A model generated the notes under the pieces. The model made no database searches and was not told the origin of the DNA. It was given only the letters and a program-made list of their open reading frames with translations. Of a DNA stretch of 64,000 nucleotides, positions 1 to 64,000 are shown piece by piece; within the stretch, counting starts at the first letter, position 1; each line of letters opens with the position of its first letter. The stretch spans positions 1-64,000 of the forward strand of contig SEFT01000007.1 in assembly GCA_004144175.1 (NCBI GenBank). Reading direction: 5' to 3'. The position numbers were made by a program, and so were the translations under genes. The stretch is from Sphingobacteriales bacterium. Lineage in GTDB: Bacteria > Bacteroidota > Bacteroidia > Chitinophagales > Chitinophagaceae.

Positions 1-1
1 T

Positions 2-274
2 CCTGAAGCTGTTGCCATCAGGTCACATTTCGCACAGCATAGCTTTATCAGTCATACTATTTTAAATATTGGAGATGGCAAAGCCGGAATTTATGATATC
101 GGTAACGAAATGGAAAATGTGAAGTTCTATGGCGGACAATACGGAATTACTTCTTCGCGGACATCACCTGGATGGCCTATGATGATGGTGGACACTTATT
201 TCGATGGCAGCAAGCAGACGTACAGGGGCGGAGGGGGCCTGGCAGCCCCTATAAACCACCTATCACACTAAGAA
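2..274 (+). CDS. C-terminal fragment of a pectate-lyase/beta-helix-like protein, apparently truncated
   Basis: Open from window start: PEAVAIRSHFAQHSFISHTILNIGDGKAGIYDIGNEMENVKFYGGQYGITSSRTSPGWPMMMVDTYFDGSKQ then low-complexity YRGGGGLAAPINHLSH stop. Confidence 0.5.
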
Positions 275-335
275 AACACCTGTAAACCCTATCTTTTTTT
301 CTGACATCACCAAACCTGTAAAACTCTTATCGACC

Positions 336-608
336 ATGAACATCATCCCGCCCATGCTGCGCAAGCTATATGCGCCACAACCGGTAGCGCTAAGCGTAGC
401 AGAGTTTGAAAGCCTGCTGGGCAAAGGCATAGCCCAAAGCCGGAACGACAACGACATAGACGGCTGCATCGCCATTATGAAGCGCTACCGCGGCAAAGGC
501 CCTGCCTATGATGCGGCTATACGCCGGCTGGGCAGGGGCATTTTGCTACAGCGCCTGCGCATCAATGGCAGGTGGTTACCTATCGCTACTAGTTTTCAAT
601 TACAGTAA
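336..608 (+). CDS. hypothetical small protein, phage-like context
   Basis: ORF 90 aa, compact co-directional small genes. Confidence 0.55.
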   Translation: MNIIPPMLRKLYAPQPVALSVAEFESLLGKGIAQSRNDNDIDGCIAIMKRYRGKGPAYDAAIRRLGRGILLQRLRINGRWLPIATSFQLQ

Positions 609-647
609 CTCCAAATTTCACCATAATTCTAAAAACCTATCACTACT

Positions 648-917
648 ATGAAACCCGGATCGCTTGTGCAATACAAGGGTGCGCCAAAGTATCGTGCACC
701 ATACATTAATTATCCAGAGTCAGACACCATCTATACCGTGCGCTGCGTAAAAGTCTGCGACGATGGCAGTGCCAGTCTGTTTGTTGAAGAACTGATAATG
801 GGCTACTGCCAGTGTGGCTGCAACCAGGAGCTGGGCAGCGATGTGCGCAACTGGCAGGAGATACAACGCCCCGAAGAAGGAACTGACATCCTATACGAAA
901 CCGTTTACGGATATTGA
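648..917 (+). CDS. hypothetical small protein (phage/ICE-type early protein with CxCGC motif)
   Basis: ORF 89 aa; preceded by aaaaacctatcactactATG as seen before phage genes. Confidence 0.6.
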   Translation: MKPGSLVQYKGAPKYRAPYINYPESDTIYTVRCVKVCDDGSASLFVEELIMGYCQCGCNQELGSDVRNWQEIQRPEEGTDILYETVYGY

Positions 918-960
918 GCGCAATCTGAATGCTGACATCAATCTGAAAACGATTAGCCAT

Positions 961-1272
961 ATGAGCTTACTAAACACCCTTCAAGACCATTACCTGCAGG
1001 TAGTAGACACCAATAAACCTGAATCATCCATGAAACTATATATAGACATACTGACCCGCGTATTTCCGCGGGCAGTAATTGAAGAAAAACGCAACGGCCA
1101 CCTCATCACCTATGAGCTGCACACCGAGAAAGAACTAACGGAAGAAGAGCTGCGTAACAAACATCGCAGCCTGAAAGCGCAGCTGGGCCCCCGCCTGATA
1201 TCAACAGAGTGTGAAGGGAGCAAGATAATGGTGTACACACGAGGTATTCCGGCAGTGTCTGCGTTGTCGTAG
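961..1272 (+). CDS. hypothetical small protein
   Basis: Start trimmed from ORF 814 to the Met at 961 to avoid overlap with 648-917. Confidence 0.5.
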   Translation: MSLLNTLQDHYLQVVDTNKPESSMKLYIDILTRVFPRAVIEEKRNGHLITYELHTEKELTEEELRNKHRSLKAQLGPRLISTECEGSKIMVYTRGIPAVSALS

Positions 1273-1391
1273 CGTCTCGGAGGACGCTTCATTTGGGTAA
1301 ACTTGCCTTTTGCTGCGGGTATTATTGCAAAGCGATAGCAATCGTTTCGTAGTTTTAATAGTCCAAATCAATTAAGGGTAAGTTTGCCGGA

Positions 1392-2087
1392 ATGAAGACT
1401 GTTTTTCTTAAAACCCTGTGTGTTTCAATAGTGGTGCTGTGCATATGTGTTTATTGCTACAGGTATGCTGATGCTAGGGCAAAATCGCACGCACGCGAAA
1501 TTATAAAGGCTATGGATACGGTACGCCTATGCCGGTTTCATGAATGGAGCTATCTCGGGAGAGGTAATGGATTGGTTTTTCCGCGCGAGGATACAAGGTA
1601 TACATATCTAAATGAGGAAGGGGATACTACAATATTTAGTTTTCATGGGTCCTTTCAACAATTTGTACGAGACTTCCCAACGACATACTTCGATGATACT
1701 TCTGGCCTTCTCGGAATTGAACTGTATATATGCAATGACACGATACTCGGATGTGAGCTGAATTACTCGGAGTTGCCAGAGCCCAAGCCGATGAACATTA
1801 ATCTGCCAAGAAAAGATGTCTTCAAAGTTCGCGATCCTTTGGCTTCGGTTATGCAGTTTACTATGCCTCTTAAGCAATTTAATATATATAGCATACATGC
1901 CGACAAAGAAGTGGGCACTCCGATTACTATGCAAATCGTTAGCCGGAGCTTACTGATATACGATCCGCGTCATACAATCTCAGATGGGCAAATTGATCAA
2001 GAGAAAAAGAAAAACTGGCAAGACGCAGAGTGGCTGCAGAGGGGATGGCTATATGTATACCTTAAAGAAGATTGGCCGCATGACTAA
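1392..2087 (+). CDS. hypothetical protein with N-terminal membrane/signal segment
   Basis: ORF 231 aa, hydrophobic N-terminus. Confidence 0.6.
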   Translation: MKTVFLKTLCVSIVVLCICVYCYRYADARAKSHAREIIKAMDTVRLCRFHEWSYLGRGNGLVFPREDTRYTYLNEEGDTTIFSFHGSFQQFVRDFPTTYFDDTSGLLGIELYICNDTILGCELNYSELPEPKPMNINLPRKDVFKVRDPLASVMQFTMPLKQFNIYSIHADKEVGTPITMQIVSRSLLIYDPRHTISDGQIDQEKKKNWQDAEWLQRGWLYVYLKEDWPHD

Positions 2088-2270
2088 AATTGTTCCGTTT
2101 TCCAATAATATACCCTTCTTTCCACAGGACTGTGGATTCGCCTATACGGCTCCTGCTATTGTAAATCAATAGGTTTTCGCGCGGTATCATATTTGTTATA
2201 CTCATCTTGTGGAGCAGCAATGCTCTTGCTATTGAAACAAATGTGTTGACGATTATATAGAGCGTAGAGG

Positions 2271-2711
2271 ATGGAAAGGTTTAGTGAAAGAGTAAGCAGA
2301 TATGTAGGCCTGATCAAGCAATTCAAGTATCAGCAGGCATTCAACGAATTTTATGATGAAGACCTTACCCGCATACAAAATGTGGGCAAGTGGACAATGG
2401 ATGTAGTGGCCTATAAAGCCCGCGTGCAGAACTTCCTGAACGATACCGAAAACAGGTGTATCGAAGTAAAGAACGTAATGCTGAATGAGCAGATGCAGAT
2501 GTCCATTGTAGAATATCGTTATAGCCTGGACCATAAAGAAAAAGGCCACTTGGAGTTTGGCGTGGTAGCAGTGCAGCGTTGGCAGGATGGCCGCGTAATG
2601 TTCGAGAAGCTATATGCTACAGCGGCGCATAAAACCGAAGGTACAGGTCCTAAGAACAATGTATTTGCACTGACAGGCAGCAATGCGAGTGCATATAGCG
2701 AAGCAGCGTAA
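2271..2711 (+). CDS. SnoaL-like/nuclear transport factor 2-like protein
   Basis: ORF 146 aa with NTF2-like pattern. Confidence 0.6.
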   Translation: MERFSERVSRYVGLIKQFKYQQAFNEFYDEDLTRIQNVGKWTMDVVAYKARVQNFLNDTENRCIEVKNVMLNEQMQMSIVEYRYSLDHKEKGHLEFGVVAVQRWQDGRVMFEKLYATAAHKTEGTGPKNNVFALTGSNASAYSEAA

Positions 2712-2729
2712 CACAATAAGCACAAGATT

Positions 2730-3365
2730 TTAAAGGCTGTACCTGATGCCTATGGACGCGGGTACATACCAGATGTCGTAGGTTACGTCTATACCGGGCT
2801 GAGGGTTGGGCATACCGGTAGTCATGTATCGTATACCCGCCTCTATATTGGCGCCAAGGTGCCCAACCAGCCAGCGGGTGTAGCCCAGCTGCATGCCTAC
2901 CTGGAAGCCATGATTATCCGTGTCTTCCACCAGGTGATTGCTGACCTGTGCCCCGCCTGTACCCGTAATGAACGTAATACCAGTATTAAGCCCTGCATAA
3001 GCATATCCACCCGGTACGCGTATAGTTCTGTTTAGCATCAGGTATAGCGGTATATTGGGTGCGCCTATCTGTATAGTGCCGTATACTGTCTTCGGCGGCG
3101 CTTTTGAAACTTCCCTTGCAAGATCTGATTTGATAGTGGCTATATCGATGCCTATACCCATCTGCCAGTTGTTGCGCATATGTATCAGCAGCTTTACAGA
3201 GCCATAGCCCGATGGTCTTGCACTCTGCGTATAGCCTGCTACCTTACCTCCGCCTATCCAAGGCGTTTTGTTGACCAGCAAACCTCCGTTAACGCCGAGC
3301 TCCGTTTGTGCTATGCTAGGAGCGCAGCAGCAGGTAAATGCAAATAATGTCAGTAATTTTCTCAT
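2730..3365 (-). CDS. outer membrane beta-barrel protein
   Basis: Signal peptide and alternating beta-strand pattern with aromatic termini. Confidence 0.65.
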   Translation of the reverse strand: MRKLLTLFAFTCCCAPSIAQTELGVNGGLLVNKTPWIGGGKVAGYTQSARPSGYGSVKLLIHMRNNWQMGIGIDIATIKSDLAREVSKAPPKTVYGTIQIGAPNIPLYLMLNRTIRVPGGYAYAGLNTGITFITGTGGAQVSNHLVEDTDNHGFQVGMQLGYTRWLVGHLGANIEAGIRYMTTGMPNPQPGIDVTYDIWYVPASIGIRYSL

Positions 3366-3582
3366 TCAAGGTTTATTTGGTGCGCGTTGCCCTAACAATG
3401 TACGATAGACAGGCGAATTTCCTGATAAGTAAAGCATCGTTTCTTTTTGTGCCGTACACACTATTTTATACAGGAATATTTTAGGTGTATGTAAGGCGAT
3501 CCACTGTCCTAAACTAGCCCGAAATAGCGTATTTTCGCATGATATGATAAATAAGATATTATACTTTAACCCTCGATTAAAT

Positions 3583-4905
3583 ATGAAGCGTCTGTTTACG
3601 TGCGTAATGCTCAGCTTATCTGTGGTGGCAGCGATGGAAACAAAGGCCCAGCAGCCTTTTCAGGAAGTGTACGGTACATTGTTCAATACGGGTCAGTATA
3701 TTACGGAGGATGTATACGCAAGGCAGTTCCACGACAGGAGCGCTATTGCCGGCAATAAAATGCGCCTGTTGCACATTGCAGAGGCGTTTTACAACAGCGG
3801 CACTTTTCATTCGGGCAACGACTCTATATCGTTAGTGTACAGTGGCGAACGTGGATGGGACACAGTGCTGAACGAATGGGCTTACGATACACTGAATCAC
3901 TTTATAGTAACGCTGCCCATGTGGCGGCAGTATGCTGCCGATGGCCGCGTAGATATGAACTACTACGCATTCAACGCCAATCTGCCGCAGCGTCGCATTA
4001 TCACTTATGCATCTAACGGTAAGGTGGCTAGCTATACATACGAAGAACTGGTAGGTGGTATTAGCTGGGAAAAAAAGAAGCAGTTTAACTATTCGTACGA
4101 CGCCACGTACCGACGCACGCAGGAGGCATCTGACGATGAATTGATCACTTATAATAATGGCCTGTTCGATGAACTTAAGAGTATTGAGACTAGCAAGAAG
4201 GTGAATAATACCTGGAAGCTGTCGAATGGCAGGTATTATCAATACGACACTACCACGAAGAAGGTGAGAGAAATAATACACTCTGTTGTTCTTCCAAATG
4301 GCAACTTCAGCGAGACAGGTCGTACCGCTTACGTATACGACTGGAACCTGAGGCCTACAGTGATGTATAATATAAAAACAAAAGGCCTGCTTGCAAAGGA
4401 TACCCTCAAAACCACTTACGAATACAATGATTCGGGCTGTATCAGTATCATGACCATAACTAAGGTGCTACCTGACGGCACTGACTCTAACATCAACCGT
4501 GTGGAGCTCAGGTATAACTACCGCAACCAGGTAACCAGCGAGAGAATCCAGTACTGGAGCAGAAGCACCCAGTCGTGGATGTATGAAAAAGAGAAAAGAT
4601 ATCACTACCAGACCATCTGGCCGGTAAACGTCGAGGACAAAGCAAAGCAAATATTAATGGAAGTGCAGGTATATCCTGTGCCTGCTAAAGGCCGCATAAC
4701 GGTTGCGTTAAATGGAGCAGGTACCGGCAATACTTCGATAGTGTTGTCGGGTATGAATGGTGCAATCCTGCGCAAGTGGGAGTTTAAAAATATGGGTAAT
4801 GACTTCAGGCAAGATCTGGACATCAATGGCCTGGCTGCGGGCAACTATATGCTAAGCATCGAAACCAACGCAGGGGTAGTTACGAAGAAGATCGTTGTTG
4901 AATAG
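3583..4905 (+). CDS. T9SS type A sorting domain-containing secreted protein
   Basis: Signal peptide (MKRLFTCVMLSLSVVAA...KAQ); C-terminal VYPVPAKGRITVAL...AAGNYMLSIETNAGVVTKKIVVE. Confidence 0.8.
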   Translation: MKRLFTCVMLSLSVVAAMETKAQQPFQEVYGTLFNTGQYITEDVYARQFHDRSAIAGNKMRLLHIAEAFYNSGTFHSGNDSISLVYSGERGWDTVLNEWAYDTLNHFIVTLPMWRQYAADGRVDMNYYAFNANLPQRRIITYASNGKVASYTYEELVGGISWEKKKQFNYSYDATYRRTQEASDDELITYNNGLFDELKSIETSKKVNNTWKLSNGRYYQYDTTTKKVREIIHSVVLPNGNFSETGRTAYVYDWNLRPTVMYNIKTKGLLAKDTLKTTYEYNDSGCISIMTITKVLPDGTDSNINRVELRYNYRNQVTSERIQYWSRSTQSWMYEKEKRYHYQTIWPVNVEDKAKQILMEVQVYPVPAKGRITVALNGAGTGNTSIVLSGMNGAILRKWEFKNMGNDFRQDLDINGLAAGNYMLSIETNAGVVTKKIVVE

Positions 4906-4922
4906 TTGACTTAAAGCATAAC

Positions 4923-4965
4923 AGAAGAAAGCCTTGCAATTAGAGATTGCAAGGCTTTCTTCTTT
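4923..4965. terminator. bidirectional intrinsic terminator
   Basis: AGAAGAAAGCCTTGCAAT-TAGAG-ATTGCAAGGCTTTCTTCT perfect stem between convergent genes. Confidence 0.85.
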
Positions 4966-4984
4966 CTATGTTGATCCAACGTTA

Positions 4985-5893
4985 TTAACTTATGACCTCA
5001 CCCGGTTGCAGGAACTGCAGTATACCTGGGTGCAGCGACAGTGATATCTGGATGCCGGGCTTCTCCTTTATCAGTTTGTCGTCCACGTGCGCATGTATAC
5101 CATCCCAGCTTATCTTGATGTCCTTGCCCTTTAGTGCGCTAAAGCAGAAGGGAGCCTCTATGCCGTTCTTACGGTCGTTCATGTACTCGATGAATTTCTC
5201 GCGCTGGTTCTCGGGTATCAGTACAATTTCCAGTTCGCCATCGCTTGGGTCGCCAAAGGGGTTGAAGCTAAGGTTCGGCCCTATGGAAGGCGTATTCATG
5301 ATCTCTACCAGCAGGAATTTTCCGGAATGGTCAATGCCGTCTATTTCCAGCTTACATTCGCGCGCCTTATAGTCGCGCGCTATATCCTGTATCAGCTCCA
5401 ATGCCAACTTCAGGCTATGCTCAGGGTTTCTACCTTCATCGTCGTGCTTTTTCATCTCGCTTATCAGGTTGGGAAACAGTCCAAACCCTACACCCTCAAT
5501 AAAGAATGAATCTCGCTCTTCCAGCCCGCTTATTTTGCATACATCGTATTTGCGTACGTTCCAGTTGCTCCACGATTCTACTAACTGCTCGGTATCGCCA
5601 AGCAGGTTCAGCGCCCGGCCAATGTTATTGGCAGTACCCATAGGTAGTATGGCAATGGGGTGCCGCTTGTCCAGCATTTTTCGTTTCAGCAGTTTAGCAA
5701 CCAGTTTGCGTACCGTACCGTCGCCGCCTGCCACTACTATGAAGTCCTCATCGCCAAAGTCATCCCATCCGTCTTCCTTTACCGATGCGTACACGCACTT
5801 GTAGCCTTTAGATTCTATCAGGTTTATCAATGCTTTTTTATCGTACTTGCCTTCCCCGGCTTTAGGGTTGTGCAATACTCTGGCTACCTTCAT
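4985..5893 (-). CDS. diacylglycerol kinase family lipid kinase
   Basis: VVAGGDGTVRKL and LPMGTANNIGRAL motifs. Confidence 0.85.
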   Translation of the reverse strand: MKVARVLHNPKAGEGKYDKKALINLIESKGYKCVYASVKEDGWDDFGDEDFIVVAGGDGTVRKLVAKLLKRKMLDKRHPIAILPMGTANNIGRALNLLGDTEQLVESWSNWNVRKYDVCKISGLEERDSFFIEGVGFGLFPNLISEMKKHDDEGRNPEHSLKLALELIQDIARDYKARECKLEIDGIDHSGKFLLVEIMNTPSIGPNLSFNPFGDPSDGELEIVLIPENQREKFIEYMNDRKNGIEAPFCFSALKGKDIKISWDGIHAHVDDKLIKEKPGIQISLSLHPGILQFLQPGEVIS

Positions 5894-5976
5894 ATAATAC
5901 TTTGTTTTTTGTTGGGTATATATAACAAAAGCGTACCAGCCCCGGCTATTGGCATGATACTGTTGCAGGGTGAGGT

Positions 5977-6711
5977 ATGAAGATACTTATCACTAACGAC
6001 GATGGGATATATAGTCCTGGTATAGCAGCGCTGGCCCGTATAGCTTCAAAATTTGGTGAAGTAGTAGTGGTGGCGCCCGATGTAGAGCAATCATCGATGG
6101 GGCATGCCGTAACGCATTCCCGGCCGCTTACGGTGCGCAAGTCGCCCATAGCCTTCGAGGGCATTGAGGCTTACCGTGTAAACGGTACCCCTGCCGACTG
6201 CGTAGCGCTGGGTACGCACATGACGCAGATAGACGTTGTGCTTTCGGGCATCAACCTGGGCCCTAACCTGGGCAACTCTATGTGGCACTCTGGTACCTTA
6301 GCAGGCGCTAAGCAGGCCGTTTTACTGGGTATGAAGGGTATTGCATTGAGTACACCAGTTGGCAAGGAAGAACCAAATTTCAGCGGTTTTGAAAGCTATG
6401 TAGAAAAAACGCTTAAGCTTTTGCTGGCCGATACGGAGTTGGGACTGTACAATGTGAACTTTCCGCCGAACCCAAAGGGTATGAAGTGGACCAGCCAATC
6501 GGTAAGGCTGTACGACGGGCAGATCGTACCGGGCGTTGACCCTATGGGGCGCAAGCACTACTGGTTTACCGTAACGCCGCTGGAGCCTGCTGAGGAAGAT
6601 ACAGACAGGTGGGCCGTGGAGAACGACTATGTGTCTATTACGCCACTGCGCCTCGACCTGACGGCCGAGGTGATGCTGCAACAACTGCGCAAAGAGCGTC
6701 CGCTGGACTAG
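5977..6711 (+). CDS. surE: 5'/3'-nucleotidase SurE
   Basis: MKILITNDDGIYSPGI...VVAPDVEQSSMGHAVT...YRVNGTPADCVALG. Confidence 0.95.
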   Translation: MKILITNDDGIYSPGIAALARIASKFGEVVVVAPDVEQSSMGHAVTHSRPLTVRKSPIAFEGIEAYRVNGTPADCVALGTHMTQIDVVLSGINLGPNLGNSMWHSGTLAGAKQAVLLGMKGIALSTPVGKEEPNFSGFESYVEKTLKLLLADTELGLYNVNFPPNPKGMKWTSQSVRLYDGQIVPGVDPMGRKHYWFTVTPLEPAEEDTDRWAVENDYVSITPLRLDLTAEVMLQQLRKERPLD

Positions 6712-6737
6712 AGCGCGCGAAAATAGAATATAGCTAT

Positions 6738-6768
6738 AACGGCGTTCTTCAGTTTGATGAACGCCGTT
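6738..6768 (+). terminator. intrinsic terminator after surE
   Basis: AACGGCGTTC-loop-GAACGCCGTT hairpin. Confidence 0.6.
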
Positions 6769-6818
6769 TGGCGCTGTATTGTACATTTGTGCATCACGCA
6801 CACTACAACAACTACAAT

Positions 6819-7118
6819 ATGATAGAAGTAAAACACAGTCAGGACGCCAAGGGCGGATCATTCTACTACGAGCGCCAGGGGCACAGGCTTGCCGAAATGG
6901 TATACGTAATGGCCGGCAACGAAAAAATGATCATCGAACATACCGATGTGGACGACTCACTACGCGGGCAGGGTGTAGGCAAGCAACTGCAGGAGGCACT
7001 GGTGGAATACGTACGCGCCAACAACATTAAGGTATTGCCGCTGTGCCCATTCGCTAAAGCTACATTTGCCAAGACCAAAGAATGGCAGGATGTGCTGGTA
7101 GAGAATGCGGTGTTGTAG
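6819..7118 (+). CDS. GNAT family N-acetyltransferase (YjdJ-like)
   Basis: MIIEHTDVDDSLRGQGVGKQLQEALVEYVRANNIKVLPLCPFAKATF. Confidence 0.9.
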   Translation: MIEVKHSQDAKGGSFYYERQGHRLAEMVYVMAGNEKMIIEHTDVDDSLRGQGVGKQLQEALVEYVRANNIKVLPLCPFAKATFAKTKEWQDVLVENAVL

Positions 7119-7169
7119 ATGCCGGGTCTATCGCAACATTGGCTGTTATTTTCATAGAATCTATTCCAT

Positions 7170-7200
7170 CCGAACGCTGCTTGTCAAAGGCAGCGTTCGG
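7170..7200 (+). terminator. hairpin terminator between GNAT gene and phage cluster
   Basis: CCGAACGCTGC...GCAGCGTTCGG. Confidence 0.6.
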
Positions 7201-7341
7201 CATTTTAGCCGTCTTCCTCCTGAACATAAAAAAGCCTCAATCCCCGCATAGCCACCATATACCCTTCGCATACTATACGACTTTTCGTTTCTTTTGGCTG
7301 CCTGTAATACGCAACCTAGTTTTACGGAACAAATAAACCCT

Positions 7342-7905
7342 ATGCAAACAATTGTAGATAGCCGCTTCTGGATGGCCAGGAGCGCCTATGACGCCGAACG
7401 CCTGTTCGACGACCCGGTCTTGCTCTGGAAGGCCGCCTGCTCGTACTTCGACTGGTGCGACAAGAATCCCCTGATAGACCGCATAGCCGGTAAAGACGGT
7501 AAGGTGGTGGAGCGGGAACTGACACGCGTATTTACCAAAGAAGGTCTTTGCCAGCACCTGAATTGCTCCCGTAAAAAGTTTGACCAATACAAGACCGACG
7601 CCAAAGCGGCTTGCATTATCGAATGTGATAAACCTTGCGAAAGCGACTGTGAACAATGCGGTAAAACGCGGGCGGCAGAAGCGATACTCGAAGTAATGGA
7701 GCGCATGGACGATACCATTTACCGGCAAAAGTATGAAGGTGCGGCAGTGGGTATTTTTAGCGCTACCATCATAGCCAAAGACCTGGGCATTGCCGATAAA
7801 GAAAAAGAATTCGATAACCAAAGCCCTATACTTCTTGACTTCAGCGATAATACTACGGCCAACTCCGAAGCAGCGGGAGGCGATGGCGATAGCGGACAAG
7901 CATAG
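7342..7905 (+). CDS. phage terminase small subunit
   Basis: WKAACSYFDWCDKNPL...FTKEGLCQHLNCSRKKFDQYK...YEGAAVGIFSATIIAKDLGIADKKE-type motif. Confidence 0.85.
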   Translation: MQTIVDSRFWMARSAYDAERLFDDPVLLWKAACSYFDWCDKNPLIDRIAGKDGKVVERELTRVFTKEGLCQHLNCSRKKFDQYKTDAKAACIIECDKPCESDCEQCGKTRAAEAILEVMERMDDTIYRQKYEGAAVGIFSATIIAKDLGIADKEKEFDNQSPILLDFSDNTTANSEAAGGDGDSGQA

Positions 7906-9220
7906 GATAACCTTGTACGGCGGTGCCATAAGGGGTGGTAAGTCTTACTGGCTATGCCTGCTGCTGCTTGCTTATTGCTTTAAGTATCCCGGCAGCCGGT
8001 GGCTGATCGTCCGCGAGACGCAGCCTACTATGAGGCGCACCATATTGCAAACCTTCGACCAGCTGATGGACAAGGGCCTGCACCGCTACCTGAAAGGCTT
8101 CAACCAACAAACCATGACCGCAACCTTCAATAACAGCAGCCAGATCATCTTTATGTCTGAAAGCTATGATACCGATAAAGATCTGAACCGCTTCCGCGGG
8201 CTGGAGATCAATGGTGCGGGTATAGATGAGTTGAATGAAATGCAGGAAGCTACATTCAATAAGATCATCGAGCGCTCCGGTTCGTGGAATGGTGCTGAGG
8301 GCTGCCCCGTAAAGATACTGGCCACCTGCAACCCTACTGACGGCTGGGTAAGGGACAAGTTTTACAAACCGTGGAGTGCCGGCAGCCTGCCAAACGGCTT
8401 CGCTTACGTACCGGCCAAGATAACGGACAACCCTTACCTGTCGCCCGACTACCTGGAGTCACTGAAGTCGCTGCCGCGTTATGAATATGAAGTATTTGTA
8501 AATGGTAACTGGGACCTGCAGGTTAAGAAAGGCGGGGAGTTCTACAAATGCTTCCAGATGGACAAGCATATAGGTAAAGTGAATTATGACCCATCGCTGC
8601 CGCTGCATATAAGTTGGGATGAGAATGTGAATCCGTACCTGCCCTGTGGCATCTTCCAGATAGCTGGTAAGGCTTTATACATGATAGATGAAATAGCAGG
8701 CCGCAACCCGGGCAATTCTGTGCCTGACGTGTGCAGAGAAATCAAGAGAAAGTATCCGGGGCATACAGCAGGCTTGTTTGTATATGGCGATGCTACTTCG
8801 CAGAAGCGTGATGTAAAGCTGGAGAACGGCAGCAACTTTTACCGGTTGATACAAGACCACCTGGCCGAGTATAGACCATCCCTGCGTGTGCTGTCCTCCA
8901 ACCCATCGGTGACGACGCGCGGCAACTTTATAAACACAATACTCGAGACAGGCTTCGGAGGTATATCGCTACTGATAGATGAACACTGCCAGCTGACGAT
9001 AGCCGACTTTACGAACACCAAAGAAGCATCGGACGGGAGAAAGCACAAGGAAACAGCTCTGAACGAGCAGAAAGTACAATACCAGAAGGCAGGCCACTTT
9101 ACAGATCTTACCGACTATCTTATTTGCTATGCCTTCAGGGATGAATTTCAAACGTATCTGCATGGCAGTAAGAGCATGAACTGGTCAGCAGGAAGAGGGA
9201 CGAGCAAGAATACCTATTAA
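7790..9220 (+). CDS. phage terminase large subunit
   Basis: PTPKQREA...ITLYGGAIRGGKSYW Walker A; ATCNPTDGWV; overlaps small subunit. Confidence 0.93.
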   Translation: MPIKKKNSITKALYFLTSAIILRPTPKQREAMAIADKHRITLYGGAIRGGKSYWLCLLLLAYCFKYPGSRWLIVRETQPTMRRTILQTFDQLMDKGLHRYLKGFNQQTMTATFNNSSQIIFMSESYDTDKDLNRFRGLEINGAGIDELNEMQEATFNKIIERSGSWNGAEGCPVKILATCNPTDGWVRDKFYKPWSAGSLPNGFAYVPAKITDNPYLSPDYLESLKSLPRYEYEVFVNGNWDLQVKKGGEFYKCFQMDKHIGKVNYDPSLPLHISWDENVNPYLPCGIFQIAGKALYMIDEIAGRNPGNSVPDVCREIKRKYPGHTAGLFVYGDATSQKRDVKLENGSNFYRLIQDHLAEYRPSLRVLSSNPSVTTRGNFINTILETGFGGISLLIDEHCQLTIADFTNTKEASDGRKHKETALNEQKVQYQKAGHFTDLTDYLICYAFRDEFQTYLHGSKSMNWSAGRGTSKNTY

Positions 9221-9237
9221 ACCAAAAACCTATCAAT

Positions 9238-9435
9238 ATGATAACACTATGCACTTGGTATGCGCTGGGCATACCGGCTATGCTGTCGCTTACTGCGCTG
9301 ATAGCGCTCTACGAACGCGACTACCTGCATGCCGACACACTAAGGATCAAAGACTGTATGCGCCTGAGCCTCATCAGCTGGCTGCTGGTGCCTATGGCTA
9401 TTGTATGGTTATGTATCAGATGGAGGAAAATATAA
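9238..9435 (+). CDS. small membrane protein, phage context
   Basis: ORF 65 aa, two hydrophobic segments; aaaaacctatcaatATG start context. Confidence 0.5.
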   Translation: MITLCTWYALGIPAMLSLTALIALYERDYLHADTLRIKDCMRLSLISWLLVPMAIVWLCIRWRKI

Positions 9436-9441
9436 CAGGCC

Positions 9442-10190
9442 ATGGGATATATCATCAAAAGCGATTACCAAAAGCAGATACAGCCATCGCTGCTCAACCA
9501 GCTAACACAGGACGACGATGCCATACGCGCTGCCGCAGAACAAGCAGCAGAAGCCGAGGTGCGTAGCTACCTGGCGGGCCTATACGATATGGAGCGCGAA
9601 TGGACACCAGTTACGGAATGGTCGGATGCTGCACCGTATAAAGCAGGCAGCAGGGTTTACGATAGCGAACAGGTTTTATACCACGCAAAGTTTCCATTCC
9701 CGGTATTTGATGCACAGGCTATGTACAAGCGCGGTGATAAGGTGTGGTGGAAAGACAAGACTTACGAATGTCGTATAGCCACCACAGCCCTGGGCCACGA
9801 AACAGCCTTGCAGCAGCGGAACATTCAAAGCTTGCCCGCGGTAAACGTTTGCCCCGACAATGCACTGATAGGCGCACAGTACTGGGCCGACCTGGGTGCT
9901 TACCAAATAGCGGCAGGGGCAGCTTTAAGTAGTGATGCTTACTGGCGCTGGGCGATAGCCGCAATCACCAACTGCTGATCTATACGATCGATATAGCGCT
10001 GTACCACCTGCACAGCAGGCTATCGCCGGGTAACATTCCTAAGATACGGCTTGCACGCTACAGTCAGGCTATATCATGGCTGAAACAAGTAGCCGCAGGC
10101 GAATTGACAATAGACTTGCCAAGGCTACCTGCAACGGAAAAAGGGCGTATCCGGTTTGGCGGCAACATTAAACAGATCAACTCATACTAG
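9442..10190 (+). pseudogene. DUF1320/Mu gp36-like protein interrupted by an apparent 1-nt frameshift
   Basis: Frame 1 to ...SSDAYWRWAIAAITNC*; the shifted frame continues GDSRNHQLLIYTIDIALYHLHSRLSPGNIPKIRLARYSQAISWLKQVAAGEL...GRIRFGGNIKQINSY*; one extra G at 9950-9952 restores a 250-codon ORF. Confidence 0.8.
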
Positions 10191-11441
10191 ATGAAACTAT
10201 TCGGAATCAATATTACCAAAGCCCGACAGTCAGATATAAACTTGCCCAATCAGTCGAAGCCCGGACTCGCACAGCAAATAGCCCCGGTGCCGCTCGAGCG
10301 CATAAGGCAGGATGTATATACCTGGCGAGATAGCATACGCGAGGCAGAGCAGGCATGGTTTCCGCACCGCGTGAAGCAACAGCGACTATACCTGGATACT
10401 AACCTGAATGGGCATGTGCTCAGTGTAAAAGAACGCAGGAAGGATATAACTCTTTTGCGCGATTTTACTTTATGCGATGCGCAGGGAAATGAGAGCGCGG
10501 AGCTTAAAACCTTGTTTCAGCAGGAGTGGTTTTACGATGCAGTTTCTTACGCGCTGGACGCTATCTGGTACGGCTATTCTCTGATATCACTTGGCGATAT
10601 TAAAGACGGAATATTTGCCGACAGCACTGTAATAAAACGCTGGCATGTAAGCCCTGAGCGCGAAGAGGTGACTAATTATATATACCATCCCACAGGCACA
10701 AGCTTTACGCAGGATGATATAGCCAACTGGCATCTATGGGTGAAGGCACCGGCTGATAGTGGCATCAGCAATTGCGGCTATGGCTTATTCAACAGCATTG
10801 CACTTTATGAGATCATCCTGCGGAACACGCTCGGCTACAATGCAGACTTTGTTGAGCTTTTTGCACAGCCCTACCGTATAGGCAGAACGACCAAGACCAA
10901 CGAAGCGGAACGCGCCGAGCTGGAACTGGCCCTTCAGGCAATGGGTAGCAGCTCATACGCTATCATCGACCCGACAGACGATATACAATTTATCGAATCA
11001 AAGCTTTCCGGCACTGGTTGGCAATCTTACGACAACCTGGATAAGCGCTGCATGAAGATGATATCGAAGATTGGCTTGGGCCATGCCGATGCGCTGGATA
11101 GTGTGCCCGGTGAACTGGGCGCGGGTAAAGGAGCCGATAACCCCGTATATGCAGCGCTGAAAGACAAGCAGACCAAAGACGGGCGATTCATCGAAGGCAT
11201 TGTGAATAACCAACTAATACCTAAGATGCGGGCGCTGGGCTTCAATATTCCGTCGGGCTATCGCTTTGGCTATACCAATGATGAGGAACAGGAAACCTTC
11301 CGCAGGCGTCAAGATGAGAGCAATAAAGCAACCGCCGATATAGCGCTGAGTATGAAACAAGCCGGGCTGCAAATGACCGCCAGGTATTTCGAAGAACGCA
11401 CAGGTATCCCGACAGAAATGTCAACCAGCAATAACCAATAA
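10191..11441 (+). CDS. phage portal protein, DUF935 (Mu gp29-like)
   Basis: Mu-type portal pattern; starts at the DUF1320 stop. Confidence 0.85.
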   Translation: MKLFGINITKARQSDINLPNQSKPGLAQQIAPVPLERIRQDVYTWRDSIREAEQAWFPHRVKQQRLYLDTNLNGHVLSVKERRKDITLLRDFTLCDAQGNESAELKTLFQQEWFYDAVSYALDAIWYGYSLISLGDIKDGIFADSTVIKRWHVSPEREEVTNYIYHPTGTSFTQDDIANWHLWVKAPADSGISNCGYGLFNSIALYEIILRNTLGYNADFVELFAQPYRIGRTTKTNEAERAELELALQAMGSSSYAIIDPTDDIQFIESKLSGTGWQSYDNLDKRCMKMISKIGLGHADALDSVPGELGAGKGADNPVYAALKDKQTKDGRFIEGIVNNQLIPKMRALGFNIPSGYRFGYTNDEEQETFRRRQDESNKATADIALSMKQAGLQMTARYFEERTGIPTEMSTSNNQ

Positions 11442-11473
11442 AAACCAATACTCACCATGAAAAACACAACCAT

Positions 11474-11989
11474 ATGACCAGCCCACTGATAAACGCGTGT
11501 AAAAGCATTACCGACCGGGCAGAAATGATAAACGGCATAGATCATGTTGCCATTTGGAACAACCAGATACAAGGTGTTATAGATGGCACAGGAGATCCAT
11601 TTCACCTTCCTGCACTGTTTGTCGAACTGCTTTTTGGCACACAGCATAACCTTGGTGTTAAGGTGACGCAAGCCGACTTGACATGGCGGCTGCATATAGC
11701 CCATGAACAGCTAATCAGCACCCCTGATCAGAGCTTTGTGGTGATGGAGCTACGCGACCAGGTAAAGAAGGCCTTCCTTGGCTACAAGCCAACTAACTGC
11801 GGAAGGCTGCAGTATGTGACTGAAGTGCCCGACACCAATCATGGCAATCTGTACCACTATACCATCGACTTTACCTGCAGCTTTATCGATACAAAAGGAA
11901 GTCCACTGGATCCCGATTCGGATGACTGGCTTATAAAAGAACCACCAACCTGCATAGAAATAAACATAGACAAAGAAAACCAACTATAA
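11474..11989 (+). CDS. phage hypothetical protein (neck/tail completion context)
   Basis: ORF 171 aa between portal and baseplate J. Confidence 0.6.
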   Translation: MTSPLINACKSITDRAEMINGIDHVAIWNNQIQGVIDGTGDPFHLPALFVELLFGTQHNLGVKVTQADLTWRLHIAHEQLISTPDQSFVVMELRDQVKKAFLGYKPTNCGRLQYVTEVPDTNHGNLYHYTIDFTCSFIDTKGSPLDPDSDDWLIKEPPTCIEINIDKENQL

Positions 11990-11992
11990 ACC

Positions 11993-12835
11993 ATGGCAAG
12001 AACAATTGCAGAAATTCAAGACCAGATGATAGCAGCCGTACAGGCCGATGCTGATCTGGCGGGCATTAACAGCCCATCAAAACGCGCGCTTTGGCGACTG
12101 TGGACCTATGTAGTAGCCGTTGCCATATCGGTATTTGAGCAAATGCTGGATATAGCCAGGGCTGATTTTGAAACCATCGTGAGTGAAGCACCTCCGGCTA
12201 CATCAGCCTGGATAAGCAATAAGATGATGGAGTTCCAGTATGACGCTGTCAGTCCGCAAAATATCCAGTTGATCAATCTGGTGCCGAAGTATCCGGTAGT
12301 AGACGAAAGCCTGCGCATCATTACCCGTTGTGGTGTTAATCTGAGCGCGTATAACACAGTGCTGGTAAAAGTGGCTAAAGGCGCGCCGCTGGAAGCGCTC
12401 AGCGAAACAGAGCGCCTCGCGGCACAAGGCTACATTCGCAGCATAGGTATTGCAGGGATCGATTATGTAGTAATGTCGCTACCGCCGGATCGCTTGCTGA
12501 TACAGGCCGATATATACATCAGTGGTGCTGTGCTGGGATATGTAGTAGGAGATATGCAGGTAGCTATAGCCAATTATCTGTCCGGTATCCCCTTCGATGG
12601 TGTTATGAAGATCGTGGACCTTATCGATACAATGAAAAGCTTGCCGGGCATCACAGACGTAGTATTAAAAAACGTTACCGCGCGCAGAGCTGCTGATGAT
12701 ATCGCCGTGAGTACATATATCGTCAAAGATAAAAGGCTGCTCGAATCTAAATGGCAGACACACGCAGGCTATATGATACCTGAAGACACTCCCGGACAAA
12801 CGCTATCTGAAACATTAACCTATACGATACAGTAA
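11993..12835 (+). CDS. baseplate J-like protein
   Basis: Late LQADIYISGAVLGYVVGDMQVAIANYLSGIPFDGVMKIVDLIDTMKSLPGITDVVL pattern. Confidence 0.8.
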   Translation: MARTIAEIQDQMIAAVQADADLAGINSPSKRALWRLWTYVVAVAISVFEQMLDIARADFETIVSEAPPATSAWISNKMMEFQYDAVSPQNIQLINLVPKYPVVDESLRIITRCGVNLSAYNTVLVKVAKGAPLEALSETERLAAQGYIRSIGIAGIDYVVMSLPPDRLLIQADIYISGAVLGYVVGDMQVAIANYLSGIPFDGVMKIVDLIDTMKSLPGITDVVLKNVTARRAADDIAVSTYIVKDKRLLESKWQTHAGYMIPEDTPGQTLSETLTYTIQ

Positions 12836-13500
12836 TGCCATACAATATCAACTATACGAGCCTTGTACATGATACTCTTCCGCCAGATAAGCGTACCACG
12901 CGGCATTCACGATGGCTGGTAGCATTGTTGTCGCCAATAGTATGGCTTAAAGAAGAGTTCTTCGGCTTATACATGCAGGGGGCAACATATGCTGCATTCG
13001 TTCCGCTGACCGTCTATAATAAGGGTACGCGCGTAATTTTCAACCGCGTGATATGGGAAAGCTTGATGGATAATAATAATAGATTGATCCCCTTTCCGGG
13101 ATACTGGAAGCGGCTGTCAATACCCGTTATCGGCGCCGAGGAACGGGTCTGGTATAGTGGCCACACGATCGTTCTCGAGTGGGCGCTCAATAAGATGTTC
13201 AAAAGAACATTTCGCCAGCCACCAGCACAGTCAGATATCTATATTGTCACTAATCGTGTTGTGAACCTTCCTTTTTTTGTCAGCGATGGAGATGTACATA
13301 ACAGCAGCTCCGTAGGGCTCGACGATTCAGTAGGATATGTGAAGGCGGAACAGATGGTGTATCCGGGCGAGGTATCACCGGCGGGCAATTTCACCATTCA
13401 TGCACCGCAGGCGATGACCGGCACCGGAGATGCGCTAATACGATTTGCGAAACAGTACACACCGCAGGGGATATTTATTGAAGTAAAATTTGACAACTAA
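12835..13500 (+). CDS. phage tail/baseplate protein (gpI position)
   Basis: ORF 221 aa overlapping the baseplate J stop by one base. Confidence 0.6.
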   Translation: MPYNINYTSLVHDTLPPDKRTTRHSRWLVALLSPIVWLKEEFFGLYMQGATYAAFVPLTVYNKGTRVIFNRVIWESLMDNNNRLIPFPGYWKRLSIPVIGAEERVWYSGHTIVLEWALNKMFKRTFRQPPAQSDIYIVTNRVVNLPFFVSDGDVHNSSSVGLDDSVGYVKAEQMVYPGEVSPAGNFTIHAPQAMTGTGDALIRFAKQYTPQGIFIEVKFDN

Positions 13501-13505
13501 CAACT

Positions 13506-14321
13506 ATGAAAAGAATAGATACGAGTAACATAACCAATGAAATAAGAATGCCGGTAACAAAGGCGGTGTTTGACCATTTGCAGGGCGCTTCTGCCGAAGC
13601 AGCGAGTTTCCTAGCGTACTTTTTATTCGATACCCTACCTGTAGCGAACACGTTGTATATTTTACATGGTGGCATTGTAGACCGTACATATGCTAACCAG
13701 GGTGGCGGTATTTCTACCGTATCACAAGGTTTGGCCTATTGGAATGGCGAATTGTATGAAATTCCCAGCGGAGGATTCATAGATGCAGGCGCTTCAAACC
13801 ATGACGTTCTCGTGTATCTTGATAACGCTCTTGCATACGGTGCTAATACTGTAAAATTTAGTGATAACGTGGACAGACCCGTTTTACAGCGCATGGTGAT
13901 GAAATTTAGAGCAGCTATACCCGGCAGTATCAGCAGTGGCGATTACATATGTGAATACGATAATGTCGTACGGATGCATTCTCCCAGGCCTGTAGTAGAA
14001 AACTCGGCAAACTGGACCAATACCTATTATGTCAAATTTGATCGTAATTACAATACTTTTTTTTCTACAGTAGGCGGTTCTTTAAAAATGGCGTTTGATC
14101 TTGACCCTACCAAACTTTCAATAGGTGCAACAACACGGTTACATCTGACTTTTCCTGCAAGCGTTACTTCTGTTAGCTATATAACATCGGGTAATACCCA
14201 TGTTCAGGAGGAAAATGGTACCCTCGCTTCTGTAACGCCAGGCGTTGCTACGACGATATACGTGACGTACCATGGCTTTGGTAATGGATGGCATCGCATC
14301 AGCGTAAATGTAGTACACTAA
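13506..14321 (+). CDS. putative phage tail fibre protein
   Basis: ORF 271 aa, Gly/Ser/Thr-rich beta pattern. Confidence 0.6.
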   Translation: MKRIDTSNITNEIRMPVTKAVFDHLQGASAEAASFLAYFLFDTLPVANTLYILHGGIVDRTYANQGGGISTVSQGLAYWNGELYEIPSGGFIDAGASNHDVLVYLDNALAYGANTVKFSDNVDRPVLQRMVMKFRAAIPGSISSGDYICEYDNVVRMHSPRPVVENSANWTNTYYVKFDRNYNTFFSTVGGSLKMAFDLDPTKLSIGATTRLHLTFPASVTSVSYITSGNTHVQEENGTLASVTPGVATTIYVTYHGFGNGWHRISVNVVH

Positions 14322-14343
14322 TCACCATAGAACCTATACCACC

Positions 14344-14541
14344 ATGAGTAAAAGAGACAAAATGTTCTACTACGTGAAGCCGCAATTGAGAGACCTGATA
14401 CTTGGCTACGCCGAAAGGAATAACATGAACAAGAGCGAAGTTTGCAACCATTTTGCGAAGGAGTTTTTTGCACGGATGACGGGCGCAGAAAAGTCGCAGT
14501 TATTAGCATCTTCAAGGCAACAGCAAGCCGGCGACTGCTAA
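14344..14541 (+). CDS. small phage accessory protein
   Basis: ORF 65 aa, agaacctataccaccATG start context. Confidence 0.5.
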   Translation: MSKRDKMFYYVKPQLRDLILGYAERNNMNKSEVCNHFAKEFFARMTGAEKSQLLASSRQQQAGDC

Positions 14542-14570
14542 TATTCTTAAGGTGCAGATTCTAATAACGG

Positions 14571-14597
14571 AACGCCGGGCAAGTACTGCCCGGCGTT
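14571..14597. terminator. intrinsic terminator
   Basis: AACGCCGGGCA-AGTAC-TGCCCGGCGTT, 11-bp perfect stem. Confidence 0.75.
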
Positions 14598-14603
14598 ACT
14601 CTT

Positions 14604-14831
14604 TTATGTTCTTTCCTTGCTTGGTAGAGATGCTGATTTGGCTGCTTGTTCCATCAGATCGCTGGCCATCACGACCGCCTCAACAAATGTTTCAGCTTTG
14701 ATGTACGCAAACATGAGTCTGCCCTGTCCATCCTTTTCATAATAGACATCCGTATTCAGCGGTCTGTTCTGCGTATCCTCTTCGCAAGACACGATGGTAT
14801 TGTTTGCAAATACTATTCTGTATATCGGCAT
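14604..14831 (-). CDS. small accessory protein on opposite strand (moron candidate)
   Basis: ORF 75 aa convergent to the phage operon. Confidence 0.5.
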   Translation of the reverse strand: MPIYRIVFANNTIVSCEEDTQNRPLNTDVYYEKDGQGRLMFAYIKAETFVEAVVMASDLMEQAAKSASLPSKERT

Positions 14832-14979
14832 CTAGCCACACCGTTTGCAGTAAATTTAGCGTTTTCTCACGAAATGTTGCGAACGTACACACTGGCAATT
14901 TATCATTGTCCAAACGTATAGTTGATGTAAAAGACGCTTTAGTATGATTGTTCCGGATGTGCTGTAAATATGTACAGCG

Positions 14980-15297
14980 TTGGATTTAGGACATTTACCC
15001 CTATTGTATTTTGAGCTGTGTACTATGTGTTACTTTTGTTTCAGGATGTTTGACGCAGAAGAAAATATGAGCAGCGGCCTGAGAAGGGAAGACCATTTCC
15101 GCTCGAGGTACGCAGGTAATATGCCTGTGGTCGGTGGCACTGTGGTAATAGCTTTTGCTTACGATCGTGCAACATCTTTTGTTATTGATTTCTTATTGAA
15201 CGACGGTAGCAGGGCAGAATGGCAATATGCCTCCCGCGATGATCGTAATTTTGACATCAGCAGGATATCTGCTGTGCTAAATAAGGGGAATAACTAG
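14980..15297 (+). CDS. hypothetical accessory protein
   Basis: ORF 105 aa; true start may be an internal ATG. Confidence 0.45.
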   Translation: MDLGHLPLLYFELCTMCYFCFRMFDAEENMSSGLRREDHFRSRYAGNMPVVGGTVVIAFAYDRATSFVIDFLLNDGSRAEWQYASRDDRNFDISRISAVLNKGNN

Positions 15298-15345
15298 ATC
15301 CCCTTTCAATCTTATCATTCATATACTTTTTATAGGTGGTTTTAG

Positions 15346-15375
15346 ATCCTGCACTTCTGTGCAGGATTTTTTCTT
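15346..15375 (+). terminator. strong intrinsic terminator ending accessory slot 1
   Basis: ATCCTGCAC-TTCT-GTGCAGGAT followed by TTTTTTCTTTTC. Confidence 0.85.
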
Positions 15376-15390
15376 TTCAATTACTCCAAC

Positions 15391-15407
15391 AAAGGGGGTG
15401 TGTAAAA
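15391..15407 (+). promoter_or_regulatory. repeated phage motif copy 1 (putative late promoter/activator site)
   Basis: AAAGGGGGTGTGTAAAA, 55 nt before ATG 15446; 16/17 identical to copy 2. Confidence 0.55.
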
Positions 15408-15445
15408 CTGTCCATCCCTGATAAACATCTGACCTTTACAACCAG

Positions 15446-16519
15446 ATGCGATTCCAATATACTATAGACCAAACAGCAGATGAGCCGGTGATGCTCATCA
15501 ACAAACACATCGGGCACGACGATGCCGATGGCGAAGGCATCATGGGCGCACAGTTCCAGGCCGAATTGCTAACGCTCGATACCATGGGCAAAAAACGCAT
15601 ACAGTTATGGATCAACAGTCCCGGCGGATCGGTAATGGATGGTATGAACATCCGTAGCGCCATCCTCCGCAGCAAGACGCCTGTGGATACATATTGCGTA
15701 GGTGTTGCTGCCAGCGAGGCTGCCAACATCTTCCAGGCGGGCCGCAAGCGTACCATGGCCGACTATGCCTTCATGATGATCCACAATCCCTTTCAGTCCG
15801 GGGCAGCCGAAGCAGATGCCGAAGCATTTCGATCGTTTCGCGATAGCATAGTAATAACGCTCAGCGCACGAAGCGGTAAAAGCAAAGAGGAAGTAATAAG
15901 CATGATGGAACAACAAGCATGGCTCAGCGCCAGCGAGTGCTTTCTACAAGGCTTTTGCGATGAGATAGAGGTGAGCCATGAGCAGGAACAGCCAACCGTG
16001 TTTCCGCAAACAAATATTAAAAGCGCCTGGTGTGCATACAACAATGCGCTCAACCAGGTATTAAATAAAGCAAAACCCTATAACATGCTAAGAATAGCAA
16101 ATAAACTAATGCTGCCCAAAGATGCAAATGAGGACAGTATAATACGCGCCATAACGGCCATGGAAAACAGGGCGCAGGCCGCCGAAGCCCTGTTGGCCAA
16201 TACAAAGACACAACTCTGCAAAGCGCAGGAAGAATTAGATGCAGCACAGCAAAATGTAAATGAGCTAAAGGAGCAACAAGCGATAACCGAAGTGTCCGGG
16301 TTCGCAAATAGTGGCCGTATCAAGAATGATGCATCAGTCATCAAACAATGGGCTGCAAAGTGGCTGACAGACCCTGAGGGTGTAAAGGCAATGCTGGAAG
16401 CACTGCCCCTTAATAAAACAGCCATCCGTATAAATGACGAAACGGAAATGCCTGCCAGTGTATACGGTGCTGCAGGTGTAATGATAAATATTGCTAATAA
16501 AAACAACCAATTGAAATAA
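15446..16519 (+). CDS. ClpP-like prohead protease with C-terminal scaffold-like region
   Basis: INSPGGSVMDGMNI, VGVAASEAANIFQAG, FMMIHNPF; C-terminal coiled-coil-like segment. Confidence 0.88.
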   Translation: MRFQYTIDQTADEPVMLINKHIGHDDADGEGIMGAQFQAELLTLDTMGKKRIQLWINSPGGSVMDGMNIRSAILRSKTPVDTYCVGVAASEAANIFQAGRKRTMADYAFMMIHNPFQSGAAEADAEAFRSFRDSIVITLSARSGKSKEEVISMMEQQAWLSASECFLQGFCDEIEVSHEQEQPTVFPQTNIKSAWCAYNNALNQVLNKAKPYNMLRIANKLMLPKDANEDSIIRAITAMENRAQAAEALLANTKTQLCKAQEELDAAQQNVNELKEQQAITEVSGFANSGRIKNDASVIKQWAAKWLTDPEGVKAMLEALPLNKTAIRINDETEMPASVYGAAGVMINIANKNNQLK

Positions 16520-16522
16520 CAA

Positions 16523-17458
16523 ATGGCACAAGGATTTGTAATGAACGATACCTCCTACGCCGGCGAAGCTGCCAGCAGCTTTATAGTAAAGGCAATAACC
16601 GGTAATGATACGGTGCAGGGTGGCAATGTATATGTGCGCGATGGGATAAAGAAGAAGTTTTCGATACCCCGCTGGAATGCCGAATACGAGGATTTTATAC
16701 AAGACCGCACGGCAACGCCTACATCAAAGGGCGCCTTTACGATAGATGGTAAGGTATTGGACCCGCAGGATTATATGATCTATACCGAGTTCAATCCGCG
16801 CGATTTTGAACACCACTGGTATGCCGGACAACTCAACCCTACACTCATCGATCGCAGCCTGCCTGCTACGGTGGAGAGTGTAGTGATACAAGAAGTGCTG
16901 AAACGCCACGACAGATATATGAACAAAGCGCTTTGGAACAACTCCACAGCACTCAATACTATCTACAAATACTACGATGGATTCTTAAAGAAGGCAACTG
17001 ACTCAAACGATACGATCAATGTTTCCACTCCGGTGACACTTACGACTAACAATGTGCAGGCAGAGTTTCAGCGCGGATACGAACTGGTGCCGATAGCCCT
17101 GCGCTTCGACGCGAATACAAAGATATTCTGCTCTTACACTACCTACGACCTGTACATGCAGTCGCAGATAGCACAGTCATACAAGGGAGACGACATTACG
17201 TCTGAAGGCAGGGATACCTTCCGTGGCCGTAAGGTAGTGCGCATAGCCGACTTTCCCGATAACTGCTTCTTTATTGCCAAGGCAATGGCTACACCGGAAT
17301 CGAACCTGTGGATAGGACTAAACAGTGTAGATGATGCACGCCTCGAACTAAAGCAACTACAGGCTAACTCGGAACTCTGGTTCATAAAGATGAATATGAA
17401 AGTAGATGTGCAGATAGGCTGGAATAACGAAACGGTACTCTATAAGGCAAACGCATAA
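16523..17458 (+). CDS. phage major capsid protein
   Basis: Follows the protease; 311 aa. Confidence 0.8.
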   Translation: MAQGFVMNDTSYAGEAASSFIVKAITGNDTVQGGNVYVRDGIKKKFSIPRWNAEYEDFIQDRTATPTSKGAFTIDGKVLDPQDYMIYTEFNPRDFEHHWYAGQLNPTLIDRSLPATVESVVIQEVLKRHDRYMNKALWNNSTALNTIYKYYDGFLKKATDSNDTINVSTPVTLTTNNVQAEFQRGYELVPIALRFDANTKIFCSYTTYDLYMQSQIAQSYKGDDITSEGRDTFRGRKVVRIADFPDNCFFIAKAMATPESNLWIGLNSVDDARLELKQLQANSELWFIKMNMKVDVQIGWNNETVLYKANA

Positions 17459-17472
17459 ACAATAATTCATCA

Positions 17473-17850
17473 ATGGCAAATACATCAAGATTTCCCGGCG
17501 GGTTCAATAACGACAATACCTCCAGGATCATCACCAACGAAGTACTGAACAGGACCTATGCAGCTTCTGTAGCTATCAATGCGAGAGAAGCGAATACATT
17601 GGTAAATGTAGGGCAGCTTACAGGTGCACTTTCGCTTACTATCGGCACAGGTAGTACATCATCAGCCCCGTATATTGGCGACGTAGTACGCTTTCTCTTT
17701 AGCGCCGATGGCACGGGCCGCGTGGTAACATTCTCCACCGGATTCCAAAGTGCAGGTAACCTCACCGTAGCAGCCAACAAATATGGCTCTGCATCGTTCA
17801 TGTTCAACGGCGCTACATGGGTAGAGACCGGAAGAACCGTAACAGTGTAA
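17473..17850 (+). CDS. phage hypothetical protein, possible head decoration/completion protein
   Basis: ORF 125 aa, beta-rich, between capsid and sheath genes. Confidence 0.5.
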   Translation: MANTSRFPGGFNNDNTSRIITNEVLNRTYAASVAINAREANTLVNVGQLTGALSLTIGTGSTSSAPYIGDVVRFLFSADGTGRVVTFSTGFQSAGNLTVAANKYGSASFMFNGATWVETGRTVTV

Positions 17851-17890
17851 TTTTTAATTTTTTTATTACAAAACCTATAACTCTAAAACA

Positions 17891-19438
17891 ATGGCATTAA
17901 ACGACATTTCGTTTGTAAAAGGTGCAGGTGGATTGGGACGCGCATTACCCGGCGAAGATCATTATTCGGGTATGTTATTCTTCAACAGCACTTATCCTTC
18001 AGGCTTCAGCGCTAGTGCGCAGGTGAAAGCTATCACTTCTCTGGCAGCTGCCGAAGCGCTCGGTATTACCAATGACTTCAGCGATGAGACAAAAGCCGCT
18101 GCTGCGATCACGCTCACGGCCGTAGGTAGTAATGGCGATACGATTACTATATCTATAGCAGAGCCCTTGCCTGCCGGCGGAACCAAATCCGTAGTAGTAG
18201 CTACTTACGCCAAGACCAGTGCCGATACTACTCCGGCGCTATTGGCTACCAGCATAGCTGCCGCTATCAATGGCAATACCACAGCAGGCTACACGGCCTC
18301 TGCTGCTGCCGCTGTAGTTACCATCACAGCAAGGCCTGGATTGGGTATTTACCTCAATACAGCGACTACGCCTTTGTCCATCACCTTTACAGGTACTATG
18401 GCAGGCAATATTAGTACGCTCTTTGGCTCTGCTGTCCTTCCGGGTGTTTTGGGCGTTGCCTCTAAGAAAGCCCCGATGCATTACCACATTTCCGAATTTT
18501 TCCGCGTAGCCCCGCAAGGTATTCTGTATGTGGGCATATTCCCAGGGCCGCCTACTACCTATGCCGAACTGGCAACGATGCAAAACTATGCAGAAGGTAA
18601 GATCAGGCAGTTTGGTGTATACCGCGACACTACCTACACGGTAGGTGAGCTTACCAGCATACAGGCCGTATGTGCCGCGCTGGATGCGGAACATAAACCT
18701 GTGAGCTCGGTGTTGTATGCCGCAGATATGAAGGCGGTAACAGACCTTACAACATTAAGTAGCCTTGCTACAAGGGCCGATTCTAAATGCTCGGTGGTGA
18801 TATCGCAGGATGGCGGCGGCCGCGGGGCTATGCTCTATCATGCTACAGGCAAGTCAATAACGAACCTGGGTGCGGCACTCGGCGCAGTAGCATTGGCAAA
18901 GGTGAGTGAGTCCATTGCCTGGATCAATAAGTTCAATATCAGCAGCGGTATCGAATGTGAAACCCTTGCCTTTGCGAATGGTAAGCAGTACAGCACAGTA
19001 GACAGCAATACCCTGAATGTGCTCAACAACTATCGCTACATGTTCCTGCGCAAGTTCGTTGGTATCTCCGGCTCTTACTTCAATGACTCGCATACAGCGG
19101 TTACACCTGCATCCGACTATGCTTATGTCGAGAACAACCGGACCATCGACAAAGCAATACGCGGCGTGTATGCAACATTGCTGCCCGACCTGAACGGTCC
19201 GCTGGTGATGAATAATGATGGTACGCTTAACGACAATACCATTGCAGCACTACAGGCCGATGCCCGCCCCAACCTGGACCAGATGGTACGCGACGGCGAG
19301 ATAAGCGCGTACGCCGTAACAATTGACCCTGCACAAAATGTGCTCTCCACAAGCAAGCTTGTAATAGCCATCAAGCTGGTAGGTGTGGGCGTAGCAAGAA
19401 ATATTACTGTAAACATTGGCTATACAATCTCTCTATAA
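17891..19438 (+). CDS. tail sheath protein (DUF2586-like)
   Basis: 515 aa preceding the tube gene; C-terminal RDGEISAYAVTIDPAQNVLSTSKLVIAIKLVGVGVARNITVNIGY. Confidence 0.82.
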   Translation: MALNDISFVKGAGGLGRALPGEDHYSGMLFFNSTYPSGFSASAQVKAITSLAAAEALGITNDFSDETKAAAAITLTAVGSNGDTITISIAEPLPAGGTKSVVVATYAKTSADTTPALLATSIAAAINGNTTAGYTASAAAAVVTITARPGLGIYLNTATTPLSITFTGTMAGNISTLFGSAVLPGVLGVASKKAPMHYHISEFFRVAPQGILYVGIFPGPPTTYAELATMQNYAEGKIRQFGVYRDTTYTVGELTSIQAVCAALDAEHKPVSSVLYAADMKAVTDLTTLSSLATRADSKCSVVISQDGGGRGAMLYHATGKSITNLGAALGAVALAKVSESIAWINKFNISSGIECETLAFANGKQYSTVDSNTLNVLNNYRYMFLRKFVGISGSYFNDSHTAVTPASDYAYVENNRTIDKAIRGVYATLLPDLNGPLVMNNDGTLNDNTIAALQADARPNLDQMVRDGEISAYAVTIDPAQNVLSTSKLVIAIKLVGVGVARNITVNIGYTISL

Positions 19439-19446
19439 ACCATACT

Positions 19447-19865
19447 ATGGCAACACCACTTATAAACGGAATTAATTATGACTGGGGAAGTGTTTCAGTC
19501 ATCCTCTTCGGCACACCTGTAGTCGGTATCACTAAGATCACCTACAAGTCGAAACAAGATAAAGTAAACAACTACGGCGCCGGGGCAAGCCGGTGAGCCG
19601 TGGTTATGGAGCAGTCACCTACGAAGGCTCTCTGGAGATATATGTCGATGAATGGAAAAAGATCATAGCACAATCTCCCAATAGGGATCCATTGCAGATA
19701 CCTACCTTCGACATCTCGGTAACCTTTGGCGGCGACGGTGTGGCCCCTGCAAAAGATACACTGCGCTCGGCAGAGTTCCTGGAAAACCCGCTGGAGGCAA
19801 AGCAGGGCGATACCAAGATGCTGGTAACTATCCCGCTTATCATTGCTGATATCGAACATTCGTAA
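19447..19865 (+). pseudogene. tail tube protein with apparent 1-nt frameshift
   Basis: MATPLINGINYDWGSVSVILFGTPVVGITKITYKSKQDKVNNYGAGASR* then another frame PVSRGYGAVTYEGSLEIYVDEWKKIIAQSPNRDPLQI...ADIEHS*; +1 nt near GGGG 19582-19585 gives 140 codons. Confidence 0.8.
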
Positions 19866-19886
19866 ACCACATAAATCCCGGAACAA

Positions 19887-20234
19887 ATGAAAGATCAGAT
19901 AGCGAATGAAGAGATAGTAGCGAGGGCTCAGGAGTTGTCGACCCTGTATAAGGTAAAGGTGCATCCCTTTGTATTTGTAGAGCCTGAAACACAGGAGCAG
20001 ATCATAGGGTATATAAAAGAGCCAAGCAGGGTAGTAAAAGTGTATGCTATGGATAAAATGGTGTTGCAACCCGCAACTGCCGGTATGGATCTCCTGGAGG
20101 CCTGCCTGCTGAAAGCAGAAAGCGATCCGCGCATCTATAGCGAGGCACCTGAATATGATAAGTTTTACTTGGGAGCAGTATCCTTTGCTACCAATATGGT
20201 AACACTGTCTCAGAATCAGCTCAAAAAAAAATAG
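19887..20234 (+). CDS. tail assembly chaperone, short form (gpG-like)
   Basis: 116-codon ORF between tube and tape measure, ends LKKK* at an A9 run. Confidence 0.75.
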   Translation: MKDQIANEEIVARAQELSTLYKVKVHPFVFVEPETQEQIIGYIKEPSRVVKVYAMDKMVLQPATAGMDLLEACLLKAESDPRIYSEAPEYDKFYLGAVSFATNMVTLSQNQLKKK

Positions 20235-20398
20235 AAGGCTATAGAATAACAGAAAGTACCGGGGAGGAGCGTAAAGTAAGCGCAATGCTCCGGTACTTTT
20301 TCCATATAGACCCCGACGCACTTTCAGAAGAAGACTTCTGGAAGCGATGGTTTGAGCTGGAATATGTACTAAGACTAACAGGTCAAATAAAAGAATAA
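19887..20398 (+). CDS. tail assembly chaperone, -1 frameshift long form (gpGT-like)
   Basis: A9 run 20223-20231; the -1 frame gives IEGYRITESTGEERKVSAMLRYFFHIDPDALSEEDFWKRWFELEYVLRLTGQIKE*, stop overlapping the tape-measure ATG. Confidence 0.78.
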
Positions 20399-22224
20399 TG
20401 ACATTAGATCAATTTAATAGCGAAGAGCGCAAATTGGAGTACGAGATCACGCTGAATGGTCTTGAATTCCAGGATGGCATTCTGAAGATCGCCAGTTTGA
20501 CACAAAAGTTTTCAGCAGAGATGAGCGCCGCCAGCCACACGGCAATACAAGTGGCAGATGCAGTAAATACAACAGGTGTTGCCGCCGAAAAAGCCGGCGA
20601 TGCCATGGAGGAATCGAAAGATAAGATAGATGAGGCTGAGGAGGCGATGCACAAATTCATAAAAAGTGCGGCAACCGTCAGTTTTAAATTCTTGAAAAGC
20701 TCATTGGCTGTCTTCGACGAGTCACAACAGGCAATGGGAAAGCTGGAATTGTCACTGCGCAGTACCGGCTATGCAGCAGGTTTTTCGGCCAAAGAGCTGG
20801 AGGCACAGGCAAATTACCTGCAACAAAATACACTGTATACAGATGAAGCTGCAATGGGTGTACAGACGCTACTGGCAGGGTTCAAAGATATCAGCGGCGA
20901 CAATTTCTCCGATGCGGTACCGGCCGTGCTGGATCTTGCAACTGCTATAGGTGGCGATCTCGAAGATACAGCTAGCGGTTTGGGTGGCGTTTTGGCAGAT
21001 CCGGTACACAAACTCGGAGAACTCGAAAAGGCAGGCGTACGGTTCAGTGATTCGCAGAAGGATATGATAGCCTCGATGGTTAAGAATAATGACCTGGCAA
21101 GTGCGCAGCAAATAGTCCTTGGCCAGCTACGGGATACTTACGGTGGCGCTGCAGAAGCAGCGGCTAGTGCAGGTGCAGGCCCCTTCACAATGCTGCAAAA
21201 TCAGGCGCGCGAGCTGAAGGAGGGAATAGGCGGCCTGGTAGAGTTCGGGTTGTCCCGGCTGGCTCCCGTGATTGAATTAGCAATGGAGCCACTGAAGTTT
21301 TTTTCCGGCGCTTTATATGAAGCCAACGAATGGGTGCGTGAAAATGAAACTGCTGCTACCTTTCTTGTAGCTGCCGTTGGTGCGCTTGCCCTGGCTATAG
21401 GTGGCGGCACGCTTGTAATGGAAGGCGCCACCATCGCAGCCAATGTACTTGCAGCAGCAGAGGCCGGGCTCAATGCTGTGATGAATGCAAATCCCATTGG
21501 CCTCATCGTTACAGGCCTCCTTGCTTTTGGTGCAGTGGTAGCCTACGCCTGGGAAAATGTAGGCTGGTTTCGCGGCGGTATACTGGGTGTGTTCTATGCG
21601 TTCGAAGCGCTAAGCGATTTCGTGTCTACGGTAGTCGTCGGCACATTGCAGGGGTTAGGCGATATGGTGAAAGGCATTTTTACCTTCGACACTGACCTTA
21701 TCTCGTCCGGCTTCGATAAAGCTACCGATTCGTTTAAAGAAGGGGCACGTAAGATCGGTTCAGCATTCAAGCGTGGTATGGATGAAGGACAGTCAGAGGT
21801 AGATGCAAGGGCGAAAGAAAAGAAGGAGCAGCCAGCCGCGGCATTAGCTTTTCAACAGCAAACACGAAAACCCGGAGTAGAGGCGCCGATAACTAACATT
21901 GGCGGTATGGGTAATAGTGCGCAGGCTCCGGGCACATCTGCGGCAAACGCACCTGCAACCGGTAGTGCCGGAGCCAATCCGGCTGGAGGATGGCAGGGTA
22001 AGCCCCCCGCGGCTAACAGTGCATTTACGCCGGTGAGCGGAGTAGGGGTAGATAAAGTAGGAGGCAACACATCTTCGAGCATCAACATAACCATAAACGA
22101 CGGCCTGGTAAAGGTGCTCAACTTTACTACCAACAACTACCAGGAAGGCATGACATCTTTAAGAGAACAAGTGGCGGAAGCGCTTACAGGCGCTATTCGC
22201 GACAGCCAAATAGTAGCAGTATGA
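20398..22224 (+). CDS. tail tape measure protein
   Basis: 608 aa, alpha-helical with central hydrophobic region. Confidence 0.85.
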   Translation: MTLDQFNSEERKLEYEITLNGLEFQDGILKIASLTQKFSAEMSAASHTAIQVADAVNTTGVAAEKAGDAMEESKDKIDEAEEAMHKFIKSAATVSFKFLKSSLAVFDESQQAMGKLELSLRSTGYAAGFSAKELEAQANYLQQNTLYTDEAAMGVQTLLAGFKDISGDNFSDAVPAVLDLATAIGGDLEDTASGLGGVLADPVHKLGELEKAGVRFSDSQKDMIASMVKNNDLASAQQIVLGQLRDTYGGAAEAAASAGAGPFTMLQNQARELKEGIGGLVEFGLSRLAPVIELAMEPLKFFSGALYEANEWVRENETAATFLVAAVGALALAIGGGTLVMEGATIAANVLAAAEAGLNAVMNANPIGLIVTGLLAFGAVVAYAWENVGWFRGGILGVFYAFEALSDFVSTVVVGTLQGLGDMVKGIFTFDTDLISSGFDKATDSFKEGARKIGSAFKRGMDEGQSEVDARAKEKKEQPAAALAFQQQTRKPGVEAPITNIGGMGNSAQAPGTSAANAPATGSAGANPAGGWQGKPPAANSAFTPVSGVGVDKVGGNTSSSINITINDGLVKVLNFTTNNYQEGMTSLREQVAEALTGAIRDSQIVAV

Positions 22225-22793
22225 TGAAGCGATCAGATTATAAGATTGGCGAATCGGAGCCGGTCATTATTACCAATACCGATAATCCTTACAAGCAGGT
22301 AGATGCAGGTAATAAAGCCCCTTATTTTAATCCTGTGGGCAATCCCGATGATGTAGACCTTGAGATACAGGCCGGCTCCTATACGGGAGATGATAAAAAA
22401 ACCTACAACTGGCCCGAGCTAAAGCTGACGGGGGCTTTGATAAACATCACACAGACTAAAAACATTGTAACTACATCGGTGGCAGGGCGCAGCGGCACGG
22501 TCAAGGAGTACATAGCCATGGGCGACTATGCCGTGGATATTGTAGCTACGGTGACCGCTCCTAACGGCGATTCAGCGCTTGATGAGATGGCAGCCCTGAT
22601 AGCGATAAAAACGGCGCCCGTTTCATTGAAGGTCAACAGTGCATTCCTGCTGAAGTATGATATCTACAACCTGGTGATAAAAGACTTTAAAGTAGAGCAA
22701 CAGGCAGGCAGGTATTCTACGCAGGTAGTAAAGATCAGCGCTATTAGTGATACACCCTATATCATAGAGCAAAATGTTAAGAGTAATAGTTAA
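22221..22793 (+). CDS. phage tail/baseplate protein, DUF6046-like
   Basis: ATGA overlap with tape measure; 190 aa. Confidence 0.7.
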   Translation: MMKRSDYKIGESEPVIITNTDNPYKQVDAGNKAPYFNPVGNPDDVDLEIQAGSYTGDDKKTYNWPELKLTGALINITQTKNIVTTSVAGRSGTVKEYIAMGDYAVDIVATVTAPNGDSALDEMAALIAIKTAPVSLKVNSAFLLKYDIYNLVIKDFKVEQQAGRYSTQVVKISAISDTPYIIEQNVKSNS

Positions 22794-24024
22794 GATACAG
22801 ATAGAACAGCAAACTCCTAAAGGGTATGCCACGAAGCGCGATAAAAAGTTCGTCATCGACTTTGCACAAAACTACGAGGTAGTTAGCTCGTGGAAGAATA
22901 TGACAGATACCGCCAAGATAAAGCTACCTAAAAACATGGTGATAAGGGATGTGAGCAAGCGTACGTTCAACCTGCGGGACTCTAATAAGCCGATAGGTGC
23001 ATCGCTGGAAGATATACCGGCGGTATTTATGCGGGGCGACAAGATCACCATCGACCATGGGTACTGGGGGCTCAATGCCGACGGCGCTGAAAAACGATAC
23101 ATGACCGGCGAGGATGGTATTCCGAATTTATTTGAGGGGTATATCACGGGTATTAAGACCGCCGACCTCTTTGAAATGACCTGCGAGGACGGCATGTGGA
23201 AACTGAAACAAACAGGGGTGGCCAATAAGGTGTGGAAAGGCATAACAGCTAAGAAGATGCTGGAAGAAATGCTGGCCGGTACAGATTATAAGCTGCCCGC
23301 CGAAAAGGCTAACCGGAAGACGGTGCTGGAAGCTGCCAAATCGCTGAAGGGCGATATGGGTACGTACATCACACAAAATCACAACCTTGGTAAGGTACTG
23401 GAAGAACTGCGCTCGCGCGAGCACATCGAGGCATACCTGCGCGGCAACGAGCTGAGGGTTGGCATGCCTGTGTACTACGAAGAAGAAGCCCGCATGCACC
23501 AGTTCATATTCAGCGGGAAGCATGGCAATATAATCAGCCACAACCTGGAGTATAAGAATGAAGAAGACAAAGTATTCAGCGCAGTTGCGACCACTGTAAA
23601 GGAAATGGATGGCTCTGCGAACCACCGCGGCAAAACAAAGAAAAAAACGCAGAAGGCAGAATGTCTGGTAACACTACAGAACAGGCAGTTTACAGTAAAA
23701 ACAATAAGCCCCGGCGAGGTGGTGCCAAAGGCCGATGGAGAGGTGAGGGTAAGCCTGCCCTATACGTCCGGGACGTCGGAAGAGCAAATGATCGCTTCGG
23801 CTAAGGAACTGCTGCGGCAGCAATGCTACACTGGCTTCGAGGGGCACTTCACTACATTCGGGATGCCCTTTGTGCGGCATGGCGACAATGTACAGCTAAT
23901 AGACCCTTCGATGCCTGAGCGAAACGGCTCTTATAAAGTAAAAGCCGTCACTTACAAAGGTGGTACCTCGGGCCTGCGGCAAGAGATACACCTTGATAAA
24001 AAACTACCCGAAAAAACTAAATAA
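22774..24024 (+). CDS. baseplate hub / late control gpD-like protein
   Basis: Position after the tape measure and gpD-like C-terminal VRHGDNVQLIDPSMPERNGSYKVKAVTYKGGTSGLRQEIHLDKK. Confidence 0.75.
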   Translation: MLRVIVKIQIEQQTPKGYATKRDKKFVIDFAQNYEVVSSWKNMTDTAKIKLPKNMVIRDVSKRTFNLRDSNKPIGASLEDIPAVFMRGDKITIDHGYWGLNADGAEKRYMTGEDGIPNLFEGYITGIKTADLFEMTCEDGMWKLKQTGVANKVWKGITAKKMLEEMLAGTDYKLPAEKANRKTVLEAAKSLKGDMGTYITQNHNLGKVLEELRSREHIEAYLRGNELRVGMPVYYEEEARMHQFIFSGKHGNIISHNLEYKNEEDKVFSAVATTVKEMDGSANHRGKTKKKTQKAECLVTLQNRQFTVKTISPGEVVPKADGEVRVSLPYTSGTSEEQMIASAKELLRQQCYTGFEGHFTTFGMPFVRHGDNVQLIDPSMPERNGSYKVKAVTYKGGTSGLRQEIHLDKKLPEKTK

Positions 24025-24026
24025 TA

Positions 24027-24647
24027 ATGAGCAACAGAGCAATAATAGATGCAGTAAAGGCTATGTCGGGTGCGAATAACCCGGCAGCCAGCCTGCATAT
24101 TGGCACCGTAACTGCCGTAGATGAAGAGACATATACCTGCGCCTGCCGCCTGGAAACAGGCGGCGGTGTAGCTATGCCCGGCATAAAGCTAATGCCCAAT
24201 CCCGATGATGGCGTCGTAGGCTTCCCCGCCATCGACAGCCAGGTACTCATCATCATGCAGTCGCCCGGCGACCCCTACGTGATCATGACCACAGAGCCGG
24301 ACAAGCTGGACGGCATAGCCAACAAAGAGATATACCTGCACGTAGACAAGAGCACCGTGCAGTTGACACCGGACAAGATCGTATTGAACGATGGAAGTTA
24401 CGGTGGGTTGGTGAAAGTGGAAGCGCTGGTGGAGAGGTTGAATAAGATTGAAGAAGATATTAATAAATTGAAGAAGGCATTTAAAGATTGGACTGTCAAA
24501 CCGCAAGACGGTGGGGCAGCACTTCGCGAAAAAGTTGCTGGTATTGCAGCGGGTGCAGCAATACCAGGGTCATGGGCGGCTGATACACTAGTTACAACAA
24601 CAGTAGGCCAAGTAGAGAATCTAAATGTATTGCATGGTAAAGATTAG
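24027..24647 (+). CDS. baseplate spike protein (gpV-like)
   Basis: OB-fold-like VTAVDEETYTCACRLETGGG, C-terminal helix. Confidence 0.7.
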   Translation: MSNRAIIDAVKAMSGANNPAASLHIGTVTAVDEETYTCACRLETGGGVAMPGIKLMPNPDDGVVGFPAIDSQVLIIMQSPGDPYVIMTTEPDKLDGIANKEIYLHVDKSTVQLTPDKIVLNDGSYGGLVKVEALVERLNKIEEDINKLKKAFKDWTVKPQDGGAALREKVAGIAAGAAIPGSWAADTLVTTTVGQVENLNVLHGKD

Positions 24648-24664
24648 ATGTGCAAGACGCATAT

Positions 24665-25399
24665 TTACTTAATCATGAACTGCTTTTTTAATTGGCCAAT
24701 TTCATATGTATAGCTTCCACTCGGTAAATCCCCGCGATGAATTATTATTTTATCAGATTGATTGGTAACTGTCATTTGCTTAACAATAGTACCGGTAATA
24801 TTGTATATGTTTAATACGGCGCTGGTTGTATTTTCTGGTAATGTATAATAGATAAATGCAGCTGTTTCAAATGGATTAGGAATTATGTTGGATTCTCCAT
24901 CACTTCTTTGATCTGGCTTAAACCCCGATGGGCTTGAATATGTACCTGGCAAGCTGTAAACTTCTGTGGGCTGATAAGAGGGTATGCTTTTATGTATGAG
25001 CAGTTTCCACTTGTTATCAACAATCTTTACATCATACCATGCAACTTTATCAAAACTCTTAAGTAACAAACCATCTTCATTATAAATATGTACATCACTC
25101 CCAAACATGATTATGAATTCAATTTTGGAATCGATGTTAAATAAACCTTTAGATGCATATGTTGGTAGGAGGTATAACGACGTATTGATTTGGGTGGGTA
25201 TCGTTTTGTACACACTATGGTCAGCATTGTAGATTATTACATTTTTAGTTGCATCCTCCACACCTAGATATTTTTGACCTTCACCTTCTATCGTTACAAC
25301 TTGTGTTCTCCAATTATCAGTATATGTATGCTCCAAATTGATCTGCCCCCAACCCACATTAGCAATCAATATTGCGGCAATAGTCAGTAGTTTTTTCAT
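24665..25399 (-). CDS. T9SS type A sorting domain-containing protein inside the phage cluster
   Basis: MKKLLTIAAILIANVGWGQ signal; IIPNPFETAAFIYYTLPENTTSAVLNIYNITGTIVKQMTV...LPSGSYTYEI...QFMIK. Confidence 0.8.
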   Translation of the reverse strand: MKKLLTIAAILIANVGWGQINLEHTYTDNWRTQVVTIEGEGQKYLGVEDATKNVIIYNADHSVYKTIPTQINTSLYLLPTYASKGLFNIDSKIEFIIMFGSDVHIYNEDGLLLKSFDKVAWYDVKIVDNKWKLLIHKSIPSYQPTEVYSLPGTYSSPSGFKPDQRSDGESNIIPNPFETAAFIYYTLPENTTSAVLNIYNITGTIVKQMTVTNQSDKIIIHRGDLPSGSYTYEIGQLKKQFMIK

Positions 25400-25457
25400 A
25401 TAGTGGTGGTTTATGCTAGTAAATGTAAGAAATATCTCAAGACGGGTTACAGGTAAC

Positions 25458-25484
25458 AAAAAGCTCCGCAAATGCGGAGCTTTT
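25458..25484. terminator. intrinsic terminator
   Basis: AAAAAGCTCCGCAAATGCGGAGCTTTT. Confidence 0.85.
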
Positions 25485-25509
25485 CTCGCATTGTTATGGC
25501 CTGGTGCCT

Positions 25510-26415
25510 TTAAGGGCGGCCAAAGCCTTTCAGTATTTTTTTAGCGCCGTCTTTGGCTGTGTTCTTTGCGTCTTTTGCTGCATCTTTTTGCGCCGCATCC
25601 TGCTTCTTGCTTTCTTCCTGTTTACTTGCGGTGTTTTCTGGTGTTTGCCGGCTATCGTTCGTGGCACCTGTAGTATTGTTTGTTGCCGGTCCCTTTATGT
25701 GCAGCGTTGTTTCGTAATACTGGCCCGTGCTATTGCCACTTTTATCTTTGGCCGGTACAAACCTGGAGTCGTTCATGGCAAGCTTTATCCTGTCTAAAAA
25801 CCCTTGGTTCTTGGGTGCGCATTCGCCTTGCAGCGTAGATGTCGGCCAGTCAATCGTGCCGTCGCCCTCAATAAACAGTTTTACCGCGACCCTGCAATCG
25901 ACCGAACTCCTTTCGTTATCGCGCCAGCTAAATCTGGCATTTACAAATGAATCGAGGCTATAATTGACATATGCATTTGCCGATTGGTCTATCCGCTCTT
26001 TAACGTCGTAGTTTGGTATTTCGTACTGCACAAAATATTTATTCTTCGTTTGCACGATATATGTTTTACTGCCGTCGCTGATGTTGAACTCTTTTACCGG
26101 GCCATGCGTTATTTCTACTTTATACCGGTCCTTATCATAGCGGCTGTCCTTTGCGTTCCACATGTATTCCCACTTATATCCCATAGGGTTTATGTCGCTA
26201 TGCACATTGTAAACGCTGAATACAACAGACCCCATTGTTTTAGATACGATACTGATGGCGTCCCCATTATAACAAAGGATCACCGTCTCGTTTTTGGTCT
26301 TTCTTACACCGTCGGTTTCTACTATTAGTTTTTGTTCAGTTATACAGTCCCGGTGTTGCGCATTGGCGGCTACGCTGCTCAGCAGCAACATAGTGGCGAT
26401 AAAGAGTTTTTTCAT
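25510..26415 (-). CDS. secreted protein with TonB-C-terminal-like segment and charged Ala/Lys-rich tail
   Basis: Signal peptide; VDCRVAVKLFIEGDGTIDWPTST...RFVPAKDKSGNSTGQYYETTLHIKG. Confidence 0.6.
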   Translation of the reverse strand: MKKLFIATMLLLSSVAANAQHRDCITEQKLIVETDGVRKTKNETVILCYNGDAISIVSKTMGSVVFSVYNVHSDINPMGYKWEYMWNAKDSRYDKDRYKVEITHGPVKEFNISDGSKTYIVQTKNKYFVQYEIPNYDVKERIDQSANAYVNYSLDSFVNARFSWRDNERSSVDCRVAVKLFIEGDGTIDWPTSTLQGECAPKNQGFLDRIKLAMNDSRFVPAKDKSGNSTGQYYETTLHIKGPATNNTTGATNDSRQTPENTASKQEESKKQDAAQKDAAKDAKNTAKDGAKKILKGFGRP

Positions 26416-26477
26416 ATAGCGCTAATGTATAGAAAACATTGATGAACGTCAAGCCCTGTATTCGCATGCACCTCAAA

Positions 26478-26494
26478 AAAGGGGGTGTGCAAAA
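26478..26494 (+). promoter_or_regulatory. repeated phage motif copy 2 (putative late promoter/activator site)
   Basis: AAAGGGGGTGTGCAAAA, 52 nt before ATG 26530. Confidence 0.55.
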
Positions 26495-26529
26495 GGGCCG
26501 TTGCGCATAACATGTAGGAACTTGCACCT

Positions 26530-26835
26530 ATGGTTACAGATTATTTACTAGACGACATGGGCGACCTGCTTTTCTCCAATGGCGACCTGGCCTCTGGCGA
26601 CAGTGACGCCCGGCACATACGAGACACGATTTACGCATACCCCGGCTGGTGGAAAGAATTTCCCGCCGACGGCGTAGGCATACAGGGCTACCTCAACTCG
26701 GGCGGGCGCCAGCAGCAGCTGGTACGCGAAATAAAGATACAACTGCAAAGCGATGGCTACCAGGTGAGCCCCAGCCCGGTAATAGATACCAGTACAGGAA
26801 AAATGATAATCAACCCTAATGCAACAAGAATATAA
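26530..26835 (+). CDS. baseplate wedge gpW/gp25-like protein
   Basis: SGDSDARHIRDTIYAYPGWWKEFPADGVGIQGYLNS...EIKIQLQSDGYQV. Confidence 0.7.
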   Translation: MVTDYLLDDMGDLLFSNGDLASGDSDARHIRDTIYAYPGWWKEFPADGVGIQGYLNSGGRQQQLVREIKIQLQSDGYQVSPSPVIDTSTGKMIINPNATRI

Positions 26836-27838
26836 GATATACAGAACGCTGTCGGAGCAGAGCGTATATGACATATGCCTCAACACATATGGCACCCTTG
26901 ACCTGCTGAGCAAACTGATGACCGATAACGGCATATCGTCGGTATCTCGCAAGTTGCCCCAGGGTAGCAGCATCCGCTACGATGAGCGGTATGTGAATGA
27001 TCAGAAGTTTGCAGCACAGGGCTATGTATTTGCAACAAGGGCTAGCCTGCCGGGCACATTCTTACTCGATCTTTACCCCTTAGCTACGGCAGCATACTCC
27101 ACACGCCGCCTCAATAGCGATTACCCCGGCACTGCTTTTTGCCTGCGCCGGTCGCTCGATAATAGGGAGCAGGATATCGGCTTTGATGAAGATGGGCATC
27201 TAGATATAAAGTGTATGCAGCAGTTTCTGGCAGGTAGTGCAGGCTACATTACTACATGGTACGATCAAACGGGGAAAGGACAGCATTTTGCGCAGTCCGA
27301 TAAAGACAAGCAGCCAATGCTGGTAGAGATAAGCCCTGGAAGGTATGCGCTGAAAAGCGACGGGTTGAATGACAGCATGCGCGCTACTATAGCTGCGGCT
27401 ATTCAGCAAAACTTTACCTATGCGCTTATCGCAAATTTTATTGGCGGAACGGGCGAGCGTTGTCTGCTGCATGGCCGCGCTACCGATACCAACAGTATGC
27501 TCATCATGAGGATAGGCGGATCGGCCAGGCTTATTACCCAGGGCTATTTATATACGCATACCTGGGCCTTGAATAAGTATGAAGTGATAATAGCCATACG
27601 TACACCAACAGATGGCCTGCTGCGCCGGAATATGGTAAGCACTACAGCCACCACGAAGCTGGCAAATGCGTACGATATGAAACACCTGCGCATTTTTGGC
27701 GAGATGAGCCTTGACTTTGCTACCGCCCTAAATAACTGTGAAAGCATTGTGCCGGAGTTTATCATATGGAACCAGGACCATTCCATCAACGCACAGGGCA
27801 TAAATGACAATATGAATAAATACTTCAAAATATACTAA
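26819..27838 (+). CDS. tail protein with arabinofuranosidase-B-like (PF09206-type) domain
   Basis: AAYSTRRLNSDYPGTAFCLRRSLDNREQDIGFDEDGHLD...WYDQTGKGQHFAQSD. Confidence 0.65.
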   Translation: MQQEYKIYRTLSEQSVYDICLNTYGTLDLLSKLMTDNGISSVSRKLPQGSSIRYDERYVNDQKFAAQGYVFATRASLPGTFLLDLYPLATAAYSTRRLNSDYPGTAFCLRRSLDNREQDIGFDEDGHLDIKCMQQFLAGSAGYITTWYDQTGKGQHFAQSDKDKQPMLVEISPGRYALKSDGLNDSMRATIAAAIQQNFTYALIANFIGGTGERCLLHGRATDTNSMLIMRIGGSARLITQGYLYTHTWALNKYEVIIAIRTPTDGLLRRNMVSTTATTKLANAYDMKHLRIFGEMSLDFATALNNCESIVPEFIIWNQDHSINAQGINDNMNKYFKIY

Positions 27839-27839
27839 A

Positions 27840-28205
27840 ATGGGATACTCAATAACGACCGACGGGCTTAGCCCCTATAGACTTATATCTGCAGCCAACG
27901 ACAATGCCTCTGTTATAAAACAGGGCACGGGCCAGTTGCACATGCTCACCGTAATAAACACGAGCGCAACGCTCTACTACCTGAAACTGTACGATAAGGC
28001 AGGCACACCCACAGCAAGCGATGTGCCCGTGCATACGTACCCGATACCTGCCGGCACCAGTGGCAATGGGTTTATTCTTTCTTCGGGCTCGTTTGGCGAG
28101 CAATACAATACTGGCATTGCTTTCAGAATAACATCGGGAGGCAGCGACGCCGACACCGGCGCATGTGCTGCAGGCGCTGTTTACCTCAACGCAAGATATA
28201 AATAG
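27840..28205 (+). CDS. phage structural hypothetical protein
   Basis: ORF 121 aa in tail operon. Confidence 0.6.
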   Translation: MGYSITTDGLSPYRLISAANDNASVIKQGTGQLHMLTVINTSATLYYLKLYDKAGTPTASDVPVHTYPIPAGTSGNGFILSSGSFGEQYNTGIAFRITSGGSDADTGACAAGAVYLNARYK

Positions 28206-28208
28206 ACC

Positions 28209-29168
28209 ATGCTGCTAAAAGGAATCACAACAATCGGCGACACTACGCCGCTGCCACCACCACTACCAGTCTTTACGCCCATGCTGGATGCATACACTGG
28301 TAGTGTAAAGGCGGCATATAGCTTACGTAAGGTAAGTAGTGCTGCCAGCTATGCGATACGTGTACGTCGCTCAACAGACAATGCAGAGCAGGATATAGGT
28401 TTTGTTAACGAGCATCTGGATACGGCAAGCTTGCTGAGCTTTGCAGGTAGCGGCGATGCATATGTATCAGTGCTGTACGACCAGAGCGGAAATGGCATAC
28501 ACATGCTGCAAACCGCCAGCGCCAGCTGGCAGAAGAAGATCGTAAATGCGGGTGCATTGATAATGGCTAATAGCAGGCCGATGGGATTGTTTGATGGAGT
28601 GAATGACTACTATGCTTGTGCTGCGGGCAACGAAGCTTACTTCACCTTCATGCACGACGGCACGCTTTACAGCATCTATGCGATTACGCAATTCGGCTTC
28701 ACCGCGGAAGCCGAAATGGCTTGTACCGTTATAGCTAATACAGCCGCAGCTTCATCTGGCAGGGGTATCTCTATTCGGTATGATGACCGTACCGTGCAAA
28801 CGCGCAACCAGGCATTGCAGTTAACATTGGGTAACGGATCGTCATCTGTAGCAGCCTATTTGGCGCAAAACAATACAGGTATTGCTGGCGCCATTGCACA
28901 GATAACGTTCCATTTTGATCCATCAAATACCACGACTGCAAACAGGGCTGGGTACAGGGTAAATAGTAATACAATTAACACCGGCACAACAGGTGGCGCT
29001 GTGCTCAGCACTGCTGCACAAGTAGCTGCGACCCGCATCGGCACTATTACCACAGGCTCTAATGCTATGAATGGATACCTGCCCGAACTGATCATACTGG
29101 CAGGCGACCAGTCGGCCAACCGCACTGCAATTGAAAGCAATCAAAAAACATACTTCAATATTTCTTAA
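28209..29168 (+). CDS. tail protein, paralogous arabinofuranosidase-B-like domain
   Basis: AAYSLRKVSSAASYAIRVRRSTDNAEQDIGFVNEHLDTASLLSFAGSGDAYVSVLYDQSGNGIHMLQTAS. Confidence 0.65.
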   Translation: MLLKGITTIGDTTPLPPPLPVFTPMLDAYTGSVKAAYSLRKVSSAASYAIRVRRSTDNAEQDIGFVNEHLDTASLLSFAGSGDAYVSVLYDQSGNGIHMLQTASASWQKKIVNAGALIMANSRPMGLFDGVNDYYACAAGNEAYFTFMHDGTLYSIYAITQFGFTAEAEMACTVIANTAAASSGRGISIRYDDRTVQTRNQALQLTLGNGSSSVAAYLAQNNTGIAGAIAQITFHFDPSNTTTANRAGYRVNSNTINTGTTGGAVLSTAAQVAATRIGTITTGSNAMNGYLPELIILAGDQSANRTAIESNQKTYFNIS

Positions 29169-29207
29169 ACACACATACTCATTCACCCACCGATAAACAC
29201 CTATCAC

Positions 29208-29489
29208 ATGAACATCAAAGTATTTGAATTTGCTACCGAGGCCGCCGCCTTGCAGGCACAGACCATCGTCGACGCACTGATGGGATTCCCTGCCGCATCT
29301 ACACCGCACGCAGTAGTGCCTTATAGCTGGGACTACTGGAAACCCGCACGCACCGGCCGCTGGTACATCGATATAGACAGCCGCCAGGTAGAGAACTGCG
29401 CATACAGCCTCGAAGCCATCACCGGCATCACCACCCAGGGCGGGTCGGTAGTGCTATCACTTAACAAACAAGACCCACCCGAAGAATAA
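29208..29489 (+). CDS. phage hypothetical protein
   Basis: ORF 93 aa preceded by gataaacacctatcacATG. Confidence 0.55.
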   Translation: MNIKVFEFATEAAALQAQTIVDALMGFPAASTPHAVVPYSWDYWKPARTGRWYIDIDSRQVENCAYSLEAITGITTQGGSVVLSLNKQDPPEE

Positions 29490-29490
29490 T

Positions 29491-29685
29491 ATGGAACAGA
29501 ACCCACACACAAACCCGCTGATGGGTACACTGTACCTGGCCGGGTCATGGATGCTCACCTTTTTCTCTTTTCTGTCGACCATAGATGTATCGACCGTAGC
29601 CGGTATGATGAGCTGCGCGGTATCGATGCTGGCTATATGGTACTATATACTGCAAATAAGAAAGCTGAAACGAGATGCTGAATAA
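29491..29685 (+). CDS. small membrane protein, holin candidate
   Basis: Two TM segments, adjacent to endolysin region. Confidence 0.55.
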   Translation: MEQNPHTNPLMGTLYLAGSWMLTFFSFLSTIDVSTVAGMMSCAVSMLAIWYYILQIRKLKRDAE

Positions 29686-29896
29686 CTACTATAAACGCAC
29701 GCCCAAAAAGCTGCTGAAACTGATGCTGGCCATCAAAGGCATATTGCTGGCCGCATCAGGTTCGGCCTACATGACCAATCATCCCGGCCTTGCCTTCTGG
29801 ATGCTGGTAGGCGGCGCTGCGCTGGATGAGCTTACAAAACTTTTTACCGATGAAAACAATAATAGCAGCGGCACTGCTGCTGGCAACGTTCAGTAG
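29675..29896 (+). CDS. small membrane protein, holin candidate
   Basis: Hydrophobic segments, overlaps neighbours. Confidence 0.55.
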   Translation: MLNNYYKRTPKKLLKLMLAIKGILLAASGSAYMTNHPGLAFWMLVGGAALDELTKLFTDENNNSSGTAAGNVQ

Positions 29897-30332
29897 CTGC
29901 TATACCGCGCAAAAAGCGGGCAGGCAGGTGCTGCGTGCGCAAACCACCTATCCGCTAACGCTCGCATCGCTTTGCGGGCAGTTGTACCCGCCCAAAGACT
30001 CAGTGCATACCGAACTACTGTATCTGCAAGGCGAGACACAATACATGCCCGGCGAGGTAAGATATGTGAACTGCGATAGTGGTAGCAACAAAGGCAATAA
30101 CAAAGTGCACGTACCCTGCCCGCCAGCAAGACTTAGGGTAGATACAGTAAGAAACACAAGAATAAGTTACCTGGTGAACCGGGCGAGAGAAACTGAGCTG
30201 GCAGTAAGACTGACAACTGCGCAGGCTGACAATAAAAGGATGCATGCGCAAAAGAAAAGACTGATGTACTGGGCGTTTATAGCTACTGCAGCATCGCTCC
30301 TATTACTTACCCTATCGCTAAAACTAAGATAA
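29850..30332 (+). CDS. putative unimolecular spanin (N-terminal lipobox, C-terminal TM)
   Basis: MKTIIAAALLLATFSSC... and C-terminal RLMYWAFIATAASLLLLTLSLKLR; lies in lysis cassette. Confidence 0.55.
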   Translation: MKTIIAAALLLATFSSCYTAQKAGRQVLRAQTTYPLTLASLCGQLYPPKDSVHTELLYLQGETQYMPGEVRYVNCDSGSNKGNNKVHVPCPPARLRVDTVRNTRISYLVNRARETELAVRLTTAQADNKRMHAQKKRLMYWAFIATAASLLLLTLSLKLR

Positions 30333-30929
30333 ATGAACATCACGTCGATACTATTAAAAGCAGTGGCCCCCGTTTCTACCAAAGCTGCTGACAGATTTGT
30401 GCCGTATATCAACAAATATGCAGCGCCCTATGGTGTGACAACGCCACTGCGTATGGCTATGTTTCTGGCACAGATACTGCACGAGAGCGGATGCCTGAAA
30501 TATACCCGAGAGATATGGGGGCCTACAGATGCGCAAAAGCGCTACGAGCGCGATATGAACGAACGCTGGGCACGCGACCTGAAGCCTGCAGAGCGCAACT
30601 ATAAAGCATTTCAGCTAGGTAATGAGCTTGCCGGTGATGGAAAAGCTTTTGCCGGACATGGTCTGATACAGGTAACGGGCAGGGCAAACCACGCCCGCTG
30701 CTCCTATGACTTGTTCGGTGACGACCGACTGACACGCACGCCTGATCTGCTCACAACTCCCGAAAATGCGGTGCTATCGGCCTATTGGTTTTGGAGCAGG
30801 AATAATCTGAGCATACTGGCAGATAGGGGCGATGTGCTGGCCTGTACCAAACGCATAAACGGCGGTACAAATGGGTTGATAGAACGACAACGATACTATG
30901 ATAAGGCGATAATGTTTTTTAAGGGTTGA
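30333..30929 (+). CDS. GH19-like endolysin
   Basis: MAMFLAQILHESGCLKYTREIW...FAGHGLIQVTGRANH...AVLSAYWFWSRNNLS. Confidence 0.88.
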   Translation: MNITSILLKAVAPVSTKAADRFVPYINKYAAPYGVTTPLRMAMFLAQILHESGCLKYTREIWGPTDAQKRYERDMNERWARDLKPAERNYKAFQLGNELAGDGKAFAGHGLIQVTGRANHARCSYDLFGDDRLTRTPDLLTTPENAVLSAYWFWSRNNLSILADRGDVLACTKRINGGTNGLIERQRYYDKAIMFFKG

Positions 30930-31089
30930 TGAAAAAAATGAAGGCAGGAGTTTGAACCCTGCTTTCATTTTGTACTCGCTATTATGACTGTCGCAGTGTA
31001 TCAAAGTAACGACTGTATAGATTTTATCAACCACACTATCAGAGCTACTTCCTGCATTAGGCCGACATTTGCATGTACAATAGATACAA

Positions 31090-32103
31090 ATGGCAGGCAA
31101 AAGACTTCAGGACATACCACTTTCTGTGCTTGATCTGGCACCCATTACCGAGGGTAGCACCGCAGGGCAATCATTCAAGAACAGTCTTGCATTGGCACAA
31201 CGTGCCGAGGCGCTGGGTTATAACCGCTACTGGCTGGCCGAGCATCATAATATGGATAGTGTGGCTAGTTCGGCTACGGTGCTGCTGATAGGCCATATAG
31301 CTGGCGGTACTAAAACCATACGTGTAGGCAGTGGTGGTATCATGCTGCCTAATCATGCGCCGCTCATAGTGGCAGAGCAGTTTGGTACGCTGGAGTCTTT
31401 GTACCCCGGCCGTATAGACCTTGGGCTGGGCCGCGCTCCCGGCACCGATCAGGCTACCGCTGCGGCACTTCGCCGCAATAGGATGGAGACCGTAGAAGAC
31501 TTCCCGAATGATATAATGGCGCTGCAACGGTATTTTTCTGCTGAGAATAGTACTGCCAGGGTGCGCGCTATACCGGGCGAGGGCTTAGATATTCCTATCT
31601 GGATACTAGGTTCCAGTACTGATAGCGCAAGGTTGGCTGCCATGTTTGGTCTGCCTTATGCATTTGCCAGCCATTTCGCACCTACGCAGTTCTTGATGGC
31701 GCTGGATATATACCGCAAGAACTTCCGGCCATCTGCTTATCTCGATGCGCCTTATGCTATGGCTTGTGTTAATGTAATAGTAGGCGACACAACCGAAGAG
31801 GCAGAATACCTTTCTACTTCCTTCCTGCAACTGGCCAGAGGTATTGTAACAGGCCAGCGGAGGCCATTGCCGCCACCTGTGCCCAGTATGGACGGCCTAT
31901 GGACCGGTCAGGAACAGGCTGCCGTATACCATATGATGCAATATGCCTTTATTGGCGATAAAGAAAAGGTGGCGCAAGGATTGACAGGATTCCAGGCGCA
32001 TACGCAGCTCGACGAGATCATGGTGACCAGCCATATGTACGACATCAATAAGCGCATACGCAGCTACGAGCTACTGAAGGATGCGATCCTTGCAGCTGAA
32101 TAA
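31090..32103 (+). CDS. LLM class flavin-dependent oxidoreductase
   Basis: [59 protein letters not shown]. Confidence 0.92.
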
Positions 32104-32162
32104 GTATTAATCCTCCGGATGATAATGTTTATATTTGGGAAGAGCTATTACCACACAAAGCT

Positions 32163-32372
32163 ATGTTTACGCCCAAACGAATACTGATACTGTTACTTGC
32201 ATCCATCGGGCTGACCATACTGCTGTACCTTATTGATAGCGACCCGCCGACAGATGACTGGAGTATGCGGCTTATCAACTGGGCTATCTGTTTCGGCATA
32301 GTGCTGGTATTTTACCTGATATACCAACTGGTGATGTGGCTGTTCGGGAAACTTACGCAGGATGACAGATAG
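32163..32372 (+). CDS. small membrane protein
   Basis: ORF 69 aa, two TM segments. Confidence 0.55.
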   Translation: MFTPKRILILLLASIGLTILLYLIDSDPPTDDWSMRLINWAICFGIVLVFYLIYQLVMWLFGKLTQDDR

Positions 32373-32402
32373 CTGCGTGTACTGATATAACTATTTTATG
32401 AA

Positions 32403-32428
32403 TTGCCACTGATAATCAGTGGCAGTTT
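32403..32428 (+). terminator. intrinsic terminator
   Basis: TTGCCACTGATAATCAGTGGCAGTTTT. Confidence 0.7.
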
Positions 32429-32476
32429 TGTTTTTAGGCAACCAAGATTAAGAATTCTGGTCAAAAATTATTTGCT

Positions 32477-32518
32477 GAACTAAATAATTAGTTTAATATT
32501 GAACTAAATTATTAGTTC
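32477..32518. promoter_or_regulatory. tandem BlaI-type operators
   Basis: GAACTAAATAATTAGTTT (32477) and GAACTAAATTATTAGTTC (32501), dyads AACTAA-N4-TTAGTT, 24 bp apart. Confidence 0.7.
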
Positions 32519-32519
32519 A

Positions 32520-32882
32520 ATGAAGCGTCTTACCAAAGCCGAAGAGCAAATTATGATGGTCTTATGGGGGCTGGGCAGCGGCTTTCTAATGGAGCTGGTA
32601 GAGGCGATGCCAAAGCCGCAGCCACACAAAAACACCGTTGCTACTATACTGAAGATACTGGTGGAGAAAGAGTTTGTACGCATCGAAACCGTAGGGCGTT
32701 TTCATAAATATCATCCTACCGTGTCGAAAGATGTGTACAGTACCCGTACACTCACCAGTGTAGTAAAAGACTATTTCGAAGGTTCATTCAGTAGTGCTGT
32801 TTCGCTACTTGTCGAAAAGAAGAAAATGTCTATTGAAGACCTCGAGCTATTACTCAAACAACTAAAAAATAATGCAAAATGA
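32520..32882 (+). CDS. BlaI/MecI/CopY family transcriptional repressor
   Basis: LTKAEEQIMMVLWGLGSGFLMELVEAMP...HKNTVATILKILVEKEFV. Confidence 0.92.
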   Translation: MKRLTKAEEQIMMVLWGLGSGFLMELVEAMPKPQPHKNTVATILKILVEKEFVRIETVGRFHKYHPTVSKDVYSTRTLTSVVKDYFEGSFSSAVSLLVEKKKMSIEDLELLLKQLKNNAK

Positions 32883-34339
32883 TAGCATCAATCTTAAGCT
32901 TCAGTTTGAAGTCGATGGCCTGTTCGGCAGTGTTTGCAGGTTACTATCTACTAGTGCTCCGCAATACACAGCTGCATCGTTTTAACAGAGCGTATCTGCT
33001 ATTGACGGTATTACTTAGTGTGATTTTGCCATTCACGCATTTTGAATTGTTTAGCATAGCTCCTATAGCGGTGGCTGATTTTCCGGTGCTGGATATTAGT
33101 GGCAAGGGGGCAGATGAGGATCTCATGCAGCTGACGGCATCCCGCAGCTTTGATTGGCAGCAGTTTGCGGCAATGCTTTATTTCATCGTACCTACTATCA
33201 TAGTGGTGAAAATCATTGCTAAATCTATTTGGATACATGGATTAAAAAGGAAAGGCCAACGGAGCCAACGCGATGGTTTTGTAATGGTAAGAACCGATGA
33301 CCCGCGCGCGCCATTTTCCTTTATGAATACACTCTTCTGGCCGGTGCATATGCGCGAGGATAGCGCTGAAGGCGGCAACATCCTGATGCACGAGCTGGCG
33401 CATATAAGACAGCATCACACAATTGATAAGATATTAATGCAACTTATGCTGGCTGCGACCTGGCTCAACCCGTTCAACTGGCTGATGAAAAAAGAACTGT
33501 GGCTGCAACACGAGTTCCTGGCCGATAAGTACGCCATTAAGGATAGCGATGGCGAGACCTTTGCCAGAATGCTTTTATACAGTGTTACCAATACGCCCAA
33601 TACTTCTATCGTCAACCCGTTCTTTCAGTCGCCTGTAAAAAGAAGGTTGTTGATGCTGACGCAGGGGAAGGGTAGCTACAGTTTTATGCGCCGTTTTCTG
33701 ACAGTTCCTGTATTGGCTGCAACAGTACTGCTACTATCAGCAGATACTAAAGCACCCAATGTAGTACGTTCTCCTGAAAAGATCGTGTTGGTACTGGACG
33801 TTGGGCATGGGGGGATAGATGTCGGGGCCAAAGGTGCCCACGGGCATATCGAGAAAGACATAACACTTGCTATAAGTAAGAAGCTAGTGTCACTATCTGA
33901 TGAGTATAACATACAGGTAGTTACATCCCGCGATGCAGATGTTTACCCGACGCTGCAAGACAGGGCGCAGATAGGTAATGCCGTAGATAACGCCATTTTC
34001 ATTTCCCTTCACGTAAACGCCAGCACAGTTCCCGATAAACGAATCGACAGTTATATGCTGGGCATCAATACTAAAGGCGCCAGGTATGAGGAAAGCAAGC
34101 TACTAGCGTCAGCCTTGGCAAATAGGCTTCAGGCACAGAAGCTGGACGCCATGGTAGTAGAACGAAATAGTATATACGTAGTACGTGAAAGCAAACATCC
34201 TGCTTTGCTTATAGAATGCGGTAATATAGACGATGCCGACAACATGGCTATGTTGGACGACGAGACACGCCGCGAAACGCTTTGCCGGAATATATTAAAC
34301 GGTATTGTAGATTACAGTTTGCGTGCGCAGAAAAAATAG
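32879..34339 (+). CDS. M56/BlaR1-family membrane metallopeptidase fused to N-acetylmuramoyl-L-alanine amidase (Amidase_3-type)
   Basis: HELAHIRQHHTIDK...HEFLADKYAI (M56) then VLDVGHGGIDVGAKGAHGHIEKDITLAISKKL...ISLHVNAS...LLIECGNIDD (amidase) in one ORF. Confidence 0.9.
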   Translation: MIASILSFSLKSMACSAVFAGYYLLVLRNTQLHRFNRAYLLLTVLLSVILPFTHFELFSIAPIAVADFPVLDISGKGADEDLMQLTASRSFDWQQFAAMLYFIVPTIIVVKIIAKSIWIHGLKRKGQRSQRDGFVMVRTDDPRAPFSFMNTLFWPVHMREDSAEGGNILMHELAHIRQHHTIDKILMQLMLAATWLNPFNWLMKKELWLQHEFLADKYAIKDSDGETFARMLLYSVTNTPNTSIVNPFFQSPVKRRLLMLTQGKGSYSFMRRFLTVPVLAATVLLLSADTKAPNVVRSPEKIVLVLDVGHGGIDVGAKGAHGHIEKDITLAISKKLVSLSDEYNIQVVTSRDADVYPTLQDRAQIGNAVDNAIFISLHVNASTVPDKRIDSYMLGINTKGARYEESKLLASALANRLQAQKLDAMVVERNSIYVVRESKHPALLIECGNIDDADNMAMLDDETRRETLCRNILNGIVDYSLRAQKK

Positions 34340-34360
34340 GTTGATGCATGCCTTTAGATA

Positions 34361-34391
34361 TAGATAGCCCACTGCTGTAGTGGGCTATCTA
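34361..34391. terminator. intrinsic terminator
   Basis: TAGATAGCCCACTGCTGTAGTGGGCTATCTA. Confidence 0.8.
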
Positions 34392-34410
34392 AGTTTATTT
34401 TAGTTGCGCA

Positions 34411-35307
34411 TTAATTGAATGAGTGGCGAAACTCCATTGGCGACATATCCGTCTTCCGTTTGAATAGACTGCTGAAAGATTGGGCATGCTCAAAGCCCAG
34501 CGCGTAGGCAATTTCGCTTACAGACAGGTTGGTGGTCGAGAGCTTTTCTTTCGCTTTTTCAATCAGCTTCTCATGGATGTGCTGCTGAGTGTTTTGGCCA
34601 GTGTGTACACGTAGCAGATCGCTCAGATAGTTAGGCGACAGGTTCATTTGCTGCGCTACGTACTGTACCGTGAGCAGTCCATTGTGTTCGACGCCGCCCG
34701 AATTAAAGTAGTCATCTATCAGTTGCTCGAACTTTGCCAGTACCTGGTTGTTGTTGCTCTTGCGGGTGATGAACTGCCGTTCGTAAAACCGTTTGGAGTA
34801 GTTGAGCAACAATTCAATTTGCGACAGGATGATTTCCTGTGTATGCTTATCAATACGGCTGCACTCTTCGTATATCTTGTTTAGTATCGCAATCAGGTCA
34901 TTTTCTTCCGCGGTCGAGAGATGCAAAGCCTCGTTGACTGCATAAGAGAAGAAGCCGTAACTGCCAATGCTCTGTGCCAACGGATGTCCAAGGAGAAAAT
35001 CGGGGTGGAAAATGAGGAGATAGCCTGAACCACATTCCATGGTTTTAAGGTCAAGATACTGCACCTGGTTAGGCGCGGTAAAGCTTAGTACTCCTTTGTC
35101 ATAGTCGTAATGCTGCTGCCCGTATTTTATTTTGCCTTTGGCATCTCTCTTTAGTGCAACACAATAGAACCTGTTCACAAATCCATTCCACACCTCATCT
35201 TCTAGGAAAATGCTCTCTGCAAGATTGATGACACTCACCAGCGGGTGGTGAGGCTCGGGAAGCGAAAGCAGTCGGTGGAACTGTGATAACGATTTGATGG
35301 TGTTCAT
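34411..35307 (-). CDS. AraC family transcriptional regulator
   Basis: MNLSPNYLSDLLRVHTG...LSVSEIAYALGFEHAQSFSSLFKRKTDMSPMEFR. Confidence 0.93.
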   Translation of the reverse strand: MNTIKSLSQFHRLLSLPEPHHPLVSVINLAESIFLEDEVWNGFVNRFYCVALKRDAKGKIKYGQQHYDYDKGVLSFTAPNQVQYLDLKTMECGSGYLLIFHPDFLLGHPLAQSIGSYGFFSYAVNEALHLSTAEENDLIAILNKIYEECSRIDKHTQEIILSQIELLLNYSKRFYERQFITRKSNNNQVLAKFEQLIDDYFNSGGVEHNGLLTVQYVAQQMNLSPNYLSDLLRVHTGQNTQQHIHEKLIEKAKEKLSTTNLSVSEIAYALGFEHAQSFSSLFKRKTDMSPMEFRHSFN

Positions 35308-35353
35308 TATACTTTATTTAGGTCGATTGTGCCTGGAGTAACGTTACATGAAG

Positions 35354-36358
35354 TTAATCAATAAGTCCCATGCTGAATTCATCGTATGGGTTGCCCGTAT
35401 CGGTGCCCAGGGGTACGATGCTTTCCAGTTTTGCCAGATCTGCTTCGGCTAATAGTACCTCCGTGGCAGCTATGTTCTGCTCCATGTATTTTCTGCGTTT
35501 AGTGCCGGGTATAGGCACTATGCCCTTGCTCAATACCCAGGCAATTGCCAGCTGCGAGGAGCTGATATTCTTCTCCTGCGCCATGGCCTCAATGGCTGTA
35601 ACAAGGTCGAGGTTCTTATAAAAATGCTCAGGCTGGAAGCGAGGTATAGCCCGGCGAAAATCATTTTCCAGCAGGTCGTCTATGCTGCGTATCTGCCCAG
35701 ATAGAAAACCGCGGCCCAGTGGCGAATAGGCTACAAAACCAATTCCTAGCTCTGCCAGCGTCTTTAATACACCACGTTCTTCCACAGTACGCTCAAATAG
35801 TGAATACTCGCTCTGTACTGCGGTAATGGGATGTACTGCATGCGCCCTTCTAACTGTTTCTGATGATACCTCCGACAACCCGATGTAGCCTACCTTGCCT
35901 TCTTTAACCAGTTCACTCATAGCCTCGACTGTTTCCTCTATCGGTGTGCTCTTATCGAGGCGGTGCATGTAGTAGAGGTCTATATAGTCAGTGTTTAGGT
36001 TCTTCAGCGATCGCTCAATGGCTTTTTTCACATACTCTTTTTTACCATTGATAGCCCAGGTTACTTTGTTGTTGTCGTCTATCTCCCAGCCAAACTTTGT
36101 AGCTATAATGTACTTGTTGCGGTTCCCTTTAATGGCCTTAGCGATGAGCTGCTCATTCTTTAACGGCCCATAGAGGTCGGCAGTGTCCAGGAAGTTTCCG
36201 CCAAGCTCCAGCGACCTGTGTATCGTAGCAATGGCTTCGGTTTCATCTGCCTCACCATACATATGGGCGTCTTCAAAGCCTGTCATACCCATGCAACCCA
36301 ATCCTATTACAGGTACACTTAACCCCTGGCTTCCTAATGCTGTTCTTTTTATTTCCAT
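35354..36358 (-). CDS. aldo/keto reductase
   Basis: [21 protein letters not shown]...[10 protein letters not shown]...[15 protein letters not shown]. Confidence 0.95.
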
Positions 36359-36471
36359 GTAGCGTATTTTATAAAGACAAATTTCGCCTTGCGTAGATAT
36401 CTTACTGTATGTATATCCCCGATTGTTGTATGCAAATCAAGGATTAGGCGCTTCGCGATCACTTTGCCTTG

Positions 36472-37488
36472 CTACATATGCTGTTCATAGTCTTTCACGC
36501 AATTCTGTAGTTTTCCGTATATCCGTCTTTTCAGTGCCTCGGGCGCTATTACCCTGATGCCGTCGCCATAACCAAGTATCTCCTTCTCCAGTTCGAAATT
36601 GAGCTGCACTTTTAGCTGTATGACTATGCCTCGGTCGACACGCTCTATCACTTCCTGCGAATGATGTATAGGCTTCGTTTCGATGTAAGGTGCGTGCATG
36701 CTAGATACGAATAGTTTGACGTTCGCTGCCCTGGCAGTGGGGTTTACCGTCACACCTACTACATCTTTATAAAAGTCTTTAATTTGGATGCCACTTGTTT
36801 GCTTTGATGTTTTTGTGGATACTGTTACCTGCATCATGCGGTCAAGCGCCAGCGTTAGCACCTGCTCATTGTCATCGCGCGTTCCTATTGCAAACCACCT
36901 GTTCTTAAACTCCTTCAGCCACCAGGGATGGAACACAAATACTGAAGCCTCGCGAGCCTTGAATGACTGGTAGTTGAGCTCTATCATTTTCTTTTGCAGT
37001 ATGGCATTGTAGATCGCGTCGAGGTGCTCTAGTCCCCTTAGCTGGTCGTTCTTCTCAAAGTCGATGACAGGTTCTATGTTATTAGTAGCTGCATACACAT
37101 GGTTATCCAGCTTGTTCACTACATCGCTTAGTATATTAAAGTGCGAGAAACCCTTGAACTGCTTCAGCATCTCTACCGCTTCCATCATGCGGCCCAGGTC
37201 TTGCTCGTTTAGCGGTATGTTGGTAATACTGTATTCGGGGTCTTCATAGCAGTAGTACTTCTTGTCCACAATTATGATCGGTGCATTGTAGCCAAGCTTG
37301 TCACTTCTCATTAGTTGAATATCAGCCTGTATTGTGCGCTTGCTGATGCCTTTGGAAATACCTTCGTATTCGTACAGCGCTTCCGATACCCGCTCTATCA
37401 GCTTCTCCAGTGTCCATTTGCGCTGGCGGTTGCGCAGACAGGCATCTATGGCTTTATATCTTATAAGGGCATTGCGGTTTACAGGCAT
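36472..37488 (-). CDS. HTH/WYL-domain transcriptional regulator
   Basis: N-terminal HTH; IELNYQSFKA...FHPWWLKEFKNRWFAIGTRDD...TLALDRM; start trimmed to MPVNRNALIRYKAID. Confidence 0.88.
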   Translation of the reverse strand: MPVNRNALIRYKAIDACLRNRQRKWTLEKLIERVSEALYEYEGISKGISKRTIQADIQLMRSDKLGYNAPIIIVDKKYYCYEDPEYSITNIPLNEQDLGRMMEAVEMLKQFKGFSHFNILSDVVNKLDNHVYAATNNIEPVIDFEKNDQLRGLEHLDAIYNAILQKKMIELNYQSFKAREASVFVFHPWWLKEFKNRWFAIGTRDDNEQVLTLALDRMMQVTVSTKTSKQTSGIQIKDFYKDVVGVTVNPTARAANVKLFVSSMHAPYIETKPIHHSQEVIERVDRGIVIQLKVQLNFELEKEILGYGDGIRVIAPEALKRRIYGKLQNCVKDYEQHM

Positions 37489-37588
37489 CTCAAAAAATAT
37501 TTTCAGGAAAATTAGAAAAAATTTTTCCTGCGCAAAAAGACTGCGCACTTGCGTTTTTCCTTTGTATTGTCAATCGAAAACAACGACT

Positions 37589-39004
37589 ATGAAAAAACTA
37601 TCGCTGTCAGGTAAAGAAATAGTAGCACTCGGATACCCGGAGTCGCCAGCAATAGGGCTGCTGGTAAAGATAGCCCAGAAGCATTACCGTGCAGACCAAA
37701 AAGAAGAAGCGCTGGATATGTTTGGTAAGGTGCTTGCCAATCCTGCTACATATGCTGAAGATGAAGTATTTGCAAAGGTGGTGAAGGAATTACTTTACGA
37801 TGCCAATGGAGACATCATACCCTTGAAAGAGTCAGGAAGCTATGCCATGTACGGCGAAGGGTTTATAGAGGATGGTGCTAAAGAACAAATGAATATAGCA
37901 ATGAGCCTGCCCGTAACGGTGGCCGGCGCATTGATGCCCGATGCACACCAGGGCTATGGGCTGCCAATAGGGGGTGTGCTCGCTACAGAAAATGTAGTGA
38001 TCCCCTACGGAGTGGGTGTAGACATCGGTTGCCGTATGTGCCTGAGCATATATGATATACCGGAGTCGCACTTCGCCGCTAATGAAGCCCAGTATAAGCG
38101 CGAACTGATAGCGCATACAAAGTTCAATGCAGGTGCTGGGTTCCATGGGCAGTACAAATCAGACCACGAAGTGCTGGATAGGAAGGAATTCAACATGATA
38201 CCGTTCCTGAAGCCCTTGCAGGATAAAGCCTATTCGCAATTGGGTACATCAGGTGGTGGTAACCACTTTGTGGAATGGGGTATCATCCAGATGCTGGCTG
38301 ATGATAATGAGCTGAATATACCAAAGGGTAAGTACCTGGCTTTGCTATCGCACTCCGGTTCGCGAGGGCTGGGCGCTACAACAGCAAACCATTATACCCG
38401 CCTGGCAAAAGATATTTGCAAGCTGCCGCGGCAGGCCGCTAACCTTGCCTACCTCGACCTTAACACGCAGGAAGGGCAGGAATACTGGCTTGCTATGAAC
38501 CTTGCCGGCGATTTTGCCAGCGCCTGTCACGAGGTGATACATAATAAGCTGACCAAAGCAATAGGCGGGCAACTGCTGGCGCGTGTAGAGAACCACCACA
38601 ACTTTGCGTGGAAGGAGCAATACGAGGGGCGCGAGGTGATCGTACACCGTAAAGGCGCCACGCCTGCAGGTAAGGGTGTGCTGGGTATCATACCCGGCTC
38701 TATGACCGCACCGGGCTTCCTGGTAAGGGGTAGAGGCGAAGCAGCGGCCATTAACTCTGCATCGCATGGTGCAGGTAGGCAAATGAGCCGCACTAAGGCT
38801 AACCAGAGCTTTACACGCCAGCAGATGAAGGAAATACTAAGAGAGCACAATGTGACCTTGATAGGCGGCGGGCTTGATGAAGCGCCGGGTGCATACAAAG
38901 ACATAAACGCCGTAATGAATGCACAGAGCGAGTTGGTTGATATACTCGCAAGGTTTAGTCCGCGTATGGTACGTATGGCCGATGATGGTAGCCGAGAAGA
39001 TTAG
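37589..39004 (+). CDS. rtcB: RtcB family RNA-splicing ligase
   Basis: MPDAHQGYGLPIGGVLAT...GVGVDIGCRMCLS...HSGSRGLG...VHRKGATPAGKGVLGIIPGSM...SHGAGRQMSRTKA. Confidence 0.95.
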   Translation: MKKLSLSGKEIVALGYPESPAIGLLVKIAQKHYRADQKEEALDMFGKVLANPATYAEDEVFAKVVKELLYDANGDIIPLKESGSYAMYGEGFIEDGAKEQMNIAMSLPVTVAGALMPDAHQGYGLPIGGVLATENVVIPYGVGVDIGCRMCLSIYDIPESHFAANEAQYKRELIAHTKFNAGAGFHGQYKSDHEVLDRKEFNMIPFLKPLQDKAYSQLGTSGGGNHFVEWGIIQMLADDNELNIPKGKYLALLSHSGSRGLGATTANHYTRLAKDICKLPRQAANLAYLDLNTQEGQEYWLAMNLAGDFASACHEVIHNKLTKAIGGQLLARVENHHNFAWKEQYEGREVIVHRKGATPAGKGVLGIIPGSMTAPGFLVRGRGEAAAINSASHGAGRQMSRTKANQSFTRQQMKEILREHNVTLIGGGLDEAPGAYKDINAVMNAQSELVDILARFSPRMVRMADDGSRED

Positions 39005-39129
39005 GTTGAGTAAACATTCCATAGTGCTGCTGGGCCCTTCGGGTATTTATGTGGGGTAAATAATAGGTGCAAGCATGGGCTTGCATCTATTTGCGTAGTT
39101 AGAATAAATGTTATATTCGTAGTGCCCTG

Positions 39130-39798
39130 ATGTTACTAGGTGCCTCTATGCCTCCTTCTTACTACATATACCTTCTGACATTTCTAGGGTATCCCATTCT
39201 AAGCCTTGTTTTACACCACAATTTAAATTTGTGGAAATTTAGTGCGCATTGGAAATGGATATTCGGAGTTTTTGCCATTCACAATGTCTCTTATTACTAT
39301 GGTTTGTCCATTAAATGCGATTATCCGGACTATATTATTTTCTCTCTTGAGTATTTGTTCTTCTGCTTAACGATTTTTTCCCTATCCAAGTCATCGAAAA
39401 GGATCCTTAGGATATCGCGAGTTCTTGGCATTTTTTTGATTGTCGTGGGGTTTCTTCAGGGGCTTGTAGGGACGATCTTGTTTATTGTTGTTGCACAGGA
39501 TTTTGAAGCAGATAAGGTCTACTGTTTTAAATCGGGCGGAAACCACTACGTCACAAGAAGATATTCGTTCGGCTTTGCAACATTAGATGATACCAGATAC
39601 AACTTTGACACATACCGCACCTACAAGTTCTTGCCGTTCTAAAATCAAATAAATCAGACTGTTCTTTTTGAGCGAAAGTGCGAACTTGATCTTGATGACC
39701 CTGGGTTTAAAATAGCGATAGAGAAGCATAAAAGTACTAGAATACTTAAGTTTTCGTCGGCCAAGGCAAAGGTGTATACCGTGAGATTAAAACAGTAA
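39130..39798 (+). pseudogene. membrane protein ORF interrupted by in-frame TAA
   Basis: ORF to 39642 (YRTYKFLPF*), then same-frame NQINQTVLFERKCELDLDDPGFKIAIEKHKSTRILKFSSAKAKVYTVRLKQ* to 39798. Confidence 0.5.
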
Positions 39799-39944
39799 CT
39801 TAGTCATAACGGCTATCATGTCTACGGCATATCATATTGTGCCCCTCTCTTCCATTTGTGCCTAATATAATATTCTCATAATTTAGAATTTCGTTCTAAT
39901 TTTGTGCCTTATATAATATGCATTATCGATAATATTGATTATTT

Positions 39945-39962
39945 TGCATATTATAATATGCA
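39945..39962. promoter_or_regulatory. HipB-type operator palindrome
   Basis: TGCATATTATAATATGCA, perfect 18-bp palindrome just upstream of the hipB start. Confidence 0.65.
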
Positions 39963-39966
39963 TTTT

Positions 39967-40230
39967 ATGTTTGAGGCTGTCGGCATTAAGTCGGTCAAAG
40001 AAAAGATAGGTGTATTGGTAAAAGCCTTGCGAAGCAGAGACGGGTTGACGCAAGAGCAGCTGGCAGAGCAGTTGAACGTATCGAGGATAACAATACAGAA
40101 CCTGGAGGCAGGAAAAAATCCTACTATCGATACTGTTTTAAAAGTATTGCAACACTTTGACCTTTTGGCTGGTTTCGATAATTACATTGGTGGGGAAATC
40201 GATAACAATAGCCACGAATCTCTCTACTAA
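39967..40230 (+). CDS. HipB-like XRE antitoxin/regulator
   Basis: RSRDGLTQEQLAEQLNVSRITIQNLEAGKNPTIDTVLKVLQHFDL; start chosen downstream of operator. Confidence 0.88.
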   Translation: MFEAVGIKSVKEKIGVLVKALRSRDGLTQEQLAEQLNVSRITIQNLEAGKNPTIDTVLKVLQHFDLLAGFDNYIGGEIDNNSHESLY

Positions 40231-40232
40231 TC

Positions 40233-41501
40233 ATGGCAAAGAATAAACTAATAACGCTGCATTGTTTTGATGAAGAGGTAGGGTTGCTCGGCTTCGACGA
40301 AAACCGGGGGGCATCTTCTTTTCAGTACAACGAAGCGTTTTTGTCGTCGGGCAAATACTCTCGATTATTCCCGTTCGTTTTTAAGAGAACGAAACAAACG
40401 CAGGTATTCGACAGGTATAATAATGGAACATTCCGCGGTCTGCCGCCGATGATAGCTGACTCGCTGCCCGATCTATTCGGGAACATTATTTTCAAAACAT
40501 GGATGGAAAGCAGGGGTGGGGATGTGAATGCGATATTGGTGCTGGAACAGTTGGCCTATGTAGGTACGCGTGGTATGGGCGCACTCGAGTATCAACCCAG
40601 CAAGTCTGTATCTGCTAATGATACCATCGACATAGCAGAAATAACAGAAGTTGTAAGGCGGGTGCTCAATAGCAAAGGGCAGGCAAAAGGAAAACAGCTC
40701 GACCATACATCGCTGCTTAATATATTCAAAATAGGTACTTCTGCAGGCGGTATGCGGCCTAAAATACTGGTGTCGCAGCACAAGGAAACAGGTGCGATTA
40801 TTCCCGGAGATATAATAATCGATGAAAGTTATCATCACTATTTGATAAAGCTCGGTATAGACGAGGATGTGAAGTACAGCCGCGAACTAGTGGAGTATTC
40901 TTACTACCAGGCAGCAGCCACCCATGCAGGTATCCATATGATGGGGTCGAGAATGATTGATGATAAACATTTTGCAACACTACGCTTCGACAGGCAGCAA
41001 GGGAAGAAGAAACATATACTGACCGTGACCGGTATGACTGGTCTAGATTACAAAGACCCGAAGATGTCCAGTTACGAAAATATCTTCGATCTGCTGATTC
41101 ATCTAAAGTGTCCGCATAAGGATGTAGCTCAATTGTTCCGGCGGATGGTATTCAATCTTGTGTTCTGCAACCATGACGATCACCTGAAGAACCAAAGCCT
41201 CATCTATGATGAATTAAGTGATAGCTGGAGCCTTGCGCCTGCATACGACCTTACCTACTCCCTCAATCCTGAACTCAATATGAAGACTACATCACGTGCA
41301 CTGTCCATAAATGGCAAGCGGGTGGGTATAGAGTTAAAGGATTTAAAACAGATAGCGGATAAGTACACCATAAAAAATCCCACGGGCATCATTGCAGAAA
41401 TACAGGCTGCGGTGGAATACTGGAAAGACTGTGCTGCAACACTTGGCCTATCATCTAAAGTAGTGCAGAGCATCAGTAAGAATTTTGTGTATTTCGTCTG
41501 A
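40233..41501 (+). CDS. HipA-like serine/threonine kinase toxin
   Basis: LPDLFGNIIFKTWMESRGGD...FATLRFDRQQGKKKHILTVTGM...FNLVFCNHDDHLKNQSLIYDE...LAPAYDLTYS. Confidence 0.93.
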   Translation: MAKNKLITLHCFDEEVGLLGFDENRGASSFQYNEAFLSSGKYSRLFPFVFKRTKQTQVFDRYNNGTFRGLPPMIADSLPDLFGNIIFKTWMESRGGDVNAILVLEQLAYVGTRGMGALEYQPSKSVSANDTIDIAEITEVVRRVLNSKGQAKGKQLDHTSLLNIFKIGTSAGGMRPKILVSQHKETGAIIPGDIIIDESYHHYLIKLGIDEDVKYSRELVEYSYYQAAATHAGIHMMGSRMIDDKHFATLRFDRQQGKKKHILTVTGMTGLDYKDPKMSSYENIFDLLIHLKCPHKDVAQLFRRMVFNLVFCNHDDHLKNQSLIYDELSDSWSLAPAYDLTYSLNPELNMKTTSRALSINGKRVGIELKDLKQIADKYTIKNPTGIIAEIQAAVEYWKDCAATLGLSSKVVQSISKNFVYFV

Positions 41502-41681
41502 AGATTTAGCTCAGCTGATAGGTGTTGGCTTGCGCATTTGCTTCTCTTATAGTATTATCTATCAAATTAGTTTTATCTCTAAATAGATAGTCCTACATTT
41601 TCGTAAATGCTTCACCTGCCAGTACTTGCAAACCTTATAAATTCTGCTAATTTTATGCGATTGATTATTTAAACATATTGT

Positions 41682-44600
41682 ATGCCCAGACTCCCTATTG
41701 TTGGATTCACGTCGCTGATCTGCTCGTCGCTTGCTTTTTTTTCACCAGACTTACATGCGCAAAACGGCCTTAAAGATTCAAGAGAGCTTATTACAAAAGG
41801 TATAAAGCTATTCGACGAAAAGAAATATAAGGAAGCGCTCACCTATTTTTCACAAGTGCCTGAGGGTGATACAAACTTCTCCACTGCAAAGTACGAGGTG
41901 GCGCTAGCCTATCTTGCCGATAGCTCATTCGAACGCTCTAAACAGGTTTCATTGGAGGCGCTGAAACTGCCGGAGTCAGACAGGCGGCAGTTGCTTTATC
42001 TCGTTGCGCATGCCTACGACTATATGGGCAAGACCGATAGCGCAGTCTATTACTACGACAGCCTGGCCCGTACTTACCCTACTGATAATCTGGCTTACTA
42101 TGAAAAGTCGGTAGTATACTTTCAAAAGCGCGATTTTGATAAAGCCTTACCGCTGTTGGAAAAAGCGCTGCTGATGAATCCGTACCATTATCGATCTCAT
42201 GCTGTATTAGGAAGCATCTATATGCAGCAGGGCCGGTTTGCCGAAGCTTACATGGCCAGCGCCGCAGCACTACTTTTCGCCAACGATATTAATATTGCAA
42301 GGGGGGCCATAGGCACACTTAGCTCCATTACTAACCAAACCAAAGAGGTATCTGACTACTATGACCAGCGCGCTGAAGGTTTGGACCTGTACGCAGAAAT
42401 TGACGAGATCATACACGCTAAGCTGGCATTAAATAGCGCCTATAAGGTTCCATCTGTAATGGGAGAAGACCAGGTAGTAAGGGTAGCTCATGCTATTATG
42501 GAGAAGCTGACTTATGACGAGAGCTCTAAGAACTTTGCCATGCATTATTACGTGCCGTTGTTTCGGGATATATACCGGAAGGAAATGTTCGATCCGTTTA
42601 TACTGCTGCTGTTTTCGGGCTATGGCATAGATGTGGTGGAGAATTACGCCAAAAAACAGAAGAGGGATATATCTGAGGTCAGAGGCTTTGTATATCCCTA
42701 TTGGGACGACATCGTGCAGACGCGTAAGCTCAATTATGCAAAGCGTGCCAATGCGCCTGTGAAGTACCTGTATAGCCAGAGTGAGAACTCATATACAGTA
42801 GGCAACCTGGTAAAGGGGAAGGAAGGGTTGGAATTTAAAGAAGGGAAAGTGTCATTTTATAGCGGAGGCTATCTCAAAGCCGAAGGTGACTTTAACAACG
42901 CAGGAAAGAAAGAAGGCGAGTGGAAATATTTCTACCACAATGGCATAGTAAGCCTGACGGAGCAGTACAAAAATGGTGTGATACAAGGCGAAGCACGCGA
43001 ATACCGCACCAATGGCCATTTGAAGAGCGTTCATAAATATGATAATGATGGAACGCAAACGGAGGAACATGAATACACATATAATGGTATCCTGGACAAC
43101 GTAACCAAGGTATTGGCAGATAAGGAACGCAGTGTAACCTACTACCATCTAAACGGGCGCAAACAGAATAAGCTAAAGATAAAAGACGGCTTGGTGATGG
43201 ACGGGAATTATAAGTCGCACTACAGCAATGGCAGCCTGGAAAAAGAAATGGAAATAGTAGATGGTAAGCTGAATGGAGCGTATAAAGAATATTATGAAAA
43301 TGGTAAGTTGAAAGAACAGGCTACCTACCGCAAGGGAGATAGAGATGGTATATACACTACCTATTACGAAAATGGACAGAAAGAATCGGAACTGAACTAT
43401 ACGCGTGGCAAGGCCGATGGTATCCTTACCAACTATGATGAAAAAGGAAAGGTTTCAGGAAAGGTTAGCTTCAAAGACGGAAAGCGTGATGGCCTTGATA
43501 TAGTGATGACAGATGGAAGAGAGTTTTCCATCATCGACTATAAAAATAATATACCTGTAGGCTACAGATTTATTGGGCCGGACGGTAAAGAAATAAAGGA
43601 AGCATCTAAAAAGCTGTCGTCGCTGAAACTATATCATCCCAATGGCAACCTCAGATCTGATCTTCCGCTGAAAGATGGAAAGATACACGGGCAGGCCAAA
43701 TATTACTTCAATACCGGTAAGCTGCGCGAGGTAGTTGCTTACGAAGACGATGAGAAGAACGGCACATCTACCGAATACTACAGGAGCGGCAAAACGCAGA
43801 TGGTGTCGGAGTATGTGAAGGGCGAGCGTACAGGCTGGTACAAAGGTTACTATGGCAATGGCAAGTTATCGGGAGAGGGAGCGCTCATCGATGATAAGAA
43901 AGAAGGTGTATGGCGTTTTTACAATGTGGCGGGTAAGCTCGAACGCGAGGCCTTCTACCTGAACAATGAAGAAAATGGCCCTTCGAAACACTTCGATGGC
44001 GATGGCAAGCTCCGTTATATGGACTATTACGACAGAGGGCTGATCGTGCGGATGGAGCAATATGATGCTTCCGGCAAGATCATCCATCAGCAAATATATC
44101 CTTTAGGCACAGGCAAGTATTACTTTGTTTACCCTAACGGTAATATGTCGTTTGAGGCACAGATGAAGAATGGGAAATATGAAGGCGCCTATACATCTTA
44201 TTATCCCGACAAAAGCGTAAAAGAAACAGGCTATTATGTGAACAACGAGCGCGATAGCCTTATGGTTAGTTACTTTCCTGGCGGACAGGAGCAGAGCAGA
44301 GGGTACTTTCGCAATGGTAAGAGAGAAGGCCGATGGGTGAGTTATGATTTTGATGGCAAGCTGGCGCGTGAAACCAACTACTTGCATGGCAATGAACATG
44401 GAAGAGATAAAATGTACCACCATGGAGAACTGCGTGCCGACTATAATATGGACGCAGACTATATGGATGAAGACCAGACATTCTATGGCGAAGAAAATAA
44501 AATAGCGCTGGTGTATAGCTATAAAGGTCACGACCTGGTAGGATATACATACACTGGGCAAGATGGTAAGTTGCAACCGTTAACACTGGTGAAAAATGGC

Positions 44601-44981
44601 ACGGGCAAGGTAATAACGTATTACCCCAATGGTAAAAAGGCGGTTGAGTTAAATCTTGTAGACAATATGTACGATGGTAAGATGACCAACTACTACAGCA
44701 ACGGCAACCTGGCTGAGGAAAAAACATACGTGGGCACTGAGTTGAATGGCGTTTTCAAACGTTTCTTCCCGAATGGAAAGCCCGCCTACGAAGCTACTTA
44801 CAAAGATGATGCGCTGAACGGCGAGGAAAAGCTATATGGTGAGAACGGCAAACTGTTGATACATGCAAAACATGTAATGGGTGAGCAACATGGCGTACAG
44901 CTGTATAACGAACCAAGGACCGGCAAGAGCTATAAGCTTACATACGACCACGGTGAATTATTGACAATAGAAACGATCTAA
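41682..44981 (+). CDS. TPR plus multi-MORN/YwqK-type repeat protein
   Basis: N-terminal TPRs; many repeats of form GxYxxYYxNGKLxxEATYKxGxxDG. Confidence 0.88.
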   Translation: MPRLPIVGFTSLICSSLAFFSPDLHAQNGLKDSRELITKGIKLFDEKKYKEALTYFSQVPEGDTNFSTAKYEVALAYLADSSFERSKQVSLEALKLPESDRRQLLYLVAHAYDYMGKTDSAVYYYDSLARTYPTDNLAYYEKSVVYFQKRDFDKALPLLEKALLMNPYHYRSHAVLGSIYMQQGRFAEAYMASAAALLFANDINIARGAIGTLSSITNQTKEVSDYYDQRAEGLDLYAEIDEIIHAKLALNSAYKVPSVMGEDQVVRVAHAIMEKLTYDESSKNFAMHYYVPLFRDIYRKEMFDPFILLLFSGYGIDVVENYAKKQKRDISEVRGFVYPYWDDIVQTRKLNYAKRANAPVKYLYSQSENSYTVGNLVKGKEGLEFKEGKVSFYSGGYLKAEGDFNNAGKKEGEWKYFYHNGIVSLTEQYKNGVIQGEAREYRTNGHLKSVHKYDNDGTQTEEHEYTYNGILDNVTKVLADKERSVTYYHLNGRKQNKLKIKDGLVMDGNYKSHYSNGSLEKEMEIVDGKLNGAYKEYYENGKLKEQATYRKGDRDGIYTTYYENGQKESELNYTRGKADGILTNYDEKGKVSGKVSFKDGKRDGLDIVMTDGREFSIIDYKNNIPVGYRFIGPDGKEIKEASKKLSSLKLYHPNGNLRSDLPLKDGKIHGQAKYYFNTGKLREVVAYEDDEKNGTSTEYYRSGKTQMVSEYVKGERTGWYKGYYGNGKLSGEGALIDDKKEGVWRFYNVAGKLEREAFYLNNEENGPSKHFDGDGKLRYMDYYDRGLIVRMEQYDASGKIIHQQIYPLGTGKYYFVYPNGNMSFEAQMKNGKYEGAYTSYYPDKSVKETGYYVNNERDSLMVSYFPGGQEQSRGYFRNGKREGRWVSYDFDGKLARETNYLHGNEHGRDKMYHHGELRADYNMDADYMDEDQTFYGEENKIALVYSYKGHDLVGYTYTGQDGKLQPLTLVKNGTGKVITYYPNGKKAVELNLVDNMYDGKMTNYYSNGNLAEEKTYVGTELNGVFKRFFPNGKPAYEATYKDDALNGEEKLYGENGKLLIHAKHVMGEQHGVQLYNEPRTGKSYKLTYDHGELLTIETI

Positions 44982-44982
44982 A

Positions 44983-46902
44983 GTGAGAAAAGTAATGATC
45001 GTGCTGCTGCTGCTTGCAGCACACAGTGGCCGTAGCCAGGAGCAGGAAGCTATATGGGCGGAGAAATATAAGGGCGAGAACGCAGTGACGACCACCCACA
45101 AGCAGCACCTGGAGGTGAAGCTGGAAGAGGGGAGTGTGAAGGCGTATTTACAGGTGGAGAAAGAAATATTGTTGCTGACCGATATTGCACCGGGCATTCA
45201 CCGCAGCGGCAGTGTGTATCACAATAGTTTTGGCAAGCTGAAGAATGTGGAGGGCTATACGCTGGTGCCCGGTAAAAAGGGCTATGAAAAACTGAAGGTG
45301 AAAGACTTTAAAGAAGTAAAGTCGAAATCGGCCGGCGTATTTTTTGATGATGACCGTGAAACAATACTGTCGTTTCCCGGGCTGGTAAAAGGAGCGAAGA
45401 CAGTGCTGAAATATGAGCTGGAGTATACTGATCTCCACTTTCTCCCTTCGCACTACTTCCAGACTTATATGCCTACAATATGGTCAGGATTTAGTGTGAC
45501 AGTGCCCAAAGATGTAAAGCTGAATTGGCAACTGCATGGACAGAATACCGGTAAGATAAAACAATCGGTAGAGGATAGTAAGAACAAGACTACCTATACC
45601 TGGGTAGCAGAACGTATAGGAAAATATAACTACTACGAAGATGCGCCGGATATGTCGTACTATCTGCCGCATCTGCTCGTGTACATCGATAGCTATAAGC
45701 CCGGCAAAGATGAAAGTCCAAAGAAGGTCTTCGGTACCGTTACAGATCTGCATAACTTCTACTATGGGTTCATCAAAGACCTGAATGCAAAACCGGATGA
45801 GCACCTGAAGAAGCTGGTGGCTGATATAACCAAAGATGCAGCCGGCGACCGCGCCAAAGCGGAAAAGATATACCAATGGGTGCAGAGCAATATCAAATAT
45901 GTGGCGTTCGAAGATGGTATGGGCGGGTTTATACCAAGAGAGGCAAATGTAGTATGCCAGCGTAAGTACGGCGACTGTAAGGATATGTCAAGCGCACTGG
46001 TAGCCATGTGCAGGGAAGCGGGCCTCAAGGCACACTACACATGGATAGGTACGCGTGCCAAGCCCTATAAGTATCATGATACGCCGCTGCCGGTAACCGA
46101 CAATCACATGATATGCGCAATAGATATAGATGGCCGGTTTATATTTATGGACGGTACAGACCAGCACATACCTTTTGGTGTGCCACCGTATGCGCTACAG
46201 GGCAAAGAGGCGCTGATACATATTGGTAAAGGCCAGTATAAGGTACTCCCGGTGCCTGTCATCTCCGGCCACGAAAATTTGGCGGTAGATTCAACTTATC
46301 TTTCCCTTACGGGTAAGGGGTTGGCAGGCCGTGTATCAATGAGCGTGAAGGGATATGGTGCCTGGCGGCTCGACGGAACAATGCAGTATCGCAGTGCGAA
46401 AGAAAGGGAGGATGTAGTAAAGGCGATTACTTCGCGTGGCTCTAATAAGTATATTCAGAAGGATTTTGATTACAATGTATCATCCGATAATACAGTACAT
46501 GCCTATTCCTCTTTCGAGATACCTGACTATGCGCAGCAGGTGGGTAAAGAATGGTATATAAACCTTAACCTGCAGCGCTCCTACCAGGACCAATGGATAG
46601 ACGTAAAGGACCGTACCGTACCGCAAGAGTACAGCTATAAGAACATGGACCGGCAAGTAGTGACGCTGGAAATTCCTAAGGGATACCATGTAAGCTATCT
46701 CCCTCCTTCATTCGAAAGCGGGTCGGACAAGTTGTGGAAGTGCAAGATGAGCTATGTGCAGGCCGGCAAACTCGTGCGCCTGATAAAGGAATTCGAAATG
46801 AATACGCTCTACATAGAGCCCGCACAGTTCGAAGAGAATAATAAGCTGGTAGAAGGTTTGAGAAAGCAGTACCAGGAATCGATCATACTTACAGCAGATT
46901 AA
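44983..46902 (+). CDS. DUF3857 + transglutaminase domain protein, catalytic residues present
   Basis: KYGDCKDMSSALVAMCREAGL...DNHMICAIDIDGRFIFMDGTDQ; GTG start or ATG 44995. Confidence 0.88.
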   Translation: MRKVMIVLLLLAAHSGRSQEQEAIWAEKYKGENAVTTTHKQHLEVKLEEGSVKAYLQVEKEILLLTDIAPGIHRSGSVYHNSFGKLKNVEGYTLVPGKKGYEKLKVKDFKEVKSKSAGVFFDDDRETILSFPGLVKGAKTVLKYELEYTDLHFLPSHYFQTYMPTIWSGFSVTVPKDVKLNWQLHGQNTGKIKQSVEDSKNKTTYTWVAERIGKYNYYEDAPDMSYYLPHLLVYIDSYKPGKDESPKKVFGTVTDLHNFYYGFIKDLNAKPDEHLKKLVADITKDAAGDRAKAEKIYQWVQSNIKYVAFEDGMGGFIPREANVVCQRKYGDCKDMSSALVAMCREAGLKAHYTWIGTRAKPYKYHDTPLPVTDNHMICAIDIDGRFIFMDGTDQHIPFGVPPYALQGKEALIHIGKGQYKVLPVPVISGHENLAVDSTYLSLTGKGLAGRVSMSVKGYGAWRLDGTMQYRSAKEREDVVKAITSRGSNKYIQKDFDYNVSSDNTVHAYSSFEIPDYAQQVGKEWYINLNLQRSYQDQWIDVKDRTVPQEYSYKNMDRQVVTLEIPKGYHVSYLPPSFESGSDKLWKCKMSYVQAGKLVRLIKEFEMNTLYIEPAQFEENNKLVEGLRKQYQESIILTAD

Positions 46903-46910
46903 ACCATTAT

Positions 46911-48866
46911 ATGAGAGCATTACTATTAAGCCTTGTTGCAGGTTGCGCCATCCTGTCTCCGGCCCGTGCGCAATATACCTTACCGGTGTCCTGGAGTGCC
47001 AGCCCCAAATTGCACCAGATACCAAAAGAATTCGTGAAGGAGTCTGCCGTGTTTGTGCTGGACAGCCGGCATATCCAATATCAGAATGAAGGCAATGTGA
47101 CATATGTGTACCGGACCATGCACCGCATCGTAAAAGTGCTGGATGATAAAGGGATTCAAACCTTTAATAAAATAGAGATACCTGTAGGCAACAATCAGCT
47201 GGAACTGGTGCAGGCCCGTACCATACAGGCTGATGGCAAGGTGAAGGAAGTGCCAAAAGACAAAATTAAGCGAAGTAAGAATGAACAAGGACAGGAGTCA
47301 TACATATTTGCTATGGAGGGCGTGGAAAAGAATGCCGAAGTAGAAATGATGTGGCGAGAGAAGAAAGGTTTTGCTGTGTTTGGCGGTGAGCAGCTGCAAT
47401 ATAGTATACCTGCCATGAAGGCCGAGTTTACGCTCGTAATACCCGAAGGTACGCGTTTCGAAACCAAGGGCTACAATGGATTCCCGACGGCAAAAGACAG
47501 TCTGATAGGAGATAAGCATTTTCACTATGCCGCAGCTACCAATGTACCGGGCGTAGAGGATGAGCCTTATAGTAACAAAGGCGCAGCTATGATGAATATA
47601 GACTATCGCTTGAGTTATATTGACAGGGAGAACCCTGATGTAAGGCAATTTACATGGAATGATCTCGCCAAGAGGCTGTACAATAACTACTACCAGATAA
47701 CCGATAAAGACAGAAAGGTGGTGGAAAAATATCTGAGGTCAATAGGTGTATCGGACAAGGATAGCGAAGAGCAAAAGGTACGTAAGATAGAGGATGCGAT
47801 GAAGACTAACATCATTATGAGTGATGACATTGCCGATGAATCTTATCTGAAATTCGATAAGATTGTAGACAAGAAAATGACAACTGAATCGGGCTTTACA
47901 GCGCTGTTCCTTGCCTGCCTGCAGGTGGCGGGTGTAGAGCATGAATACGGCCTTACATCCAATCGCTTTGTAGATCCGCTGGATGATAAGTTTGAAAACT
48001 GGAATTCACTGGACAATTCGATTGTCTATTTTCCCCGGCTTAAAAAATATCTGACGATAGCAGGTATATTTTTCCGGATGCCATTTATACCAACAGGCGC
48101 TACCGGCAATAAAGGCGTATTTCTTAAAACAGCCTCCCTTGGTGGGATGACCTCTGCCGTAGCCTCCATACGTAAGATACCTGTAATGCCGCTGGAAGCT
48201 TCTAATAACAACATCGATGCAAACATCAAATTTGACGCTGACATGAAGCCGGTGGTAGATCTGAAAGTATTATTTCAGGGCTACAATGCACTGAGTATAC
48301 GGGAGGCGTTTGTGTATGGCGATAAGGATAAGGAGAAGGAGCTGGTGCAAGCGCTTGTATACGTAGCCGCGAAGCCGGAGGATGTAAAGTCATATAAAGT
48401 AGAGAATACAGCTTTTAGCAGCTATTACGATAATTTGCCGCTTAATGTGATAGCTACTGTTGAGTCGCCGCAATTGATGGAAAAGGCAGGGCCGAAATAT
48501 CTGTTCAAACTTGGCGACGTGATAGGCCCCCAGTCGGAAATGTATCAGGAAAAAGAGCGCAAACTGCCGATAGACATGTCTTACCCCCATGGCCTGTACC
48601 GTACCATCACGCTCCATATTCCGGATGGATATAAAGTATCGAATCCTGATGCGGTAAAGATCAAAGCAGAGGGTGGTACATCGTCGGGCGGTCAAAGTAT
48701 GGGTTTTATATCCGACTACAAGATTGAAGGCAAAAAAATGCTGATCACGATCAATGAATTTTACAGCCAGGTAAGTTATCCCCCAAGTGAGATAGAGGCA
48801 GTGAAGAAAGTGATCAATGCTGCTGCAGACTTTAATAAGGTAGTGCTGGTGCTGGAGAAGGGTTAA
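46911..48866 (+). CDS. DUF3857 + degenerate transglutaminase-like protein
   Basis: Aligned region KKMTTESGFTALFLACLQVAGVEHEY lacks the catalytic Cys. Confidence 0.85.
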   Translation: MRALLLSLVAGCAILSPARAQYTLPVSWSASPKLHQIPKEFVKESAVFVLDSRHIQYQNEGNVTYVYRTMHRIVKVLDDKGIQTFNKIEIPVGNNQLELVQARTIQADGKVKEVPKDKIKRSKNEQGQESYIFAMEGVEKNAEVEMMWREKKGFAVFGGEQLQYSIPAMKAEFTLVIPEGTRFETKGYNGFPTAKDSLIGDKHFHYAAATNVPGVEDEPYSNKGAAMMNIDYRLSYIDRENPDVRQFTWNDLAKRLYNNYYQITDKDRKVVEKYLRSIGVSDKDSEEQKVRKIEDAMKTNIIMSDDIADESYLKFDKIVDKKMTTESGFTALFLACLQVAGVEHEYGLTSNRFVDPLDDKFENWNSLDNSIVYFPRLKKYLTIAGIFFRMPFIPTGATGNKGVFLKTASLGGMTSAVASIRKIPVMPLEASNNNIDANIKFDADMKPVVDLKVLFQGYNALSIREAFVYGDKDKEKELVQALVYVAAKPEDVKSYKVENTAFSSYYDNLPLNVIATVESPQLMEKAGPKYLFKLGDVIGPQSEMYQEKERKLPIDMSYPHGLYRTITLHIPDGYKVSNPDAVKIKAEGGTSSGGQSMGFISDYKIEGKKMLITINEFYSQVSYPPSEIEAVKKVINAAADFNKVVLVLEKG

Positions 48867-48888
48867 GCATGATGTTAGATTATCTATA

Positions 48889-48925
48889 AAAGGCTTGCAG
48901 GTTAAAAGAACCTGCAAGCCTTTTT
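48889..48925 (+). terminator. intrinsic terminator
   Basis: AAAGGCTTGCAGGTTAAAAGAACCTGCAAGCCTTTTT. Confidence 0.85.
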
Positions 48926-49019
48926 ATTACCTGCAAAGCTTAACGTCAATTCGGAATAGCTAGGGAATTGTATAGCGATGCGAAGGCAATAACTTACTTT
49001 GTAGTCCATAATAAACCCC

Positions 49020-49553
49020 ATGAAGAAAATAACAGCTCTTGTACTTATTGTCATAGTGGCGTCTTTGATCGGCGGTGCATATGGCATCTTACACGATCAG
49101 CTTACGTATACCATATCGCCGGAGTATTATACTAAGTTTAAATTCTATCAATTCAGGCTGGCTGGCAACGGGAAAGAGGCGATATTCCCTCATCCAAGGC
49201 TACAGGTATCGGCAGTCGGCCTTATGGCCACCTGGTGGATGGGAGCATCTATAGGTTTGATACTGGGCATAGTGGGGCTATTGCATCAAAATGGTAGGCA
49301 GATGTTCTTAGTCACGGTGCGCGCATTTATCATTGCTGTTGTCGTTACTTTTTTAACCGGCCTTGTGGGGTTAGCATATGGTAAGCTCGTTCTTGAAAGC
49401 CATAAAGTAAATTGGTGGCTGCCCGACAATTTGATAGACAAGGACAGTTTTATTGCCGTAGGGTCTATGCACAACTTCAGCTATCTGGGAGGCATATTTG
49501 GTTTGATAGCAGCAATCATTTTCAGCATCATGCAGTGGAGACGGTATAGCTAA
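49020..49553 (+). CDS. multi-pass membrane protein
   Basis: ORF 177 aa with TM segments. Confidence 0.7.
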   Translation: MKKITALVLIVIVASLIGGAYGILHDQLTYTISPEYYTKFKFYQFRLAGNGKEAIFPHPRLQVSAVGLMATWWMGASIGLILGIVGLLHQNGRQMFLVTVRAFIIAVVVTFLTGLVGLAYGKLVLESHKVNWWLPDNLIDKDSFIAVGSMHNFSYLGGIFGLIAAIIFSIMQWRRYS

Positions 49554-49633
49554 AATGCCGGCATCAATAAGCGCCGCTAGTATATACGCTAGCTCAACCT
49601 TTTCTGTGGTTTGTCAAGCTACAGCTATTAACG

Positions 49634-49660
49634 AAAAAGCCCCGCAATTGCGAGGCTTTT
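49634..49660 (-). terminator. terminator downstream of tRNA-Lys
   Basis: AAAAAGCCCCGCAATTGCGAGGCTTTT. Confidence 0.8.
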
Positions 49661-49661
49661 G

Positions 49662-49734
49662 TGATTCCGTTGGGACTCGAACCCAAGACCCATACATTAA
49701 AAGTGTATTGCTCTACCAACTGAGCTACAGAATC
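49662..49734 (-). tRNA. tRNA-Lys (anticodon TTT)
   Basis: Reverse complement GATTCTGTAGCTCAGTTGGTAGAGCAATACACTTTTAATGTATGGGTCTTGGGTTCGAGTCCCAACGGAATCA folds as a cloverleaf; loop CTTTTAA. Confidence 0.97.
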
Positions 49735-50180
49735 TTTCCTTATTCCCTTCCGGAACGGGACGCAAAGATAGAAAGAAGTTGATTTCTGCAAAAGGTTTTT
49801 TGAAGTTTTTTTAAAAATTGCTCAAATTTTATTGGTTGGAATATATTGAGGGCTGCTGGAATGGTTGCCTATAGCGGATTGTAGCTAAGTAGGTGGTCAA
49901 GGGCAAAGTTGTAAATAGCTAGAAAGAAAATTGCCGGCTAAGGATAAATCACCTTTTTGCCAGATAGGCGTGCTATCTGCTGCCCGATAAAAAGACGTGT
50001 ATAGAAGTATAAGAACCTCATCACAAATGCAATCGCTTTCAAAATTCTATTAGGTATTTTACAACATTAAATTAATGTATTTTTACAAGAGCAGCAATTG
50101 TTTAGCTGCAAACCCCATGCCATCATAAGAAACAAGGTGTAACTGCCTGTAAGGCAACGAATAATTTACTGGTACCATAT

Positions 50181-51752
50181 ATGAAACGATTGTTAGGGGT
50201 TTTATCCCTGTTTATAGCTTTTTGCGGCGATGAAGCCAGCGCACAAGACCGTGTGATAGACCGTAATCCGGACAGACAAACACCCGGGCTGACGAGGATA
50301 GGGGAATCCCGGTCCTATTATACATACTATTATCAAAACGAAAAGGGTGGCCCAAAAGATAAAACGCGTGTAATTGCCGAAATACTCAGCGACTCTCTGA
50401 TAACTACGCACCGCGTAGCGTTCACATTGGATAAATCGGCCGAGATTGTTCATTTGTCTCCGACGCAGGATCGCCAGTTGTTCCTGATAACGGTAGACCG
50501 GGCTAAAAGCACTCGCACCGGCGCATTTATCAATGCCCTGGGCGAGGTGGCGCAAAGCAAGGCAGAAGAGGGTTTAACAAACGGAGAACTTGCTCCCGAG
50601 GCCTATCCATTCGTATTCACTCCATCGGCTGATGATATTATGTTGGTCTTCCCGGAAGTCTCGAAACAGGGAGGGTACCGAATCAGATCTATCAATAAAG
50701 AATTTGTCGAAAAATGGGCGCTAGCGTATATACCTGAAAAGGGAAACTGGAAGATAGACCGCATAGCGCAGGTAGGGCCAACCCTGCTGATAGTGCAAAA
50801 GGAAACTGCTGAAGATGGTCTGATCACGTACAAAGTAAGGGGTATCGAACCTGGCTCGGGCAACATAATGTTTGATATGCCACTTACTGATGCCAACAAG
50901 GCGCTTTGGTATCCTACGTTCATTAGGTCAGATATGGGACGCATATCTATCGGAGGGTCGGTATTCAACGGTGGAAGAACAGATGTAAAGCAGCCGGATG
51001 GACTTTTCTTTATGACCATGTCTCTGATGGGTGATGTTCAGACCCGGGCAAGCATTGCCTGGAGCGATGTAAAAGCAAAAGGCGACAAAGAGATTTCAGC
51101 TCTTTTCGATGGCCGTTCTGTAATACTGCCGCGGGCAGCTTATTTTGCACCACCGCAGGCGCACGTAGTTGTAGCTGAGGTGTTGCTGCCATCAGCCGGC
51201 AATGCACAGCCGTATAGCACGCAATCGACCGATCTGATAGCGTTTTTTACCGACCGCGAAGGCAATTATCAGCATGCCGTGCGGATAAAGAAAGGCAGCC
51301 AGGACATAGCTTCCACTTATCCTGTAGTGGCAGCTTCAGATGCTATCAGGTTGCTTGATTCAACAGCCAGCCTTTCATACCAAGGGAGTATTATTAGTTC
51401 GGCGGGTAACGCAATTGTCGCTTACACAGACAAAATAAAAGATACTACGAGATTGATCTTCCAGCCGCTGGATGCTGATGATGCAAATAAGACTAGCAGT
51501 ATAGCGCTGAGTTTTCCGGCAGCGGTAAAAGGTGGGAATAAAGCTGAAAAGATAACGCCTGCTAACATTATAATAGACCCTCAGGGGAAAGTAGTGTTTT
51601 ACGGTTATAATGGACCAAGAATGCAAGTAGCATCGAGATCTATAACGATGAAGCAGGCAGCCCGTAGGGCGGGTGAGCGCCCAACTCCGCCTGCTAAGGA
51701 TACTGACGCACCACAGCCCTTACCTGAGTCGCACAAAAATGCTAACAAGTAA
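50181..51752 (+). CDS. secreted hypothetical protein
   Basis: Signal peptide, 523 aa. Confidence 0.75.
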   Translation: MKRLLGVLSLFIAFCGDEASAQDRVIDRNPDRQTPGLTRIGESRSYYTYYYQNEKGGPKDKTRVIAEILSDSLITTHRVAFTLDKSAEIVHLSPTQDRQLFLITVDRAKSTRTGAFINALGEVAQSKAEEGLTNGELAPEAYPFVFTPSADDIMLVFPEVSKQGGYRIRSINKEFVEKWALAYIPEKGNWKIDRIAQVGPTLLIVQKETAEDGLITYKVRGIEPGSGNIMFDMPLTDANKALWYPTFIRSDMGRISIGGSVFNGGRTDVKQPDGLFFMTMSLMGDVQTRASIAWSDVKAKGDKEISALFDGRSVILPRAAYFAPPQAHVVVAEVLLPSAGNAQPYSTQSTDLIAFFTDREGNYQHAVRIKKGSQDIASTYPVVAASDAIRLLDSTASLSYQGSIISSAGNAIVAYTDKIKDTTRLIFQPLDADDANKTSSIALSFPAAVKGGNKAEKITPANIIIDPQGKVVFYGYNGPRMQVASRSITMKQAARRAGERPTPPAKDTDAPQPLPESHKNANK

Positions 51753-51758
51753 TAAATA

Positions 51759-51795
51759 GATAAAAAGCGCGCTGATCATCAGCGCGCTTTTTATC
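51759..51795. terminator. intrinsic terminator
   Basis: GATAAAAAGCGCGCTG-ATCAT-CAGCGCGCTTTTTATC. Confidence 0.85.
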
Positions 51796-51949
51796 TATCA
51801 GGCATCTGTTCGGTTGCCCTTGTCTGTATCATTAGCGTTCTGCACTATAAAATACACTATCGCAGTAATAGTCAATAGTAGTGCAATCATTGGAACCAGC
51901 ATAAAGAACAGTTTAGTTATACATTTTCACTAGGTTGGGGCTCAATCGG

Positions 51950-52375
51950 CTATGCATCGTGCATCCTGTGTTGTGGAAAGCTCTTTGTCTCAATCGATTC
52001 GCCTTTTACATATGGTATTGTTCTGGTTATTGCCGCCACACCTACTTCCAGCATACCAAATATCAGATGTGGCAAATACACATATTCCGCGAATCCAAAT
52101 AGCCATGGAGAAGCTGCAAATATTGCCCCGAAAGCGGAATCAAGGATTAAGTGGACGTGCATTGGTATCACTTTCACCAGCCCCGTTTCATAATCGGTAA
52201 AGATGCTATAAATAAGCGCGGCAGTGCCGGCCATTACCGGCAGTATCGTCTCTAGCCCATCCTGCGCAAAGCCAAATAGCCATGGTGACATGATGAGCAG
52301 TATGCCAACGGCATAATCCAGAAATCCATGCAACTTGGTAGATAAAAACCTCATAACAACTGTTTTAGTCCGCAT
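51950..52375 (-). CDS. SPW-repeat membrane protein
   Basis: Two SPWLFGFA repeats: MSPWLFGFAQDG and ASPWLFGFAEYV. Confidence 0.88.
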   Translation of the reverse strand: MRTKTVVMRFLSTKLHGFLDYAVGILLIMSPWLFGFAQDGLETILPVMAGTAALIYSIFTDYETGLVKVIPMHVHLILDSAFGAIFAASPWLFGFAEYVYLPHLIFGMLEVGVAAITRTIPYVKGESIETKSFPQHRMHDA

Positions 52376-52517
52376 GAGGAAGTAATAACTCTATGCCTGC
52401 AAGTACTAAGATTGTACTAAAGCGTGCCCATGTATGCCAACAAAAAAAGAGCAATGAAGCTCCTTTAAGTTATACTTGGTTATGAGATGTCTTAATGTAC
52501 ATGGTGTTAGCTAACCG

Positions 52518-52643
52518 CTACAATAGCAATAACTTGTAAGCGATAAAAGCGATGGTACTGAAGGTAAGTACCATACCGATGATGCCCAGATAGTTCTGGT
52601 TGCGTTGATGGATTGTGTGGTTGAATGGAGTTTTCATACGCAT
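52518..52643 (-). CDS. small membrane protein (41 aa)
   Basis: MRMKTPFNHTIHQRNQNYLGIIGMVLTFSTIAFIAYKLLLL, single TM; below the ORF track threshold. Confidence 0.4.
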   Translation of the reverse strand: MRMKTPFNHTIHQRNQNYLGIIGMVLTFSTIAFIAYKLLLL

Positions 52644-52930
52644 AAATATTTTTACGCTGTTAATAAATGTGTGTGTCTCTCTTATGTATAATGATTTGCA
52701 TGTGAGTGCTGTATAAAGCTATGAAAACTATTTTATTGCACCAAAAAAAATTAAATTTCTCAAAAAAATATTTGTAGCCACTGAAGCGGATCTCATACAA
52801 GGGTGCAGCATAGCCACGACAAATTGCCGCAGAAAGCATTGTGCTGTTATTCACAATAGCAGGCGCTTTATCCACAATTTAATATGTGCGATAAGTCCCA
52901 ACCCTACGAGTAATAGACTTGACAGGGTAT

Positions 52931-55381
52931 CTAGAAGTCGACGACTAGCTTGACGTTGATGAGGCGGGATGTAAGACGGTTAGGTACTGCAAAGGTGCCG
53001 CCGCTGGTTTGGTCCTGTATCCAGCTATACGATAAAGTATTCTGGATGCCCAGAAGGTTAAATACCTCTGCGCTAAACCAGATGTTGCGCATCTTGCTCC
53101 ATACTTTGTGGTCCTGGTGTTTTTCACCGTTCAGGAGCAGTGCGGAGAAGCCTATGTCCACACGCTTATAGTCAGGTAGGCGCAGGGTGTCCCCGTAACG
53201 TTTCTGGTCGGGCGGGCCAAAGGGAAGCCCGGTAGCATACATCAGGTTCAGGTGCATTTTATAGTTCTTCCAGCGGGGCAGATAATCTTCGAAGTACATA
53301 CCCAGCATAAAGCGCTGGTCGGTAGGGCGGGGTATATAGCCGGGGTATACCACACCGGTGATCAGTCCCGTATCGTTCCTTACAAAAGCGCTGTCGTTCA
53401 GTATGTCTTCAGAAGACTTCATAATGCCTATGCTGATCCAAGAGGTTGCATCTTTTACGATATCTCCATACAGACGTACCTCGCCACCGTAGGCATATCC
53501 TTTCGATATGTTTTGGCCAAAGTAACGGATGCGGACGTTGTCGTACTCATAAGGCACCTGGTCGTACAGCCCTTTATAATATACCTCGGTTGTGAACTTG
53601 AACGGACGTTCGTTCAGCTTGAAGTTATAGTCAGTACCGGCTACGACGTGATAAGATTTTTGTGCAAGTAATTTCTTATTTACGACACCATTCAGGTCGC
53701 GCATTTCGCGGTAGAAGGGTGGTTGCTGATACAGTCCACCTGCCACCTTAAATACTATATCTCTCTTCCATCTTGGCTTATAGGCAAATTGCGCTCTAGG
53801 ACTTATCAGTAGTTCATTATTCAGCGTGCTATAGTTGAAGCGCACACCAACCGACATAGTAAGGCCAAGCGAATCATTAAAGTGGAAGTTGTCTTGTATA
53901 AAGCCGCTGTAGCGCATATAGTCGAATGTGGCAGCCGAGCGGTAGAAGCGGGTAAGCTCTAACTTCTCCTGAAATACAGGTTGTGTAAAGCGTGCCGAGT
54001 CACGGCGTGCCCACTCGTACAGCTTATCTTCAATGCGTGTACCATTGGCATCCAGGCCCCATTGCAGGAAGTGTTTGCGGCCATCGTAAGAGCCTCTGTG
54101 GCCTACATTGCCTACGTTTACCTTCAGGTAGTTGCGGGCATAGTCGTGTATCAGGCCGGTGCCGAGGAATACTTTCGTTTGGCCGAAAGTTTCTTTACCA
54201 AGGTCAGTCTCCACCTCGCCCAGCAGGTATTCACCTCTTATATCATAGGTCTCGCGCTCATCCGTCTGAAAGCCCGATGCCAGTAGTTTAAGCTTCAAAC
54301 GTTCATTGGGGCGGTAGGTAGTTGATATACCTGCGAAGCGTGAATCGAATTGGTCGATCTCGCCGCCATCATAATCTACCGCCAGTTGAAATGCCTTATT
54401 GATAAGGCCGAAAGTACTCACCAGTGTATCGGGCACCAGGCGGAAACGGTTACGAGCGTAGTTGCCGATCAGTTCTATCTCCCACCTGCTGTTGAAGCGG
54501 TAGTTGATAAGCCCTTGCAGGTCGGTGAAGGATGGATTGTAAACGCCTTTGGTTGGTTGGGCTTGCAGCAGGTACTGGTTGCTCTTATGTCGCAAGCCTA
54601 CCAGGTAGGTCAGCTTCTCGTTCTTAGATGCGCCCTCCATAGACAGGCTGGCACCCAGCAAACTGGCCATAGCACGCCCTCTGAACTCTTTGGGGCGCTT
54701 GTAGGTAACATCCAGCACGCTCGACATCTTGTCGCCGTATTTAGCCTGAAAGCCACCTACCGAAAAGTTGACGCCCGATACCAGGTCGGCATTTATGAAG
54801 CTCATGCCCTCTTGCTGTCCCGACCGGGTAAGGTAGGGGCGGTATATTTCGAAATCGTTTACATAAACGAGGTTCTCATCGTAGTTGCCCCCGCGTACGT
54901 TGTATTGCGAGGTCAGTTCATTATTGGTGCCGACGAATGTCTTGATCATAGCCTCCACCGCGCTACCAAAGCCGGTAGTAGGCAATAGGCCCGATTTGCT
55001 CATGTCGAGCTTAATATTACCTGCTTCATCGCGGCGGTCGGCGCTCTTGGTTACTACGTCCAGTGTAGTAGCGCTTTTTTTCAGCGTTATGTCGATCGTT
55101 CTTGTTTCGCCTTCGGTAAGGGTAAGAATTCTCTTTTCTGTTTCGTAGCCTATGATGCTGTACACGGCAATAATCTCTTGCCCCGCCGGTACTTCCAGCT
55201 CGTATGTGCCTTTGGCATCGGTATTAGTACCAACGGCAGTACCTTCAATACCTATCGACACAACATCCACGCCCTTTTGCCTATTATCGGTTACCGTACC
55301 CTTTAGCTTAGCTGTCTGGGCATGAACAAATACAAATGTGAGCAGGAATATAGCTACAAGGCCAACGATTTTCCGAAACAT
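52931..55381 (-). CDS. TonB-dependent receptor with carboxypeptidase-regulatory-like N-terminal domain
   Basis: Signal, AKLKGTVTDNRQKGVDVVSIGIEGTAVGTNTDAKGTYELEVPAG, plug region, beta-barrel. Confidence 0.93.
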   Translation of the reverse strand: MFRKIVGLVAIFLLTFVFVHAQTAKLKGTVTDNRQKGVDVVSIGIEGTAVGTNTDAKGTYELEVPAGQEIIAVYSIIGYETEKRILTLTEGETRTIDITLKKSATTLDVVTKSADRRDEAGNIKLDMSKSGLLPTTGFGSAVEAMIKTFVGTNNELTSQYNVRGGNYDENLVYVNDFEIYRPYLTRSGQQEGMSFINADLVSGVNFSVGGFQAKYGDKMSSVLDVTYKRPKEFRGRAMASLLGASLSMEGASKNEKLTYLVGLRHKSNQYLLQAQPTKGVYNPSFTDLQGLINYRFNSRWEIELIGNYARNRFRLVPDTLVSTFGLINKAFQLAVDYDGGEIDQFDSRFAGISTTYRPNERLKLKLLASGFQTDERETYDIRGEYLLGEVETDLGKETFGQTKVFLGTGLIHDYARNYLKVNVGNVGHRGSYDGRKHFLQWGLDANGTRIEDKLYEWARRDSARFTQPVFQEKLELTRFYRSAATFDYMRYSGFIQDNFHFNDSLGLTMSVGVRFNYSTLNNELLISPRAQFAYKPRWKRDIVFKVAGGLYQQPPFYREMRDLNGVVNKKLLAQKSYHVVAGTDYNFKLNERPFKFTTEVYYKGLYDQVPYEYDNVRIRYFGQNISKGYAYGGEVRLYGDIVKDATSWISIGIMKSSEDILNDSAFVRNDTGLITGVVYPGYIPRPTDQRFMLGMYFEDYLPRWKNYKMHLNLMYATGLPFGPPDQKRYGDTLRLPDYKRVDIGFSALLLNGEKHQDHKVWSKMRNIWFSAEVFNLLGIQNTLSYSWIQDQTSGGTFAVPNRLTSRLINVKLVVDF

Positions 55382-55411
55382 ACTATCAACTAAAACGGTA
55401 AAAAGTTACGT

Positions 55412-56065
55412 TTATTTTCCTACCTGCTTCAGTCTTTTTATCATATCGGTAGGGTCGGGTGCCGAAAATACAGTATTGCCTGCGACCAATGTATCTACAC
55501 CCGCGTTTACCAGAGCGCCGGCGTTGTCCAATGTCACGCCACCGTCAACTTCTATCAGCGTATTGCAACCTGCATCCGTTATCATCTTGCGCGCAGCTTT
55601 TACCTTATCCAGCGCCTGGGGTATGAATTTCTGTCCGCCAAAACCGGGGTTTACGCTCATGATGAGCACAAGGTCTATCTCTGTAATAATGTTCTCTAGC
55701 AAATGCACGGGTGTATGCGGGTTGAGCGCTACGCCCGCCTTCATGCCCAGCGCCTTGATAGCTTGCAGGCTGCGGTGCAGGTGCGGGCTGGCTTCGTAGT
55801 GTATGGTCAGTATATCGGCGCCTGCTTTCTTAAACTCTTCAAAATACTTCTCCGGCTCCAGTATCATCAGATGTACGTCGAAGGTCTTCTTCGCCATCTT
55901 CTTCATGGTACCGATGATAGACATACCATAGCTGATGTTGGGCACAAAACGGCCATCCATCACGTCGAGGTGAAACCAGTCGGCCTCGCTGTTGTTTACC
56001 ATTTCAATATCCCGGCCCAGGTTCAGGAAGTCTGCAGAAAGTATAGAAGGCGCTATAATAGGCAT
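55412..56065 (-). CDS. rpe: ribulose-phosphate 3-epimerase
   Basis: MPIIAPSILSADFLNLG...WFHLDVMDGRFVPNISYG...MSVNPGFGGQKFI...EVDGGVT. Confidence 0.96.
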   Translation of the reverse strand: MPIIAPSILSADFLNLGRDIEMVNNSEADWFHLDVMDGRFVPNISYGMSIIGTMKKMAKKTFDVHLMILEPEKYFEEFKKAGADILTIHYEASPHLHRSLQAIKALGMKAGVALNPHTPVHLLENIITEIDLVLIMSVNPGFGGQKFIPQALDKVKAARKMITDAGCNTLIEVDGGVTLDNAGALVNAGVDTLVAGNTVFSAPDPTDMIKRLKQVGK

Positions 56066-56155
56066 TGCCGTATAAATATATTTGTGAAAATGAATGTGCG
56101 AAGATACAGATTTGGCAGTAGCCGATAAAGCAGCACACACATATTAAACAAACAT

Positions 56156-56740
56156 CTACTCTGCAATGTAAAACCCTATCTTATGCGGATGATCTTTTAC
56201 AATGGTGGTGCTTTCGATCTTCCGCATCAGCCAGTAGATAAGCATATCGCCACCTGCTGCCAGCGTAAAGATGATGCTGAACAGAAACAAACCTGTATGG
56301 CCGATGAACATAGCAACAACAAACGGCAGCAGTCCAAGCAGCACCAGTGGCATCATCAGCCCTATACGGTAGTGCCTTGCCTGCATGGCTTCGTTGCAGT
56401 GACAGTAGGGTGTCAGCATCTTCCAATGCACGCCAAACGATATAGACTTGTAACGCGATGGCGCAAAATAACCAAGGAACAATCCATGTATACCTTCATG
56501 CACCACAATGCCCACCAGCATCGCTATAACGAACCATAGAATGTTTATGCCCTTGAAGCCGGTGATAAGGCTCTTATCAAACTTGTGCACCAGTAAGTAA
56601 GGAATGATCATGAATATGGCGACCGGTATAAAGAAGAAGATAGCATACAGATTTGCCTTTTCAGCCGACATCGTATACTCTTTATCTGCCGGTATCACCG
56701 GGTTTTCTTTTTCCTGCATGGTCTTGTGTTCTTTGCTCAA
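56156..56740 (-). CDS. DUF3267 membrane (metalloprotease-like) protein
   Basis: VGIVVHEGIHGLFLGYFAPSRYKSISFGVHWKMLTPYCHCNEAMQARHYRIGLMMP. Confidence 0.85.
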   Translation of the reverse strand: MSKEHKTMQEKENPVIPADKEYTMSAEKANLYAIFFFIPVAIFMIIPYLLVHKFDKSLITGFKGINILWFVIAMLVGIVVHEGIHGLFLGYFAPSRYKSISFGVHWKMLTPYCHCNEAMQARHYRIGLMMPLVLLGLLPFVVAMFIGHTGLFLFSIIFTLAAGGDMLIYWLMRKIESTTIVKDHPHKIGFYIAE

Positions 56741-56788
56741 ACATAGTTTTCAGGCGGTTTAAGACCATAACCCTAAGCAGGGGATTCT

Positions 56789-57826
56789 TTACTGCTCTTC
56801 GTCGAAGTATATCTTGTAGTAGCTCTTGCCTACATGCGCATCGTAGCCTTTTTCTATCAGGTCCTTATCGCCATGTATGTATATGTGGAAGTTCTTATCC
56901 AGCTTCAGCACACTCTTAAAGACCCTGGCTTGTTTCTTTACTGCCGGTGTAGATATGCTGAAACTATCAGGTAGCTCCAGGTCGTTCATCTCCGAGTAAG
57001 TTTCCTCAAACCTGCGGAAGGAGCTGATCATACTTTCGTCAGCCATTACCTGTTTCGCAAAGGTCTCTTTGTTGAACTCGCCATTGCTGCGGAAGTACTC
57101 AACTGATTTATTCAACAGGTCTATCTGTTCGGTTTTGGTTATCTCGAAGTCCTGTGTCACTTGCTTTTCAATATACTCGCGCGTCAGGCTCAGGAATTGG
57201 TTGGTCTGATAATACTCGTCGGCCTGCGGCACTACGCCCAGGAAGGTCTCGTTCCAGTACACTGCATCCTCGCCACGGGTGCTATTGTATACCAGCACAT
57301 CAAAGCCTTGCTCGGCATTACTGGCGAATACCAGGCAGCCCTTGTCAAACTTCGTCACCTCAACCCCTTCACGCATCTGGAAGTCAAAGTCATTCTCTAC
57401 CTGTAGGTCCAGGAAGCGGCTCTTAGTTTCAGTTTTGAAGATGCCAATTGCATCCACATATTGGTTGCCGATGGAGCATTGCTCAAAGTAGCAAACATAT
57501 AGTTCGCCAGGCTTTATCTTGGGGTGGGTGGAGCTTTCAAACAGATGGCGGCCTATGTTTACGCTGTTCTTCTGAAAGCTGTCGTTCTCGGCAAGGCATT
57601 CCAGGCAATAGTTATATACCTCGCTATAGTCTAGCGCTACGGGGTGGTTAAAGCGGTATTTATCCTTATCGGTCACGAACCGCGACATGAATGCTTCGGC
57701 CAGTATCTTCTTTTCGCGCTCGGCCAGTTCCAGTTTTGCATCCGATTTTATGAACTCACCGCCAGTGCCTTTATTGCCTATATAATGAACACTAATATCT
57801 CTTAGAACTACATTGCTCAGATCCAT
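56789..57826 (-). CDS. nucleoid-associated protein (NdpA-like)
   Basis: Pattern of 37-kDa nucleoid-associated family; LELAEREKKILAEAFMSRFV. Confidence 0.8.
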   Translation of the reverse strand: MDLSNVVLRDISVHYIGNKGTGGEFIKSDAKLELAEREKKILAEAFMSRFVTDKDKYRFNHPVALDYSEVYNYCLECLAENDSFQKNSVNIGRHLFESSTHPKIKPGELYVCYFEQCSIGNQYVDAIGIFKTETKSRFLDLQVENDFDFQMREGVEVTKFDKGCLVFASNAEQGFDVLVYNSTRGEDAVYWNETFLGVVPQADEYYQTNQFLSLTREYIEKQVTQDFEITKTEQIDLLNKSVEYFRSNGEFNKETFAKQVMADESMISSFRRFEETYSEMNDLELPDSFSISTPAVKKQARVFKSVLKLDKNFHIYIHGDKDLIEKGYDAHVGKSYYKIYFDEEQ

Positions 57827-57943
57827 TGGCGCAAATTAGGCAATTGCTATTATCCTTTAATAATCAGCACCCACGGAAAATTATCTGCCAAACAAGCGGT
57901 ATATTGCAGTATAAAGATTTTTGTAAATCTGTAAAACATATCT

Positions 57944-59305
57944 ATGACAAAACATATACTCCCTTTGGTTGCTTTGCTGTTGCTGCAAACAACATCCGAT
58001 GCCAATGCACAAAGTGCCAGAAACAATGCCCTGACCGAAGCCCGTGCCCATCGTTGGGATCTTCCACTGGCAGGAGGGTCGGCCGAGAAGAATACAGATA
58101 TAGTACATTCGAGACTTGTGAAGAGCGCCTGGGGGCCTTTTGCCAATGGCGGTTTTATGTTCAAAGACTCGTCTGACTATCTGTACTCACATGATCTTGG
58201 CGAACATGTGCATATTGGTTGGATGTATGATACCATGATAACGGTAACCCGTTACCCGAATACAACACGTAACAGTGTACGTTCCCTGCATACGTTTGGT
58301 ACTATGAACAGAATAACCGACCAGGAAACACAATGGTGGGATTCTACTAATAGTGCCTGGTTTGCGGTGGGCAAATTGCAGCATACCTATTCCGGTATCG
58401 ATCTGCTATCGACTGTAAAGTCAGATTATGTGAACGGTGCCTGGACTCCAATTTTAAAGACGGAGTACTATACTAATTGGACCGCCAATACTAAAACTAC
58501 ATTGCTGCAAACTTGGGATGCTGCACAGAGTAAATGGGTATATGACCAAAGAGAAGTGACTATGTATAATAGCATGAATTGGGAGGACACCATAAAGAAG
58601 GAAAAGTTTGTAGGTAGTGCATGGGTAGCCGAAAAGATAACTGCATTTACCAATACTACCCGCCCCGGCACACTCATAGAGCGGTTTGTGAAGGTGGGTT
58701 CTGCATGGGTACCGGAGTACAAAGAAACGAATACCTACAACGGCAGCGGACATCGTACCGAAAGCGAATTCCAGACTTATAATCAACTGGCTGGTATCTG
58801 GAACGATCCGATGAAAGAAGAATACACGTACGACCTTCACCTCAACCCGACAGAGACCGTCACCTCCAACTGGGTATCTGGCGCGTACCAGAAAACTTCA
58901 AGAGAGGTGGCTAGTTATAATAAGTATGACCAGTTGCTGATAAGCACTATGTACACCTGGGATGCGAACTTTTCGCAGTGGATACATACGGCTGCCGATA
59001 TAGAGCAGCGTAACTACTATAAGGAGTACGTGAACATGGCTGTGAGCGACACAAAGAGCATTGCGGATGTAAGTGTGTACCCCGTACCTGCAAGCAATAT
59101 GCTGAATGTAGAAACTAAAGACAACCAGAGTTCAATAATAACTATCACAGATATGCTCGGTAAGGCGGTGAAAAACGTACAGGCGTCGAACGTGCCTGGT
59201 GGAGTGGTGGCGATAGATGTGCAGGATATGCCTGCCGGGGTTTATCTGCTTCGGGTCGATGGCAGCAGAGGTACTGCTACCAAAAGGATCAGTATCGTAC
59301 GATAG
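57944..59305 (+). CDS. T9SS type A sorting domain-containing secreted protein
   Basis: Signal peptide; VYPVPASNMLNVE...MPAGVYLLRVDGSRGTATKRISIVR. Confidence 0.85.
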   Translation: MTKHILPLVALLLLQTTSDANAQSARNNALTEARAHRWDLPLAGGSAEKNTDIVHSRLVKSAWGPFANGGFMFKDSSDYLYSHDLGEHVHIGWMYDTMITVTRYPNTTRNSVRSLHTFGTMNRITDQETQWWDSTNSAWFAVGKLQHTYSGIDLLSTVKSDYVNGAWTPILKTEYYTNWTANTKTTLLQTWDAAQSKWVYDQREVTMYNSMNWEDTIKKEKFVGSAWVAEKITAFTNTTRPGTLIERFVKVGSAWVPEYKETNTYNGSGHRTESEFQTYNQLAGIWNDPMKEEYTYDLHLNPTETVTSNWVSGAYQKTSREVASYNKYDQLLISTMYTWDANFSQWIHTAADIEQRNYYKEYVNMAVSDTKSIADVSVYPVPASNMLNVETKDNQSSIITITDMLGKAVKNVQASNVPGGVVAIDVQDMPAGVYLLRVDGSRGTATKRISIVR

Positions 59306-59365
59306 TAAGCACAGTTTTGAGGGGTAGGAGAGGCCTCAGGATTTGTGTAACTTTGTAGTACCAGT

Positions 59366-59777
59366 ATGGAACCAATTGAATTCAGAACGGATTTCGGGCA
59401 TGTGTATGCTACTGTAGAATATGATGAAGAGCTTAATGCACTTGTAGATACCTGGACAGGTAAGTTTGACACGCAGGCCAACTTTAAAAAGGTGCTTACC
59501 GCTATTGTTGACTTGTTTGGGGACAGGTGCCAATAAATGGCTGGCAGACCTTACGGCAATGGAAGGGTCTTTTGATGAGTCCGGGCCATGGCTGGTAAAT
59601 GAGCTAATGCCTCGTGCCATATCAAATGGGCTGGATTATGAAGCTCTGGTATTGCCCAAAAACCTATATGCTAAACTTGCTGCTGTAGATGCCATTACCC
59701 GCATACGGCATGTAGAGATAAAACGATTTGGAGAACTGGAAGAAGCCCGCGAATGGTTGATGGAAAAGACCAGATAG
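59366..59777 (+). pseudogene. STAS/SpoIIAA-like host protein split by apparent 1-nt insertion
   Basis: MEPIEFRTDFGHVYATVEYDEELNALVDTWTGKFDTQANFKKVLTAIVDLFGDRCQ* then TGANKWLADLTAMEGSFDESGPWLVNEL...EWLMEKTR*; removing one G from 59519-59522 gives 137 codons. Confidence 0.75.
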
Positions 59778-59788
59778 TAGGTGAACAT

Positions 59789-59824
59789 AAAAAATAGCCG
59801 GTAGTCATCTACCGGCTATTTTTT
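59789..59824. terminator. bidirectional intrinsic terminator
   Basis: AAAAATAGCCGGTAG-TCAT-CTACCGGCTATTTTT. Confidence 0.85.
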
Positions 59825-59841
59825 ATGTTTTCTAGCGTCGC

Positions 59842-60063
59842 TTACAGTCTGCGATCGCTTTTGTCTGGACCTTCTGTGATTCGTTCTTCGCCTTTTTCGC
59901 GGCCCAATTCCTGGTTGCCCTTACGGCCTTCTTCCAGTTCACGATCCAAACCTACTTCTTGTACATTTGGTTTCTGGTTCAGGTCTTTTTCCTGTTGTTC
60001 TTGTCCTTGCTGTCTTCCGTGTTCCTGATTGTACAGGTCTTTTTTCTCTTGTCTCATATTCAC
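59842..60063 (-). CDS. small hydrophilic, probably disordered protein
   Basis: 73 aa, Glu/Gln/Lys/Arg-rich; terminator downstream. Confidence 0.5.
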   Translation of the reverse strand: MNMRQEKKDLYNQEHGRQQGQEQQEKDLNQKPNVQEVGLDRELEEGRKGNQELGREKGEERITEGPDKSDRRL

Positions 60064-60337
60064 CAGTTTTGGTTTCCCTTATAGTATTTAAATAGCGTGC
60101 CACCTATATGACCTAAACTGTTAAGGTTCTGTAAATTACGAGCAAGCTATAGCCCGCTACAAGCAAAAATAATCAGTTCGCTGTGGCTTTCTTCCGCTTC
60201 ATTAACACGGGGTTGAATATGTAATAATTGTTTTTTCTCTTTGCATCAGGAATCTCTAGTTCTTTACTTGTTGGCGGCAAAGAATATAGCTATTCCTGTT
60301 ATTTAATGAGGTGAGCAACCTATAGCATTCGTATTTT

Positions 60338-61417
60338 GTGGAAGTGAATTTAAAAAGATCAGCAAGGTGTACACGGGATGAGAAGCATTGGCGCATGTTG
60401 CAGTTGCGTACAGCGCCCTATTTTATCATAGGGTTGTTTACGATAGCTATTTCGTGCCTACGTGCATCTGTACACCCTGAGTTTAGCTGGGGCGCGCACG
60501 CATTGGTCGGTCTTATGCAATTGCTGTCCCTCATTTGTGTGTGGAAGCTAGTGCAGACCATCAACTCGGTACTAGATAGATACATACCTTTTGCGCAGGG
60601 GCCTCTGGCACGTGTGCTGTTGCAGATAGCTATTACGATGCTCATATTAGGGCCTATAATGATTGCGGTTGCAGTATTGTGTAAGCCTTACTATCCATCC
60701 TATGTCAGCAAGCAGTTCATCGGTATAGCTGTCATTTTGTTTGTGGTCGTTATCGTGCTGTTTAATTTTGGTTTCTACGCGTTCCACTTTTTCAGCAACT
60801 GGCAAAACTCTATTGAGGATAATGCCAAACTAGAGATACAGGCCGCCGACCTGGAGCGCGAAAAATTCAACTTGCAGTATCACCAGCTACGCAACCAGGT
60901 AAATCCGCACTATCTATTTAATACCCTCACATCGCTTGACGGACTGATACATACCGACCCCGAGCTGGCTTCGCAATTCGTAAGGCATATGTCGAAGGTG
61001 TACCGCTATGTATTGCAGCATAAAGAAAGTGAGGTAGTGAGCCTTGATGAGGAACTGGAGTTTATAGGGCATTATATAGAGTTGCTACAGATACGCTACG
61101 CCGGGGGATTGAATATTGTACATGATATTTCGGAGGAGGCCCGCGATAAAGGCATCGTAATGGTGACGCTGCAAATGGTGCTCGACAATGCTATAAAGCA
61201 CAATGTAGTGCAGGCTAGTGCTCCGCTCAATATCTCGATGGAAGACGAGGGGCGCTACCTGGTAATACGTAACAATAAGCAACTCCGTAAGCAAATAGAA
61301 TCATCTAACGGGCAAGGCGTGCAGCAACTGAGGCAGCTATACGGGTACCTAACCAATCTGCCTGTAATAGTTGATGACAATGAACATTATTATCTGATCA
61401 AAATACCGTTGATATAA
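60338..61417 (+). CDS. LytS-family sensor histidine kinase
   Basis: YHQLRNQVNPHYLFNTLTSLDGLIHTDPELASQFVRHMSKVYRYVLQ. Confidence 0.92.
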   Translation: MEVNLKRSARCTRDEKHWRMLQLRTAPYFIIGLFTIAISCLRASVHPEFSWGAHALVGLMQLLSLICVWKLVQTINSVLDRYIPFAQGPLARVLLQIAITMLILGPIMIAVAVLCKPYYPSYVSKQFIGIAVILFVVVIVLFNFGFYAFHFFSNWQNSIEDNAKLEIQAADLEREKFNLQYHQLRNQVNPHYLFNTLTSLDGLIHTDPELASQFVRHMSKVYRYVLQHKESEVVSLDEELEFIGHYIELLQIRYAGGLNIVHDISEEARDKGIVMVTLQMVLDNAIKHNVVQASAPLNISMEDEGRYLVIRNNKQLRKQIESSNGQGVQQLRQLYGYLTNLPVIVDDNEHYYLIKIPLI

Positions 61418-61418
61418 T

Positions 61419-62189
61419 ATGGGCGCGATGAATATACTGATGCTGGAAGACGAACCACTGGTAGCTGCCAGCCTCATAAAGCTGGTGAAACAGCTAGAGC
61501 CGGAGGCAACGATAGAAGGGCCTGTTGCCAGCGTAGCAGAAGCACAGGAGCTATTGAAGACCGCGAAGCCGGATCTTATTATATCAGATATTCAGTTGGC
61601 AGACGGTATTAGCCTTGACGTGTTTACCGACAGCAATATTTCCTGCCCTATTATTTTTACTACCGCCTATAATGAATACGCCATCCGTGCATTTAAGGTG
61701 AATAGCATAGACTACCTGCTAAAGCCGATAGACAAAAAAGAGCTGCAATCGGCGCTTGATAAGTTTCACCTTCTGCAGTCGAAGTTTGGTAATGATATAT
61801 ACCTGCAACAGATAAATGAACTGTTCAGCGACTTTAAGAACAGCAAAAAGTTTAAGGAGCGTTTTACTGTCCACCATGGCCGTAACATCATACTGGTGCA
61901 AAGTAGCGATGTAGCTTGTTTTACCAAAGAAGAGGTAATCTATCTTGTGCACAAAGACGGTAAAAAATACATTACGGACTTCCGCTCGCTCGATGAGATA
62001 GAAGAGCTGCTGGATCCTAAGCAATTTTGCCGCGCCAACCGCCAGTTCATCATTTCGCTTCCATACATAGAGTCTATGCGCAGCGACGAGACGGGCAAGA
62101 TATCCGTTAAGATGAAACTCCAACAATGCCCTGAAGTGATCGTGAGCAAGGAGAAGGCATCGAGCTTCCGCAAATGGGTAGAGGGCTAG
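61419..62189 (+). CDS. LytTR-family response regulator
   Basis: ILMLEDEPLVAASL...LIISDIQLADG...FTTAYNEYAIRAFKVNSIDYLLKPIDKKEL + LytTR domain. Confidence 0.95.
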   Translation: MGAMNILMLEDEPLVAASLIKLVKQLEPEATIEGPVASVAEAQELLKTAKPDLIISDIQLADGISLDVFTDSNISCPIIFTTAYNEYAIRAFKVNSIDYLLKPIDKKELQSALDKFHLLQSKFGNDIYLQQINELFSDFKNSKKFKERFTVHHGRNIILVQSSDVACFTKEEVIYLVHKDGKKYITDFRSLDEIEELLDPKQFCRANRQFIISLPYIESMRSDETGKISVKMKLQQCPEVIVSKEKASSFRKWVEG

Positions 62190-62192
62190 TCT

Positions 62193-62801
62193 CTATTTGT
62201 TTTGCACCGTAGGGATCTCCCTGTACCCATAAATATGCTCCGGTAGCGGGTATCCCAGGCTCTCCATAATGTGCTCCAGCATCGGCTCGTCTTCAGGCGT
62301 GTATTTCTTATTAATATTGAAACCATTGAAGCGAGCATAGGTCTGCCACTTTATAGCCGTTAATGGGTTTTTAAACTCCTTCAGCATTTCGTAGAGGTTC
62401 ACACCCGTTTGCCTGCCTATTAGTTTCATCAGCAGCATACCTTGTGTCTCGTTCAGCTTTTTTATGTCGGCCTCAAACTTATCCTTAATGGCATCCTCCT
62501 TAGCGTGCACAAATGCTTTACGTTCTCTTTTGCCAACTGATGGGTCATTTATTTTGTTGTTCAGTTCGCTGAAGGTAGTAGTAGCTTCTTTCAGGTAGGG
62601 TAGTATCGTTTTTACATAGTACTTCATTTGGTTATACCTGTAGCGTACGGTATCATTCTGCCAGTTGCGCTCTCCGGTAACCTTTACTTCTTTCATTTGC
62701 ACCGAGTACATAGTGTCTGCATCTGCCGCATTTTGCTGCGCATAAGAAGGCTGTGCTACAACAATAAGCAAGCTGATCAGTATATGGGTAAGTTTTTTCA
62801 T
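62193..62801 (-). CDS. DUF4294-like secreted protein
   Basis: Signal peptide MKKLTHILISLLIVVAQPSYAQ; start trimmed. Confidence 0.8.
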   Translation of the reverse strand: MKKLTHILISLLIVVAQPSYAQQNAADADTMYSVQMKEVKVTGERNWQNDTVRYRYNQMKYYVKTILPYLKEATTTFSELNNKINDPSVGKRERKAFVHAKEDAIKDKFEADIKKLNETQGMLLMKLIGRQTGVNLYEMLKEFKNPLTAIKWQTYARFNGFNINKKYTPEDEPMLEHIMESLGYPLPEHIYGYREIPTVQNK

Positions 62802-62941
62802 GTTTGTGGTAGTATTGCAAGCTGCGTGCCAAACGCACATATGATTTGCAAATTTTATCCGCTCCAATTCAGCTTTCATACCGTCCCGGAGCCTTTCTAG
62901 CTTGTTCTGCATCAGTGTTTTGTAGGGAAAAATGTAATTTT

Positions 62942-63499
62942 ATGGGTATGTATATAAGATCGCTGATCCTTATAGTGCTGATGGCTATTAGTAGCATAGC
63001 CATTGCGCAGGATATATATGAGGTGAGTACGGGCAGCATCAGTTTCAATTCTAAAGCGCCACAGGAACTGATCAATGCATCGTCGCCTCAATTGAAGGGG
63101 GTAGTGGATGCCCGGAAGAAGACCTTTGTTTTTAAGATAAATGTCGCCTCGTTCCAGGGCTTCAATAGTCCGCTTCAACAAGAGCACTTCAATGAAAACT
63201 ACATGGAGACGAATAAGTTTCCCGAGGCATCCTATGCCGGAAAGATCATTGAGGACGTAAATCTGCTGGTAGACGGAACGTATGATGTACGGGTAAAAGG
63301 CAAACTCAAGATACACGGCCTGGAGCAGGAGCGTATCATTAATTCGCGCATTGTGGTAAAAAATGGAAAGATATCCATAGCTTCAGATTTCATCGTGTCG
63401 CTGGCCGATTATAGTATTAAGATACCAAGGGTAGTGTACGATAAACTGGCGCCGGATATTAACGTGACCATAGCCGCCACACTATTGCCAAAACATTAA
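62942..63499 (+). CDS. YceI-like family protein
   Basis: GSISFNSKAPQELINASSPQLKGVVDARKKTFVFKINVASFQGFNSPLQQEHFNENYMETNKFPEASYAGKI. Confidence 0.82.
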   Translation: MGMYIRSLILIVLMAISSIAIAQDIYEVSTGSISFNSKAPQELINASSPQLKGVVDARKKTFVFKINVASFQGFNSPLQQEHFNENYMETNKFPEASYAGKIIEDVNLLVDGTYDVRVKGKLKIHGLEQERIINSRIVVKNGKISIASDFIVSLADYSIKIPRVVYDKLAPDINVTIAATLLPKH

Positions 63500-63507
63500 T
63501 TGAGCGC

Positions 63508-64000
63508 ATGCGGAAACTGATACTGCTGCTTTTACTCTTCTTTTCGCTGCCCGCAATGGCTCAACAGCCCTTTGTGCGCGATCTCTGGCTCAATGAATCT
63601 AATACGTCGGTGAAGGTAAATGAGATGCTGGAGGATCCGTCCGGCTACATTTGGCTGGGTACGGATATAGGCCTCTTCCGGTTCAATGGCCATCGTTTTA
63701 TGCCGGTGCCCGATAGCATCGAAAAGCCGGTAACAGCGCTTGCCTATGGCAATGGTACCGTATATGTAGGCTATAGCAATGGTGCGCTGGGGGCTGTTTC
63801 CGAAAATGTGGTAAAGCAAGTGACGATCAAAAGTGCCCGTCCGTCTACTACCATCAATAGCATATACACCGACAGGAGCAAGATCGTATGGCTGTGCACA
63901 GAAGAGGGCATATTCACCGTCATCAACAATATCGGGTTGCCGATAAATAGTAGCAATGGCCTGTCGGACAACTTTGTGTACCAGATGGCAGTGCTGCCCA
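63508..64000 (+). CDS. two-component-regulator beta-propeller sensor protein, truncated at window end
   Basis: MRKLILLLLLFFSLPAMAQQPFVRDLWLNESNTSVKVNEMLEDPSGYIWLGTDIGLFRFNG... Confidence 0.85.
   Translation, partial: MRKLILLLLLFFSLPAMAQQPFVRDLWLNESNTSVKVNEMLEDPSGYIWLGTDIGLFRFNGHRFMPVPDSIEKPVTALAYGNGTVYVGYSNGALGAVSENVVKQVTIKSARPSTTINSIYTDRSKIVWLCTEEGIFTVINNIGLPINSSNGLSDNFVYQMAVLP

Follow-up and report, generated by a model that had tools for sequence, protein, structure and literature searches.

A contractile-phage late gene cluster in a Bacteroidota genome is very probably a cryptic prophage that has lost its early half

How does a block of contractile-phage structural and lysis genes come to stand in a bacterial chromosome with no integrase, MuA, repressor or replication gene alongside, and could it still make a particle? 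The window analyzed here, the first 64 kb (64,000 nucleotides) of a 229,613-bp contig (C77), raises this question at positions 7342-30929, where a virion and lysis cluster adjoins host-type genes at both ends. The host genome is a draft of 93 contigs that total 4.34 Mb, with a completeness of 97.6%. The initial annotation had named a decayed Mu-like prophage, a satellite-dependent element and a domesticated gene transfer agent as alternatives. Very probably the locus is a cryptic prophage: a temperate Bacteroidota phage of which the late half survives, its early half lost and two of its virion genes broken. We called its genes from family and profile matches (Pfam and PHROG) together with comparison with a second, collinear cluster in the same genome (G000:C88:18051-44127, in a prophage at about 1-44400 of contig C88).

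7342-7905, forward: terminase small subunit, gp3 type (GP3_package; PF16677, E 6e-19; phrog_606)
7790-9220, forward: terminase large subunit (Terminase_3/6N; PF04466, phrog_979), 69-70% identical to the C88 copy; true start probably further inside than 7790
9442-10190, forward: head-tail adaptor gene (phrog_195), frameshifted near 9945-9951
10191-11441, forward: Mu-type (DUF935) portal, Portal_Mu (PF06074, E 7e-51), 73% identical to C88
11442-11473, forward: slot of the Mu gpF-like minor head gene, empty in the window, occupied in most relatives
11474-11989, forward: Gp37-like protein (PF09646)
11993-12835, forward: baseplate J-like protein, a weak assignment (phrog_38413; relatives match phrog_219, baseplate wedge; PDB 9g8s, baseplate J, E 0.008)
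12835-14321, forward: pair of conserved genes without a functional label, possibly baseplate or fibre (47% and 30% identity in C88; order shared by most relatives)
15446-16519, forward: ClpP-type head maturation protease (CLP_protease; PF00574, phrog_94)
16523-17458, forward: major capsid protein (phrog_11320 and phrog_1623), 75% identical to C88
17891-19438, forward: tail sheath (DUF2586; PF10758, E 2e-46; phrog_907)
19447-19865, forward: tail tube gene, frameshifted near 19584-19587; a single ORF in relatives
19887-20234, forward: putative tail assembly chaperone (50% identity in C88, place conserved; no match in family searches)
20398-22224, forward: tape measure protein (TMP_2; PF06791, phrog_27166)
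22221-24647, forward: baseplate genes for a DUF6046 protein, hub and spike (PF19512, phrog_5233, phrog_4930, phrog_6142)
24665-26415, reverse: pair of divergent cargo genes; the first encodes a protein with a type IX secretion sorting domain (PF18962, E 1e-6)
26530-26835, forward: small conserved baseplate-region gene (74% identity in C88; place conserved among compared relatives)
26819-29489, forward: tail-fibre-like genes, named from their place (38-48% identity to C88 for the main genes, order conserved)
29491-30929, forward: lysis module of small membrane-like proteins, a spanin-like protein (by eye) and a GH19-type endolysin (phrog_181, E 2e-56; 69% identical to the C88 copy)

Family matches bear out the cluster and the coordinates given to it initially, as well as the terminases, DUF935 portal, ClpP protease, capsid, sheath, tape measure, hub and spike, and endolysin. 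Two labels fall away: DUF1320 was undetected by Pfam (the adaptor matches phrog_195 instead), and gp25 at 26530 drew no support from PDB or Pfam searches. A PDB profile search with the sheath matched nothing. The description of the cluster as near-complete also has to be given up, with adaptor and tube in fragments and the gpF-like gene missing. A tailocin, against which the initial annotation had already cited the terminases and capsid, is not supported: terminases, capsid, portal and protease are all present.

The empty gpF slot tells less than it might seem to. A PF04233 (gpF-like) gene lies between portal and Gp37 in C88 and in most of the relatives that cover this interval, but we dropped its absence as proof of decay because two relatives, G014:C73 and L114, are also without it. 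In L114, an IMG/VR relative, the portal and Gp37 genes are separated by a ferritin-like ORF (by eye; 2453-2944), in the slot that the gpF-like gene takes in others. Genome G014 has a large terminase (G014:C71:17161-18534, 51% identical to that of the window) apart from its structural cluster on C73, and its contig C71 also carries an integrase at 42672.

What the window lacks can be read from the C88 cluster, which has the same gene order from large terminase to GH19 endolysin, proteins mostly 30-81% identical to those of the window (24% for one short gene), a type IX-sorted cargo gene in the same slot and host genes within about 500 bp past the endolysin. It differs in that some 18 kb of early genes precede its late genes, where the window has none, and further in carrying a gpF-like gene, a portal followed by a DNA methylase, another small terminase and no frame breaks. 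The methylase gene (G000:C88:21995-23113) is placed between the portal and the gpF-like gene. The early genes include an ERF recombinase, HTH and ParB/GmrSD-like genes and, by eye, an HNH gene. Because the late genes of C88 sit behind early phage genes, the half missing from the window is what relatives normally carry; and because host genes follow the endolysin within about 500 bp in both clusters, the right end of the window cluster looks native and its left half looks lost. C88 starts at a contig end, so any integrase of that prophage would be out of view. The first 500 bp (G000:C88:1-500) read unlike the prophage genes after them, possibly a contig-end artefact.

Searches for the missing functions agree with the initial statement that no integration, repressor or replication genes are visible. 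Phage_integrase had no match on C77 or C88, and its eight matches on other contigs are linked to neither element. In related phage records, the integrase family search put only G316 above the cut-off, with weak matches in G312 and G315; most of these records thus show no integrase, although they may be fragments. The late clusters of the IMG/VR records G309-G314, G320 and G321 are collinear with the window (sheaths 42-53% identical), but have an unbroken adaptor and tube, a gpF-like gene and, in several, long early regions. The longer of them, G309-G313, extend 8-26 kb upstream of the large terminase, and in that part of G309 we recognized repressor-like and helicase-like (replicative) genes by eye; G321, G314 and G320 have a shorter upstream side, which may be cut.

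The junctions with host DNA involve four further features, listed with strand where one was assigned.

336-608, forward: isolated early-gene homologue at the contig start, beyond the host genes, a possible stray remnant
4985-6711: diacylglycerol-kinase-like gene (DAGK_cat match) and surE, host genes of the left flank
6819-7118, forward: GNAT gene, final host gene of the left flank (homologues in 14/14 congeners, elsewhere in those genomes)
30944-30962: terminator-like hairpin 3' of the endolysin, presumed native right end

The GNAT gene ends at 7118 and a flavin oxidoreductase gene starts at 31090 on the right, the direct flanking that had first been described. Adjacency of the dagk-surE pair in four congeners (G096, G306, G308 and G226) identifies the left flank as chromosome. 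An 11-bp inverted repeat (7170-7180/7190-7200) can be read downstream of the GNAT gene. The longest word common to both cluster edges is 10 bp, and neither an attachment repeat nor a terminal duplication was found. When we compared the homologues of GNAT, surE and flavin oxidoreductase in 14 congeners, the comparison of flanks that had been suggested, no empty site was recovered; only the dagk-surE adjacency is kept among them, with no synteny beyond it, so none is readable. A promoter-like motif of the Bacteroidota type at 7293-7323, ahead of the small terminase, occurs in the window at the frequency expected by chance, and an Rfam search matched only a tRNA-Lys.

Marks of decay are seen in the reading frames. 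We aligned the proteins of relatives to each of eleven clusters (the window, C88 and nine others), and just two frame breaks have the support of more than one relative; the window cluster has both of them. The head-tail adaptor changes frame at about 9945-9951 on the evidence of proteins from 7-8 relatives, and the tail tube does so at about 19584-19587 on that of proteins from ten; each gene lies in two frames in the window assembly, though a sequencing error could have produced either change. C88, G309 and G312 encode the adaptor as a single ORF of 246-290 aa and the tube as one of about 139 aa, and the window ORFs 9442-9978 and 19593-19865 are pieces of the frameshifted adaptor and tube genes, respectively. 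The scan found no break in C88 or in 8/9 of the other clusters, and a single call from a single query in G313. A tailed particle would be expected to require both proteins, and the locus most likely makes no infectious or DNA-transferring one. About 20 genes of the cluster are still open, and a relative-rate test of intact genes, window versus C88, gave 120:97 amino-acid changes (chi2 2.4, not significant); the lack of a significant rate excess over C88 fits a recent inactivation.

Could the locus instead be an intact prophage or late region, with both frameshifts and the left junction being assembly errors and the early half on another contig? A draft of 93 contigs, a window that begins at a contig start, mostly open genes and the ORF at 336-608, which is 59% identical over 64 aa to 3382-3573 of C88 (in the early gene 3313-3615), all speak for it. 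Yet the genus-conserved dagk-surE pair runs straight into the cluster on one contig, and C88, from the same assembly, is free of frame breaks, which makes this explanation improbable, although an assembly error at either break or at the left junction is conceivable.

Gene transfer agents of the RcGTA type are structural clusters without replication genes, and the known ones are conserved within host clades. A domesticated agent of this kind, a structural cluster that the host keeps and that packages and moves host DNA, would account for a locus where about 20 virion and lysis genes are open and genes for replication or integration cannot be seen. The window shares the gene content of these agents, but it is broken and sporadic. 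Relatives of the large terminase occur in 27/299 genomes of the family and those of the sheath in 39/299, mostly distant in both cases; no close copy of the cluster was found in the family sample, and the sheath is absent from 14/14 other genomes of the genus, which argues against the vertical conservation that a gene transfer agent would show. Such a sporadic spread is prophage-like, not that of a long-kept agent. With the tail tube and head-tail adaptor frameshifted and an early region on the sister cluster in the same genome, we give this proposal of the initial annotation almost no weight, and the cluster is no longer a candidate Bacteroidota gene transfer agent.

Its kinship bears on the Mu-like ancestry that had been proposed. 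By sheath, the closest isolates belong to the Winoviridae: Flavobacterium phage lotta8-1 (NC_048829; 48%) and Winogradskyella phage Peternella_1 (NC_062754; 25%). The two share with the window Mu-type portal or gp7-family head genes, a ClpP protease, a DUF2586 sheath and late genes in a broadly comparable order, the lotta8-1 portal being 23% identical to that of the window; unlike the window, both are complete phages, and Peternella carries MuA and MuB. The window shows the Winoviridae trait of Mu-like structural proteins with a DUF2586 sheath and Mu-type portal, and the remnant is related to this family, although identities of 23-48% are compatible with family rank either way. In the paper describing the family, Mu-like structural proteins are reported for every one of its phages, while MuA and integrases are each reported for a part of them (PMC8776804). 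DUF935 is therefore a sign of Mu-like particles rather than of Mu-like replication.

For a Mu-type transposable prophage that has lost its transposition genes, one could thus cite the Mu-type portal, Gp37 and kinship to a family whose member Peternella has MuA (PMC8776804). A protein search with Peternella MuA, which detected itself as positive control, found no relative in the genome, linked or unlinked to the cluster, or in ten related phage records; a Mu-transpos_C family search of the genome had no match, but its controls likewise had none. The relative on C88 has an ERF-type early region, with HNH and HTH genes, and no terminal duplication was found at the window cluster. We regard a Mu-type ancestor as very unlikely, and of the original proposal, Mu-like ancestry stands for several virion genes and not for replication. 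Among these phages, a portal of the Mu type need not go with replication of the Mu type.

The presence of two related clusters in one genome also invites the idea that the virion module works in trans, with the C88 prophage complementing or activating it and mixed particles or a virion-only partner element as the outcome. No evidence of regulation or co-mobilization accompanies it; identities are just 30-81% for most of the proteins, and the window cluster has two broken genes. Phage satellites typically keep their own integration or replication genes and lose most or all virion genes, the opposite of the content seen here. We consider use in trans extremely unlikely, and find no support for a phage satellite or, with it, for the satellite-dependent element of the initial annotation: this cluster kept its virion genes and has no integration or replication genes. 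Equally hard to credit as the Mu-type ancestor is a more adventurous scheme in which the frame breaks are sequencing errors and an early-less contractile module, recently captured, is used by the host or by C88 in trans for DNA-carrying particles, making it a young gene-transfer-agent-like element in Bacteroidota.

On the cryptic-prophage explanation, a temperate phage with Mu-like virion genes and non-Mu-type replication, related to the Winoviridae, would have integrated at this locus. Loss of the early half by deletion would then have removed the integrase, repressor and replication genes and joined host DNA directly to the small terminase, and single-base indels would later have disrupted both the head-tail adaptor and the tail tube; the order of these steps is conjectural. 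A remnant of this sort is an already known kind of element. With one cluster preceded by an early region and its relative in the same genome decaying, the pair is a tidy example of prophage erosion, and no more.

Two smaller observations concern cargo and decay in the wider group. The type IX-sorted proteins at 24665-25396 (reverse strand) and G000:C88:37676-38407 (reverse strand) are 40% identical, and their genes lie antisense in the late operon between the spike and the gp25-like gene; lysogenic-conversion cargo is a possible role for such a gene. Padloc, run on nine proteins, called no defence genes. In two other genomes of the family, related sheath genes contain in-frame stops (G071:C12:424055-425026 and G035:C35:14056-15024), possibly further cases of prophage decay within the group.
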